DNA of 64,000 bases from positions 453,605 to 517,604 of the forward strand of contig JAQGEQ010000314.1 in assembly GCA_034620365.1 (NCBI GenBank), in the 5' to 3' direction. Both the position numbers and the translations under genes were made by a program. Each line of letters opens with the position of its first letter. The stretch's first letter is position 1. The notes beneath the pieces were generated by a model that worked only from the letters and a program-made list of their open reading frames with translations, made no database searches and was not told the origin of the DNA. The DNA comes from Pegea sp. RAD2-039 (taxonomy: Eukaryota > Chordata > Thaliacea > Salpida > Salpidae). Below, in pieces: positions 1-64,000 of this stretch.

Positions 1-4
1 AACG

Positions 5-3000
5 ATGTCTTTGGAACGGATCTTTTCTGGAAAGTTTCAAAAGAGACCTATGCCCAGTGACGTCATGACTTCGAGAGAGGATTTGTTCAAAGAAAAGAGT
101 TTGGAAGATTTGATATTTTTTGATCATCATCAACTGTTGTCTGGCTTCTCGCGGCGGAGATCAGCGAGAAACGCTTCAAATCGATTTGGAAGAAAAAAGA
201 GTCAGAACTCGACGAGGAAGAGAGCAGATTCAAGTAAGCTCTTTGAAACCGGAAGATGTGGTGATGAGGAAGATACACCGGAAGTTATGACGCCTCCCTC
301 TTCTCGATTAACTCCCAATCGAGAACTCTTGACCAGTTTAGCGGTGAGATCTACATCTGTAATCTTCAGACATAAAAAGATTTGTTTTTAGGAAGATCGA
401 ATTGAAGATGAATTTGAAGATAATCTTCTTGAAAACAAATCGAACGTAAAAAAATAATCAAATTTTAATTCCGTTAAATAAAACGAAATTTGAAACTTCC
501 AGAAACCGATCATGAGTGTCTTAGGAGCTGCAAAGATCTTGTTCCGTCGTCTGCATTCTAATGAGCCCTGTACAGTTCCTAGAAATGAATCTAGAACATG
601 CGTTTGTAAAAAGTCAGGTTAGTATTTCATAATTTCATCTTAAACGGAATAAAACTTTGTTACTTTTGTCTCCAAGACCACAAGATACATCTGCAGAGGT
701 TTGAATATCTTAAAAAGGTTTCTGATAGTTGCTGAAGTCAGTCTTTTGCCAACCAACAAATGCTGTTTATAAAGAAAGAGAAATTAGGGAAACCATTACC
801 AATAACTGTCCTTTCCTTGGGTACCAGGGCAAAAACTAACAAAAAATCAACATCTAGAGATATGTAGAAAAAGGGGTCCATATTTAATGACAGATTATGG
901 GGCTAGGGTTCCTTTTCAGATATTTTCAGACCTCTAGCTACATTAAATTCCTGAAAAATAAAAGATTTGTGACAATAATGAAATATTGCCGATTATTTTA
1001 TTAAAAAAGTTGATAAAATTATCAACAATTTAAATTTCTAATTTTCGATACTTTATATCGATTTATAACTTTTATCGTTTTTTTTAAGTTGAGGGAAGAA
1101 AACTGGTTGATTGGTTGTTGCAATGCGTAAAATCTGTTTATGAAAACGGAACAAATGGTTACGATACGAACAGATTAACAGTTATCGGTATGTGGCAGGT
1201 CTTACTTGAAAAATCACTTCTGATTACTGGTAAGTGAAGAATTTGACTTTTTTAATTAAAATTTGGTAACTAGTAGCAACTACAAAACATCCTATAAGTA
1301 TATTCGATTAAATCGATGCTGTGACGCGATCGCGTTTACGCCATAATTGCAACAATCAAAGTAAGAACCGCTCGACGCAGCTAATGACGTCAATTTGAAT
1401 GTCATCACACACATTTCAACTAGAAAAATATTTTGACAAATGGACTGACTACAAAATTGCTTGCTGTTGTCATAGAGACGGAAAACGCGCGTTTCTTCGA
1501 TGAAAAATTGAATTTCTCATTCGCGCACGATGTCTCAGGAGACTATACATCGGCGTGCAAAGAAGCGCGGGTGAGTGAAGCGCGATGTTGCCGGTTGTCA
1601 TAGTGATGATTACGCAGATGATCTTCATAAGTTCGGGCGTCATCACATCGAAAAGTTTAGAAGAAATTGAAGCGTTCGATCTACTCCAATCAGAAGCTTT
1701 TGACGCGCTTTTTCGCGCTGCTCTTCGTAAAGCGTAAGTCGTCAATTACGCTTCTACCAGTTGCCATGACAACCAAGTCGATATCATCACACAGACCACG
1801 TGAACGTTCTCTTGACGACCTACAACGGATCTACAACGAAATCGTCGAAATTAAATCGCTCTCAGTGCTTCAGGACTCGGTTAGTGACGTCACAAGCGCG
1901 ATCACGTGATACTGAGTGTCGTTTATAGGTGAAGCGCGAATTGGCGCGAGTCGCCCAAATTCTAGTCTTTCAACAAGCTAACAGCATTGGTGAGTCGATG
2001 ACGTCACTAAGTCGCGACGGATCACCTTTTAGTGAACGAATAAGCAAAAAATGTGCTGTAACAAAATGGTTGTTGGTGGTTGCTATGCCAACAGCGACAG
2101 TTAATTAGACTTATCGATTTCACTATAAAATAATTTTTCTTTTAAATACTTAAGTTTTTTGGCAGCTGATTTTTTGGGTTTTGGACCAATTAGTAGTTTA
2201 TGGTTTAAAAGTTTGAAAATATGTTTTTGAAATCTTAGTAGAAAATTAAAAAAGTTAATTTGTAAAACAGTTTTCAGGCAAGGAGATGATGGTGATTGTT
2301 GGTATGTGGTTCTTAAAGGAAGTTTTGATGTAATAGTCGATAACAAGGTAAATAACTTACTTATTTTACAATGTTTACATTAGTCTTGTTGATGTAAGCA
2401 TATTTTTATGCTAGATGACATCACTATAAGCTGACTTAATACTTAATAAAGTTCATTAAATCATTAAACTAAAAACTATTTGATTTTGTAATCAGAAGTT
2501 TTCCTTTAATTATAATTTAACCAATTAAAGGTATAGATGAACGTTATTGAATTAGTAACTAATATTTTAGTTAAATTAGGTAAATTTCATGAGTAAATTT
2601 ACAACCATTATTTTTATAGATGAAATATACCCTCAAAATACTGTTTTCTTAAATGCTAGAAAATTAATAAAAAAAATTTAAACATTTTGGAGTAACTAAC
2701 CATAAAGAAATAAAAAAGATTTTTAAATTACAAAATGTCAATGTCGATTTGTATTCAGAGATACAGGCTTTAGTCAACTTGATCTTATAATAATACATAC
2801 ATAATTTATATTTTATTGTTTTACAGAGAGTGCATTGTATGTACCACGAAGGTGACGAATTTGGGAGGCTTGCATTGGTCAAGAAAAAGCCAAGGGCAGC
2901 TACTATTATTACCAACGAAAATGATAGTCAGCTTTTAAGTATTAGTAAACAAGATTATGAACGGATATTAAAGGTTTTTATCAAAAATTTAGCTTGAATA

Positions 3001-5810
3001 AATTCAATAAAGGCTGATGAATAAGTTATATTGATGATAACATATAGTGACGTAGTGTATACGTACATTGTAGATAACTGATAAGTGCTTCTTTGATAAA
3101 ATTATTTTTCAATTAAAACAGTTTATCAAAAATTAGTTACCTAATTTCAGTTCTTCAATATTTGATGATTTTGTGATAAATTTTGATTAACTTTCTATAA
3201 CTGTTAGATTAAAAACAATCAGTAATTGTTGTGATTTTATAAAAGCTTACATAAAATATTCTTCACATTCTTGTAATAAGTGACACAATGACCAACATCT
3301 TGGCAGTTTAATTTGTCACTAAATATTAATCTGAAAAAAGAAATCCATTTTTATAATTAGAATAATCATAATTATGTCTTTTCAGGATGCAGAAGCAAAT
3401 ACTATCTCATTGAAAGAAAACAATGAAACAGTTTTAATTTTTCAAAAAACAGAATTGACTGAAGAATTGACTGAAGAATTGACTGAAATCGATAAAGGGT
3501 ATACAATATCTTCAGGTATATACTTTGTTTATAATTTCAATAGAAATTTATTAAAAATACAATTGATACCATAATATGAAATTCTATTTTCGCCATTTGT
3601 TTGGTTAAATGAACTCATAAAAACAACTTTAAATTCTCCTAAAAAACATTTCAATTGAAAGTCAACTGACTTATTGGCATTCTGACTTAAAACTTCTCAA
3701 ATAAAAAACCAAAATCCAAGAAGACTTGATCTATAGACATGATCTTCTTCTGAATATTTCATTAAAAATCTTTTTTTTTCAGGAAAACCTGAAAAGATTT
3801 TGGAGTACATCATCAGAAACTCTGTAGTAGATAGATCAGCTGATTTTGATACAGAAACTTTTATCCTCACTTATTGCACATTTATGAGTTTTAAAGATCT
3901 CTGTAGGATCTTATTAAGTCTTTATCAATCCACTAAGGAAGGGGACCTGAAGTTGGCTCTGAGTATGAAGAGGAAAGTGATTTATTTCGTTGTCAGATGG
4001 AGCTACATCTACACGGATCACTTTCATCATCAAATGGCTCAAAGTAGTTTTCTCCAGGTGATCTTTATCATCAACATCATCAACATCTAAGACTTCTTAT
4101 TTAGGAGCTCGAAAGATTAATCTTAGAAGATACCAATAAAGATGAACAATTTTCACAACTAATATTAGATTTCAATAATATTCGAGAAGAGTAAGTTGTG
4201 AGTTTCATGATGTCATCAAAAGATGACGTCATTTTGTGCTACAGAAGAGTTGTAGAGAGTTTTTCTGATCTGAGTGAGAAAAGACGAAAGAATAAATTTG
4301 ATGAAATGCAATTAGAGATTTATATGAGCGATTTTGCTTCGATTGTAATAAAAACGTCTCTTCAGATGACGGTAACGACTTCATCTTCATCATTTAATCT
4401 TCTAAAATGATCTTATAGGTCACAGAAGTAATTCAGGTTGCTTCCAAGAAGCTAAGGATTCTAGAATCTCAAACTTTGAAGTTATATGAATGGAAAGAAG
4501 ACGGAGGTAACGAACCATTTTAGCTAAAGTCCATTTTTGGCACAACACTAATTTTTCTCTAGAACTAGTTTGTCTTCCCGCCAAAATGTCTTCAGTGGCA
4601 ACTTTAATTTCAGTTAACAGTCGACTTTATCTACCGAATGCTGAAGTCGATGTGACCATGGTAACTTGTTGTCATGACATCACAATTGTTTAATTAATCA
4701 TTGATGTGATTTCAGTTGAAGTTCCCTTTTGAAAATAATGTCAAATTAAATGAAGAAAATTTCCTGGAGTTCCTCGAGACCAGCTCAAACGAACTGGCTT
4801 TTGCTATTACTGAATATGATGTCAATCTTCTAAATAACATCCATCCAGTAATTGATCTTTTTAATCTTTGATAAACGCAAGATACCTTCCAAAAAATCTT
4901 TCTACAACAGAGTTTATTTTGTTTTCCAGCTGGAATATATTTTCAGTATTTTTGGACCATATAATTTTAACGAAGTTATTTCAAATCTAAACTTGTTTAG
5001 TCGCCGTTTCAATGAACTTGCTTATTGGGTTCCTACTGTGATCTGTACTTGTCAATCAATAACTTTACGGGCCTCTTTGATTAGAAAATTTATCAAAATT
5101 GCCATAGGGTTAGCTTAAAATATATAAAGTTAGGTTGTTCGAAAGCTAACAATACATTTACAGCTTGAAAAAGATCCACAACCTAAACGCCTTTCTGGCA
5201 ATAACTATTGGAATTGGAAATCAAAGTGTTATTAGGTTACGAAATACTTGGAGTAAAGTTCCTGTAAAATACAGAAATCTATTTTTTGATGCTGAAAAAC
5301 TACTTGTAAAGATTCGATTCGTTATTTAACTACTTCACTAAATTATTTGTTCATCAGGACCCTTCTAGAAATCATAGAGCGTATCGCAAGTATGAAGCAG
5401 TTGTTGACGGCGCTCGTATTCCTTACTTTCCTCTTATACTCAAGGATTTAACTTTTAAACACGAAGGCAATTTATCATGGAAAGACAAAATGTTGGATTT
5501 TGATAAAATGGTCAGAAACTTTTCTGAATTTATTAATTAGTGAATAATTCCAACTAAAGTTTTGTTTTATTACAGAGTTGGCTTTCTAATTTGATTATAA
5601 AAGTTTGTCAGACACAATTTAGCGAATTAGGTAAGTGGTTTACATATGATTACGTCATTACGATTAACTTTTTCAAATATCTAAACAGTTTCTGATGAAT
5701 CTATAGAAGAAAAAGAACTGGAGAAAGCAAGGAAGCATGTACAAAATCTTGTTGTGATCATGGACCAAAAGAACTTGAACACAAGATCAAATTTATTGGA
5801 ACCCAGATGA
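5..5810 (+). CDS. EPAC-like cAMP-regulated Rap guanine nucleotide exchange factor (RAPGEF3/4 type), possibly 5'-partial
   Basis: EPAC proteins bind cAMP and then catalyse GDP/GTP exchange on Rap GTPases. Exons read: <5-343, 392-445, 503-617, 1089-1229, 1476-1570, 1618-1733, 1795-1879, 1929-1989, 2271-2347, 2827-2973, 3386-3515, 3783-4057, 4105-4190, 4245-4371, 4419-4506, 4563-4660, 4716-4847, 4930-5108, 5164-5305, 5358-5510, 5576-5630, 5689-5810. All phases agree, giving about 938 codons, close to EPAC1 length. Domain order is a basic disordered N-terminus, DEP (GRKLVDWLLQ, GMWQVLLEKSL), linker (RSLDDLQRIYNEI), one cyclic-nucleotide domain with phosphate-binding cassette FGRLALVKKKPRAATI, REM (GKPEKILEYIIRN), RA-like segment and CDC25-homology domain (LFSRRFNELAYWV, DPSRNHRAYR, LKDLTFKHEGN). 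No EPAC2-type N-terminal cAMP domain is visible. The ATG at 5-7 may be the start, but the exon is open to the window edge. Family assignment is firm; individual exon borders are by eye. Confidence 0.9.
3452..3487 (+). repeat. 12-bp coding repeat, three units
   Basis: GAATTGACTGAA occurs three times in a row inside the EPAC-like exon 3386-3515 and encodes three ELTE units. It lies in the linker after the cyclic-nucleotide domain, where family members vary in length, so it is probably a small in-frame expansion. Confidence 0.85.
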
Positions 5811-6441
5811 TAGAACATTTCATCTTTTCTGCCTTATGTCTTAAATATTTAAACTTTTTGTTTTAACCAAGCTTTGTATGTCAAAGAGTTTTTTCTCTGG
5901 TGTTTGATAAATTCATTTATAAAGAATTTTATCAAGTTTATTTTTATGAGCTTAGAGTTGAAGTAAGTTAGATGGAAGTGAACATAAAATGCAATATTTT
6001 TTATCAACGATTTTTCTGTTAATATCACTCCTAAACGTCAAGCCAAAACCTTTCTAAATGACAAGAGCATATTGTTTTTGTTATTTACATATCTTGTTTT
6101 TGTATCTTTTCTTGTTTCAAGCGTTCATTGATGATAAATGATACAAGAGATAAGAAGTTTACTGATAATAAAAGCACATCACAGAAACACTTTGAGTTAT
6201 ATTTATTTTTTAATCTTGATATTATCAAATTTTTGGACTTTGAGCTGTGACTCGCTGAAGGGTAATGGAGTCCTTCAAAAAACTTTCAAAGTGAAACATA
6301 AAATCACTAAACTGATAATCTGATTCGAAAAACCAGAACACAAAGAAACATAAAACTATGAATATTAGATGTAAGATGTAACAGAGAAAGATGTGATATA
6401 TTAAACTCGTGTTGTTGATATCCTTTGAGAGAATCGTCAAG
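5811..6441. other. Convergent intergenic spacer
   Basis: AT-rich DNA between the stop codon of the EPAC-like gene and the end of the reverse-strand gene, which converge here. I see no further coding segment that can be supported. Short open frames on both strands lack splice context or family similarity. Confidence 0.5.
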
Positions 6442-8008
6442 TCATGAGGAGCTTTTAGAAAAGTGAAAAAATGTTTTGATATTTGCTTTAAGCTTGTTTG
6501 AGCTCTGAAAATAAATGATTTTAATAAATTCCTAAAAGCTAAACAATCAAACTAACTTTGAAAAGATGTCTTTCATTGATAAACTTGAATTTTTTGACAG
6601 AATTGAAGAGAAAAGCTAAAAAATATTTAAATTATTTGTGAGATTGATAAAAACTTTCTTAATATGATGAAGTATTTAGTTAAAAAGTTAACTAACCCGA
6701 TTTAATTTGTAGTTTCTGAACGAACAAGTTGAAGATGAAGAGCATTTTGCAAATTGATTATTTGTTGACTCGTCAAGTACAACAGAATTCACAAAGAAAT
6801 GTTTTTTCCATTTTCTACCTGAAAATTTAATACTTTCCAACAAGCTTAAACTATATCTGCTTTTCATTGGAGACATCTCAACAAATGTCTTCAGATTACT
6901 CTGAAAAAGAGGCTTTGGAGTGCTTGTGAGCTGACTTCTACAACCAGCTTTTTGAATTAGAGACAAAATGCGTTTTTTCGGTTTTGGCTTCAACTTTAGA
7001 GTTTTCATAGTCGAGTCACCACTCGCGTTTTCATTTATCAAATTAACATCCTGACGTCCATCACTAAAGTTGTCGATTCTTCTGTTTCTATGACAACCGG
7101 TCACTTGAAGTCCTTTTGTTGCTATGGGCGAAATCTCCTCAGCAACCACTTTTTTAGGGGAACAGCTTTTCTGCAGCAATTTAGTCGCGTGTTCGAGAGC
7201 TTTCTTATACTTGCCATCAAGTGGTTGGGTGTTGTTGCCATGAGCAACCATCAGTCGTTGTAGTCGCTGTAACTTCTTCTTTTTCTCAGTAACCTCATCA
7301 ACATTTTGATGGGCTTCAAACGAGCTCACATCTGCTGTGATGTCACTTTCAGATTTATTTTCAATCGAAGGCACGCTTCGCGCTTCAAAGCTCGCGTTTT
7401 TTTGACTCTCTACCGACTTGCTTCGAAAACAACTTTTAAAATCCTTTGATGACGTCATACAGTGTGTTTCGTCAGACAGACTTTCGTTAAATCGCTTTTG
7501 CATTCGATGAAGTCGGCTGGACGGCTTGTGGTAGGGCAAATTCTGGTGTCGAAGGCACTGTCGCTTCGCTGACGTCATTACGCGATAGTAGGAAGACGGT
7601 CTGACCACTGGTTGGCAATCGCTTCTGCTACGATGTAAGTTACAAGAGCGGCGAGTATTTTGGTTACTATAGATCGCTCCTGAGTCTGACGTCATAGCAA
7701 CCAGAAGCTGTGGATTGGTTGATGGTTGTGTGACGTCATAGAGATCCTTGTTGAGAAAGCGATCTTTTCTAGAATCTGTTGTTAGATCATCTAGACTGTA
7801 ACTCTTTGTTAATCTTTGATGCACGCTTTCAGAATCGACTCCTGAAACGCGATTCTTCGATTTAAAGAAGATTCATGAATTTTGTAACTCACCAGTATAT
7901 GACGTCATACTTTCAGTATCAGCCAAATATGGTGATGTGTCATCATGGTGTGACGTCATTGGTAGTGACGAATCGTCGCCACTTCTCGATGTCAAGTCAT
8001 CTAGATCT
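6442..8008 (-). CDS. Unrecognised Ser/Lys/Arg-rich, probably disordered protein (5' end not found)
   Basis: Reverse-strand exons: 8008-7893, 7841-6697 and a likely terminal exon 6504-6442. Phases agree at both junctions. If the last donor is not used, the frame ends at 6688 instead. The product is at least 440 residues and I recognise no domain. It is rich in Ser, Lys and Arg, carries two S-L-D-D-L motifs (RDLDDLTSRSG and KSYSLDDLTT), basic stretches (KLKPKPKKR) and a short Lys/Leu/Gln-rich possible helix (EKKKKLQRLQRLM). The tripeptide Met-Thr-Ser recurs because the palindrome ATGACGTCA falls in frame. The first exon starts after a good acceptor (CAACAG), so more exons must lie above 8,010, but I could not place them. 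A phosphorylated scaffold or regulatory protein is possible; no function is claimed. Confidence 0.6.
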
Positions 8009-8665
8009 CTGTTGCAAGAAGCAATTAAAAGTTTGAAGATTGAATTTATGAAATTACTTTTCTTCAAAACCAACTAAAGTTTTTAGAGAGCTTATGTCTT
8101 TGTTTACATCTTTTAGAAGTAGGCCGACTTTCTGAAGTAAAAAGTTTGATTTTAATAAACTGATTTGTAGAAAAAAAATCATTTTTCTTTTAATAATGAT
8201 CCAAATTTTTTAAAGTTGGAAATAAGGTCTTGTAAGTTCAGATTTGATGACTAATAATCAATTTTTCAGAACATTTTAATACAATTAACTATCTGAGTGT
8301 TTAAATTAATCAAACATTTTCTTGAACCAAACTAGAAATCATCTTATAGAACTTTATAATAATTTTGATAATCTAATTTAAACTAATATTTCATAGAATA
8401 ATGCCAATAAAAATTACTTTAAATTGCTTGTAGATATCTTGAAGACCTGTTTTATCTTCCATTATAAACTTTAGAACATCTTAATAATTCCAAATAAGTA
8501 ATAAGCGTCTGTCATAGAAATAAGAAAAATTTGATAAAATGTAAAATGATTAGTTAAAAAATAAGCAACCTCAAATTTATTAAAATTGTTTTTCAGTTAT
8601 TATGATGTCATAATAGGCTTTCTTAATGTTATTCTAAACTTCTGCTTAAACTGAATTATTTGCAG
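8009..8665. other. Spacer between divergent genes; undetected 5' exons probable
   Basis: This stretch lies between the first recognised exon of the reverse-strand gene and the first recognised exon of the first sNHE. Both genes need 5' exons here, since both begin at splice acceptors. The sequence is AT-rich and no short exon can be called with confidence, so it is a candidate shared (bidirectional) promoter region. Confidence 0.4.
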
Positions 8666-11600
8666 ACGAACAAAATTTTGAAAACTTTGTGAATAGTTAC
8701 TGTATTATGGCGATTGAAGTTTTCATTCCAGAAGAACCACAGTATGTAATTCTGTTTACTTCAGTTAGTCTAGCTATTGGAGGTAACTTTAAAAATTTTT
8801 GTTTGTGTTTTAAATTTTACAAACTTTTTAAAGTAATTCTTAGTGTTAGTTTAAATTTAATATCTTATTTCAAACACAAAACCTGGTAATATTTTTCAGT
8901 TTTTGTAATAAGTTTATAGAAAATAGAAAATATTTATCATGAGTTATTTATTATAAAAGAAACATGTAATTTGGAAATAACCTTATAAAATATAAAGTAA
9001 TTTATACAATATTTATTAACGTAATATAATATTTAAAAAGTAAAATACAATAACATGGAAAAAAACCTTTAATATAAGAAATATACTTTTAGAGAATATT
9101 TATTTGTATTTTATTGAAATTATTTACTTACTTAGATTAATGATTAAATATAACTTTATCAAAACTATAAATTTATAAAAAGGGAAATATTTACTAAACA
9201 AACTGTCACTTTTTTATAATTTTATTTTATAAAACTATGAAAGATATATTTAAAATTAAACAATTTAGAAAACTAAAAACAAATAATCTTATCAAATAAT
9301 TATTAACTTATAAATCATTTGATATCTTCTAATTTTAAATTATTTTCAGCTTTCTGTAGAGTCTTACAGCCAATTTGGGCAGATTATGTGAAAGAATGTA
9401 ACCTACCTTCAATATTAAATGTTCATTACTCAGCAATACTTCAGATTATTTCTGTAATTTTGGGCACAATTTGTTATCAAGTGAAAGTAAATTAAAGTTT
9501 TAAACATTTTTAAATCGCGTCAATCGCGTCAATCGCGGAAGTAAAAGCTTTTTACAAGTGTTTGTTGGCTGATAAACTTTTTTGCTTATAAGCAGGAACT
9601 AATCAATCTTTTATATTTTTAATGATACTTAAACAATTACTAATTAATTTTTCGGTGATTATTTTCTACAGGCTTTACAGAGGTTCCTTGTATATTCTAT
9701 CCAAACATCAATACTTCATTATATTTTCTTTCCAATTATTGTCTTTCAATCAGCTTTCTGTATCAACAAAACCGCTTACACCAGGTAACAAAACCAATCT
9801 ATAAAATCACGTGACTTTTCAATCTGTTTTTCAGAGCCATGTCAGAAGTCATATTTCTCGTGCTTCCAGCGTTCTTTGTGACGTTGACTCTTTCCGCTTT
9901 TGTATCTAGTCTCATTCCTGAAGTCAAAGAAGTTACTAATTGGGCAGAATTCGTTCTAATATGCGTCATATACGCGACTATTATGACGCCAACATCGCCT
10001 AGCGCTACTATAAATGTTCTTAGAGAAATCGGTTGGTAGTCACGTGATTTAAACTGTGATTTTGATGAATTATATTTTATAGGAGATATAAAAAATATAG
10101 GATCAGTTTTAGAAGCAGAATGTGTAGTTTGTAATTCACTTTCAATAGTTTTGTTTGATCTGTTGGTTGTTACACTCAGTACTACACTTGATGCTTCTAC
10201 TTCAAACACTCGTAAGTTATTGACATTAATTTCAAGGTTCTTAAAATTCACTGAAGTACTTTACAACATTGTTGATGCTTTTAAAAGCCTTAGATGCTTG
10301 TTTTCAATTGAAGAATAATATTTTGTTTGTTCTTACATAACCAAGCTTTATTTATTCATCTATTTATTACAATAAATGTGAAGCAGGGTACCTGAAAAGA
10401 GCACCTCTCGCTAACACATATTCTCACAAATGTAATCTATAATAATACCTATAAAAAGAATTTTATGATTTCAACTTTAAAAATTAAATCAATAAAAACT
10501 TCAGTTTTAAGTCAGAATTATATTTTATTGACGCGGTTACAGAATCACAAGAAAAGTGTTTGCACAAAAAACTCATAAAATACAATTATTCGACAAAAAA
10601 CGTCGTGACAACATAAAAAAAGCGATTTATAAATCAGTAACCTCATATAAACATCAACAACCTATATCTTGTCACAAAGATAAACTAAAGACCTAAAAAG
10701 TGCTAACAAAAACATATTCTCTTTCAGCCGCTGTTTTTATTCTACTGGTCGCTCGTTATCTGTTGTGTGGACCGCTTTTAGGATGGACATTTGCTGAGAT
10801 AATCAGTTATTTTTTACAAAAAGTCTACTACGACGCGATTTGTGAATCAACTATTGTTTTGAGCAGCGTTTTTCTTCTTTTTTACATCGCTGAGAGTGTA
10901 AGTATTTTAAACATTTAGTAAACTATTGATTTGTATACGAAGTTTTTAATAGCTTGATACAAGTGCGCTTGCAGCTGTCGGAGTTTTTGGAATTTGTCTT
11001 AAGCCGTCATCATTTACTCCAGAGGTTTTTACTGCCAACACAATGTATGGTTTAGTTTCTACCTTTATTTAAAAATTGTAAAATCGGTTTGAGATAAAAT
11101 GATCTTAATTATTAATTTATTTATTTACTTAACACGTGGCTGCGAGTGACAAATTCAACAGTTTTTATTGTGAACAAAAACCAAATATAATGAGCAAAAA
11201 GGTAATTGGAAGGTAACGCAATCTAAGATTTATATACAAAGAATACAAACACTAAAGAGCCCTAAATCATGCATCAAAAACTGTAAAATGACAAAAAAAA
11301 ATAGAAGAAAGTGAGGAAGTTAGCAGTGTTACACATCACTTGATAAGGAAACTACTTAAACCGTGATTTTTAACAAAAATTGAAAAGATACGATGGACTT
11401 TGATGTAGTGATGGAATCAGAAAAAGAATCCAAGCTTTGGTGACCTTATTAAACATATGTTACTCTACTGGGTCTTGTTGAAGTTGTTGGGCGGTTTAAT
11501 TTTAAATGAAGAGCCTCTGAGAACGAATGAAAGACTGAATTTAAATTTTAAATGTATTTAAAAAGCGATGAGGATACAAAAATCAGAGTTTATAAGAAAT

Positions 11601-14600
11601 AAAGTATTTGAACTAATTTCTTTTGTAGTATTTGGAATATGTTCAGTTATATTGTGACAACTTTTATCTACGTTGTGGCTGGGTTAACAGTTGCAGACTC
11701 TTATTACTGTCTTACAATGACTGATGTTTTGTTTGTGTTGTTAGTATACATCACTTTGCCTGTAATCAGGTAACTTTTTATCAATTAAATTATTGAAAAA
11801 AAAAACTCCAAATTAATTTCTTGAAATTTTATTTTTCAGATTCTTTTCCTTGAGTACAGTTCTTAGTTTTTTCAAAAATAATCAGATTATTGAAACGTCT
11901 GGAAGTATTTGGAAAAATATCTTTATTATGTCATGGGGCAGTTTGAAAGGAGCAGTGGGTCTCGGCCTAGCCCTGTACTTATCGCGAATGGGGAGGTATA
12001 TTTCTCAAAGTTCTATCTCTTAATCACATTTAGAAGATTTGTTTAAGTTGAGTTTCGGGGTTTCCCCTAAAGAGAATTAATAACATTTAAAAAATAGGGT
12101 ACCAAAAATGTTCCGAAAATTCAAATTGTTTTTAATGAAACTGATCCTAAAATTTCTTTTATTTCTTGTATTTAAAAGAGAAATATTTTATGTCTTTATG
12201 AATAGATTTTGAAATCAAGATAAATTTTTACTTAAAGGGCGAGGTTGAGTTACATTGACAATAAAAAGGAAATTTGAAGATTTAGTAGATATTAGAACGT
12301 TTAGTCATTTATCGCTCAAAACTTGATACTATTTTCATATTTTAAAAGTTAAATAGAAACTGAAACTAAAACACTTTAAAAGTTTCAGTTCATTTTGTAG
12401 TAGACAGAGAAATCTAATCACTTCATCTTCTGTGTTTCAGAGATATGACATCTGATAACTATAAATCAAGTCTTGGTGATCTTGTTCTTTCAAAAGAAGG
12501 TTCATTTGCGTTTAGGATTTTTTTGAAATTACTAAATTGTTGACATATTATTCGAAATCATTTATTTAAAATAATAAATTTTATAAATTAATTATATTTT
12601 ATTTTAGATTTGGAAATTAAGAAAGCGTTTCTTAAGGTAACTCCTAATCGATTTTTGTTGAACAATTTTATATACTTGTTGAATTTCATCGAAAATTAAT
12701 CTTTTAAAAACTACTTCTTCTTAAGGTGGTCATTTATATTGTTGGTCAACTGCTTCTAACTTTGATTATCAACACTAACACTGTAGAAGCTGTCACTCGA
12801 TTTGCAGGTAAACTTATTTACAAACTTGTTACAATTTTTAAAACACAAAATGTGGACAGATTTTTCTTATTTTAATTTATCTAAAAACTCTCTATATTTT
12901 CTAATTATGTTCCTATTGCATTTTCTTTTATTACATACTTTCTTATATTTTAACAAGGCTGATAAAGCGATAAAAACAAAGCTTGATACAATTGAAATCT
13001 ACAGATTTAACAGTAACTATCAACTAAGATAACAAACATATAACATCTGATTACACAATTTTAATAATTTCAGTTTTACTTATGCGGTGTAATACTCTTT
13101 TATCATATCTTTAAATACTTGGATATATAGCGATTATCACACCCGCTTAACACGTGAAAGGTCTCGGGTTCGAGCGCATATTTCAAACGATAGAAAGTTC
13201 ATAAAAATCTGGTAGAAGGGTCTTTTATGATAAGACGTTTAGGAGATAAATTATGGATTTACATAATTTCTGTCCTGACTTACAACATAAATCAACAATT
13301 AACGAAATAAATAAAGTCAAACTGAAATTTTAACATTTCTTAGGAATGCTGCGGATAACCGATACACAACACAACACAATGAGACAAGTTGTTGATACTC
13401 TGCGTCGTTGTAGAAGGATGTTTATCTGTATGCTCCAAAACGACTCCTTTCACTGTGGTGCTCATTGGAATATAGTCAGGAAGATGACAAAAGTATCTGA
13501 TCCATATGAGAAGTTTCTAGTTCAAGGTTGCCTCCTTTTTTCAAGATCTTTTTTCGGGAATAACTTTCAATTAAATGATCAGAAAAAGAAGATGATGATG
13601 TAAGTTCTGTTGAGAATTTATCAGAAGCTTCTGTTTCATCAGATGAAGAGTATGATGAAGTTGATGAGAACAAGTTGTGGTCGGTTGCTAAGGTAACTGA
13701 TGTAGTTTTGATGAGTGGTATAGAGTTTAATATTTTGAATAGATGAGTAAAGAATACGGAACAAAATATGAGTATGATTATGATATGATGAGATTACGAA
13801 TCATCAAGACTTTGAAGGTAGATTTCTGATTCTATCATTTATTTTATATTAAAGATGAATCTTGTAACAGCTTGCGTATGGAAAACAATGCGATCTTGGC
13901 TTTATATCTAACTATGAGGCTAGGATCCTTATTCAAGCTGCAGATACTGCAAAGGCGAAAAGAGGACTGTGAGTCATATGATTTTAAAAGAAGAGTTTTA
14001 ATAAGATAGCTACAATCAATACCCAATGCTCCAAGTCATCATCTTAGCCAAATCCTATAGCGATGGTGGCGGAAGATGACACCCGGAAACCGTAGACGCG
14101 ATTCTGCTTATTTGTTGCTGACGTAGACGACAGCAATAAAAACACTAAAATGACAATCGAAAGACAATCACAAAATAAAAATAAAAATATTTTTCAACAT
14201 TTTGTTGAGATTGAATTTTATTTTTTAATCTGAATATTTTGATTAACTTCTTGATCTACAGGTTTGTTGCTCCAAACCTACTACGAGAACGATGGTTAGT
14301 TTCACGAAGAACAAGTATGATGCAGATTAAACTGGATAAACTTTTAGAGAAGATATACAAACGTCGTCAATACAAGCACACGTTAGTCTTGTTGTGATAT
14401 TTTTCGATTATTCATTTTTACACAAATTCTTCTGATTATTAAAAAAATTTTTGCAGTTCAAAAAAGACAACAATTTTTTTCAAAATTGCTACAAATTTTA
14501 TGTTTCAAAACACCATGGATTTAATTGTCATGCTGAATACTGTGACATTATGGCTTTTTTACTCTAAAGGAAGTTTATACCGGGTAATTAAAAAACTTTG

Positions 14601-17600
14601 AAAAACTTATTTAATATTTATCATGTAAAAAATTTCTATATTTAAATACTTTCTAATATCTTTTATTATTATTTTAGTTTATCGATGGACTATTTATCGC
14701 AGCATATCTATTCGAGTTTGTGGTGACTGTAAGTCCATTTTTAGTCTGAAATTTTTAGTGTTTGATTAATAATTTGTAGGTTGTTGGTGTTGGTGTCATA
14801 CAATATTTAAAAAGGGTTGAGAATTGGATGGATTTTGTAGTTTTATTATCAGCTATTGGTGACTTTGTTATCGTTAGTTTATATGATGTTGATGCTTCAA
14901 CACCGTAAGTTAAATTTTTGATTGTAACTAATATTCTCTTTAAAACAAACTTTAGTAGTAATATGAAAAGTTTAATTAATATATTTAGAAAATGAAAAAT
15001 TTTAAAATTAAAGTTTTGAATCTAAAACGTAAAGAATTCTGATAAAAAATTTTCTAACTTTGATATAAAAGAGGTTTAAATTATTCAACAAAGTTTTGAT
15101 GCAATTATTTTTTAGGCGATCGAGTTTTTTTTACACAATTCATTTTATCCTCATCACCTTGAAGTTAATCAGGATTATTCGAGTTTTTATTATTAAAATC
15201 ATTGAAATTATTATGGAAAAGTTAAACTCAAAGTACTTTAGTTTCTTCATTTTTATATCTAAGTTTAAAATGATATAAAAATCATCTAAACATTAAAATG
15301 ATTCCATAAACTTATAGAATCTAATTCAATTGTAATAAATTTCAGAATCAAAAGTTGTTACAACGTTGGTAAAGGTTTTTTGAAAGGTGACGAAAAAGTC
15401 TGTGAAGTTATAAACACTCTTGTAAATGACCAACAAATCCAAAAGTTCATCTTGATGCGCTCTCGTCAAAATCGAATGCAAGTTGTAAAAGAGCTAGGTG
15501 AGTTATGATGACGTCATCAAAATGTGATGACGTCATTTGAAAAGTTTCAAATCTCACCGGTTTTAATTTGAATCCAGGAATCTTGCAACGGAATCATCCA
15601 CGCTTAGTAATCGGAATCAAGACAAAAAATGCGATTCGTAAAATTATCAACAAACTTTATGATTCACTTTATTCATTGAAATTAGGTAAGAAGCTTTTAG
15701 TGCTTTTAAAATGATTCTAAAATCTTTTATTTCCGATAGATGGCGTCTTAGATCATCATGAAGAAAGGCTTCTACTTAGAAAGCTGCAAGCAATTGTGAA
15801 GAATGTGAGTAACTCGCTGGAATCAGTTGATCCTGCTAGCATCCAAGAGCTCTTAGAGAATGTCAGATGGATGAAAGGTTAGTGATCTTTGTCTGAAAAT
15901 CTTTTATAACTCTTTTGCGTCGATAGGAAATAAACAACTTCAAACATTTGTGATTGAAAACGCTGAACTGAAATCCTATGACCCAGAAGACAATTTAGTC
16001 CAAGAAGGGGACGCCCCAGATGGAATTTACATATTAGTCAATGGAATGACTCGAGTATGATGTTTGAATCTTATTCTAGATATTTAATCTTCAAATTTTC
16101 GTTTAGACTACTCGGTTACCAGCAGGTAGACTTAGCTTACAAAAGTCAGTGCTTTCAAGCAAGAAAAACTCGTAAATAATCTGCAGAAGTTTCCAGAACT
16201 TTTTTTCAAATAATTTTTTAACAGGGTATCAACACAACGAAGCATTCAAATGGCTGAAGATGAAAACGAGAACTATTTAACTTCTGGTAATATAGTTGGT
16301 GAAATTGGTGTTATGACTGGCGTAAAACGAAGCGCGACTGTTACCTGCGAGACTCCAGTGACAGTGAATAGATTTCCATTTTTATTTAAATTATTGTTGC
16401 ATAAAAAGTTTTTAAAATTAATCTTGATGAAATAAAGAAGAACTCAAGTAATTATGAAAGTCCACTTAATCATCAGGTGTACCATAGCTGGATTCAAACT
16501 ACATCATCCACTATTAATTCGAACACCATAACCTTAATTAATTATCTTTTTTAGACCATTTTTCTTTCGACTAAAGATATGTGGAACGCGTTTGCAAAAT
16601 TTCCAGACGTTAAAGAAATGGTTTGGAATGTGATTGCCATTCGGATAATTGCTCCTCTTTATCAAGGATCAAGAGGAACTCGGGTTAGTGAATTGAAACT
16701 TTATCAAATTGAAAAAAACTAATTTGTTGTCAACAGGTCATGACTAAAGAGAATTTAAACAATCATTTAGCAAAAGGTAAACTTGCAGAAAAGTATGAAA
16801 TTTGAGTAGATATATCTCATCAGCTGATTTAGAACAGAAAATCTGAAATAAAACCTATTTGGAGGTCACTGTCCCAGGTCCCCGACCCTATCACTAAAAT
16901 GCGATCTAAATACTGGGAATAGTTCAGCGCACGCTGCTCTACACTATAATCAAAGCGTATGCGTTCAACCAACAAACCCAACAGCTCACCACCAAATACT
17001 ATTTCGCTTAGGATAATACTAATATAACTATGAGCCCGGGTGTAAGGGACCTACAACTTAGGGGGCCTTTTGTCACTATCATAACCTACTTCTTAAACTT
17101 TTAACTTTCAGGGCATATTATCGAACTAACTGGCAATAGTAAGAGCTTCACAGTTAGTGAAAACGTTTCTGAAGTTTTTCTGGTTCACGGTTCTATTAAG
17201 TGGTCAAATATGGAAGATGTTTTTTATGGCCCTTGCATACTGAAAGTTCATTTCGAAACGGTGGGTAATCTTTTGATATATACAAGCTTGTATTTAATCA
17301 TTGAGATAAATTAACTGATATTTTTTTTGATTTTGTTTCTCAGCTTTTCTTAGCACACTCAGAGTTTGCCATTTTGTTAGTCATTAATTCAAATACTGAA
17401 AAATTTTCAGAGAAAGGTAAGTTCTGTCTTTTAATTTCATCTTTATTCTTAATCAATTTACACCTTGTTAAAACTCTTTAAATTTTTATTACTTTTGTTC
17501 AGTTTTTTTTTCAAACTTATACCAGTTCACAGAAATAACATTTAATTTAAAGAAAAGTAACAAAACAAACTTTAAAGTTTTGATACAGTGTAAAAGTGAC

Positions 17601-18246
17601 TGATAGTAGCTTCATTATACAAATCGATTAATTTTTACACTGAACCATACTTAGTGAGTTAAGACTGATTGAAAACAAACAAAAAGTAAATGAGGTAAAA
17701 AAACCACATGGTCCATCATACACTCAATGATAATAATCTTTAAAAAGTTTATCTGTTTTGTTTATCTCCTTAAAATCAAAGTAAGAAAAGAGAGTTTATA
17801 AAATTGAAACGGAAGTTAAAAAAAGTAAAATACTTTTCACTTAAGATAAATTAAGTGACTGTAACGACGTCTTGATTTATAATTTGAATAAGTTAGTCTT
17901 TTACAAGTAGAATAAAAAATCAAACTTGATTTTACTGGTTGGTTTATGACGTTTATTCGTTGCACTCTGAGTTGACCTCTTATAGAATCAATAGAATTTT
18001 GTTGTTGTTGTTACTTGTGAAAATTTGTGTTTCTAAATATGATGTTTAAATCAATTTTGAATAAAATGTAAATTTAGCAGAAGATTTTAAAATTGATATT
18101 AGTTTTCTTCAGGAGTTTATAAATAAAATTCAAAATGAAATTTTCTAAAATTGAATAAACATTTTCAGTTAATAATTTGTTTTGTAGAATGGAAAAGCAT
18201 GATGAAATTAGGAAGCAAAAAAAAGCTTAGAATGAAAGATATATAA
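8666..18246 (+). CDS. Sperm-type Na+/H+ exchanger paralogue 1 (sNHE/SLC9C family), 5' start exon missing
   Basis: sNHE proteins join an exchanger, a voltage sensor and a cyclic-nucleotide domain and control pH in sperm flagella. Exons: 8666-8782, 9350-9486, 9672-9784, 9835-10031, 10083-10211, 10728-10897, 10953-11044, 11629-11769, 11840-11995, 12441-12499, 12608-12636, 12726-12807, 13344-13526, 13583-13692, 13743-13817, 13871-13968, 14262-14381, 14457-14583, 14678-14728, 14780-14904, 15116-15232, 15346-15497, 15578-15685, 15740-15877, 15927-16054, 16107-16171, 16225-16363, 16555-16683, 16737-16776, 17112-17260, 17344-17416, 18188-18246 (about 1,200 codons, phases agree). The exchanger part ends with WGSLKGAVGLGLAL. 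S1-S3 lie in 14457-14904 and S4 (LKLIRIIRVFIIK) in 15116-15232. The nucleotide domain keeps a near-canonical cassette (GEIGVMTGVKRSATV). Exchanger motifs look altered: TM aspartate replaced (TPTSPSAT) and Asn-Asp changed to Cys-Asn. The first exon needs an upstream partner unless the internal ATG at about 8,707 is used. Confidence 0.88.
10347..10432 (-). mobile_element. LINE 3'-tail fragment in an sNHE1 intron
   Basis: Read on the reverse strand, this segment matches the 3' end shared by all LINE copies here: GTGAGAATRTGTGTTAGCGAG, then AGGTGCTCT, then a TAC/GCACC block, then CACATTTATTGTAATAAATA and a TAAA-rich tail. It is an extremely 5'-truncated insertion in the intron 10212-10727. Confidence 0.8.
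13121..13178 (+). repeat. Degenerate tRNA-Val(AAC)-like sequence in an sNHE1 intron
   Basis: An A-box-like TAGCGATTA, an anticodon-loop-like TTAACAC (anticodon AAC) and a B-box-like GGTTCGAGC occur with tRNA spacing. The anticodon stem has mismatches, and neither the acceptor stem nor the T stem closes, so it is not a functional tRNA. It may be a tRNA pseudogene or the head of a decayed SINE. Confidence 0.55.
16855..17095. repeat. GC-richer foreign-looking segment in an sNHE1 intron
   Basis: This intron stretch has clearly more G and C than its surroundings and includes runs such as CCCAGGTCCCCGACCC, GAGCCCGGG and TTAGGGGGCC. A 14-base piece (ATAGTTCAGCGCAC, near 16,917) recurs inverted near 21,573. 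No open frame or terminal repeats were seen; it is probably a decayed transposable element of unknown type. Confidence 0.35.
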
Positions 18247-19967
18247 AAATGATAAAGTTAAAAGACAAGGAACAACATTTGTGTAAGTTTCTTATTGATA
18301 CTGGAAAACCTTCCAGTGAATACTTAAGATTTAAGCCATCAATAAACCAAATGATGAAAATACTTCGAGGCAAATTTATAAAATCAAAAATAATAATAAA
18401 TAAAGTTTATAAAATGCTGAACAAGGAATTGAAAAAAATCAGAATCCTAAGTGACTTATTATAGTTTATCAGCGGTTTAAGTCACATATATTTTCACAAA
18501 GCAATTTAGTTATATTTAAGGACTCCTAACTACAAGAAAGACATAAAATTGATGTTATTTGATTATAGCTTATAGAAAGTTAATAAAAAAGCTTGTTTCT
18601 TAAGTAGAAGTTTTTCACGCTGTTAAAAAAATGGTTTAATGTTAAAGTTTTTAAAACGTAAAAAAATGCTTTTGTAATTAAGAGTGATTTTTTGTTGAAT
18701 AATATAAATGAAGTTTGAATTTTCACTTAAAAACCGCTTTTAAAAATCATTTAAGAAATTTAGAAAATGCTTTAAATACTATAAGTGACAAAAACATCAA
18801 TTATCAGCAGATGCCAAAAAGTCTTGTTCATAAAAACTCTTTTTGCTAAACAAAAACGTTTTTAGTAACAAATCAATGCCAGCGATAAGATTTTAAGATA
18901 AAAACAACCAATAAAGTTGTAGAAAAAGCTCAAAAGTTCAATTCATGCAAAACAGTTTTACTTAATTACCAACAAAAGTATGAAAGCAAATTATCCAGAA
19001 TTTCAGAATCTGACGTCTCTATTGAGTTTTGAATCAAACAACTGATCCCAAATTAAAAATCAGTTTAAATTGCATCCTTAAAACATTGATCCTTATCTTC
19101 ATCAGTACATCCGCCTTTTATTGATTATATTTCAAACAAACTTTACGTAAAGACTTTCAAATTTTATAGAATCAAAGCAAGTACAATGATAATATTAACA
19201 ACGATAATAATAACTAGAATAATAATAAACATATACTGATATTCCATTTCTTATAATCTTGCTGTTGAAAGAAGCTATTGAAGACACAAGAGTTATTGGA
19301 GTAGTGAAGACAACTCCTTAATAAACGTTATTTAGTTTGACGCTTTCATTGTGCTGATGACGTCATCAATTACCCTTTTTCACGTTCTCTTCTATTTATG
19401 AGTTTTAGTAACTTAGAGATAGTTTTTCACTTTTATTCATTTCATCTTCATTAGCGATGACGTCATCGTTTCTATGAAAATAATAATATTTTTTTTTGAG
19501 TTTTGGATTAATCTTCATCAGATATTATCAAAACTTAGTGGAGATTAATAAATTTTTTTTAGATTTTACAGTTTGAAAAAAGCTTTTTTAATTATGATAT
19601 TAGTAGCTTGCAATAACTTCAAACTATTTATCTAGAAACGAAATTAAATATATCTATTTTTAAAATATGACTCTCAATTCATTACAACTAATAGAACCTG
19701 ATTCAATAACTGTAACTAAACTTTAAGTTTCATAAAACTACTTTTTAACTTGGTTAGAATAATGCGTCAATAAATTATTGATTAGTTCTTTTATAACATT
19801 AATTATTTAAGCTTTAAAAAAATCATTTATCAGTCATTCATACTGTTTTATATCTACTACACAAAAGAAAACTTCAAAATAATCTTTAATAGCTTTCAGC
19901 ATTTAGTTTTTGTAAAACGCTGCGTAACAAATGAAATAAACCATTTTGATACTTTTAATTTTTTTAT
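18247..19967. other. Intergenic spacer downstream of sNHE1
   Basis: AT-rich DNA. A tandem AATAAATAAA near 18,391 could serve as poly(A) signal for sNHE1. Two TGACGTCA palindromes lie at 19,358 and 19,458. I see no gene. Confidence 0.5.
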
Positions 19968-20462
19968 TCTAACCTTTATCAAATATTAAATTGATTCATA
20001 ATATCCACAAATTAATTGACATTCAGTTTGATAATTTCTTTTCTATTAGTCCTTCCCTCAAGTTATATCAGCTCAGACGACACACATTACATCTTAATAA
20101 GCCCATATCACCTGGTACATTGGTCAGAGCAAATTTTTTCTTATACCGAACAATTAGTACATGGAATCAGCTACCATCAGACATTGCCATGTCGAAGTCG
20201 CTCGCGTTGTTCAAGCAGAAGTTGAACCGTTATAATATTGCCAACATTGTCATTTCTAAACTGTGTTTTTTTCTCTTTTTTATATTATTAACATTTTATG
20301 TAATTGTTCACTGTTATATGCTTTGAGTGATATCGAAATACCATGTGTTACATTTTTTACTTTCTATATTTCTAACGTAATAGATGTTATTTGTGAGAAT
20401 GTGTTAGCGAGAAGTGCTCTCTTCAGGCACCTTCCTTCGCATTTATTGTAATAAATAAATAA
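19968..20462 (+). mobile_element. 5'-truncated LINE fragment (C-terminal end and 3' tail)
   Basis: The frame 19,991-20,243 encodes the end of a non-LTR retrotransposon protein (SPSLKLYQLRRHTLHLNKP, RTISTWNQLPSDIAMSKSL). It is followed by the shared 3' tail GTTAGCGAG, AAGTGCTCTCTTCAGGCACC and TTTATTGTAATAAATAAATAA. It matches the LINEs at 29.8, 31.4 and 52.2 kb but is more diverged and shorter at its 5' end. Confidence 0.85.
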
Positions 20463-21833
20463 AATTAATCATGACTTTATACTCTCTAGTTTTGACATTT
20501 AGTTTACTAAACATACAGCTACAGATATAAAATAAACTTTTATAAGAAACAAAAAAATGCTAGCTTACAAAGATGTAGCACAATGATTGTTAAAAAATAA
20601 CAACACTGCTGAGGTATAAGTAAATATAAGTTATAAATCAAAGATAGAAATAAGTGAAAAAAAACTGCTAGCATTTTATATCACTTGTTAATAAATTACT
20701 CAAACCACATTTTTAATACAATTTTATGAGTAGAACTTGTTTCTATACTTGGAATTTTATACTTTCTATGAAACTAAAAACTAAATGAATTTAAACATAT
20801 AGATCCATATAGGTAAATATTTACTTGTTAATTCAGATTTTCTCCAACATTTTCTGAGTTGGTTTTTAAAACAACTTTAAATAGACGACAAATAATTCAT
20901 TTTTATAAAACACATTCGTTAAAAACACACTTTTTTTAAGTTTACTTGTTAAACTTTCATGTTTATTTTCAAGCAATTGTCAACCTTCACCCTTAGATCA
21001 TTTAATTTTCATGCAATTAGCTTTCAAGCAAATTACTGTTGATTTGTTGTTTAGAGAGCTTACAAAAGGCTATCGTTGATTTTGCTTTTTAGGATTATAT
21101 AATGAACTGCTTCGGAAGTGTCGACAAAACACTTAGAAATGACAAAAGAACTAGAAACAGTTTTTAGAGCTGTGTTTTCACCTGTGTTCATGGTATTTCA
21201 GTTGAAGCAAATTATATAAAAAATTAGTGTTTTATAGAAATGTTTAAAATTTAAATCAGTCTTAATTTAAGAGAATAAAGTTGATATTAATAGTTAAAAA
21301 AAATTAAGATAAATTGAAGACTGTATTATTCAATCCGAATTTCAAAATTTAATCATATTTGACGAGATTAGAAAACTTTCGACAAAAATATTTACAGAAA
21401 ATGTAAATTTTGGGGTTAATTTACAAAGTAGTTAAATTACAAATATATATTTTATGCTGTCAGCTTATGTATAAATAATAATGAAAGTATCTTTCCAGAT
21501 ACTACTATTACTATAGGACTGTTAGAGGTTTATTTTGTTCTAGATACTACTCTCATGAATTGGCTTGAAGTAGTGTGCGCTGAACTATCTATATTCTGAG
21601 GCGCTATTCGTTGACACTGTTCAGTGACATAAAATATTAGTTTATGACGTAACTATGGTTATAGTCACATAAAACTTCTTTCTACAATTTAGATATAATT
21701 TTGATTATAAAGTTTCAATTAAAGCTAAGAGAAAATTAAAAAGTTTTCTTAAAAATGAAAAATAAAGTTGATTTATTCTGAAACAATAAAAGTTTCTATT
21801 TCATAAATCGCCTCGCGTCTTGCTACATCTAAA
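20463..21833. other. Intergenic spacer upstream of sNHE2
   Basis: AT-rich DNA holding the presumed sNHE2 promoter. The segment 21,545-21,615 is less AT-rich and contains the inverted 14-base match to the island at 16.9 kb. No gene or clear promoter element was found. Confidence 0.45.
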
Positions 21834-24800
21834 ATGGATGAGTTTTGTGAAAAGCTTTTGATTACTAACGTGAGTTTTAACTCAAGTAAAGGTGATCTAA
21901 GATTACTTCAATTTGGATTTAAAAATGAATTTGATGGAGTTCTTCTTCATTTTCTTTTCATCAGTCTCTTGATAGGAGGTTTGTGAGATCTTTTTACTAG
22001 ATAGTTTATCTTATATTGTTAAAAAAAGAATTTGTTTAAAGTGCTTGAGACTTATTTCTACATTAATCTTATTAAATGCTAGACTGAAATTTATTAAATA
22101 AATCTCCTTTCTTCAAATATTGTTGACAACTTTTAAGTTTTTTATTCTTGTTTCTGATATAGCTATCTCCAGAGCTATACTGAGAAAAATTGCGGTTATA
22201 TTTGAAGATTCAGCGAGATTAGGACTTCTTAGATGTAATTATCTACTGGCTGTGTTACTTTTTGGAGTTATATTTTGTGTCATACACTTATATTATCCGA
22301 GTGTAAGAAAAAAAAAACTTTTGAAAAATATATTTTTTTCTTATCTATAATTTTAAAATAAATATAAAAGCAATAAACTAAAACTGTACATCTTTAAACC
22401 CTAGGTTATTCCAGCCAATTTTATTCACTCCATCAACTCAACTCGACTCTATTCATTCATATCTTTATGCCAATGCTGATTTTAGAATCAGTCTTTTCTA
22501 TAGACCAAGGAGTCTTTAGAAAGTGAGAAGTAGCTCTCTCATGTCTTTACAAGCATCAATTCTTTCTTTGACTACGCAGGAGCCTTTTAAGTGGGCTTTT
22601 ACTGTCAACTAGTGAAATTTTGTTGGGTTTTGTGACAATTGGGTCTATCTTCCTTCTATCGGTTCGAGGTGTAGTTAAAGGGTTTGGAGTTGGTGAAATT
22701 TACGTCTGTTTCGCTTTTGGAGCGATTCTTAGCGTCACTGATCTAGAAGTTGTCGCTTTAACACTGAAAAAATCAGGTGAGTTGATGACGTCATAATGAA
22801 AGTTGTGATGAATGACGCCATTCAGCTTTTTATTGTTTTCTTTAAAAATCAAATTGAAAATTATTAAATAAAACTTAGAATTAATTCATGATGCTTTATA
22901 CTTCAAAATTTTTAATTAAAAAAAACTTGTTGTCAAAGTTCTAGCTAGTTATATGATTTTCAAAATAAGTTATCAGATATATATTCAAAAATAGATAAAT
23001 TTGCTTTATCTAAAACTGAACAGCAAATTTCTTAACGTTTTTCGCATAGTTTAATATTTGATTCAAAATATAATAGATTTGAAAGATATGATAAAAGATT
23101 ACTACACCGTATATGTAAATTTGAAATGAAGAAAATAGTTTATTCTTATCCTGTAGTTGCTGGTGAACACAGTTATTAATCATTTTATTAACAATTATCA
23201 TATAAAGGAAATCAAAAATATATTGGAGAGATTACAGAAGGGCAAGAGTTATTAAACAAGGGGTTTTCAATTTGTATCTTTACTTTATTCTACAACTTAT
23301 TCGTATCAGAGCTAAGTAGTACGGAATTTACAGGTTTGAAATTATTAGGTAATTAACAAATAAAATAATTAAGAAATCTTCTGCAGCTAGTAACGTGGCT
23401 ATCTTGTTGTTGATGGAGCTTTTTGTTGCACCTTTCATAGGCTACATACTCGGAAAAATTACTAGTTTTACATTAGGGATAATTTATTCAGACAATTTAA
23501 TGCAAATTATCTTTATCATTAGTTTTTTGTACACAACTTACTATGTTTGCTATATTGTGAGTACCACATGATTATTAAGATTACTTTAATAACTTTATAA
23601 CTTAGATTGGATCTAGTGGTGTAGTTGGAATAGCTATTTATGGATTAAATCTTGACCACACTGCTATTGTAGCCCCTGTACAAAAGCTAGTTGTCAAGTA
23701 AGTTAAATTTTTAGTGTTCTATCAACTAAACCTTTCCGCAGTTTTTCAGCTTTGCTTACTCAAACTGCTAGTATGGTAATATATGCAATTGCTGGGTTTC
23801 TATTTGTCAACAATATTACAGTTATTCAAGTCACTGATGTATTTCTAATCATCTTCATCTACTTAACAATACTAGCAGTCAGGTTCTTATCTATTTCTTA
23901 TCGTAGTTAGTTCTTCATTTTCTTATTTTAGGGGATTCACCATCCTTGTACTTCTTCCATTCTTCAGAAAGTTAAAGATTGATTTTTCTTGGAGGCATTT
24001 GGTGACTATCACCTGGGGAGGAGTACGGAAATCTGTGTCTCTTCTTCTTGTCATCTTCTTCTACTTACGAACTCAGTCAGAAGCTTTTTTTTTAACTATT
24101 TATAAATTAAACTTTTTTATTTTTTTATTCATTGGTTTTAGAGTCAAATAATTTAGTAGAAAGAATTTATAATTTTTTTCATCAAATTTTATTCAGTGAA
24201 TTGAGATTTGGATACAATTTAAAGTATGAAGAATCAGCAGAAAAACCAACTGAAAAACGTAAGCAGACTTATTCAAGATTCAACAGAAATAATTTGATAA
24301 ACTTTATATATTTACTTTAAGAATGTTTTTTTAATAATTTAATAAATAATATAAAAGTTCAAATTGATTTAAATTTATCAACAGATTATATTGCTTCTGA
24401 TGAATTTGCTCAGACCTTACAGAAGGTATGAAATAAAACTTGTAATTATTTCTTTATTCTAATCTAGTAGTAACTAATTTGTTTTATAAAATTCCTGAGC
24501 AAAATTACTAACTGATCGACTTATTTCAAATAAATATTAAAATATCCAATTGCTTTTAGATTCTCATTTATGTAATTGGAGTTGTGATTCTAACAAATTT
24601 GATTAATGAAACAACTACTGAGATTATGATGAGGAAAATTGGTAAGAAAACTTCTCAAAAACCAGTTCGAAAATTACTTTGAAATATATACTTGAACAGG
24701 AATGTCTCAAGTAACTGATACACAAATGAACACAATGTCCAAGGCACTCATCCAATTAAGGGCCAATGTCCAATCAGTAATTTCAAACATGCAAAACGAT

Positions 24801-27800
24801 GCATTTTTCGCTGACGCTCGTTGGTCAGTTGTTGTCACGACAACAAAAATACAAAATCCTTATAACAGTTTTCAAAGATCGGTAAGATACTTGTTTGCGA
24901 GCTACAGCTGTTTAGAAGTTTAATTTTGGTTTTCAGGGATCTACTGTAGAACCAAATATAATTAAAGCTACAACAACTTTCCGGAATATAGCATCGACAA
25001 TTACAAACAGAGTTTCTTCTTTTGGTAGTATTGGTCATCAAAAAAGTCTGATACTTTTTAGAAAACAGTTTGAAGAAGCCCGAATCAGAGTAATAAAAGC
25101 TTTGAAAGTAATTATTCATCTAAAAGTAATTTTCTTGCCGTCGATTTTTTAATATTATTTATTTTAAAGGCTTCTTACGATCGGCAGCATAGGGATGGAT
25201 TGCTAACTGTACCAGAGGCCAGAGCACTGGTCAGTATTACGGATTATGCTGCTGGAGTTAAGGGACTGTAAGTGGACAAAACATACTTTTATAGAATTAA
25301 TTTATAAAGTTTAGTCATCTAAACATCTTAACTACAACAAATATCAAAATTAAAATCGTTAAAATTAATTTAAAAAAGCCCTGATTATGTAAGTCATAAA
25401 AGACCCTAGAAAGTCCCAAGGGAAAAAAGGGCTTGGTTCTGCTTATAGATGGTCCAGAAACATGGGTCTTCTTTAGAGGCGACAGCGACACAAAGCATCA
25501 AAAGAATCTGCAAATATTTTGGATGTTATAACTCAATTTTTGTTGTTAAGATCACAACACAAAAGCAGAAATTCATGAAAATAAAACTTGTTTTGAATTT
25601 TTCAGGTATTTATCAGTAAACGATATCAACAAATTCTTTCAAATAAAAGGTGTCCTTATTCTTATGATCAAAAAACTAAATGATTTGATGTATGGCAAGA
25701 AAACCTCTAACCTTGTCCCTCCAAAGTAAATTCAATTTCACTTTTAAAGCTTTACTGCAAACTAATTTACATAAAATCTGATGTTTGTTGCTTTTGGTTT
25801 GATTAAATTGTTGTTTTTCAAGTGGAAGGTTTAGAAGACAGTTATTTAAATGGGTTAACTCAGACAGATTTGAGATCATTATGCAAATGATTATTGTATC
25901 AAATACTGTTCCAATAATTCTGGATTTAACTGCTAAAGATACTTGGAATGCTGCAACGACTTGGTATCTTGTACTCAACGTACGTTTAATAATTTTCAAT
26001 TCTTATAAGTTTCATTTTAATTTTCATCCAAAATATTTTAAATAAAAACAAAATCTAACCATTGATAGTCAAAATTTAAAAAGCTCGTAATAAGAAATTA
26101 ACAAATAAAGGTTTTGTGGTTTCATCTTCTTTTATTTTTTCAGATTTTAAACATTATTTACATCTGTATTTACATGATTGAGTTCCTTTTAAAAGTGAGT
26201 TTTTCATAAATTCATTGAATAAACTGATTTGATCAATTTGAATGCTTGAAAATTTTAAATAAATTCACGAGTGATTTGTAGGTTATTGGTTTAGGAACTA
26301 TACAGTATATTAAGATTCGTTGGAACCAATTTGATGTCCTTATATTGATCTTAGCTTTGAGTGAAATTATTGCGGACACAGTGATGAAAGAAACAAGTGG
26401 AACTGGGTAGAAATTATTGATCAGCTGGTAGCTGATGACTTTATTATGTTAATTGTAGATCAGAAGTTTTAAAATTTGGTAAAAGTACCAAAGTGATTCG
26501 AACTTTAAGAGCAACTCGACTTTTACGACTTTCAAAAACTGGATTTCCCAGGATTTCAAATATTTTAAACAGATATTTGAAAAAAAGGTTTTTAGGAAAT
26601 TGTAAAGTTTTCATCTTTTACTTTTGTATCATAAAATAGAGTGAACTTTGGATTTAATATTGGAAAAGGTTTCTTGTTTGGTGAAAATGAAATTGTGAAG
26701 TTAATAAAATCGATATCAACTAATGAAGGTGTTCAGAGCAAGATGGTTCGGTTATCGGAAAGGAATCGAGAGGAAGTAACTGACAAATTAAGTTAGTTGT
26801 TCGATCCAAAATGGATTTCTAACTTTTTTGAAAATGATTTTTTTTCTGATTTACTTTTAATTAAAATTTCTTTCAAAAACTTAATTTTTTATTTTGAATT
26901 AAAAATAAATTTTTGGAAATATTTTTCATTCAACTAATTTTTTGTCATTAAATTTGAAATGATACTTTTACAGATCAACTACAAATTGATTACAATCATG
27001 TCTGTGTTCGAGTCCGTACTAAAAATGCTATTCGTCTAATCCTAAACCACCTCTGGCAAAAAGTCAACAAACTCGTATCCGGTTAGCTCTTCAGTAAATT
27101 CAGACTCTTTCTGATATGATCTTTGATCTTCAGAGGGAAAACTCAGTGAGTATGAAAGTAGTTTGCTCCACAGAGCAATTAAAAAGCAGATGAAACAAGA
27201 ATCTTCCTTGTCTCTACATCTTCATCCCAGATCTGATGATCTTATGATCCAACACATCTCATGGATAAAAGGTCAATCATTACTTTTTCATCACTTATGA
27301 CGTCACACAGCTGTTGTAGGTAACCGACAGATGACGTCATTCTTCTCGACTCGCACCCTAACGCGTAACTATGACTTCAACGAACGAATACTGCAAGATG
27401 GAGATGCTTGTGATGGAATCTTTATCATTACAAGCGGAATGGTTCAAGTAAATTATCTTACTCATCACTACTTGACTTCAATCAATGTTTTTGTAGCTGA
27501 TTGGTGATCTAGATGGTCACGTGGGTCACTTACGTCATCATCCAATTCTCATTAGCAGCGAAGATATGTAAGTAAAGTAATTTGAGAGGTTAAAACTATC
27601 AACTGTTCTCTGTTTAGTCACACATCTACCTCAGCTATTAACTACTTGGGTCCTGGTACTGTTTTGGAAGAGCTGAGATTCCTGATCAAGTCTACGAGGA
27701 GCTTGACAGCACTTTGTAAAACTGCAGTAAAGGTTTAGAACACTTTGATTTAAATACTGAATCCTGAATCTGTGATGTGATTCAGACGGTTTTTTTGCCT

Positions 27801-28889
27801 GAAGAAGCATTATTGGAATGCTTTGAAAAGTTTCCTAATACTGAGAAGAATATGTGGAAGTCTTTAGCTGTAAGGATCGCTCTTCCCTTGTACCTCATAA
27901 GTCCTAAATATGAAGTGAGATTCGTCTGTTTCAAAATTGTTTAAAAATTAAATTATTTTCAAACTGACAGAATATGAAAGTTGAAGCATTAGCTCTTCGT
28001 ATAATTGATGGTAAGTTTGATCTTCATCATTACTCCAATCTCTATTTGATCTTCTTCTAGGTTATGTTATTGAATTAACATCTGAAAGACCCACATTAAA
28101 TATTGATCAAACTGTTAGTGAGATTGTAATCATTCATGGAAAAGTTGAATCAAAACAAAATGAAAGTATTCTAACTGGTCCACTTATAGTACCGCAAGAA
28201 CTGTCTGAGGTAAGCTTCATGAAATCATCTTGTTGCCACTAGATGGAGCTAATCACGATTTTGTTTAGGTCACTTTGCATTCAGGAAAATTTGCAATTAT
28301 CTTGATTATTCTTCATCGCCTAAATGTCGGTCAAATGATTGATCGAGAAGCTATGAGTAAGTTTGTTTGGATTAAAAAACGTTTTTTTTTATAAATAAAT
28401 GAATATAATAGTAATCAGTGAACGATTTTAAAATGTTGTTAGCAAAAATACAAACTGAAAACTCGAAATTTCGGTCCAATTAGGTTATTAAGTAATGAAA
28501 ACAACCAAAGGTCTAATAATATCATAAAAGGAACCCAATTTTCTCATTTACTTTCGACAGCTTTTTTCGCTAGTAGATTTCTCAACGTATCTCCAGATGC
28601 TGATCCTTAGTGTTGTCCTGGTACTTAGCAACAAGAAAATGATTTCCCAAAAATGTCCACCTTACCTCTTATCGTCTCTTTACCAGTTTTCTCTTATGGT
28701 TGGCCCACAAGGGATTGACTTCCGGGACTGTAGATGGCTTTTTTATTAAATGTCCAGATGAAGCTATTTTCATGGTCGTTTAAATGGTCAGTGTAAAATT
28801 GTTCGCTAAAAATAGAATTTGTTTTAGATACAGAATCAGACAGTGAATCAAATGGAAGTGAAAATGAATCAAATCTTAGTTTAAAGTAA
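21834..28889 (+). CDS. Sperm-type Na+/H+ exchanger paralogue 2 (sNHE/SLC9C family)
   Basis: Tandem paralogue of the preceding exchanger. Exons: 21834-21978, 22163-22300, 22405-22522, 22580-22776, 23208-23333, 23387-23556, 23606-23697, 23742-23882, 23932-about 24085, about 24142-24258, 24385-24425, 24560-24641, 24700-24881, 24937-25107, 25170-25267, 25606-25725, 25823-25979, 26144-26194, 26282-26406, 26459-26587, 26640-26791, 26974-27081, 27134-27271, 27320-27447, 27497-27567, 27618-27732, 27786-27914, 27971-28010, 28061-28209, 28269-28356, 28828-28889; about 1,240 codons. Phases agree except at the ninth junction, where no good donor was found. The start ATG at 21,834 opens MDEFCEKLL. TM motif SVTDLEVVALTL keeps the TD pair, but the Asn-Asp motif reads Asn-Lys (GQELLNKG). 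S4 is strong (KVIRTLRATRLLRLSK). The cyclic-nucleotide cassette is degenerate (GTVLEELRFLIKSTRSL). The protein ends in a Ser/Glu/Asn-rich tail. Confidence 0.88.
25275..25604. other. sNHE2 intron with a less AT-rich patch
   Basis: The intron between exons ending at 25,267 and starting at 25,606 contains a patch (about 25,400-25,510) with runs such as AGTCCCAAGGG and GGCGACAGCGACAC. It resembles no other repeat in the window and has no open frame; it may be a decayed insertion. Confidence 0.3.
28357..28827. other. Long last intron of sNHE2
   Basis: Intron before the 62-base terminal exon. The part at about 28,560-28,740 is richer in G and C (for example GTTGTCCTGGTACTTAGC) and may be another decayed insertion. 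Nothing coding is supported. Confidence 0.35.
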
Positions 28890-28957
28890 TCAAAGATTAA
28901 ACAAGATATCAAGTTGTGAAAATACAAATCTTCCATCAAGTCTTTACGATCAAACTT

Positions 28958-28963
28958 AATAAA
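28958..28963 (+). terminator. Poly(A) signal of sNHE2
   Basis: AATAAA lies 69 bases after the sNHE2 stop codon, the nearest such hexamer downstream. Confidence 0.5.
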
Positions 28964-29213
28964 ATTTCACAACATTATCGCTTAGTTTAATTTATTGAGC
29001 TGTCTGTGCTAAAGGTGTTTGAAATAATATATTTTTCTTTATGTAATTATGTTTGCCTACAAACCAAATTATCAAACAGTTTTAAATGGATTTTTAATGA
29101 ATTAAAAACTTGAGTTTTCAATAATAAATTATGAATAAAGCTATTGCTAACTTAAATCTTTTGTATTCTTGTGTACTTATTAAATTTCTAATTTGTTAAT
29201 TCTAATCTGTTCC

Positions 29214-29787
29214 TAACATTTATAATCAAAATGTAAATAAAAAATGTATGGAATGCGAAATGACATTGTTTAATTTTGTGGAAAATTTATATAGCAGTGA
29301 ACTTCAGAATAATAATAAAACAAAAGTTTTAAATAAACTGATTTGTGTTTAAGAGCTCTTTTTTAGTTTGTTTGTGTTTTGGGTAATCTGAAATCTATTA
29401 TTACAAAAGAAACAAAGCTTTAGCTGGATGAAGAATTGTATTAGATATAAAAATACAGAAGCAAAATTTATTAATAATGAGAATTTTAAATTTTCACTTT
29501 CCAATAATAATAAAAAGTTTTGTGAGTTGAATATTTTTATGACACATTTTATCATGATAAGATAGGAAGTAGCGGAAGTTTAATCACCGCTGGATAGCTT
29601 CAAGTAAGAAAATCGAATTTTTTTAATCTTTGAAAATCTTTGTTTTGTTTTAATGAATATTAAAACAATTATTTAACAAAAATTAACTATATAATAATCA
29701 CTAACTACTTAATTTACCAGCTAAAGTTTCTTTTTATCTAAATTAAATATTAACAGGTCTTATTTTTAAACGTTTATTCATAATAAC
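29214..29787 (+). repeat. Stranded 3' flank of a lost LDLa-7TM receptor copy
   Basis: From the words AACATTTATAATCAAAATG onward this sequence aligns with the DNA just downstream of both receptor genes (from about 38,926 and 59,960) and with 51,590-52,190. No receptor coding sequence precedes it; it begins about 320 bases after the sNHE2 stop. An array unit's receptor was therefore probably deleted, leaving its flank. Confidence 0.7.
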
Positions 29788-30862
29788 TTCTCTTTTTGAT
29801 TTTCATTGAAGACCTCATCAGAAGACTGATAACAGTAGACAATGTCAGTGTGTTTGTGTATGCAGATGACATCAAGCTATTATCTGGTTCTCACTCAAAA
29901 CTCCAAACTGCACTAAATATTGTAGAAAACTGGTCTGCGAATTGGCAACTTAAAATCCAGCCAACAAAGTCTGAAGTTATAACATTCTCCCGTAAGCCAG
30001 CTGCCAACTTCAGCAACCAATACTACATCAATGGATCTATTCTTGAACGAGTATCCTCAGTCATAGACCTCGGCATTACTCTGACATTTGACTTCAAATG
30101 GCACAGTTATGTTTCCAGAATTTTTGGAAAATCTATCAAGCTTGTCCACCTCATCATAAAGACTTTTAATTCTAAAGATCCATGATTTTACGTCAACCTT
30201 TTCAAACTGTACATACGCCCTATTCTTGAATACAATGTCAGTGTATGGATGCCATATCAAGTTGGTGATATCAGAAAAATCGAATCTGTTCAGGCAACAT
30301 TTACGAGATTGGTTTGCAGGAAACTTAATATCAAATACGAGAGTTATCAGCATCGTCTCAGCTTCTTCAATCTAGATACTTTGGAAATCCGAAGAATTAA
30401 ATACGACCTTATTCTGATTTTTAAAATTATTCACAACCTAATTGATCTTCAGTTTGATGACTTTTTCTCCATTAGTCCCTCCCTCAAGTTATATCAACTT
30501 AGAAGACATAAATTACATCTTAATAAACCCACTCCACCAGCTACGTTAACCAGATTAAGTTTTTTCTCATACCGCACAATCAGTACATGGAACAATCTGC
30601 CATCAGAGATTGTCATGTCAAAATCACTTACGCTGTTCAAGAAAAAGCTGAATTGTTATAATATCGCCAACATTGCCATTTCTAAACTGTGAATTTTTCT
30701 CTTTTACAATACTATGATTCTGTGCAATTCTTCATTGTCATATGCTTTTTCGTTTACACGTCAAATAGATCTAATTTGTGAGAATGTGTGTTAGCGAGAG
30801 GTGCTCTCTTTAGGCACCCTCCTTCACATTTATTGTAATAAATAAAGAAATAAATAAATAAT
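29788..30862 (+). mobile_element. 5'-truncated non-LTR retrotransposon (LINE) with nonsense mutation
   Basis: The frame from 29,796 encodes the end of a reverse transcriptase with catalytic YADD (VFVYADDIKLLSG), the following GITLTFDFKWH motif and the C-terminal region (ESVQATFTRLVCRKLNIKY, RTISTWNNLPSEI). TGG has become TGA at 30,183-30,185, splitting the frame. The 3' end has the family tail with GGTGC/GCACC inverted repeat and ends in AATAAATAAA-type repeats. The insertion is flanked by AATAACTTCT-like direct repeats. The matching flank near 39,490 lacks the element, an empty site. Jockey/CR1/L2-like by general appearance; the clade is not certain. Confidence 0.85.
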
Positions 30863-32715
30863 TACGTTAAATAACTTCTTTCAAATTTATTATTTCATTT
30901 TTAAATTTTGATAAACAAATGTATGTTGTCATCTCACTGCTAAAACTTAATTGGTAGATTAGTGGAAATAAATATATACTTTCATGATAAATGTATTGAT
31001 AAGAATTTTTTTTATACCTACGTGTTATAACAAAGTTTTAATCACTTTCATTTGGTTTAAATCATGCCATGAAAATATTAAAGTTTTTATATTTCATCTG
31101 AAGTTAAAGATTATATGATTTATATCAAAAGTATCTATTAACTTTTATTTTTATATATTTTGTGTTTAGTGTAATAATAAAACTATTTTCCTTTAAACTC
31201 AATTAAAATAATCTGTGTCTTGGTACCGAGTTGCAAATATCAATTTTTGAAAGTAATTTTTGAAATCATTAAATTGAAAATTTTATTGTTAAAATACACG
31301 AAAAGTAAAATCTACAATTGGAATTACATCTAATTAACATCCTCAAATTCACACGCCTCAAATTCATAAGCCAGCTGCCAACTTCAGCAACCAATACTAC
31401 ATCAATGGATCTATTCTTGAACGAGTATCCTCAGTCATAGACCTCGGCATTACTCTGACATTTGACTTCAAATGGCACAGTTATGTTTCCAGAATCTTTG
31501 GAAAATCTATCAAGCTTGTCCACCTCATCATAAAGACTTTTAATTCTAAAGATCCATGGTTTTACGTCAACCTTTTCAAACTGTACATACGCCCTATTCT
31601 TGAATACAATGTCAGTGTATGGATGCCATATCAAGTTGGTGATATCAGAAAAATCGAATCTGTTCAGGCAACATTTACGAGATTGGTTTGCAGGAAACTT
31701 AATATCAAATACGAGAGTTATAAGCATCGTCTCAGCTTCTTCAATCTAGATACTTTGGAAATCCGAAGAATTAAATACGACCTTATTCTGATTTTTAAAA
31801 TTATTCACAACCTAATTGATCTTCAGTTTGATGACTTTTTCTCCATTAGTCCCTCCCTCAAGTTATATCAACTTAGAAGACATAAATTACATCTTAATAA
31901 GCCCACTCCACCAGCTACGTTAACCAGATTAAGTTTTTTCTCATACCGCACAATCAGTACATGGAACAATCTGCCATCAGAGATTGTCATGTCAAAATCA
32001 CTTATGCTGTTCAAGAAAAAGCTGAATTGTTATAATATCGCCAACATTGCCATTTCTAAACTGTGAATTTTTCTCTTTTACAATACTATGATTCTGTGCA
32101 ATTCTTCATTGTCATATGCTTTTTCGTTTACACGTCAAATCGATCTAATTTGTGAGAATGTGTGTTAGCGAGAGGTGCTCTCCTTAGGCACCCTCCTTCA
32201 CATTTATTGTAATAAATAAATAAATAAATAATTACGTGAAATAACTTCTATCAAATTTATTATTTCATTTTTAAATTTTGATAAACAAATGTATGTTGTC
32301 ATCTCACTGCTAAAACTTAATTGGTAGATTAGTGGAAATAAATATATACTTTCGTGATAAATGTATTGATAAGAATTTTTTTTATACCTACGTGTTATAA
32401 CAAAGTTTTAATCACTTTCATTTGGTTTAAATCATGCCATGAAAATATTAAAGTTTTTATATTTCATCTGAAGTTAAAGATTATATGATTTATATCAAAA
32501 GTATCTATTAATTTTTATTTTTATATCTTTTGTGTTTAGTGTAATAATCAAACTATTTTCCTTTAAACTCAATTAAAATAATCTGTGTCTTGGTACCGAG
32601 TTGCAAATATTAATTTTTGAAAGTAATTTTTAAATTCATTAAATTGAAAATTTTATTGTTAAAATACACGAAAAGTAAAATCTACAATTGGAATTACATC
32701 TAATTAACATCCTCA
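29994..32715 (+). repeat. 1.37-kb local tandem duplication of LINE plus flank
   Basis: The unit from the LINE word TAAGCCAGCTGCCAAC at 29,994 to about 31,367 repeats at 31,368-32,715 with a constant offset of about 1,374 bases. CCTCAAATTC occurs twice at the junction (about 31,340-31,367). Block 2 has a single unit, so the duplication arose in block 1 or was lost in block 2. Confidence 0.85.
31368..32230 (+). mobile_element. Second LINE fragment created by local tandem duplication
   Basis: Identical in order to the C-terminal part of the 29.8-kb LINE, but it begins after the YADD motif. It keeps TGG where the first copy has a stop. The open stretch 31,623-32,066 encodes MPYQVGDIRKIESVQATF onward and is followed by the family 3' tail. 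Confidence 0.85.
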
Positions 32716-34071
32716 AATTCTTGCTGCTCACTAAAACTACTCATTTATATGAATTGTAAATGATGTCACAATTTAATGATGTCAATTAAAATGATCTGTG
32801 TCTTTAACTTTAATAATTATTATTTACTTTAATTTTTAATAATATTTTTAATTAATTCAAAATCTAAACATTTTTATGTAAATGTAAAATTACAAGTATA
32901 ATGTTAATTTTGAAATAACAATTTGCTCTTTAAATATTAGAAATATAAAACATCATTTTTTAGTTTTAAATAAAAATTAGATTCACGGTTTTTAAGATAA
33001 AAATATTTGTCAAATTGAACTCTAAGTTGATTTTGAAATTATGTTCGATGTTTGTTCGGAAATTTGTTTAAAAATTAATTCAGAATGATTCCAAAATTAT
33101 AAAAACAAAATGTAAATTCAAGTTACTTTTAATTTACTTTTAATACAATTATATTTTCAATTTAATTAACATGAAGAATTTGAATAGCTAAATCAGAATT
33201 TTAAAGTTTGTTTTTAAACCATTATATTATTTCATAGATTTATAAAAGTATTTGTAATTTCACGAAACTATTCAGTAAATCATCAACTTATTTTCTTCAC
33301 GTTTTTACTTAAATAGTTATTGGATTGATTCAACTTCCTATCTTTGTGGATAAAATAGTTCCTTACCAAACCTTTTGTGCCTTAAAATTAATTAGTTGTT
33401 TAAATTGAGAGCTCTTCTTAATTTTCTTTTTAAGTTTTAGAAAATTTTTGTTTGAAAAATAAATCTTAATCTAAATGAATGTTACAAATACTATTAGAGT
33501 TTTGTTTTTATAAATTAAGTCTTTTATTTGAAATCTAAGAGCAGAAAACTAACAAATGGTAAACTATATTAGAGTTGAATAATTGACTAAAATTTATTTC
33601 AGTTTGTAATTAGTCTTTTAAAGGTCAAAAAAATTACTTGTTTTGATAAAAATATTAATTCACAAAATTTTAATTCTAAATTTGTATATTTAGTTTATTA
33701 ACTCTCTTTTAATTTTGTGCAAATAATTTTAAAACCCTTCTTTTATCTGACTAAAGGGTGGTTATTTAGTTTAAAATTACAATTTAAGTAATTATAAGTT
33801 TTGGTAACTTTACAATCATGTGTGAAATTATTATGTTTCCTCTAAGCTTAAATCTTTATTATTTAAAGTCAAAAAAGTTTCTTGATTCAAAGCGCATTAA
33901 TTTTTAGAGTTTTTTTGAAGATATATTTCAATTATTTAATTTCCTGTAGTTTTTTTTTAATTTTAAATAAAACAATTGCTGTAGGTGTAAAAACTTAAAC
34001 TAATCTGATTTCAATTTCAGTTTTGTTTTAAGTGCTTTAACTGAAAACAATAATATAAGTTGTATTTAAAA
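32716..34071. other. 5' flank of receptor gene 1
   Basis: Very AT-rich, with no coding frame. It is conserved almost base for base at 53,757-55,106, so it carries whatever promoter the two receptors share. A splice-acceptor-like TTTCAATTTCAG near 34,009-34,020 suggests either a 5' untranslated exon border or a trans-splice site about 50 bases before the ATG. Confidence 0.5.
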
Positions 34072-37000
34072 ATGCTGCAACTTTTTCAATGGATTTCTTT
34101 GGTGGTTTTGTTTACTTTCACTTTGAGTGGAAATTGTGAGTAACTAACAAATCATTAAAAAACAATTAATTTACTTTCTAAAATCATTAAAATTGAAAAT
34201 AACTTTTAGATACCGTTCTCTTGTTCTGATAATTAATATTTAAAGAATTTAAATTATAATTTAATTTGACTCTAAATTATTGAAGCTTTTCTTTTTTTAA
34301 TTAATTTCGAAATGCTTCTATTTAAACAGATGATTTTGCAAGACATTATGATAGCAGTAGACCTTGTAGGCCTGAAGACGGATATCACAAATGCCGAGCT
34401 GCAAGAATTGGTTACAATTTTAGAATTGGTGATGAAGTTTGTGTTACAAGATATTTGTCTAAAAGGCAATGTGGAGTTACATTGAAATGTACCGATGATG
34501 AACTTCTGTGTCAAGAAAGGTGAAAAATAAATTTTGCTTATTTGTAATTGCATATTTTAACAGAATTTATAACATATTTAAAGTTTTAATTCCTTCATTG
34601 ACTAATTTTTTTCATACTATTTCATTAATTCTTTCATATTTTTTGCAAAATTAAAAAAAAATAGAATCGTTTATTCAAATAAGGTTAAGTAGTTTCTAAT
34701 TCTGCAGATTCAAAGTTTAAACAAATATTAAAATCAAAATCAAAACTAAAAAACGTTTAATTTAAAACTTAATATTTTTCTATTAATTTTGTTCAAACCA
34801 TTCATCGATTAATTTTCTCAAAAGTTTTTAAGTTTGCTTCAAATGATTTTGTAATCAAACTTAACTTCTGGGTTAAAATTAAAACTTTCATAGAAAACTG
34901 AATAAAAATTGAAGCAAGACAAACTGATATTTGTTGTGATTAATTTAATTGAGATATTTAAAAAAGTTGACTAGTTTACTTGGGTGAAGAAAATAATTTA
35001 AAAAATTGATCAAAAATATTCTTAAACGAATTGTTTAAGCAGATGTGTGAAACGAGAATACATACATTCTGATTGTGACAAAATAACTTCCACTTTTTTA
35101 CAACTTCGATGTCATCCTGATGAATTTCTGTGTCCGAAAACTAACAAATGCTTTACAGGAATAGTACGGAGTAGTCGTTCGTATATATATTTTTGGCATT
35201 ATTGTCAGATTAAAAAGGTTTGTAATTTAAAAAATAATATTTAATTAAAAAAATGACGTTTTCATTTACTGGTTTATAAAAACAAAAATTAAACGGCCTA
35301 CACTTTGATAAAGAAAAATTTATACAACATTAAATATCTAATATTATGAATAATACTTAACTTCTTATATTAATTTATAATTATATCAGTTAAATTACAA
35401 TTCTTAATCAAAACGAGTTTGTTTTAAAAAATAATTTCAGTAAGACTATACTCATTATAAAATATTTTAGTTAAGAATTTCAATTTTTGTCAGTTTTTTC
35501 AAAATAAACGCAAGCTAAAAGAAATTGTAATTTAAAATAAAATGAAAGATTGTTGAAAGCTAAATAGAATAAAATAAATAATTAGTTACAGAAATATCGT
35601 ATTTTTTGAAATATGATCGATACATAAGGAATGTTTTTAAAATATTTGAATTATCTCTTATATTTTATATTATGTTTCAGTATGATGAATTTGGAAAGCG
35701 AATATATAAACTTATTGATTCATGCGATAATGCTACAATGTATCAATGTCTTGATAAATACAACAGATGTATTCTTCGAGAATGGGTGAAGGATGGAGAA
35801 AATCATTGTAAGAATGGTGATGATGAAGCTGGTAGTTTAATATGCTTTAATCAGACTGAGTTTACTTGTAAGGATAATAATCGATGTATTCCTCGATATC
35901 GTGTCAATGATGGTTTCAGTGATTGTAAAGATAGTTCAGATGAAAGTAATACTCAGACAAATTGTTTTTTCCATGAGTTTAAATGTAATTTAGATAAAAG
36001 GAACAAAACCCGTTGTATACCTAGATCCTGGGTGGGTAACTCAATTAGAGATTGTGAATCAGGAGAAGATGAAAGTCATAGATTCGAAAAATGTATAGAA
36101 AATGAAGTTGAATGTTTAGATAAAAGCAGATGTCTTCCACAAATACTAATTTGTGATGGAATCTTGAACTGTAAAGATGGAAGTGATGAAATTGAAATGT
36201 GTGATCTGAATAATTATGTGAGAAGTTTCAGAGGTGAAATTGTTTTCGTTACTTCAAAGTCAATATTTAGTGGATTGAAAAACTTTTACATCGAAGGGTT
36301 ACAATATTATTCTAATCTTGTTTTCGGTGATAATTGTCAACTAAAAACTAATAGCTTTATTGGATTACCAAATAAATTCCAAAATCAAACAACTCCTGAT
36401 AGCAACATGTGTTCAAATATACAAGAAAAATGTTTAAACGAACAAAACCAGTTTATTTGTTCAAAATGTTTAGATAACAAAACTATAATATTCAACTCAC
36501 AAGTTTGTGACAACATAATCGATTGTCCCGATGCATCTGATGAATGTACATGCGAGAAATCTTCAATTGAATCGCTTTGTCAGAAGTTTTATCCAGATTT
36601 AACATCAGGTGATTCAAAAAATCTCCCAAAACATCATTTTGAAATACTTTGTAATAATATTGATGATTTAGAAAATGGAACAGACGAGAATGTTTGCAAC
36701 AAACAAGTTTTGTCTTTGTTATTTGACTCAAACCAAAAAAATAAAACACTGCATACTTGCTCATCACACAATTTGAGAAAAAACGAAACTAATAGAGTCA
36801 TTTCAGTTAGATCATGTGACCATAAAATTGAATGTCACTTAAAAGACGATGAATGTTCAGAACTATGTATCAACAGCAGCTTAAAATGGTCAGAAAATGG
36901 ATTTGCAGAAACTTTTAATCAAAATTTTGATAATTTTAGTTTAACTGAATGCTTTCCATTTTTACGACTAACAAGCAGTTTATCTTCTAAAAGATCTCTG

Positions 37001-38653
37001 TACTTAGTGATAGATTACAAAAACTTACCGCCAAGTTTATTTTTAGAAAATAAATTACTAGATATTTCAAGCAAAATTATGATAGAAAACCAAAACCTTT
37101 ACAATAATAAGTCACTTATTACGATGAAAATTGATCGTTACAAAAATATCACAATCAAATCGATGTTAGATTTTTGTAACATCCGAAAGTATTTATGTTC
37201 ATGGAGGTTTTATTGTAAGTCAGAAGAAATTGAAAGTATCGACTTGACTAAAGTTTGTGATTACAATGTTGATTGTCTAGATAGTTCAGATGAAATGAAC
37301 TGCTCGAAAAAGACTCATTTCTACTGCTGGAATAACAATTCCAAGTTTATTGAAAAAAGCAAGTATTTGGATGGTCGAAAAGACTGTTCTGATGGTTCAG
37401 ATGAATGTTTAAACTACTTTTCATCGGTATATGAGATGATTAAAAGCGACTTTCTTCGTTACTTTATTTGGTTTGTCACAGTTCTTACAATAACTGTTAA
37501 CATTTATGTTATTTGGAAGCATTGTTTGAAATTAAAAGAAGCTGAAAGTAAAAGTTCAGTGAAGTATGTGAATACATTTCTTTTATGCCAGCTAGCAGTT
37601 TCTGATTTAGTAATGGGAGCCTCTTTGTTGATACTTGGTGTCAATTCATTTCAATATTCAGGTCAATATTGCATTCATGATCTTGAATGGAGAGCAAGTA
37701 CTACTTGTAACGTGGTTGGTGTGCTTGCTGTGTTTTCATCTCAAACATCAATGACTACTTTAGTATTAATCACAACTTTGAGATTGTATGTTACTATTTG
37801 CCCATATAAAACTAATCGATTAAACCACAAGCTCATCAGACTTGTTTCATTGCTTTCTTTGGTGTTTTGTTTCCTGTTTGCAATGATTCCAGTTTGGTTC
37901 AAATATAAATTTGCTGACCAACTTTATATTGAATCAAATCCTTTTTTCCTAGACCAATCGGTAAATTACAGCACAATTGAAATGTTTTATAAAAAAACTA
38001 AAGTAATTCTCAGTAACCTTCCTAATACATCATCAATGTTCAACAACAGCCTTGGTACAAACTTCAGCTATCAATTCATTAAAACTTATTTCGAAAGTGG
38101 AAAAAGAGGACCTCTATTTCAGTCCAGAAATGTTAAAATCAAAAACGCGTTCGGATATTTCAGTACCTCTCCTGTTTGCTTTCCAAATCTTTATACAAGT
38201 ATTTCATCATCTCATTTTATTCTTTCATTGATCATTATAACTTTCAATACTTGTTCACTTTTATATATTTGTGCAGCTTATAGCTACATTTTCTACACTA
38301 CTAAGAAAAGCTCAAAATCTGTTAAACAATCAAAAAATACAAATCAAATGGGAAAAATGAAATTACGAGTTTTCCTCATCATTTTAACAGATATGTCTTG
38401 TTGGTTACCAGTTATAATCATGTCTATTATAAGCTATAGTGGATACAAACTTGATGGTGAAGTACTTCCTTATTCTGCTATCATTATCCTACCAATCAAT
38501 AGTGCAATAAATCCAATCATTTATTCAGGTATCGATAAAACCATTACAAACTTCATTAAATTAAAATGTTGTAGAATCAAGCAAGAATCAGTCAAAAAAA
38601 CTGAAAATATTGAACTTAAAACCATTAAATCGGCTGGAACAAAATTTGAATAA
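34072..38653 (+). CDS. LDLa-repeat seven-transmembrane receptor, copy 1 (LGR type C/GRL101-like)
   Basis: Four exons: 34072-34135, 34330-34519, 35043-35217, 35681-38653, giving 1,133 codons. Exon 1 encodes a signal peptide (MLQLFQWISLVVLFTFTLS). Exons 2-3 encode a Cys-rich region. Exon 4 encodes about eight or nine LDL-receptor class A modules, several with the Ca-binding pattern (CKDGSDE, CLDSSDEMNC, CSDGSDEC), then seven helices from about residue 735. Between modules four and five is a stretch with LRR-like spacing (SIFSGLKNF, NSFIGLPN) but no full LRR array. TM2 has LAVSDLVMG, TM6 TDMSCWLP and TM7 PINSAINPIIY, as in LGR/relaxin-type receptors. The TM3 end reads LRLYVTICPY in place of DRY. 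Ectodomains of this type bind secreted ligands at the cell surface; ligand and G protein are unknown. Confidence 0.9.
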
Positions 38654-40024
38654 TATACATCATATCACAAATAATGGTTTTAAATGGTATTTTTACACTT
38701 GTAATCAGAATTTGTTTTATGGTTTGAGTCATTGTGTATTTGTCTGTTTTTGTAACATAAACTTTCAATGTTAAAAATTTAAAAAGTCGTTAAGTGTGCT
38801 TCAATTTAAGTTTTCCGAAAAATTTTTTCAATTAAAAAAATATTTAAAAAAATATCAATTTTTACTTTGAGGTAGGTTTACTATTTGTATGTATATAGTA
38901 TTTGTTCATCGTACTATTTCAAACATTTATAATCAAAATGTAAATAAAAAATGTATGAAATGCGAAATGACATTGTTCAATTTTGTGCAAAATTCATATA
39001 GCAGTGAACTGCAGAATAATAATAAAACGAAAAGTTTTAAATAAACTGATTTGTGTTTAAGAGCTTTTTTTTAGTTTGATTGTGTTTTGGGTAATCTGAA
39101 ATCTATTATTACAAAAGAAACAAAGCTTTAGCTGGATGAAGAACTGTATTAGATATAAAAATACAGAAGCAACATTAATTAAGAATAAAAATAAAGTTTT
39201 TATAATTACGAAATTATTTTGTGAGTTAAGTTTTTAGTGAAACATCTTAATAGAATAAAATAGGAAGTAGCGGAAGTTTAATTAACGCTTGATAGCTTCA
39301 AATTAGAAAATCAAATTATTTTGATATTTAAATTACTTTCTTAATCAATATGAAAGCAGTCATTTGTTAACAACTAAAAATATATAACAAACACTAACTA
39401 CTTTATTTACCAGCTAAAACTTTATCTTTAACTAATTTAGGTCAAATTAAGTAAACAGAATTTATTTTTAAATTTTCTTTTACAGTAGGGATACGTTTAT
39501 TCAAAAATATAATTTTAATTTTAAATTTCATTAAACAAATTTTTCTGACTGCTAAAACTTATTTGGTAGTTTGGTGAAAATAAATTCATCAATTTATAAT
39601 AAAAGTTTCGATAAGAAAAGTTTTCTATAGCTACGTGTCATAACAGAGTTTTTTAAAAATTAATTTTTTTAATCTCATGTCATCAAAATATTAAATTTTA
39701 TATTTCATCTAGAGTTTTGTTTATATTATTATTTGATTTTATCAAAAACAGTTTTGAATTAAATTTTTTTGAACTTTAGTATATTAATAATATTTTATTT
39801 CTTTTTAATAGGACTGAAAATATTTGTATTTTCGTACCAAGCTGAAAATATGGATTTTTAAATTGAGAAACTGTTTTGAAATTAATAATTTGAAGATTTT
39901 CAATGGAAAATTAATAAAATACACAAAAAGTAAAATCTACAACTAACTTTTAAACAATTAAACAAGTATCAGTCAAATCAAAACAATAAGTTTTTCTATT
40001 AAACTTGTATAAATTTTCTAGACA
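38654..40024. other. 3' flank of receptor gene 1
   Basis: AT-rich. A possible poly(A) signal AATAAA lies near 38,943. The flank matches 59,693-61,050 closely and 29,214 onward more distantly. At about 39,490-39,500 it is the unoccupied site of the LINE found at 29.8 kb. Confidence 0.6.
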
Positions 40025-41450
40025 TAATACCTCCCTTGCTTGACAACAGCGACCAGCTTGTGATGAAACCAGAGAATAAAGCTGAGTTGCTAAACAATCA
40101 ATTTAATATCGTTTTTATTTCCGATGATGGCATCACTCCTTATTTTTCCTACTTCGAAATTCTTACAAATGTCTCTGAAATAATTGAGTATCTGAAATGA
40201 TAGTCAAGTCACCAGTAGTATGCCTCAGAGTTCTGTTTTGGGTCCCCTTCTCTTTTCAATTTTCATTAAGACCTCATCAGAAGACCACTGACAGTAGATG
40301 ACGTCAGTTTCACCTCATTGGCACCTCAGAATCCATCCCACAAAATCTGATCTTATCAACTTTTTCTCTTAAGCCAGCTGCAAATTCTTTAAACTAATAT
40401 TCCATACATTGTTTTATTTTCTTACAAATATCTTCGGTGCAAGACTTTGGTATTAACCTATCATCTGACTTTAAATGACAAAATTATGTTTTAAAAATCT
40501 TTCCAAAATCAATCAATCTTGCCTAGTTTATTATACGAAATTTTATTTCTAAAGATTCATACTTCTTTGTAAATCCTTTCGAATTGTAGGTACGTTCAAT
40601 TTGTGAATACCATGTTAGTGCATCCATGTCATATCAAGTTAGTGATATTAAAAAAATTGAGTCTGTTCAGGCCACATTTACGAGAGTAGTATGCAGGAAA
40701 CTTAATATTAATTACGATAGTTATAAACATCATCTTAGCTTCTTAAATTTAGATACTTTGGAAATTCGACGAACTAAATACGACTTAATTCTTATTTTTA
40801 AAATTGTTCAAAATTTATTTGACTTTTAATTCAATGATTTCGTTTCCATTAGTCCTTCCCTCAAGTTATATCAGCTCAGACGACCAACATTACATTTTAA
40901 TAAGCCTATATCACCTGCTATGATAATCAGATCAAATTGTTTCTGACAATTAGAACTTGGAACCAGCTGCCATTAGACATTGTCATGTCAGAATCACTTG
41001 TATTATTCAGGCAGAAGTTGAACCGTTATAACATGTTCTGCTTGGTGGCGAAGCGGTTACTACACCTACCTTCTAGCTAGGAAGTACCGTGTTCGACCCT
41101 AGGTGGAGACATATTTATAAAACTCCTGAGAAAAACCATAAGAAACTCGTGAGAATGTATGTTAGCGAGATATGCTTTCTTTAGCTACCCTCCTTTGCAT
41201 TTAATTATATAAAAAATCGAAATATTGCCAACACTGCCATTCCTAAACTGCGTTTTTTCTCTTGTTTTTATTATTAACATTCTATTTAATTGTTCACTGT
41301 TATATGCTTTGAAGACTACCGAAATACTATGTGTTACATCTTTTTCTTTCTATATTTCTAACTTGAGAAATATTATTTGTGAGAATGTGTGTTAGCGGGA
41401 TGTACTATCTTCAGGCACTCTCGTTGGCATTTATTGAAATAAAAAATAAA
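40025..41450 (+). mobile_element. Decayed LINE relic containing a nested SINE
   Basis: Fragments of the same LINE family in order: a part upstream of the RT core (VMKPENKAELLNNQFN), then the RT motif resembling PQGSVLGPLLF (read here as PQSSVLGPLLFSIF), then the C-terminal region (VSDIKKIESVQATFTRVV) and the 3' tail near 41,380-41,450. Many stops and deletions break it. A SINE interrupts it at 41,034-41,218. Confidence 0.8.
41034..41218 (+). mobile_element. tRNA-derived SINE with LINE-type 3' tail, nested in the LINE relic
   Basis: The head (about 41,040-41,110) has tRNA layout: TGGCGAAGCGGTTA (A-box region), an anticodon arm CCTAC-CTTCTAG-CTAGG (anticodon TCT, Arg type) and a TTCGACC T loop. 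The tail (about 41,146-41,210) repeats the LINE 3' end: GAGAATGTATGTTAGCGAGA, TGCTTTCTTTAGCTACCCTCC. The host LINE resumes directly after it (AATATTGCCAACACTGCC), with a short AATAT-like repeat at the borders. Confidence 0.8.
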
Positions 41451-41774
41451 TAAATAAATAATAACAACAGTTTGCATTTAGAATCATCAAAATTTCGTTG
41501 TTCAATTAAAATTTTAGAATTAATCAGAGGAGTCTAAATTGTAGTATTATATTTGAATAACATTTTTATAAAGCAACTTTAGCACTTGTTAAAAAGAAAT
41601 AAAGTATTTCTGTATTTCAGTAATAAATGTTTAGATTTAAAGAATTAAACATTTATGCTTTTGTTTGTCATCTTAGTTCCTAACTCAAAAGTTCAACTTA
41701 AAATTTGTTATAGAATAAAATATTAAGCTTTTGTTCATTTTAAACTATGTATATATAAGATATCACAGTATATT

Positions 41775-42640
41775 GTGATTGTTTCTGCTACTATAATTCC
41801 TGTTGTTTTTTGTTATTGTTGCTCCTTTACTTTTCAACTATTCTATCTTAGCTTTATTTATCGTGTCTTTTATTTGTCTTTTTCATCACTGTATTCTTTT
41901 TGTCTTCTGTATTTTTGTTGCTTCAGTTCTTGCTTCTTACAATTTGTCTTTTTTTCTGCCTCTTTTAATTTTACTTTTTTAATCGTTTCAGTTGTTTCAG
42001 TTGCCTCTTCTTGTTTCTGATATAGCTATCTCCAGAGCTATACTGAGAAAAATTGCAATTATATTTGAAGATTCAGCGAGATTAGGACTTCTTAGATGTA
42101 ACTATCTACTGGCTGTGTTACTTTTTGGAGTTATATTTATTAATTATTTTAAGTTTTTTATTCTTGTTTCTGATATAGCTATCTCCAGAGCTATACTGAG
42201 AAAATTTGCTGTTATATTTGAAGATTCAGCGAGATTAGGACTTCATTTGTTTTTTTTTCGGATTTTTCTTTTTTCGCGTATTTTACGTGACTTACGTACT
42301 TTTTTTTTCCTCTTTTTGTTTGTGTTGCTTTCATGTTTGCCTATTTTTGATTATCTAATTTAATCTTCACATCTTTTTCTTGCCTAGTTTTAGATTACCT
42401 TTTTTTATTGCTTATTTTATTTTCTGCCTCTTTTAATTTTACCGGTTTGTTCTGGCTTTTCGTTTTGGGGTTTCCTATTTTCACCTTTAATTTTTTGCTT
42501 TTTCCTGTTTTATAATTGTTTCTATCGTTATTACTTTTTTATTTTTGCCTCTTTGATAATTTTGGTTTTTTCCTTGCTTGCTTTTCACCTTTTTCATGCT
42601 AATCTTTTTTATGATAGCTTCATATTTTAATCTTGGATAT
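41775..42640. repeat. Pyrimidine-rich tract, present in both blocks
   Basis: The forward strand is dominated by T and C (TCTTTTTG, GCCTCTTTTAATTTTA). Its complement would encode Lys/Glu/Gln-rich peptides, with one 36-codon reverse frame at about 42,480-42,600 (MKKVKSKQGKNQ...). This resembles the composition of the nearby coiled-coil gene, so it may be a relic of it. No intact gene is supported. Confidence 0.35.
42005..42245 (+). pseudogene. Two stray copies of an sNHE2 exon
   Basis: The second exon of sNHE2 (22,163-22,300) with preceding intron sequence is copied twice: about 42,007-42,138 and about 42,148-42,244. Each copy retains the intron end TTCTTGTTTCTGATATAG and the exon start encoding AISRAILRKI; the first runs to LLFGVIF, the second stops after SARLGL. 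Intron sequence is included, so the copying was from DNA, not mRNA. Block 2 lacks this insertion. No exchanger exons surround it. Confidence 0.9.
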
Positions 42641-42649
42641 TTGTGGATA

Positions 42650-42945
42650 ATTTAAAAAATAAGAATTAAGTTGTATTTAACGCGTTGAATTTCCAAAGTA
42701 CCTAAATTGAAGAAGATTAGACGCTGTTAATAACTATTGTATTTAATATTAAGTTTCCTGCATTACAATCTCGTAAATGTTGCCTGAACAAACTCGATTT
42801 TCTTGATATCACTAACTTGATATAGCATCCAAACACTAATATTGTATTTAATTATTGGATTACGTACAGTTTGAAAAGATTGATAAAAAAGCATGGGTCC
42901 TTAGAATTAAAGGTCTTTTTAATAAGGTAGACAAGGTTGAATGAT
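42650..42945 (-). mobile_element. Reverse-strand LINE fragment, decayed
   Basis: Its complement matches the LINE C-terminal region: CATTTACGAGATTG, GCAGGAAACTTAATATTAAA and GTTAGTGATATCAAGAAAAT are recognisable. Frames are broken. The same fragment is at 63,428-63,722 in block 2. Confidence 0.75.
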
Positions 42946-43309
42946 AATATCTATGTTTCTTGAAATAAATACATGTGCAACTTTCTCAAACAGAGTTTTT
43001 AATAACTAACTAAACTTTGTTCTACTTTGATAACCAACCTTAGAATTTTCCTAAGAACAATTTAACTCTCAACAAATTTTTTGTTGAAATATTTTATAAA
43101 CATATCAGTTTCTTTATTTTCTTTACATTTTGTGTACTTTTAAACCCTAACTTCCTGGTATATTTTCTGTTAGTTTATTATAATTAAGATCATTTTATTG
43201 TCTTTCTGCTAAAGTTACTATGACCGTTATAACAGTTGTATAATTTTTCATAAGAAAGCACATTTTGACCTTTCTACCAAATTAACAATTTGACAAAATT
43301 TAATGCCAA

Positions 43310-43445
43310 CCAGAAGAGAATCAGGATACAACAGTTTCTACAAAGTTTCAGTAATAACAACGACTAAGAAAATTTGAGAATGCAAAAGAGCTTTCAATTG
43401 GAAAATTATGTTAATAATCGACCGCACGTTGAATAACACACCGAA
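43310..43445. repeat. Dispersed repeat, copy 1
   Basis: About 100 bases (ACTAAGAAAATTTGAGAATG, then AATTATGTTAATAATCGACC) resemble 49,640-49,715 in the same orientation. The two copies flank the coiled-coil locus. The element type is unknown. Confidence 0.5.
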
Positions 43446-43921
43446 TGCAGTAACCCCATGTATTATACAACTCTCTTCCTAAAAAGTATTTTATCACAAC
43501 TTACAGTGTTTAAGATAATATAACATATACCTTTATTCAAATACAACTAATTTATAATTTGATCTTATTGCAAGCCCTATTTGTAAATGACAAACTTATT
43601 AAAATAGAATCATACTAATTTTAAATTAAATTTGTACTTAAAGAATAGGTCAACTTAAACTTTTGACAATATATTTACTACGAAATGAAAAAATCATTAA
43701 ATTTATTTCAACTCTAATTTTCGTTTATTAAATTTTACCATTACTTATTGAAAAATTCGAATAAAACGCAAGTTTGATTTAAATCTTAATACAAGACAAA
43801 CTAAATATCAAATTAAAAAAGTAATGCTTGAAAAATCAGAAGAAAATGCTCAACAAAAAGCATTCGTAAGTTTTAGTTATTCTTTTTAAATTTTATTATA
43901 TTTTTTCTGTGTTTGTCTTTC
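43446..43921. other. Spacer beside the coiled-coil pseudogene
   Basis: AT-rich with no gene. On the reverse strand an AATAAAA near 43,885-43,895 could be the old poly(A) signal of the coiled-coil gene. Confidence 0.35.
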
Positions 43922-44369
43922 TTATTGTCGTTGTCTTTGCTGGTGGGGTTGTTGTAATATTTTTTCTTGTTGTCGTTTATATTCCTGTATTTTTAACAAA
44001 AGTTGTTGTAGTCGTTGTTCTTGCTGTTGCTGTTGTTGTGTTTCTTGTTGTTTTCGTCTTTCCAGGTAACGTTGTTGTCTTTCTTGTTGTTCACGTCTTT
44101 CATTTTGTTCTTGCATTTGATGTTGTTCTTGTGTTTCTAGCTGAACTAAGATTAATTGTAGATCTTGCTGACGTTTTGATTGTTCTTGCTGTCCTTGTAA
44201 TAGTCCATCTTGTTGTTCTTGGCTTTCTTGTTGAAGTTGTTTTAATCGTAGCACGTGTCGTTGACATATTTTTGTTTGCCACAGACTGTGTTGCATCTGC
44301 AATTCTAGCTGTTGCTGTTGTTGTCTTTCTTATTGTTCTCGACTTTCTAGTTGTTCTTGAGTTTCCAGG

Positions 44370-45190
44370 TAATGTTCTATTAATTGTTGCACGTGATGTA
44401 GAAACTCTTGTGTTCCCTGCTGACGTTGTTGTCGTTGTTCCTCCTGTTGTGCTTGCCCATCTAGTCTTTGTTGCTGTTGGTTTGTTTCTCGGTAAAGTTG
44501 TTGTAATTGTTGCAAGTGACGTAGAAAATCCTGTGTATCTAGCCGAAGTAATCGCAATTGTTCCTCTTGCTGTTCTCGTCTATCTCGTTGGTAAAACATT
44601 TGTTGCTGTTCGTATATTTCTAGGTAAACTTGTTGTAATTGTCGCAAATGATTTAGAAAATCCTGTATTTCCTGCTGAAGTAGTTGTCGTTGTTGCTCTT
44701 GCTGTACTTGTCTATCTTGTTGGTAAAACCTTTGTTGCTGTTGGTTTGTTTCTCGGTTAAGGTGTTGTAATTGTTGCAAGAGTTGTTGAAAATCTTGTAT
44801 TTCCTGCTGATGTTGTCGTCTTTGTTGCCCCTGCTGTACTTGTCTATCTTGTTGGTAAAATCTTTGTTGTTGTTCGTTTGTCACTCGATAAATTTGTTGT
44901 AATTGTTGCACGTGCTTTTGATAGTCTTGTATTTCCTGCTGACGTAGTCGTCGTTTTTGCTGCCGTTTTACTTGTCCATTTTGTCGATCATATCTTTGTT
45001 GTTGTTCTTTTGTTTCGAGATAAATTTGTAGTAATTGTAGAACGTGTCCTTGAAAATCTAGTAAATTTTTCTGAAATTGACTTCGTTTTTGCTGCAACTG
45101 TAAAAGTCCATCTTGTTGCTCATCTTCTTGTTCTTCTTTGTAAAGTTGTAGTAATTGCAACAAGTATTTTTGACAAACTTGTAATTTGCA
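44370..45190 (-). repeat. 132-bp tandem repeat encoding a 44-residue coiled-coil unit
   Basis: The forward word GTTGTAATTGT or GTAGTAATTG recurs at 44,500, 44,632, 44,764, 44,896 and 45,028, exactly 132 bases apart, with shorter end units at about 44,378 and 45,148. Each unit encodes a variant of YRxTNxQQQRFYQQDRQ followed by QQEIQDFxxxLQQLQxL. Units have diverged at many positions, so this is an old protein repeat. Confidence 0.85.
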
Positions 45191-46139
45191 CAGAGCCTTT
45201 TGTGTCTGCTGCTCTAGGTTCTGCTGTTCTTGTCGTTCTAATTGTTCTCTTCTTTCACGGTGATGTTTTTGACTTTGTCGGTGACGTTTCAGTAATTGTA
45301 TCACTCGTGTTGGATACTCATTTATATCACGCAAAACTAGTAACACCGATCTTTGTACATCCCACAAACGTTGGTCTTGTCGTCGTTGTTGCTGCTGATA
45401 ATCTTCAAATTGTTGTATATAATGATGTACTCGTAGAACTTCTCGATGATACTTTTGTACTTCCCACAAACCTCGTAGCAGCATTCTTTCTTGTTGCTGC
45501 CATTTTTGTCTGTATTGTTGTTCTGGTTTGTCTTGTTGTTCCTGTCTATCTGGTTGTTCTTGTCCTTCTGGTTGAATTTCTGGCAACTGTAGCGCTTGTT
45601 GTTGAAACTCTTGTATATCCTGTTGAAGTTGAAGCCGTAGTTCTTGAAGCTGCTGTTCATTTATAACTTGCTGTCGTCTTTCTTCTTTCTCTTGTTTTTC
45701 ATCTTCTTGATGTAAGTCATTTCCACCCCTAAAAAATATTGAATTAAATTATTTCTAACTTATTAAGCTGCAGTTGTGGGTAGTAACAGTTATACTAATA
45801 TAATATACAAGTTAATATTTTAAAACTGTTTAACAATTTGCTTTACAAAATTATTGTTTTCTTACATAATTCAGTTTCTTTATTTATTTCTTCTTGAATA
45901 ATAATAAACGTACAAACTTGTCTAAGAATTTTTTCAAGTTCTTAAATTTAGATTATTTAAAACTTTATAAGTCTACAGAAAGAGTTTTGTTAGTCTCTAA
46001 TCTCTTAAAGCAGTCTCGTTAAGGCATAGGTACAAAAACAGTAACTGTAAACTGTTCCTAAAAAATATTGATTAAAATAACATGTAAAGTTAAAAGCAAA
46101 ATGATAGAATTGATTAAAGTTATTAATTAAGTTAATTTA

Positions 46140-46300
46140 AGTCACTGTACTCAGTGTCTTCTGACAGCCTATTGGCAGCTCCTGCGACGCTAGCCGAGGA
46201 CAGCTACATCAGTCCATTTGTTCTGCTGCAGAATCTTATTGGCGTAGAGAGTGGAATCCTGGTGTATTTGAAGCAACTGAATCTCCAAGTTTTCTTTCCT
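46140..46300. other. GC-richer patch, unrecognised
   Basis: A short patch inside the coiled-coil locus (for example CAGCTCCTGCGACGCTAGCC) differs in composition from its surroundings. It is open forward over 46,154-46,351, but I recognise no family. It may be part of an insertion in an intron of the coiled-coil gene. Confidence 0.25.
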
Positions 46301-47680
46301 TCCATATATATGTATGTCCGTTCTCGGCAAAAGTTGGCAAACTTATCATAAAATGCTATAAATGATTTTAAGAAGAAGAAAAACAATAAATTTGATCAAC
46401 CGAGTTTTAAATTGACAAAGTAAGTTTAAAAGTATTTAATAAATTTATGAGTAGCATTCAATACTCTCTGTAGCTCAAACTAATATTTTTCTACAATTTG
46501 TTATAAGCAATTTTAATGATTTTTTCCATACAAAAAAGCAATATTACAAATATCATTATTACTTTTTACATTTTATGTGTATGCATCATATTTAAACTTT
46601 GAAAAACTGCTAATGCAAGCTGAAATTACAATATTAAATCACGATTAAATTAAATGCGATTGTATATTTACAATTTGTAGGAAGTTACACAACACAAACC
46701 TTTATTGATCTCGTTCTTTTCCATGTCCTTGCTGTTACTGTAACATTTATTTTTGTAACAGCTTGGTTTCCTTATTTTCTAGTTGGAATTATTTTGAGTC
46801 TCTTTGTTTTTTTTTGCTGCAGTCCCTGCATAGCCTCTAACAAAAAATTTAATTTTCTTTTAAACTCTTCATCCTCTTCTTTTTGTCTTTCTTGATGGTC
46901 TGTGTTTAGTTGTAATTGTATTTGCTCTAGCGCATGGATTTCGTCAGAGAAAGATTGAACACTTTTTACCTGCATATTTTCTTCAAGTCTCACTTTATCT
47001 GCTCTTTCTTTTACCAGTTTTTTATGTTCTTGTCTTTCTTTTTCATTTGAATTTCTTGTTCTGGTTTGTCTTGAGATAGTCTCAATAGTTCTTGTCGTAT
47101 TTATTGTAAAATACGGAGTTTCTCACGGTAGTTTTGCAACTCCTCTTCTTCGTTCGCTTTTTATGTCTTTCTTGATCTCTTTGTACTTCTTGTTGTCTTT
47201 CTTGAAGCAGTTGGTTTAGTAATTGTAGTAAAATTTTCTGTTGTCGATCTAGTTCTTGTTACGCATTTGTTTTTCTTGTTATGTTTTGTAATTTGTTCTT
47301 GTTCCAACTGCTTTAAATAACTAAATTCTTTATCATAATCAGGCACCTCTTGTTCTTGATTCTCTTTCTCATGTCTGTTTTGATTCTGCTTTTCTAATTC
47401 GTGTCCTTTTGGTTCATGCATTTCTTTTTCTTGCCTCTCTTGTTTCTATCTACTATCTTCTTGTCTTTCTAGAAGATTTTACTCTAATACTTTTATTACA
47501 AATTGCTGATGTCTTCCTGTCATATCATTTGGTTGTTCTCTATCACAATACTGTCTTATTAGTTCTAGTCGCAAGAGATCGAGTTCTCGACTAAATTCTT
47601 TTCTTTCTTTTACTTGCTTTTCCTGTTGTTCTTGACAAGGAAAATCATCACTGGTATCCTTATTAAATTTTGAACATAAA

Positions 47681-49600
47681 ATTGTTATACTACTTTAATT
47701 TTTCTTACCGATTATTCAACTAATACAATTTACTAAACGTTAATAAACTAAACTATTTGATTTTAAACCTCTATAGATATTCAAATTACAATTAAACTTA
47801 CATTTTGAGGTTTTCTTCACAGAACAGTTTTTGAAAAAGATTGAAAAATTTTTTACTTTCAACTTGTTTGCTACTTATTGCGACTTCTGTCTAGAAGATG
47901 TAATAAGCAAGTTATTGCAGCAGTTTATAAACAGTTTCATGTCAGTATGACGTTTTTTTAATCTATAACCCTCAAATTTTTGAAATTTATTCAAGCTAAA
48001 AACTTGCCGTTTAATCAATAAAAAGGAAATATACTCATATTTTGTTACAAAGAAAAATAGATAAAATTGAAATATAAAAATATTTAAAAAAACATCGCTG
48101 TCACCCTATATCTGAGATTATCGCTTGTGATTTTCATCACTCAAAGTTCAAATCTTATCGTTTTATAAGTACTTACTTACCAACCTCTACAACTAATGAC
48201 AGGGTTAGTTAAGGTTACTGTTAATGCCTTATTAAAGGTTCTGAAGAGTGTTGTGTGTCCTGAGTTATATATCTTGGCGGTTTTTAATTTTAGTAAAATT
48301 AATTGGAATAACCCGGATTTAGCATTTATGAGAAACCGGTTTATCTCCTAGAAGTACTCTCGTTGATCCAGAATAGCAAGGCCGTTTTATACCCGCGTTT
48401 TTCGAGACTTTTTTAGTTGCAAATATGTTACCGCCAAAGCTGGAAATCGAAACTCGCGCGTCGTAAGCGACTGTGATAACTGCTACATCACAAAGAGGGC
48501 TCTGGGAAAACTAGTTTATAATTTAAAATATTTTCCAGCAACTGCTTTCATCAACTAATTTCTTGGTTAGAATCTTTGCTTGTGTAAATAAGTTATTTGA
48601 TACATTTTATTTTTACCAAATAATAAACTTAGTATTTGTAAACATATTTAAACTGAGATAAAAATGTATCACCAATCACTACATCCTTAAGATTACCGAA
48701 CTTGCAACTGTTTAGTTCTTATATTTCTTAATATATTTTCTAAGTAAAAAAAAGCTTGCTCAAAAAATGTAAGTAAAATTTTATAGACTCTTCAAAACTA
48801 TATCAAAAATCAATCATTGCATAACTAACAAAACGTTGTTAATGAATGTTAGTGATCTATGTGTAGAAAAACACTTAAATTTTTAAACACTTTTTGATAT
48901 TGATAATTATATGATAACTTTGAACCAGTTTTAGAAAATAATTAATAGAATTTTCCTGATTACATTTTTGTGGCAAGTCAGTTAAAAACAAAATTTCAAA
49001 AAATTCTAACAAAAAAATTTGGTTAACGAAAGTTAAAAGTTTATTTCCAAGTAAGATATATTTGCAAACTTATATAAAATATTTTTGAGATACTGAAATT
49101 TTATTTCTATAATTTTGAACCCTGGTAGTTTGCAAAATGCATCTCTTTTAGTTTGTGTGAATTGATGAACTCAATATGTCATCTAATTCATGAATTAGAA
49201 TCAAAGAAAAAACAAAATCTACTTAAGACACGATTAGCCCGATCTTTGTCAGAAAAATTTAGTCTCCCGACAAGAATTAGAAAATTTGCTACCTGATAGA
49301 GCAAAACTACCAACATTTTAAATGTCATCTGTCATTGAACTATAGTGAAACACTGTTGGAAGAACATAGATACAACAGAATCTGTGGTTCTTCCTAGAGC
49401 GAAAGGATTCAGCAAGAATATACTTTTTTTTAGATTATCAGAAGAATCTGAGTAGGTAAGAACAATTTAAGTTTTGAAAATCATTTGCCAGAAGCAAGCA
49501 ATTCTCACAACTTCTGAAGTCACTAATTATTTAAATCAATTAAGTTTAAAGATTTTTTCAGGAAGTTAAGACTTATTTCAGAGCTTTATCCGGTTTTTTA
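47681..49600. other. Intergenic region
   Basis: Mostly AT-rich. A patch at about 48,300-48,500 is richer in G and C (CTCGCGCGTCGTAAGCGAC) and another lies at 49,200-49,420. No intact frame, terminal repeat or RNA gene was recognised. Confidence 0.4.
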
Positions 49601-49609
49601 GAAGATAAG

Positions 49610-49720
49610 GTGATAGGACAGAATGTAATGAGACAGAATACAACTAAGAAATTTTGAGAATGCAGAAGAGATTTTAATTTGATTATTATGTTAATAATCC
49701 GCCCATAAAAAATACTTCGA
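49610..49720. repeat. Dispersed repeat, copy 2
   Basis: Partner of 43,310-43,445 (ACAACTAAGAAATTTTGAGAA, then TTATGTTAATAATCCGCCC). It overlaps the end of the unrecognised protein fragment on the reverse strand, suggesting that both belong to one decayed element. Confidence 0.5.
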
Positions 49721-49945
49721 ATCCAAGAGAAGAATTATCTTTTTGACGCTTGTGAGATTTTATGAAAACTTCTGTGAACTGATCTTTTAGGCTAGAAGGA
49801 TGGTTTTCACAATTTTGTGCTGAGAAGAAGTGAAGATTATTTGCAACTTCAGTTGAAATTAAAAGAAATCTTGACACTTCCCGAGTCCCATGATGCCCTC
49901 CAACTTTGTAACAAAAGTCAGCTGGTTGTCTCTTATGATCTCGTT
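49686..49945 (-). pseudogene. Unrecognised protein fragment, probably from a mobile element
   Basis: The reverse strand is open from about 49,945 to 49,686 and encodes a non-repetitive, well-mixed peptide (DFCYKVGGHHGTREVSRF, HFFSAQNCENHPSSLKDQF, NSSLGFEVFF). Codon use and composition look protein-coding, unlike the surroundings, but there is no start or splice context. I do not recognise the family. Confidence 0.35.
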
Positions 49946-51023
49946 TATACGCCTTTTTATCTTCGTTTTAAGTTTTAAGTTGCATCTTGCTACCGTTCTT
50001 AACGTATATATAATCACTGAGATCTATTTGACAGGTTTCTTTCTAGAGACAGAAACTAGACCTTTGTATTGAGGTTTGCAACAACGTTGCCAATTTCAGA
50101 TCTAAATTTGGCTAATTCAGCGGATATCGATTAGCTGATGTCGGATAATCAGTTTGAATTAGAATTAGAAGAATTCGATGAATGGTTCTAGATTTAATAA
50201 AGAACCATTTAAACCCCGTTTGCTTCATTTAGTTGTCACCAAATTGTCATAATTATTCTTACGCATTTAACTAAGATGTTTTATTTATTTATTTAAAAAT
50301 TCGTATTTGTTATTGCAATCTTGTTTTGATGAACATTGGATATTGAAGTTTACATTATACCTGAAAGTAATCATAAAATTAAATACTAATTCTACTACCA
50401 GATGGAAAAAACGTTTCAATTATTTTTGTTTGGTTATTGTCATTTATAATACCTATAAATAATCGACAATTATCATTAACACACTAATATTATTATTTCT
50501 TGAATTTTAAATATTTCAAGACATTTGTTTGATCTTTTAAAATTTCTTTAAATAGAATTTGTATTCATTGGAGGCGGTACAAAGTCTTTTGTAATTTTCA
50601 GCCCGAAACCTTCCCTAGTTTGGCTTTGCTTGGAGTCTTTCATCATATTCTAATGAGATTGCTGCTACTCCTGCAGCTTCGACAGATCTACCAGTACCTA
50701 AGTGTTGGTTGTTCCGCCATGCATCCTCATATTATCATTCTATTAGTGTCTGATTATTATTGCGCTAAGCTCAAATAATAAGTTAAGTCACCTGACAACA
50801 ACTTGACAAACAAAATTATCATAATTTAATTAACTGTAAAAATAACCAATCGTAAAGAAAACTTTATTCTTTAAAAAAATGCACGAAACAACAACAACAG
50901 ATAGTAGTAATTAGCAACCTAACTGTAAGTACAATGAAATAATAATAAGATACTTATGTATAGGTTAGATATAACGAAATAAATATCAATTAGAAATATA
51001 TTATTATTATCGTTTACATTAAA
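49946..51023. other. Intergenic region
   Basis: AT-rich apart from a patch at about 50,570-50,760 with CTCCTGCAGCTTCGACAGATC. No supported gene. Confidence 0.4.
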
Positions 51024-51571
51024 ATGAATCCATTTTCCCAAACTATTCAGTTGGTTACATCACAATTGAAAAGATATATCACAAAACGTTATCAGAAAAG
51101 TAATTTTCCTAATACATCATTAATATTCAACTACAACCTTGGTACAAACTTCAGCTATCAATTCATTAAAACTTATTTCGAAAGTGGAAAAGGAGAACCT
51201 CTATTTCAGTCCAGAAATGTTAAAATCAAAAATGCGTTCGGATATTTCAGTACCTCTCCTGTTTGCTTTCCAAATCTTTATACAAGTATTTCATCATCTC
51301 ATTTTATTCTTTCAATTATCATTATAACTTTCAATACTTGTTCATTTTTATATATTTGTTTAGATTTTGGCCACATATTATGTTTCATTATCAAGCTCGA
51401 AATGTCAAATAAATCTAAAAATGCATTAAAAAATATCAGTTATAATCCTGTTAATAAGATTTATAATAAATATAAATATATTGTTCTCTTATCATTACCC
51501 TTCTAATAAATTCAATCATTTATTCATTTTATCGATAAAACCATTACTACCTTTATAAAATAATTCTTTCT
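51024..51571 (+). pseudogene. LDLa-7TM receptor pseudogene fragment
   Basis: 51,100-51,360 encodes the second extracellular loop and TM5 of the receptors nearly unchanged (NLGTNFSYQFIKTYFESG, KIKNAFGYFSTSPVCFPN). The similarity then breaks and resumes only as remnants of TM7 (ATTCAATCATTTATTC, ATCGATAAAACCATTACT near 51,510-51,545). The ectodomain and TM1-4 are absent. Like copy 2 it reads GKGEPLF in the loop rather than copy 1's GKRGPLF. Confidence 0.85.
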
Positions 51572-52189
51572 TAGAATGATACAAAGCATGAATGTTAAAC
51601 TTGAAAGTATTTACAAATATATTCTAAATGTAAAGAAAAATCTATGAAATACTAAATAAAATTATTCAATTTTCAGTTTTCTAAATGTTTAAAAATTGTA
51701 TAGCATTAAAATTCAGTAAATATAATAATAGTTTAGAAAATATTGATTTGTGTGTGAGAACTTATTTTTATTTTGATTGTGTTTTCAGTAATCTGAAATC
51801 TATTATTACAAAAGAAACAAAGCTTTAGCTGGATGAAGAACTGTATTAGATATAAAATTACAGAAGCAACATTAATTAAGAACAATAATTTTAAGTTTTC
51901 ACTTTCAAATAATATTAAAAAGTTTTGTGATTTGAATACTTTTATGACACATTTTATCATGATAAGATAGGAAGTAGCGGAAGTTTAATCACCGCTTGAT
52001 AGCTTCAAGTAAGAAAGTCGAATTGTTTTAATCTTTGAAAATCTTTGTTTTGTTTTAATGAATATTAAAACAATAATTTGATAAAAACTAAATATGTAAT
52101 AATCACTAACTACTTAATTTACCAGCTAAAGTTTCTTTTTATCTAAATTAAATATTAACAAGTCTTATTTTTAAACGTTTATTCATAAT

Positions 52190-53262
52190 AACTTCTCTTT
52201 TTGATTTTCATTGAAGACCTCATCAGAAGACTGATAACAGTAGACAATGTCAGTGTGTTTGTGTATGCAGATGACATCAAGCTATTATCTGGTTCTCACT
52301 CAAAACTCCAAACTGCACTGAATATTGTAGAAAACTGGTCTGCGAATTGGCAACTTAAAATCCAGCCAACAAAGTCTGAAGTTATAACATTCTCCCGTAA
52401 GCCAGCTGCCAACTTCAGCAACCAATACTACATCAATGGATCTATTCTTGAACGAGTATCCTCAGTCATAGACCTCGGCATTACTCTGACATTTGACTTC
52501 AAATGGCACAGTTATGTTTCCAGAATTTTTGGAAAATCTATCAAGCTTGTCCACCTCATCATAAAGACTTTTAATTCTAAAGATCCATGGTTTTACGTCA
52601 ACCTTTTCAAACTGTACATACGCCCTATTCTTGAATACAATGTCAGTGTATGGATGCCATATCAAGTTGGTGATATCAGAAAAATCGAATCTGTTCAGGC
52701 AACATTTACGAGATTGGTTTGCAGGAAACTTAATATCAAATACGAGAGTTATCAGCATCGTCTCAGCTTCTTCAATCTAGATACTTTGGAAATCCGAAGA
52801 ATTAAATACGACCTTATTCTGATTTTTAAAATTATTCACAAACTAATTGATCTTCAGTTTGATGACTTTTTCTCCATTAGTCCCTCCCTCAAGTTATATC
52901 AACTTAGAAGACATAAATTACATCTTAATAAGCCCACTCCACCAGCTACGTTAACCAGATTAAGTTTTTTCTCATACCGCACAATCAGTACATGGAACAA
53001 TCTGCCATCAGAGATTGTCATGTCAAAATCACTTATGCTGTTCAAGAAAAAGCTGAATTGTTATAATATCGCCAACATTGCCATTTCTAAACTGTGAATT
53101 TTTCTCTTTTACAATACTATGATTCTGTGCAATTCTTCATTGTCATATGCTTTTTCGTTTACACGTCAAATCGATCTAATTTGTGAGAATGTGTGTTAGC
53201 GAGAGGTGCTCTCTTTAGGCACCCTCCTTCACATTTATTGTAATAAATAAAGAAAAAAATAA
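52190..53262 (+). mobile_element. 5'-truncated LINE with intact 298-codon remnant frame
   Basis: Same insertion as at 29,788, with the same flanks (AATAACTTCT-like repeats), so it entered before the block duplication. The frame 52,201-53,097 is uninterrupted through YADD, GITLTFDFKWH and the C-terminal region, and keeps TGG where the block 1 copy has TGA. It lacks the 5' part of the reverse transcriptase and any endonuclease, so it cannot be autonomous. Confidence 0.88.
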
Positions 53263-55106
53263 ATAATTACGTTAAATAACTTCTTTCAAATTTATTATTT
53301 CATTTTTAAATTTTGATAAACAAATGTATGTTGTCATCTCACTGCTAAAACTTAATTGGTAGATTAGTGGAAATAAATATATACTTTCATGATAAATGTA
53401 TTGATAAGAATTTTTTTTAAACCTACGTGTTATAACAAAGTTTTAATCACTTTCATTTGGTTTAAATCATGCCATGAAAATATTAAAGTTTTTATATTTC
53501 ATCTGAAGTTAAAGATTATATGATTTATATCAAAAGTATCTATTAATTTTTATTTTTATATCTTTTGTGTTTAGTGTAATAATCAAACTATTTTCCTTTA
53601 AACTCAATTAAAATAATCTGTGTCTTGGTACCGAGTTGCAAATATTAATTTTTGAAAGTAATTTTTGAAATCATTACATTGAAAATTTTATTGTTAAAAT
53701 ACACGAAAAGTAAAATCTACAATTGGAATTACATCTAATTAACATCCTCAAATTCAAGCTGCTCACTAAAACTACTCTTTTATATGAATTTTAAATGATG
53801 TCAGAATTTAATGATGTCAATTAAAATGATCTGTGTCTTTAACTTTAATAATTATTATTTACTTAAATTTTTAATAATATTTTTAATTAATTCAAAATCT
53901 AAACATTTTTATGCAAATGTAAAATTACAAGTATAATGCTAATTTTGAAATAACAATTTGCTCTTTAAATATTAGAAATATAAAACATCATTTTTTAGTT
54001 TTAAATAAAAATTAAATTCACGGTTTTTAAGATATAAATATTTGTCAAATTGAACTCTAAGTTGATTTTGAAATTATGTTCGATGTTTGTTCGGAAATTA
54101 GTTTTAAAATTAATTCAGAATGATTCCAAAATTATAAAAACAAAATGTAAATTCGAGTTACTTTTAATTTACTTTTAATACAATTATATTTTCAATTTAA
54201 TTAACATGAATAATTTGAATAGCTAAATCAGAATTTTAAAATTTGTTTTTAAACCATTATATTATTTCATAGATTTTTAAAAGTATTTGTAATTTCACGA
54301 AACTATTCAGTAAATCATCAACTTATTTTCTTCACGTTTTTACTTAAATACTTATTGGATTGATTCAACTTCCTATCTTTGTGGATAAAATAGTTCCTTA
54401 GCAAACCTTTTGTGCCTTCAAATTAATTAGTTGTTTAAATTGAGAGCTTTTCTTAATTTTCTTTTTAAGTTTTGAGAAATTTTTGTTTGAAAAATAAATC
54501 TTAATCTAAATGAATGTTAGAAATACTATTAGAGTTTTGTTTTTATAAATTAAGTCTTTTATTTGAAATCTAAGAGCAGAAAACTAACAAATGGTAAACT
54601 ATATTAGAGTTGAATAATTGACTAAAATTTATTTCAGTTTGTAATTAGTCTTTTAAAGGTCAAAAAAATTACTTATTTTGATAAAAATATTAATTCACAA
54701 AATTATAATTCTAAATTTGTATATTTAGTTTATTAACTCTCTTTTAATTTTGTGCAAATAATTTTAAAACCCTTCTTTTATCTGATTAAAGGGTGGTTAT
54801 TTAGTTTAAAATTATAATTTAAGTAATTATAAGTTTTGGTAACTTTACAATCATGTGTGAAATTAATATGTTTCCTCTAAGCTTAAATCTTTATTATTTA
54901 AAGTCAAAAAAGTTTCTTGATTCAAAGCACATTAATTTTTAGAGTTTTTTTGAAGATATATTTCAATTATTTAATTTCCTGTAGTTTTTTTTTAATTTTA
55001 AATAAAACATTTGCTGTAGGTGTAAAAACTTAAACTAATCTGATTTCAATTTCAGTTTTGTTTTAAGTGCTTTAACTGAAAACAATAATATAAGTTGTAT
55101 TTGAAA
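53263..55106. other. 5' flank of receptor gene 2
   Basis: AT-rich, matching 30,863-31,350 and 32,230-34,071 closely. It includes the same TTTCAATTTCAG about 50 bases before the ATG. No coding content. Confidence 0.5.
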
Positions 55107-58100
55107 ATGCTGCAACTTTTTCAATGGATTTGTTTGGTGGTTTTGTTTACTTTCACTTTGAGTAGGGATTGTGAGTAACTAACAAATCATTAAAAAACAA
55201 TTAATTTACTTTCTAAAATCGTTAAAATCGAAAATAACTTTTAGATACCGTTCTCTTGTTCTGAAAATTAAAATTTAAAGAATTTAAATTATAAAACCTG
55301 TTTTTAATTTGACTCTAGATTATTGAAGCTTTTTTTTTAATTAATTTCGAAAGGCTTCTATTTAAACAGATGTTTTTGCAAGACTTTATGATAGCAGTAG
55401 ACCTTGTAGGCCTGAGGACGGATATCACAAATGTCGAGCTGTAAGACGTGGTTACAATTTAAGAATTGGTGATGAAGTTTGCGTTACAAGATTTTTGTCT
55501 AAAACCGATTGTGGAGTTACATTAAAATGTACCGATGATGAAGTTCTGTGTCAAGAAAGGTGAAAAATAAACTTTGCTTATTTGTAATTGCACATTTTAA
55601 CAGAATTTATAACAAATTTAAAGTTTTAATTCCTTCATTGACTAATTTTTTTCATACTATTTTAATAATTCTTTCAATTTTTTTGCAAAATAAAAAAAAT
55701 AGAATCATTTATTCAAATAAGGTTAAGTAGGTTCTAATTCTGCAGATTCAAAGTTTAAACAAATATTAAAATCAAAATCAAAACTAAAAAATGTTTAATT
55801 TAAAACTTAATATTTTTCTATTAATTTTGTTCAAACCATTCATCGATTAATTTTCTCAAAAGTTTTTAAGTTTGCTTCAAATGATTTTGTAATCAAACTT
55901 AACTTCCGGGAGAAAGTTAAAACTTTCCTAGAAAACTGAATAAAAATTGAAGCAAGACAAACTGATATTTGTTGTGATTAATTTATTTGAGATATTTAAA
56001 AAAGTTGACTAGTTTACTTGGGTGAAGAAAATAATTATAAGAAATTGAACAAAAATATTCTTAAACGAATTGTTTAAGCAGATGTGTGAAACGAGAATAC
56101 ATACATTTTTATTGTGACAAAATAACTTCCACTTTTTTACAACTTCGATGTCATCCTGATGAAGTTCTGTGTCCGAAAATTAACCAATGCTTTACAGGAA
56201 TAGTACGGAGTAGTCGTCTGTATATATATTTTTGGCATTATTGTCAGATTAAAAAGGTTTGTAATTTAAAAAATACTATTTAATTAAAAAAATGACGTTT
56301 TCATTTACTGGTTTATGAAAACAAAAATTAAACGGCCTACACTTTGATAAAGAAAGACTTATACAACATTAAATATCTAATATTATCAATAATACTTAAC
56401 TTTTTATATTAATTTATAATTATATCAGTTAAATTACAATTCATAATCAAAACGAGTTTGTTTTAAAAAATAATTTCAGTAAGACTATACTCATTATAAA
56501 ATATTTTAGTTAAGAATTTCAATTTTTGGCAGTTTTTTCAAAATAAACACAAGCTAAAAGAAATTTTAATTTAAAATAAAATGAAAGATTGTTGAAAGCT
56601 AAATAGAATAAAATAAATAAATAGTTACAGAAATATTGTATTTATTGAAATATGATCGATACATAAGGAATGTTTGTAAAATATTTGAATTATCTCTTAT
56701 ATTTTATATTATGTTTCAGTATGATGAATTTGGAAAGGTAACATACAAAAGTTTTGATTCATGCGATAAAGCTACAATGTATCTATGTCCTGATAAATAC
56801 AAAAGATGTATTCTTCGAGAATGGGTGAAGGATGGAAAAAATGATTGTTTGAATGGTGCTGATGAAGCTGGTAGTTTAATATGCTTTAATCAGACTGAGT
56901 TTACTTGTAAAGAAAATCGTCGATGTATTCCTCGATATCGTGTCAATGATGGTTTCAGTGATTGTAATGATAGTTCAGATGAAAATCATACTCAGAAAAA
57001 ATGTTTTTTCCATGAGTTTAAATGTAATTTAGATAAAAGGAACAAAACCCGTTGTATACCTAGATCCTGGGTGGGTAACTCAATTAGAGATTGTGAATCA
57101 GGAGAAGATGAAAGTCATAGATTCGAAAAATGTATAGAAAATGAAGTTGAATGTTTAGATAAAAGCAGATGTCTTCAACAAAAACTAATTTGTGATGGAA
57201 TCTTGAACTGTAAAGATGGAAGTGATGAAATTGAAATGTGTGATCTGAATAATTATGTGAGAAGTTTCAGAGGTGAAATTGTTTTCGTTACTTCAAAGTC
57301 AATATTTAGTGGATTGAAAAACTTTTACATCGAAGGGTTACAATATTATTCTAATCTTGTTTTCGGTGATAATTGTCAAATAAAAACTAATAGCTTTATT
57401 GGATTACCAAATAAATTCCAAAATCAAACAACTCCTGATAGCAACATATGTTCAAATATACAAGAAAAATGTTTAAACGAACAAAACCAGTTTATTTGTT
57501 CAAAATGTCTAAATAACAAAACTATAATATTCAACTCACAAGTTTGTGACAACATAATCGATTGTCCCGACGCATCAGATGAATGTACATGCGAGAAATC
57601 TTCAATTGAATCGCTTTGTCAGAAGTTTTATCCAGATTTAACATCAGGTGATTCAAAAAATCTCACAAAACATCATTTTGAAATACTTTGTAATAATATT
57701 GATGATTTAGAAAATGGAACAGACGAGAATGTTTGCAACAAACAAGTTTTGTCTTTGTTATTTGACTCAAACCAAAAAAATAAAACACTTCATACTTGCT
57801 CATCACACAATTTGAGAAAAAACGAAACTAATAGAGTCATTTCAGTTAGATCATGTGACCATAAAATTGAATGTCACTTAAAAGACGATGAATGTTCAGA
57901 ACTATGTATCAACAGCAGCTTAAAATGGTCAGAAAATGGATTTGCAGAAACTTTTAATCAAAATTTTGATAATTTTAGTTTAACTGAATGCTTTCCATTT
58001 TTACGACTAACAAGCAGTTTATCTTCTAAAATATCTCTGTATTTAGTGATAGATTACAAAAACTTACCGCCAAGTTTATTTTTAGGAAATAAATTACTAG

Positions 58101-59692
58101 ATATTTCAAGCGAAATTATGATAGAAAACCAAAACCTTTACAATAATAAGTCACTTATTACGATGAAAATTGATGGTTACAAAAATATCACAATCAAATC
58201 GATGTTAGATTTTTGTAACATCCGAAAGTATTTATGTTCATGGAGGTTTTATTGTAAATCAGAAGAAATTGAAAGTATCGACTTGACTAAAGTTTGTGAT
58301 TACAATGTTGATTGTCTAGATAGTTCAGATGAAATGAACTGCTCGAAAAAGACTCATTTCTACTGCTGGAATAACAATTCCAAGTTTATTGAAAAAAGCA
58401 AGTATTTGGATGGTCGAAAAGACTGTTCTGATGGTTCAGATGAATGTTTAAACTACTTTTCATCGGTATATGAGATGATTAAAAGCGACTTTCTTCGTTA
58501 CTTTATTTGGTTTGTCACAGTTCTTACAATAACTGTTAACATATATGTTATTTGGAAGCATTGTTTGAAATTAAAAGAAGCTGAAAGTAAAAGTTCAGTG
58601 AAGTATGTGAATACATTTCTTTTATGCCAGCTAGCAGTTTCTGATTTAGTAATGGGAGTATCTTTGTTGATACTTGGTGTCAATTCATTTCAATATTCAG
58701 GTCAATATTGCATTCATGATCTTGAATGGAGAGCAAGTACTACTTGTAACGTGGTTGGTGTGCTTGCTGTGTTTTCATCTCAAACATCAATGACTACTTT
58801 AGTATTAATCACAACTTTGAGATTGTATCTTACTATTTGCCCATATAAAACTAATCGATTAAACCACAAGCTCATCAGACTTGTTTCATTGCTTTCTTTG
58901 GTGTTTTGTTTCCTGTTTGCAATGATTCCAGTTTGGTTCAAATATAAATTTGCTGACCAACTTTATATTGAATCAAATCCTTTTTTCCTAGACCAATCGG
59001 TAAATTACAGCACAATTGAAATGTTTTACAAAAAAACTAAAGTAATTCTCAGTAACCTTCCTAATACATCATCAATGTTCAACAACAGCCTTGGTACAAA
59101 CTTCAGCTATCAATTCATTAAAACTTATTTCGAAAGTAGAAAAGGAGAACCTCTATTTCAGTCCAGAAATGTTAAAATCAAAAACGCGTTCGGATATTTC
59201 AGTACCTCTCCTGTTTGCTTTCCAAATCTTTATACAAATATTTCATCATCTCATTTTATTCTTTCATTGATCATTATAACTTTCAATACTTGTTCATTTT
59301 TATATATTTGTGCAGCTTATAGCTACATGTTCTATACCACTAAGAAAAGCTCAAAATCTGTTAAGCAGTCAAAAAATACAAATCAAATGGGAAAAATGAA
59401 ATTACGAGTTTTCCTCATCATTTTAACAGATATGTCTTGTTGGTTACCAGTTATAATCATGTCTATTATAAGCTATAGTGGATACAAACTTGATGGTGAA
59501 GTACTTCCTTATTCTGCTATCATTATACTACCAATCAATAGTGCAATAAATCCAATCATTTATTCAGGTATCGATAAAACCATTACAAACTTCATTAAAT
59601 TAAAATGTTGTAGAATCAAGCAAGAATCAGTCAAAAAAACTGAAAATATTGAACTTAAAACCATTAAATCGGCTGGAACAAAATTTGAATAA
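55107..59692 (+). CDS. LDLa-repeat seven-transmembrane receptor, copy 2
   Basis: Four exons of exactly the same lengths as copy 1: 55107-55170, 55370-55559, 56082-56256, 56720-59692; 1,133 codons. Domain layout is as in copy 1. By eye I count about 37 amino-acid differences in the first ~240 residues (3, 9, 6 and 19 in exons 1, 2, 3 and the start of exon 4) and about 18 in the remaining ~890, including the loop change GKRGPLF to RKGEPLF. Changes in the first LDLa module include GENHCKNGDDE to GKNDCLNGADE, touching the acidic Ca-binding end. The seven-helix core is nearly unchanged, so both probably signal alike while binding different ligands or variants. Both copies look intact. Confidence 0.9.
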
Positions 59693-61049
59693 TATACATC
59701 ATATCACAAATAATGGTTTTAAATGGTATTTTTACACTTGTAATCAGAATTTGTTTTATGTTTAGAGTCATTGTGTATTTGTCTGTTTTTGTAACATAAA
59801 CTTACAATGTTAAAAATTTAAAAAGTCGTTAAGTGTGCTTCAATTTAAGTTTTCCAAAAAATTTTTTCAATTAAAAAAAATATTAAAAAAAATATCAATT
59901 TTTACTTTGAGGTAGGTTTACTATTTGTATGTATATAGTATTTGTTCATCGTACTATTTCAAACATTTATAATCAAAATGTAAATAAAAAATGTATGAAA
60001 TTCGAAATGACATTGTTCTATTTTGTGCAAAATTTATATAGCAGTGAACTTCAGAATAATAATAAAACGAAAGTTTTAAATAAACTGATTTGTGTTTAAG
60101 AACTCTTTTTTAGTTTGATTCTGTTTTGGGTAATCTGAAATCTATTATTACAAAAGAAACAAAGCTTTAGCTGGATGAAGAACTGTATTAGATATAAAAA
60201 TACAGAAGCAACATTAATTAAGAATAAAAATAAAGTTTTATAATTACGAAATTATTTTGTGAGTTAAGTTTTTAGTGAAACATCTTAATATAATAAAATA
60301 GGAAGTAGCGGAAGTTTAATTAACGCTTGATAGCTTCAAATTAAAAAATCAAATTATTTTGATATTTAAATTACTTTCTTAATCAATATGAAAGCAGTCA
60401 TTTGTTAACAACTAAAAATATATAACAAGCACTAACTACTTTATTTACCAACTAAAACTTTATCTTTAACTAATTTAGGTCAAATTAAGTAAACAGAATT
60501 TATTTTTAAATTTTCTTTTATAGTAGGGATACGTTTATTCAAAAATATAATTTTAAATTTCATTAAACAAATTTTTCTGACTGCTAAAACTTATTTGGTA
60601 GTTTGGTGAAAATAAATTCATTAATTTATAATAATAGTTTCAATAAGAAAAGTTTTCTATAGCTACGTGTCATAACAGACGTTTTTAAAAATTATTTTTT
60701 TTAACCTCATGTCATGAAAATATTAAATTTTATATTTCATCTAGAGTTTTGTTTATATTATTATTTGATTTTATCAAAAACAGTTTTGAATTATATTCTT
60801 TTTGAACTTTAGTATATTAATAATATTTTATTTCTTTTTAATAGGACTGAAAATATTTGTATTTTCGTACCAAGCTGAAAATATGGATTTTTAAAGTGAG
60901 AAACTGTTTTGAAATTAATAATTTGAAGATTTTCAATTGAAAATTAATAAAATACACAAAAAGTAAAATCTACAACTAACTATTAAACAATTAAACAAGT
61001 ATCAGTCAAATCAAAACAATAAGTTTTTCTATTAAACTTGTATAAATTT
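59693..61049. other. 3' flank of receptor gene 2
   Basis: AT-rich, near-identical to 38,654-40,024, with the same possible poly(A) signal and the same unoccupied LINE site near 60,540. Confidence 0.55.
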
Positions 61050-62490
61050 TCTAGACATAATACCTTCCTTGCTTGACAACAGCAACCAGCTTGTGATGGA
61101 ACCAGAGAATAAAGCTGAGTTGCTAAACAATCAATTTAATAGCGTTTTTATTTCCGATGATGGAAATACTCCTTCTCTTTTCCTACTCCGACATTCTTAC
61201 AAATGTCTCTGAAATAATTGAGTATCTGAAATGATAGTCAAGTCACCAGTAGTATGCCTCAGAGTTCTGTTTTGGGTCCCCTTCTCTTTTCAATTTTCAT
61301 TAAGACCTCATCAGAAGACCACTGACAGTAGATGACGTCAGTTTCACCTCATTGGCACCTCAGAATCCAGCCCACAAAATCTGATCTTATCAACTTTTTC
61401 TCGTAAGCCAGCTGCAAATTCTTTAAACTAATATTCCATTCATTGTTTTATTTTTTTACAAATATCTTCGGTTCAAGACTTTGGTATTAACCTATCATCT
61501 GACTTTAAATGACAAAATTATGTTTGAAAAATTTTTCCAAAATCAATCAATCTTGCCTACCTTATTATACGAAATTTTATTTCTAAAGATTCATACTTCT
61601 TTGTCAATCTTTTCGAATTGTCCGTACGTTTAATTTGTGAATACCATGTTAGTGCATGGATGCCATATGAAGTTGGTCATAATAAAAAATCGAGTCTGTT
61701 CAGGCCACATTTACGAGAGTAGTATGCAGGAAACTTAATATTAATTACGATAGTTATAAACATCATCTTAGCTTCTTAAATTTAGATACTTTGGAAATTC
61801 GACGAACTAAATACGACTTAATTCTTATTTTTAAAATTTTTCACAATTTATTTGACTTTTAATTCAATGATTTCGTTTCCATTAGTCCTTCCCTCAAGTT
61901 ATATCAACTCAGACGACAAACATTACGTTTTAATAAGCCTATATCACCTGCTATGATAATCAGATCAAATTTTTTCTGACAATTAGAACTTGGAACCAAC
62001 TGCCATTAGACATTGTCATGTCAGAATCACTTTTATTATTCAGGCAGAAGTTGAACCGTTATAATATGTTATGCTTGGTGGCGAAGCGGTTACTACACCT
62101 ACCTTCTAGCTAGGAAGTACCTGGTTCGACCCTAGGTGGAGACATATTTATAAAACTCCTGAGAAAAACCATAAGAAACTCGTGAGAATGTAGGTTAGCG
62201 AGATATGCTTTCTTTAGCTACCCTCCTTTGCATTTAATTATATAAAAAAACGAAATATTGCCAACACTGCCATTCCTAAACTGCGTTTTTTCTCTTGTTT
62301 ATATTATTAACAATATATTTAATTGTTCACTGTTATATGCTTTGAAGACTACCGAAATACTATGTGTTACATCTTTTTCTTTCTATATTTTTAACTTGAG
62401 AAATATTAGTTGTGAGAATGTGTGTTAGCGGGATGTACTATCTTCAGGCACTCTCGTTGGCATTTAATGAAATAAAAAATAAATAAATAA
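61050..62490 (+). mobile_element. Decayed LINE relic, block 2 copy
   Basis: Counterpart of 40,025-41,450: VMEPENKAELLNNQFNS, the PQSSVLGPLLF-like motif, the C-terminal region and the tail, all frame-broken. It is interrupted by a SINE at 62,066-62,254. Confidence 0.8.
62066..62254 (+). mobile_element. tRNA-derived SINE, block 2 copy
   Basis: Counterpart of 41,034-41,218. Here the T arm is better preserved: CCTGG-TTCGACC-CTAGG pairs almost fully, against CCGTG in the block 1 copy. The same anticodon-arm (TCT) and LINE-like tail are present. Confidence 0.8.
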
Positions 62491-62802
62491 TAACAACAGT
62501 TTGCATTTAGAATCATCAAAATTTTGTTGTTCAATTAAAATTTTAGAATTAATCAGAGGAGTCTAAATTGGAGTATTATATTTGAATATCATTTTTCTAA
62601 ATCAACTTTAGCACTTGTTAAAAAGAAATAAAGTATTTCTGTCTTTCAGTAATAAATGTTTAGAATTAAAGAATTAAACAGTTATGCTTTTGTTTGTCAT
62701 CTTAGTTCCTAACTCAAAAGTCAACTTAAAATTTGTTATAGAATAAAATATTAAGCTTTTGTTCATTTTAAACTATGTATATATAAGATATCACAGTATA
62801 TT

Positions 62803-63427
62803 GTGATTGTTTCTGCTACTATAATTCCGGTTGTTTTTCGTTGTTGTTGCTCCTTTACTTTTCAACTATTCTATCTTAGCTTTATTTATAGTGTCTTTTA
62901 TTTGTCTTTTTTATCACTGTATTCTTTTTGTCTTCTGTATTTTTGTTGCTTCAGTTCTTGCTTCTTACAATTTGTCTTTTTTTCTGCCTCTTTTAATTTT
63001 ACTTTTTTAATTTTTATTTGTTTTTTTTCGGATTTTTCTTTTTCGCGTATTTTACGTGACTTACGTATTTTTGGCTTTTTATTTTTCCTCTTTTTGTTTT
63101 TGTTGCTTTCATGTTTGCCTATTTTTGATTACCTAATTTAATCTTCACATCTTTTTCTTGCCTAGTTTTAGATTACCTTTTCTTTTTTGCTTATTTTATT
63201 TTCTGCCTCTTTTATTTTTACCGGTTTGTTCTGGCTTCTCGTTTTGGGGTTTCCTATTTTTACCTTTAATTTTTTGCTTTTTCCTATTTTATAATTGTTT
63301 CTATCGTTATTAATTTTTTATTTTTGCCTCTTTGATAATTTTGGTTTTTTCCTTGCTTGCTTTTCACCTTTTTCATGCTAATCTTTTTTATGATAGCTTC
63401 ATATTTGAATCTTGGATATTTGTGGAT
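62803..63427. repeat. Pyrimidine-rich tract, block 2 copy
   Basis: Counterpart of 41,775-42,640 without the sNHE exon insertion. The open forward frame here is a by-product of T-rich sequence. Confidence 0.35.
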
Positions 63428-63722
63428 AATTTAAAAAATAAGAATTAAGTTGTATTTAACGCGTTGAATTTCCAAAGTATCTAAATTGAAGAAGATTAGA
63501 CGATGTTTATAACCATTGTATTTAATATTAAGTTTCCTGCATTACAATCTCGTAAATGTTGCCTGAACAAACTCGATTTTCTTGATATCACTAACTTGAT
63601 ATAGCATCCAAACACTAATATTGGTTTTAACAATTGGACGTACGTACAGTTTGAAAAGATTGATAAAAGAGCATGGGTCCTTAGATTTAAAGGTCTTTTT
63701 AATAAGGTAGACAAGGTTGAAT
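63428..63722 (-). mobile_element. Reverse-strand LINE fragment, block 2 copy
   Basis: Counterpart of 42,650-42,945, in the same orientation and equally frame-broken. Confidence 0.75.
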
Positions 63723-64000
63723 GATAATATCTATGTTTCTTGAAATAAATACATGTGCAACTTTCTCAAACAGAGTTTTTAATAACTAACTAAACTTTGT
63801 TCTACTTTGATAACCAACCTTAGAATTTTCCTAAGAACAATTTAACTCTCAACAAATTTTTTGTTGAAATATTTTATAAACATATCAGTTTCTTTATTTT
63901 CTTTACATTTTGTGTACTTTTAAACCCTAACTTCCTGGTATATTTTCTGTTAGTTTATTATAATTAAGATCATTTTATTGTTTTTCTGCTAAAGTTACTA

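Follow-up and report, generated by a model that had tools for sequence, protein, structure and literature searches.

A tandemly arrayed receptor family with hypervariable LDLa-like N-terminal exons in the salp Pegea

To our knowledge, most hypervariable animal receptors with a GPCR output serve chemosensation or pheromone detection and are built differently. V2R ectodomains are variable, and V2Rs are class C receptors with a Venus-flytrap domain. V1R genes are clustered GPCR genes with a history of duplication, loss, gene conversion and adaptive change, according to the cited portion of PMC2644715. The portions of the literature cited here also describe type C2 LGRs (GRL101), which carry multiple LDLa modules, leucine-rich repeats (LRRs) and a 7TM (PMC4079206, PMC11863921), and RXFP1 and RXFP2 (type C1 LGRs), which carry one LDLa plus LRRs (PMC4561518); in vertebrate genes of the RXFP1/2 type, the LDLa-LRR region is reported to be under high levels of selection (PMC3449138), and the placozoan Trichoplax adhaerens has an expanded set of 46 LGRs (PMC9545775).

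In this report, we compare with these systems a receptor family of Pegea sp. RAD2-039, starting from two genes, A and B, in a window that comprises the whole 64,000-nucleotide stretch analysed (contig JAQGEQ010000314.1, positions 453,605 to 517,604; G+C 28.7%). The Pegea family resembles type C2 LGRs in that several LDLa modules precede a class A 7TM of LGR/relaxin-receptor type, but it differs from them in its tandem array, its hypervariable tip and the lack of a detected LRR. With RXFP1 and RXFP2 it shares an N-terminal LDLa and the best match of its 7TM, whereas it has several LDLa-like modules, no detected LRRs and LRL at the DRY position. Similarly to V1Rs and V2Rs, these are clustered GPCR genes in many tandem copies, with duplication, losses and, probably, conversion and adaptive change, although the ectodomain is unrelated and the array receptors are of class A with LDLa modules. 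Placozoan LGRs represent a comparably large lineage-specific expansion of LGR-type GPCRs; however, they are defined by LRRs, and the cited portion of PMC9545775 describes no hypervariable LDLa tip for them. Among the papers listed by full-text word searches of an open-licence library, none describes a hypervariable LDLa-7TM array in its title or the opening of its abstract. We consider it probable that the Pegea genes form an arrayed receptor repertoire in which the tip has been diversified by selection and exon-scale exchange while the signalling body was kept.

Array units and receptor architecture

Two array units with 97.2% identity lie on the forward strand of the window, at 31367..41997 and 52398..63023, and the contig stops where the window does, at 64000. 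At 51099..51359 (forward strand), upstream of reverse-transcriptase sequence, lies a remnant of another copy, comprising 261 nt of exon 4 with 95% identity. Genes A and B are members of a tandemly arrayed animal receptor family: they are two of at least 44 family places found in the assembly by an exon-4 protein search, a count that includes partial places and in which one gene may appear twice where places lie at contig ends, and several contigs each carry 2-4 family copies, spaced mostly about 10-21 kb apart. Fifteen of the 43 aligned loci are broken by a frameshift, a stop or lost exons. Before counting, L017/L031 (identical CDS) and L030/L033/L034 (near-identical) were each thinned to one, and the main diversity set consists of 17 intact close copies. 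We also considered that the copies might be alleles or haplotigs; however, the genome contains a single copy of a 3-kb stretch taken from the part of the window that lies outside the array, which is evidence against haplotype duplication at that place. A search of the assembly for COX1 was negative, as were searches for a bdelloid spliced-leader sequence (up to 1 mismatch) and for the mmr-b forward primer of PMC3495898 (up to 3 mismatches); the G+C content of the window is similar to that of Brachionus genes (26.4-29.2%, PMC6555955), a similarity that is not diagnostic.

Both genes, on the forward strand, have four exons with GT/AG intron borders (L010 and L024), and the identical exon lengths noted in the preliminary description were borne out, with 1,133 codons in each. 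Exon 1 (34072..34135 in gene A, 55107..55170 in gene B) encodes in gene A a signal peptide-like hydrophobic stretch at residues 1-19. It is followed by two hypervariable exons, exon 2 (34330..34519 in A, 55370..55559 in B) and exon 3 (35043..35217 in A, 56082..56256 in B), the latter also differing in length between intact copies (169-217 nt, in steps that are multiples of 3) and containing a hypervariable loop at codons 122-138 of gene A (35152..35202), between C121 and C139. Exon 4 (35681..38653 in A and 56720..59692 in B) starts with a variable part, codons 144-240 (35681..35971 and 56720..57010), which in gene A consists of LDLa modules. The rest of this exon (57011..59692 in B; 35972..38653 in A, codons 241-1133 plus the stop) is conserved among copies and comprises in gene A more LDLa modules, linkers and the 7TM region (about codons 737-1094, 37460..38533).

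The best solved match of the 7TM is relaxin receptor 1 (E 5.5e-25), followed by the LH/CG, FSH and TSH receptors. In gene A the Pfam families 7tm_1 (class A, E 4.5e-13) and Ldl_recept_a (E 1.4e-24, six stretches) were matched; the LDLa part matches LRP2, VLDLR and LDLR, and exons 1-3 have no credible match to solved structures. No LRR family was found in gene A at E up to 0.1, nor in exon 4 of gene B and two paralogues at E up to 1, and a class C 7TM or ligand-binding domain was absent among the four Pfam families matched (E up to 0.1). At the DRY position, as placed by eye, all 25 aligned copies have LRL. On the best reading of these sequences, the family would be relaxin-receptor-like GPCRs without detectable LRRs. 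The relaxin receptor match, together with the role of LDLa as the activating module of RXFP1/2 in the cited portion of PMC4561518, would fit an endocrine (relaxin- or glycoprotein-hormone-like) receptor that was amplified for dosage, with tip divergence as incidental subfunctionalisation. We regard this as very unlikely: the LRR hormone-binding domain was not found in the sequences searched (A, exon 4 of B and two paralogues), and, unlike a hormone receptor, the family occupies at least 44 places and has 17, 16 and 17 distinct amino-acid versions of exon 2, exon 3 and the exon 4 start among 17 copies. The body is also distinct in 17 of 17 copies, by far fewer changes.

Divergence of genes A and B and diversity across the family

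Genes A and B differ at 37 residues in codons 1-240 and at 18 in codons 241-1133, exactly as the preliminary description had counted by eye, and its contrast at the beginning of exon 4 likewise stands, with 19 residue differences and 2 silent changes across 97 codons (144-240). The corresponding estimates are dN 0.080 and dS 0.060 for codons 1-240, versus dN 0.0084 and dS 0.027 beyond codon 240. Divergence is 3.1, 3.5 and 3.0% in introns 1, 2 and 3 and 2-3% in the flanks; the introns were said to be less diverged, and nonsynonymous divergence in codons 1-240 indeed exceeds intron divergence (Fisher p=1e-4). Silent divergence between A and B in codons 1-240 is not significantly above that of the introns (p=0.14) or of the rest of the gene (p=0.11), and this pair alone gives no significant excess of dN over dS (one-sided p=0.29 for codons 1-240, p=0.14 for codons 144-240); thus, a family-level comparison was needed.

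Among the 17 intact copies, diversity is 0.126 in exon 2, 0.112 in exon 3 and 0.076 in the exon 4 start, 0.061, 0.056 and 0.042 in introns 1, 2 and 3, and 0.026 in codons 241-300 and 0.019 in the remainder of exon 4. Measured against the pooled introns, exon 2 is the more diverged in 122 of the 136 copy pairs, exon 3 in 131 and the exon 4 start in 118, and when the exon mask was shifted along the gene, its real position was matched or beaten in 123 of 2544 shifts. A separate group, C63/C46, also has exons 2 and 3 (0.166 and 0.219) above introns 2 and 3 (0.12-0.13), but its exon 4 start (0.077) is less diverged than these introns. The ratio piN/piS is 1.24 in codons 1-240 versus 0.32 in codons 241-1133, and the body of the receptor is under purifying selection. 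Eight disjoint pairs gave N 355/4646 and S 62/1108 in the N-terminal region, that is, omega 1.37 with dN>dS at p=0.009. The proposal of diversifying selection on this region is therefore supported at the family level, with a regional average omega just modestly above 1 (codon bootstrap 95% 0.92-1.71, an interval that includes 1).

It is unlikely, in our judgement, that no positive selection acted and that the 5' exons are merely older, the introns and body having been homogenised by conversion. The family clearly recombines, and silent diversity in codons 1-240 is about twice that in codons 241-1133 (0.080 vs 0.042), so part of the excess reflects age or resistance to homogenisation. However, piN is above piS within one set of codons, whose genealogies are shared (with the disjoint-pair probability and bootstrap interval given above), and the two introns that separate the variable exons are not old (0.056 and 0.042); age would therefore have to stop repeatedly at exon borders. 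If the segment were simply older, silent and intron divergence should both be raised to the same extent between exon 2 and the exon 4 start, and this was not seen. Gene conversion homogenising the rest of the gene, the other explanation offered in the preliminary description, is not needed and was rejected, since the silent diversity of the body lies within the intron and flank range (0.03-0.06).

Calibration of the selection signal and constraint on the tip

A codon-grid model gave 2 delta lnL of 35.2 for exons 1-2, 27.5 for exon 3 and 21.4 for the exon 4 start, compared with 0.1-5.3 in five body partitions. We did not accept face-value significance of such site models as sole evidence, as neutral simulations with 10-codon blocks match or exceed the observed statistics. 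Because recombination inflates these tests, they were calibrated by simulation with recombination blocks, and our claim is based just on block sizes that fit the observed four-gamete fractions. With half of the sites constrained, the 95% points for the three partitions, in the same order, were 18.6, 7.2 and 21.6 with 30-codon blocks and 32.5, 14.8 and 24.1 with 20-codon blocks; exons 1-3 exceed these matched nulls at both block sizes, and the exon 4 start falls just below the former and inside the latter. A liberal null that sets omega=1 for all codons gave 95% points of 33.5, 17.7 and 40.9 (30-codon blocks) and 58.0, 30.4 and 51.4 (20-codon blocks), so that none of the three partitions is exceptional at 20-codon blocks, nor is the exon 4 start at 30-codon blocks. 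The strongest evidence for selection accordingly comes from exons 2-3 and not from the exon 4 start, stressed in the preliminary description. Of 27 sites in codons 1-240 with a posterior above 0.9, nine lie in the exon 3 loop (codons 122-138).

The variable residues sit in a conserved frame. Twenty-eight of the 30 cysteines in residues 1-330 are invariant in the 17 copies, the framework flanking the exon 3 loop is kept, and mean entropy is 0.53 bits for non-cysteine residues 1-240 vs 0.073 for all residues 241-1133. These observations, and the fact that the exons change faster than their own introns, speak against a dispensable, weakly constrained tip drifting at the neutral rate. Such relaxed constraint, which we hold to be quite unlikely, would agree with an average omega close to 1, with the lack of a credible structural match for exons 1-3, and with the middling paralogue conservation of residues 144-203, the most variable part of exon 4, whose mean identity among three ancient paralogues (41%) is below that of most modules and the 7TM; residues 204-323 reach 67-68%. 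Yet five 60-residue windows of exon 4 have still lower paralogue identity (22-38%) and hardly vary in the array (piN 0.009-0.025 vs 0.098 in residues 144-203), which argues against mere relaxed constraint, and over 16 windows paralogue identity had no predictive value for array piN (Spearman -0.23, p=0.40).

Mosaicism and a proposed receptor repertoire

The family is strongly mosaic, with copies differing in how their variable exons are combined. None of 500 permutations reached the whole-gene PHI statistic, distance correlations between the three variable exons are 0.09-0.20, and each variable exon tends toward its own nearest relative: L016 and L018 differ by 1.6% in exon 2 and 15.4% in exon 3, and L014 and L015 by 1.1% in exon 3 and 14.7% in exon 2. 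The recombination suggested earlier is therefore real, its visible effect being these different combinations across copies rather than a homogenised body.

Each receptor thus consists of a signal peptide, a tip built from cysteine-framed LDLa-like modules, a longer LDLa-bearing ectodomain and a class A 7TM of the relaxin-receptor/LGR type. Exons 2 and 3 and the exon 4 start encode the tip, with hypervariable residues set among conserved cysteines and above a conserved remainder of the receptor, and with more nonsynonymous diversity than the adjacent introns have. We propose a model in which selection would favour new residues at exposed loop positions, and new tips would arise by point substitution together with unequal exchange or gene conversion of exon-sized tracts between array members. 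The tip may bind numerous or changing ligands, for example surface molecules that are foreign or come from pathogens, prey or conspecifics, with one conserved 7TM output presumably retained beneath the changing tips. The preliminary description called the N-terminus ligand-facing and named self/non-self, gamete or pathogen recognition; both are putative. We only tentatively extend the model to exon-sized LDLa-like cassettes that recombine onto a fixed signalling body and thereby yield combinatorial mate, self/non-self or pathogen recognition; in this doubtful but conceivable extension, the cassettes would have a conserved cysteine frame and hypervariable loops, exon 3 being length-variable as well.

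Together, the LDLa tip, hypervariable and recombining, sits in this family on a relaxin-receptor-like body without detectable LRRs. Should the ligands prove to be foreign or conspecific proteins, the family would give access to the study of recognition in an animal group whose receptors are poorly known.

Copies of the receptor gene in the assembly

The window is the last part of contig C374. Copies of the LDLa-7TM receptor gene were sought across the 105.7-Mb assembly (387 contigs) with four queries whose lists overlap largely, namely the exon 4 sequence as DNA and as protein, the segment from exon 2 to intron 3, and the first kilobase. The exon 4 protein search placed the array family at at least 44 places, counting partial ones, a few of which may represent a single gene counted twice because some are cut by contig ends; it also found two distant relatives (~50%), on contigs C47 and C265. 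Most copies sit on contigs 16-63 kb long, so the array seems to fragment the assembly; since C374 itself ends inside the array (at window position 64000, C374:517604), the array is probably unresolved in the present assembly and its copy number uncertain. Just one genomic place was found for a 3-kb segment of the window that lies outside the array, which argues against haplotype duplication as the general source of the copies.

We fetched 44 loci and aligned 43, with one locus of two partial copies (L048) replaced by L052 and L053. In 25, the reading frame stays open from the ATG across exon 4 (including L031, although it is cut at a contig end); three were truncated by contig ends and 15 were broken. 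Exon 3 length differs among intact copies in multiples of three, and the exon 3/4 border of L042 and L044 is doubtful, as their splice dinucleotides lie off the aligned positions. Pairs of copies from one contig showed no clearly greater similarity than the remaining pairs (8 versus 292 pairs).

Other sequence accompanies the genes. Between genes A (34072-38653) and B (55107-59692), a 170-aa open frame at 50994-51506 includes 261 nt of receptor exon 4 at 95% identity and is apparently a truncated copy. Reverse-transcriptase fragments (RVT_1) of a retrotransposon-like repeat, 97-98.5% mutually identical, accompany the array units at 29215-32720 and 51691-53756, and more diverged copies (~70%) lie downstream of both receptor genes (40370 after A, 61404 after B). 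A low-complexity tandem repeat at 43870-45748 has a 132-nt period (copies at 44421, 44553, 44685 and 44817); it has hydrophobic plus-strand frames, and its glutamine-rich minus-strand open frame of 472 aa matched no Pfam family at an E threshold of 0.01.

Diversity and mosaicism along the gene

Gene models rebuilt from the sequence bear out the preliminary description of A and B: exon lengths are identical (64, 190, 175 and 2,973 nt; 1,133 codons each), codons 1-240 hold 37 residue differences and codons 241-1133 hold 18, and in exon 4 the first 97 codons carry 19 residue changes against 2 silent ones. Against a neutral background of 3.0-3.5% in introns and 2-3% in flanks, codons 1-240 are more diverged than the introns at non-synonymous sites (Fisher p=1e-4) and not significantly so at silent sites (p=0.14); dN>dS is not demonstrable on this pair alone (p=0.29).

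Diversity was therefore counted on 17 intact copies, that is, the 25 minus L031, L033 and L034, which are identical to or <0.6% from another copy, and the more diverged L039, L042, L044, L045 and L046. Mean pairwise difference was 0.033 in the 5' flank, 0.051 in exon 1, 0.061 in intron 1, 0.126 in exon 2, 0.056 in intron 2, 0.112 in exon 3, 0.042 in intron 3, 0.076 in exon 4 codons 144-240, 0.026 in codons 241-300, 0.019 in the rest of exon 4 and 0.054 in the 3' flank. The exon exceeded the pooled introns in 122 of 136 pairs for exon 2, 131 for exon 3, 118 for the exon 4 start and none for the exon 4 body (codons 241-1133). In codons 1-240, piN was 0.0996 and piS 0.0804 (piN/piS 1.24), and in codons 241-1133 they were 0.0134 and 0.0424 (0.32); across all 25 copies the ratio was 1.05 in codons 1-240 and 0.82 in the exon 4 start. 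The tip (exons 2, 3 and the exon 4 start) thus carries a surplus of residue change above the neutral background, plus a smaller rise of silent change. Silent diversity in the body equals that of intron 3, so the body is under residue constraint without special homogenisation, which speaks against the proposal that gene conversion had homogenised the rest of the gene.

The copies are also mosaic. By the PHI test, neighbouring informative sites were far more compatible than permuted ones over the whole gene (0/500), with the same signal within the exon 4 start and within the exon 4 body and none within exon 2 (58/500), exon 3 (299/500), intron 2 (159/500) or intron 3 (150/500). Pairwise distances among exons 2, 3 and 4-start correlate weakly (0.09-0.20), and a copy's nearest neighbour mostly changes between exons: the pair L016/L018 shows 1.6% difference in exon 2 and 15.4% in exon 3, and for L014/L015 the figures are 14.7% and 1.1%.

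Selection and constraint

Averaged over codons 1-240, omega had a codon-bootstrap interval of 0.92-1.71. Eight disjoint nearest pairs gave N 355/4646 and S 62/1108 over these codons (p=0.009), and no single exon was significant in this test (p=0.09, 0.08 and 0.38). A codon-grid likelihood model with a separate tree per partition (22 copies) gave 2 delta lnL of 35.2 for exons 1-2, 27.5 for exon 3 and 21.4 for the exon 4 start, and 0.1-5.3 in five body partitions; sites with a posterior above 0.9 numbered 27 in codons 1-240 and 9 in codons 241-1133.

Because the family recombines, neutral data were simulated; the statistic reached at most 6.9 without recombination and up to 75 with strong recombination (10-codon blocks). 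The observed four-gamete fractions of 0.378, 0.419 and 0.405 (exons 1-2, exon 3 and exon 4 start, in this order throughout) were matched by blocks of ~30 codons for exons 1-2 and the exon 4 start and 20-30 codons for exon 3. When half of the sites were constrained, the 95% points (20 replicates per null throughout) were 18.6, 7.2 and 21.6 for 30-codon blocks and 32.5, 14.8 and 24.1 for 20-codon blocks; when omega was set to 1 for all codons, they were 33.5, 17.7 and 40.9, and 58.0, 30.4 and 51.4, respectively. We take the constrained nulls as realistic because the cysteines are conserved. Diversifying selection in the N-terminus, as originally proposed, thus finds its clearest support in exons 1-2 and exon 3, which lie above both constrained nulls; the exon 4 start does not exceed them. 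A mask-shift test was no more than marginal, with 123 of the 2544 shifts doing at least as well as the real position. In the separate C63/C46 group of six copies (two are broken, and in two the exon 3/4 border is uncertain), exon 2 (0.166) and exon 3 (0.219) exceed introns 2 and 3 (0.12-0.13), and the exon 4 start (0.077) does not.

The tip might instead vary through relaxed constraint, as the loosest part of the protein. Single relatives on contigs C12, C47 and C265 (read as L054, L056 and L057; the C265 frame contains one stop) share the large-exon 7TM layout and 47-50% identity with gene A; their exons 1-3 align too poorly, and the comparison applies to 60-residue windows of exon 4. Identity among the three paralogues peaks at residues 204-323 (67-68%), which vary moderately in the array; residues 144-203 show middling conservation (41%) and the highest array variation (piN 0.098). 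Five windows that are looser among paralogues (22-38%) barely vary in the array (piN 0.009-0.025), and paralogue identity does not predict array piN (16 windows; Spearman -0.23, p=0.40). In exon 4, array variability is thus not simply located at the loosest parts of the protein, and relaxed constraint is unlikely.

Receptor layout and the proposed recognition repertoire

The receptor has a signal-peptide-like start, LDLa modules and a class A 7TM domain nearest to relaxin receptor 1. Cysteine spacing points to seven LDLa-like modules, six putative four-cysteine modules followed by a canonical seventh; those in exon 4 match LRP2, VLDLR and LDLR, those in exons 1-3 are predicted, and in a sequence search of solved structures residues 1-173 found no credible match. 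CWLP and NPIIY are retained in 25/25 copies, and the DRY position (gene A residues 843-847, placed by eye) reads LRLY and then L, V or I in all 25 aligned copies.

Within residues 1-330, 28 of 30 cysteines are invariant in the 17 copies, the exceptions being C121 and C139. Among 20 close intact copies (near-duplicates kept), these two are always lost jointly, in L014, L015, L017 and L031, which would fit a C121-C139 disulphide pair; more diverged copies argue against a strict rule, since C139 alone is missing in L042 and L046 among the five diverged intact copies, and C139 or C121 is likewise missing singly in the broken L049 and L050. High-posterior sites are densest in the C121-C139 loop, with 9, followed by C43-C69 with 6 and the linker preceding C158 with 3.

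The concentration of residue change in the tip is real and not due to chance. For RXFP1/2, the LDLa module is described as the element that activates the receptor, and it is proposed to act by presentation to the 7TM domain (PMC4561518). In the array receptors, the tip would contact the ligand and the conserved body would transduce the signal. Mate recognition would be an appealing role only in a rotifer, a placement for which base composition is the single indication; the mmr-b primer site was looked for and is missing from the assembly. Because no LRRs were found, the family is set apart from LGR type C. Further frames of ~900-1,020 aa on contigs C1, C38, C39 and C81, known only as 7tm_1 hits, have the same split 7TM match, and the array therefore seems to be a recent burst of copies within an older receptor family. 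It is best read as a recognition repertoire that is arranged in tandem, mosaic and diversifying, and that builds on a relaxin-receptor-like GPCR with no detectable LRRs; it would work like other tandem recognition-receptor repertoires.
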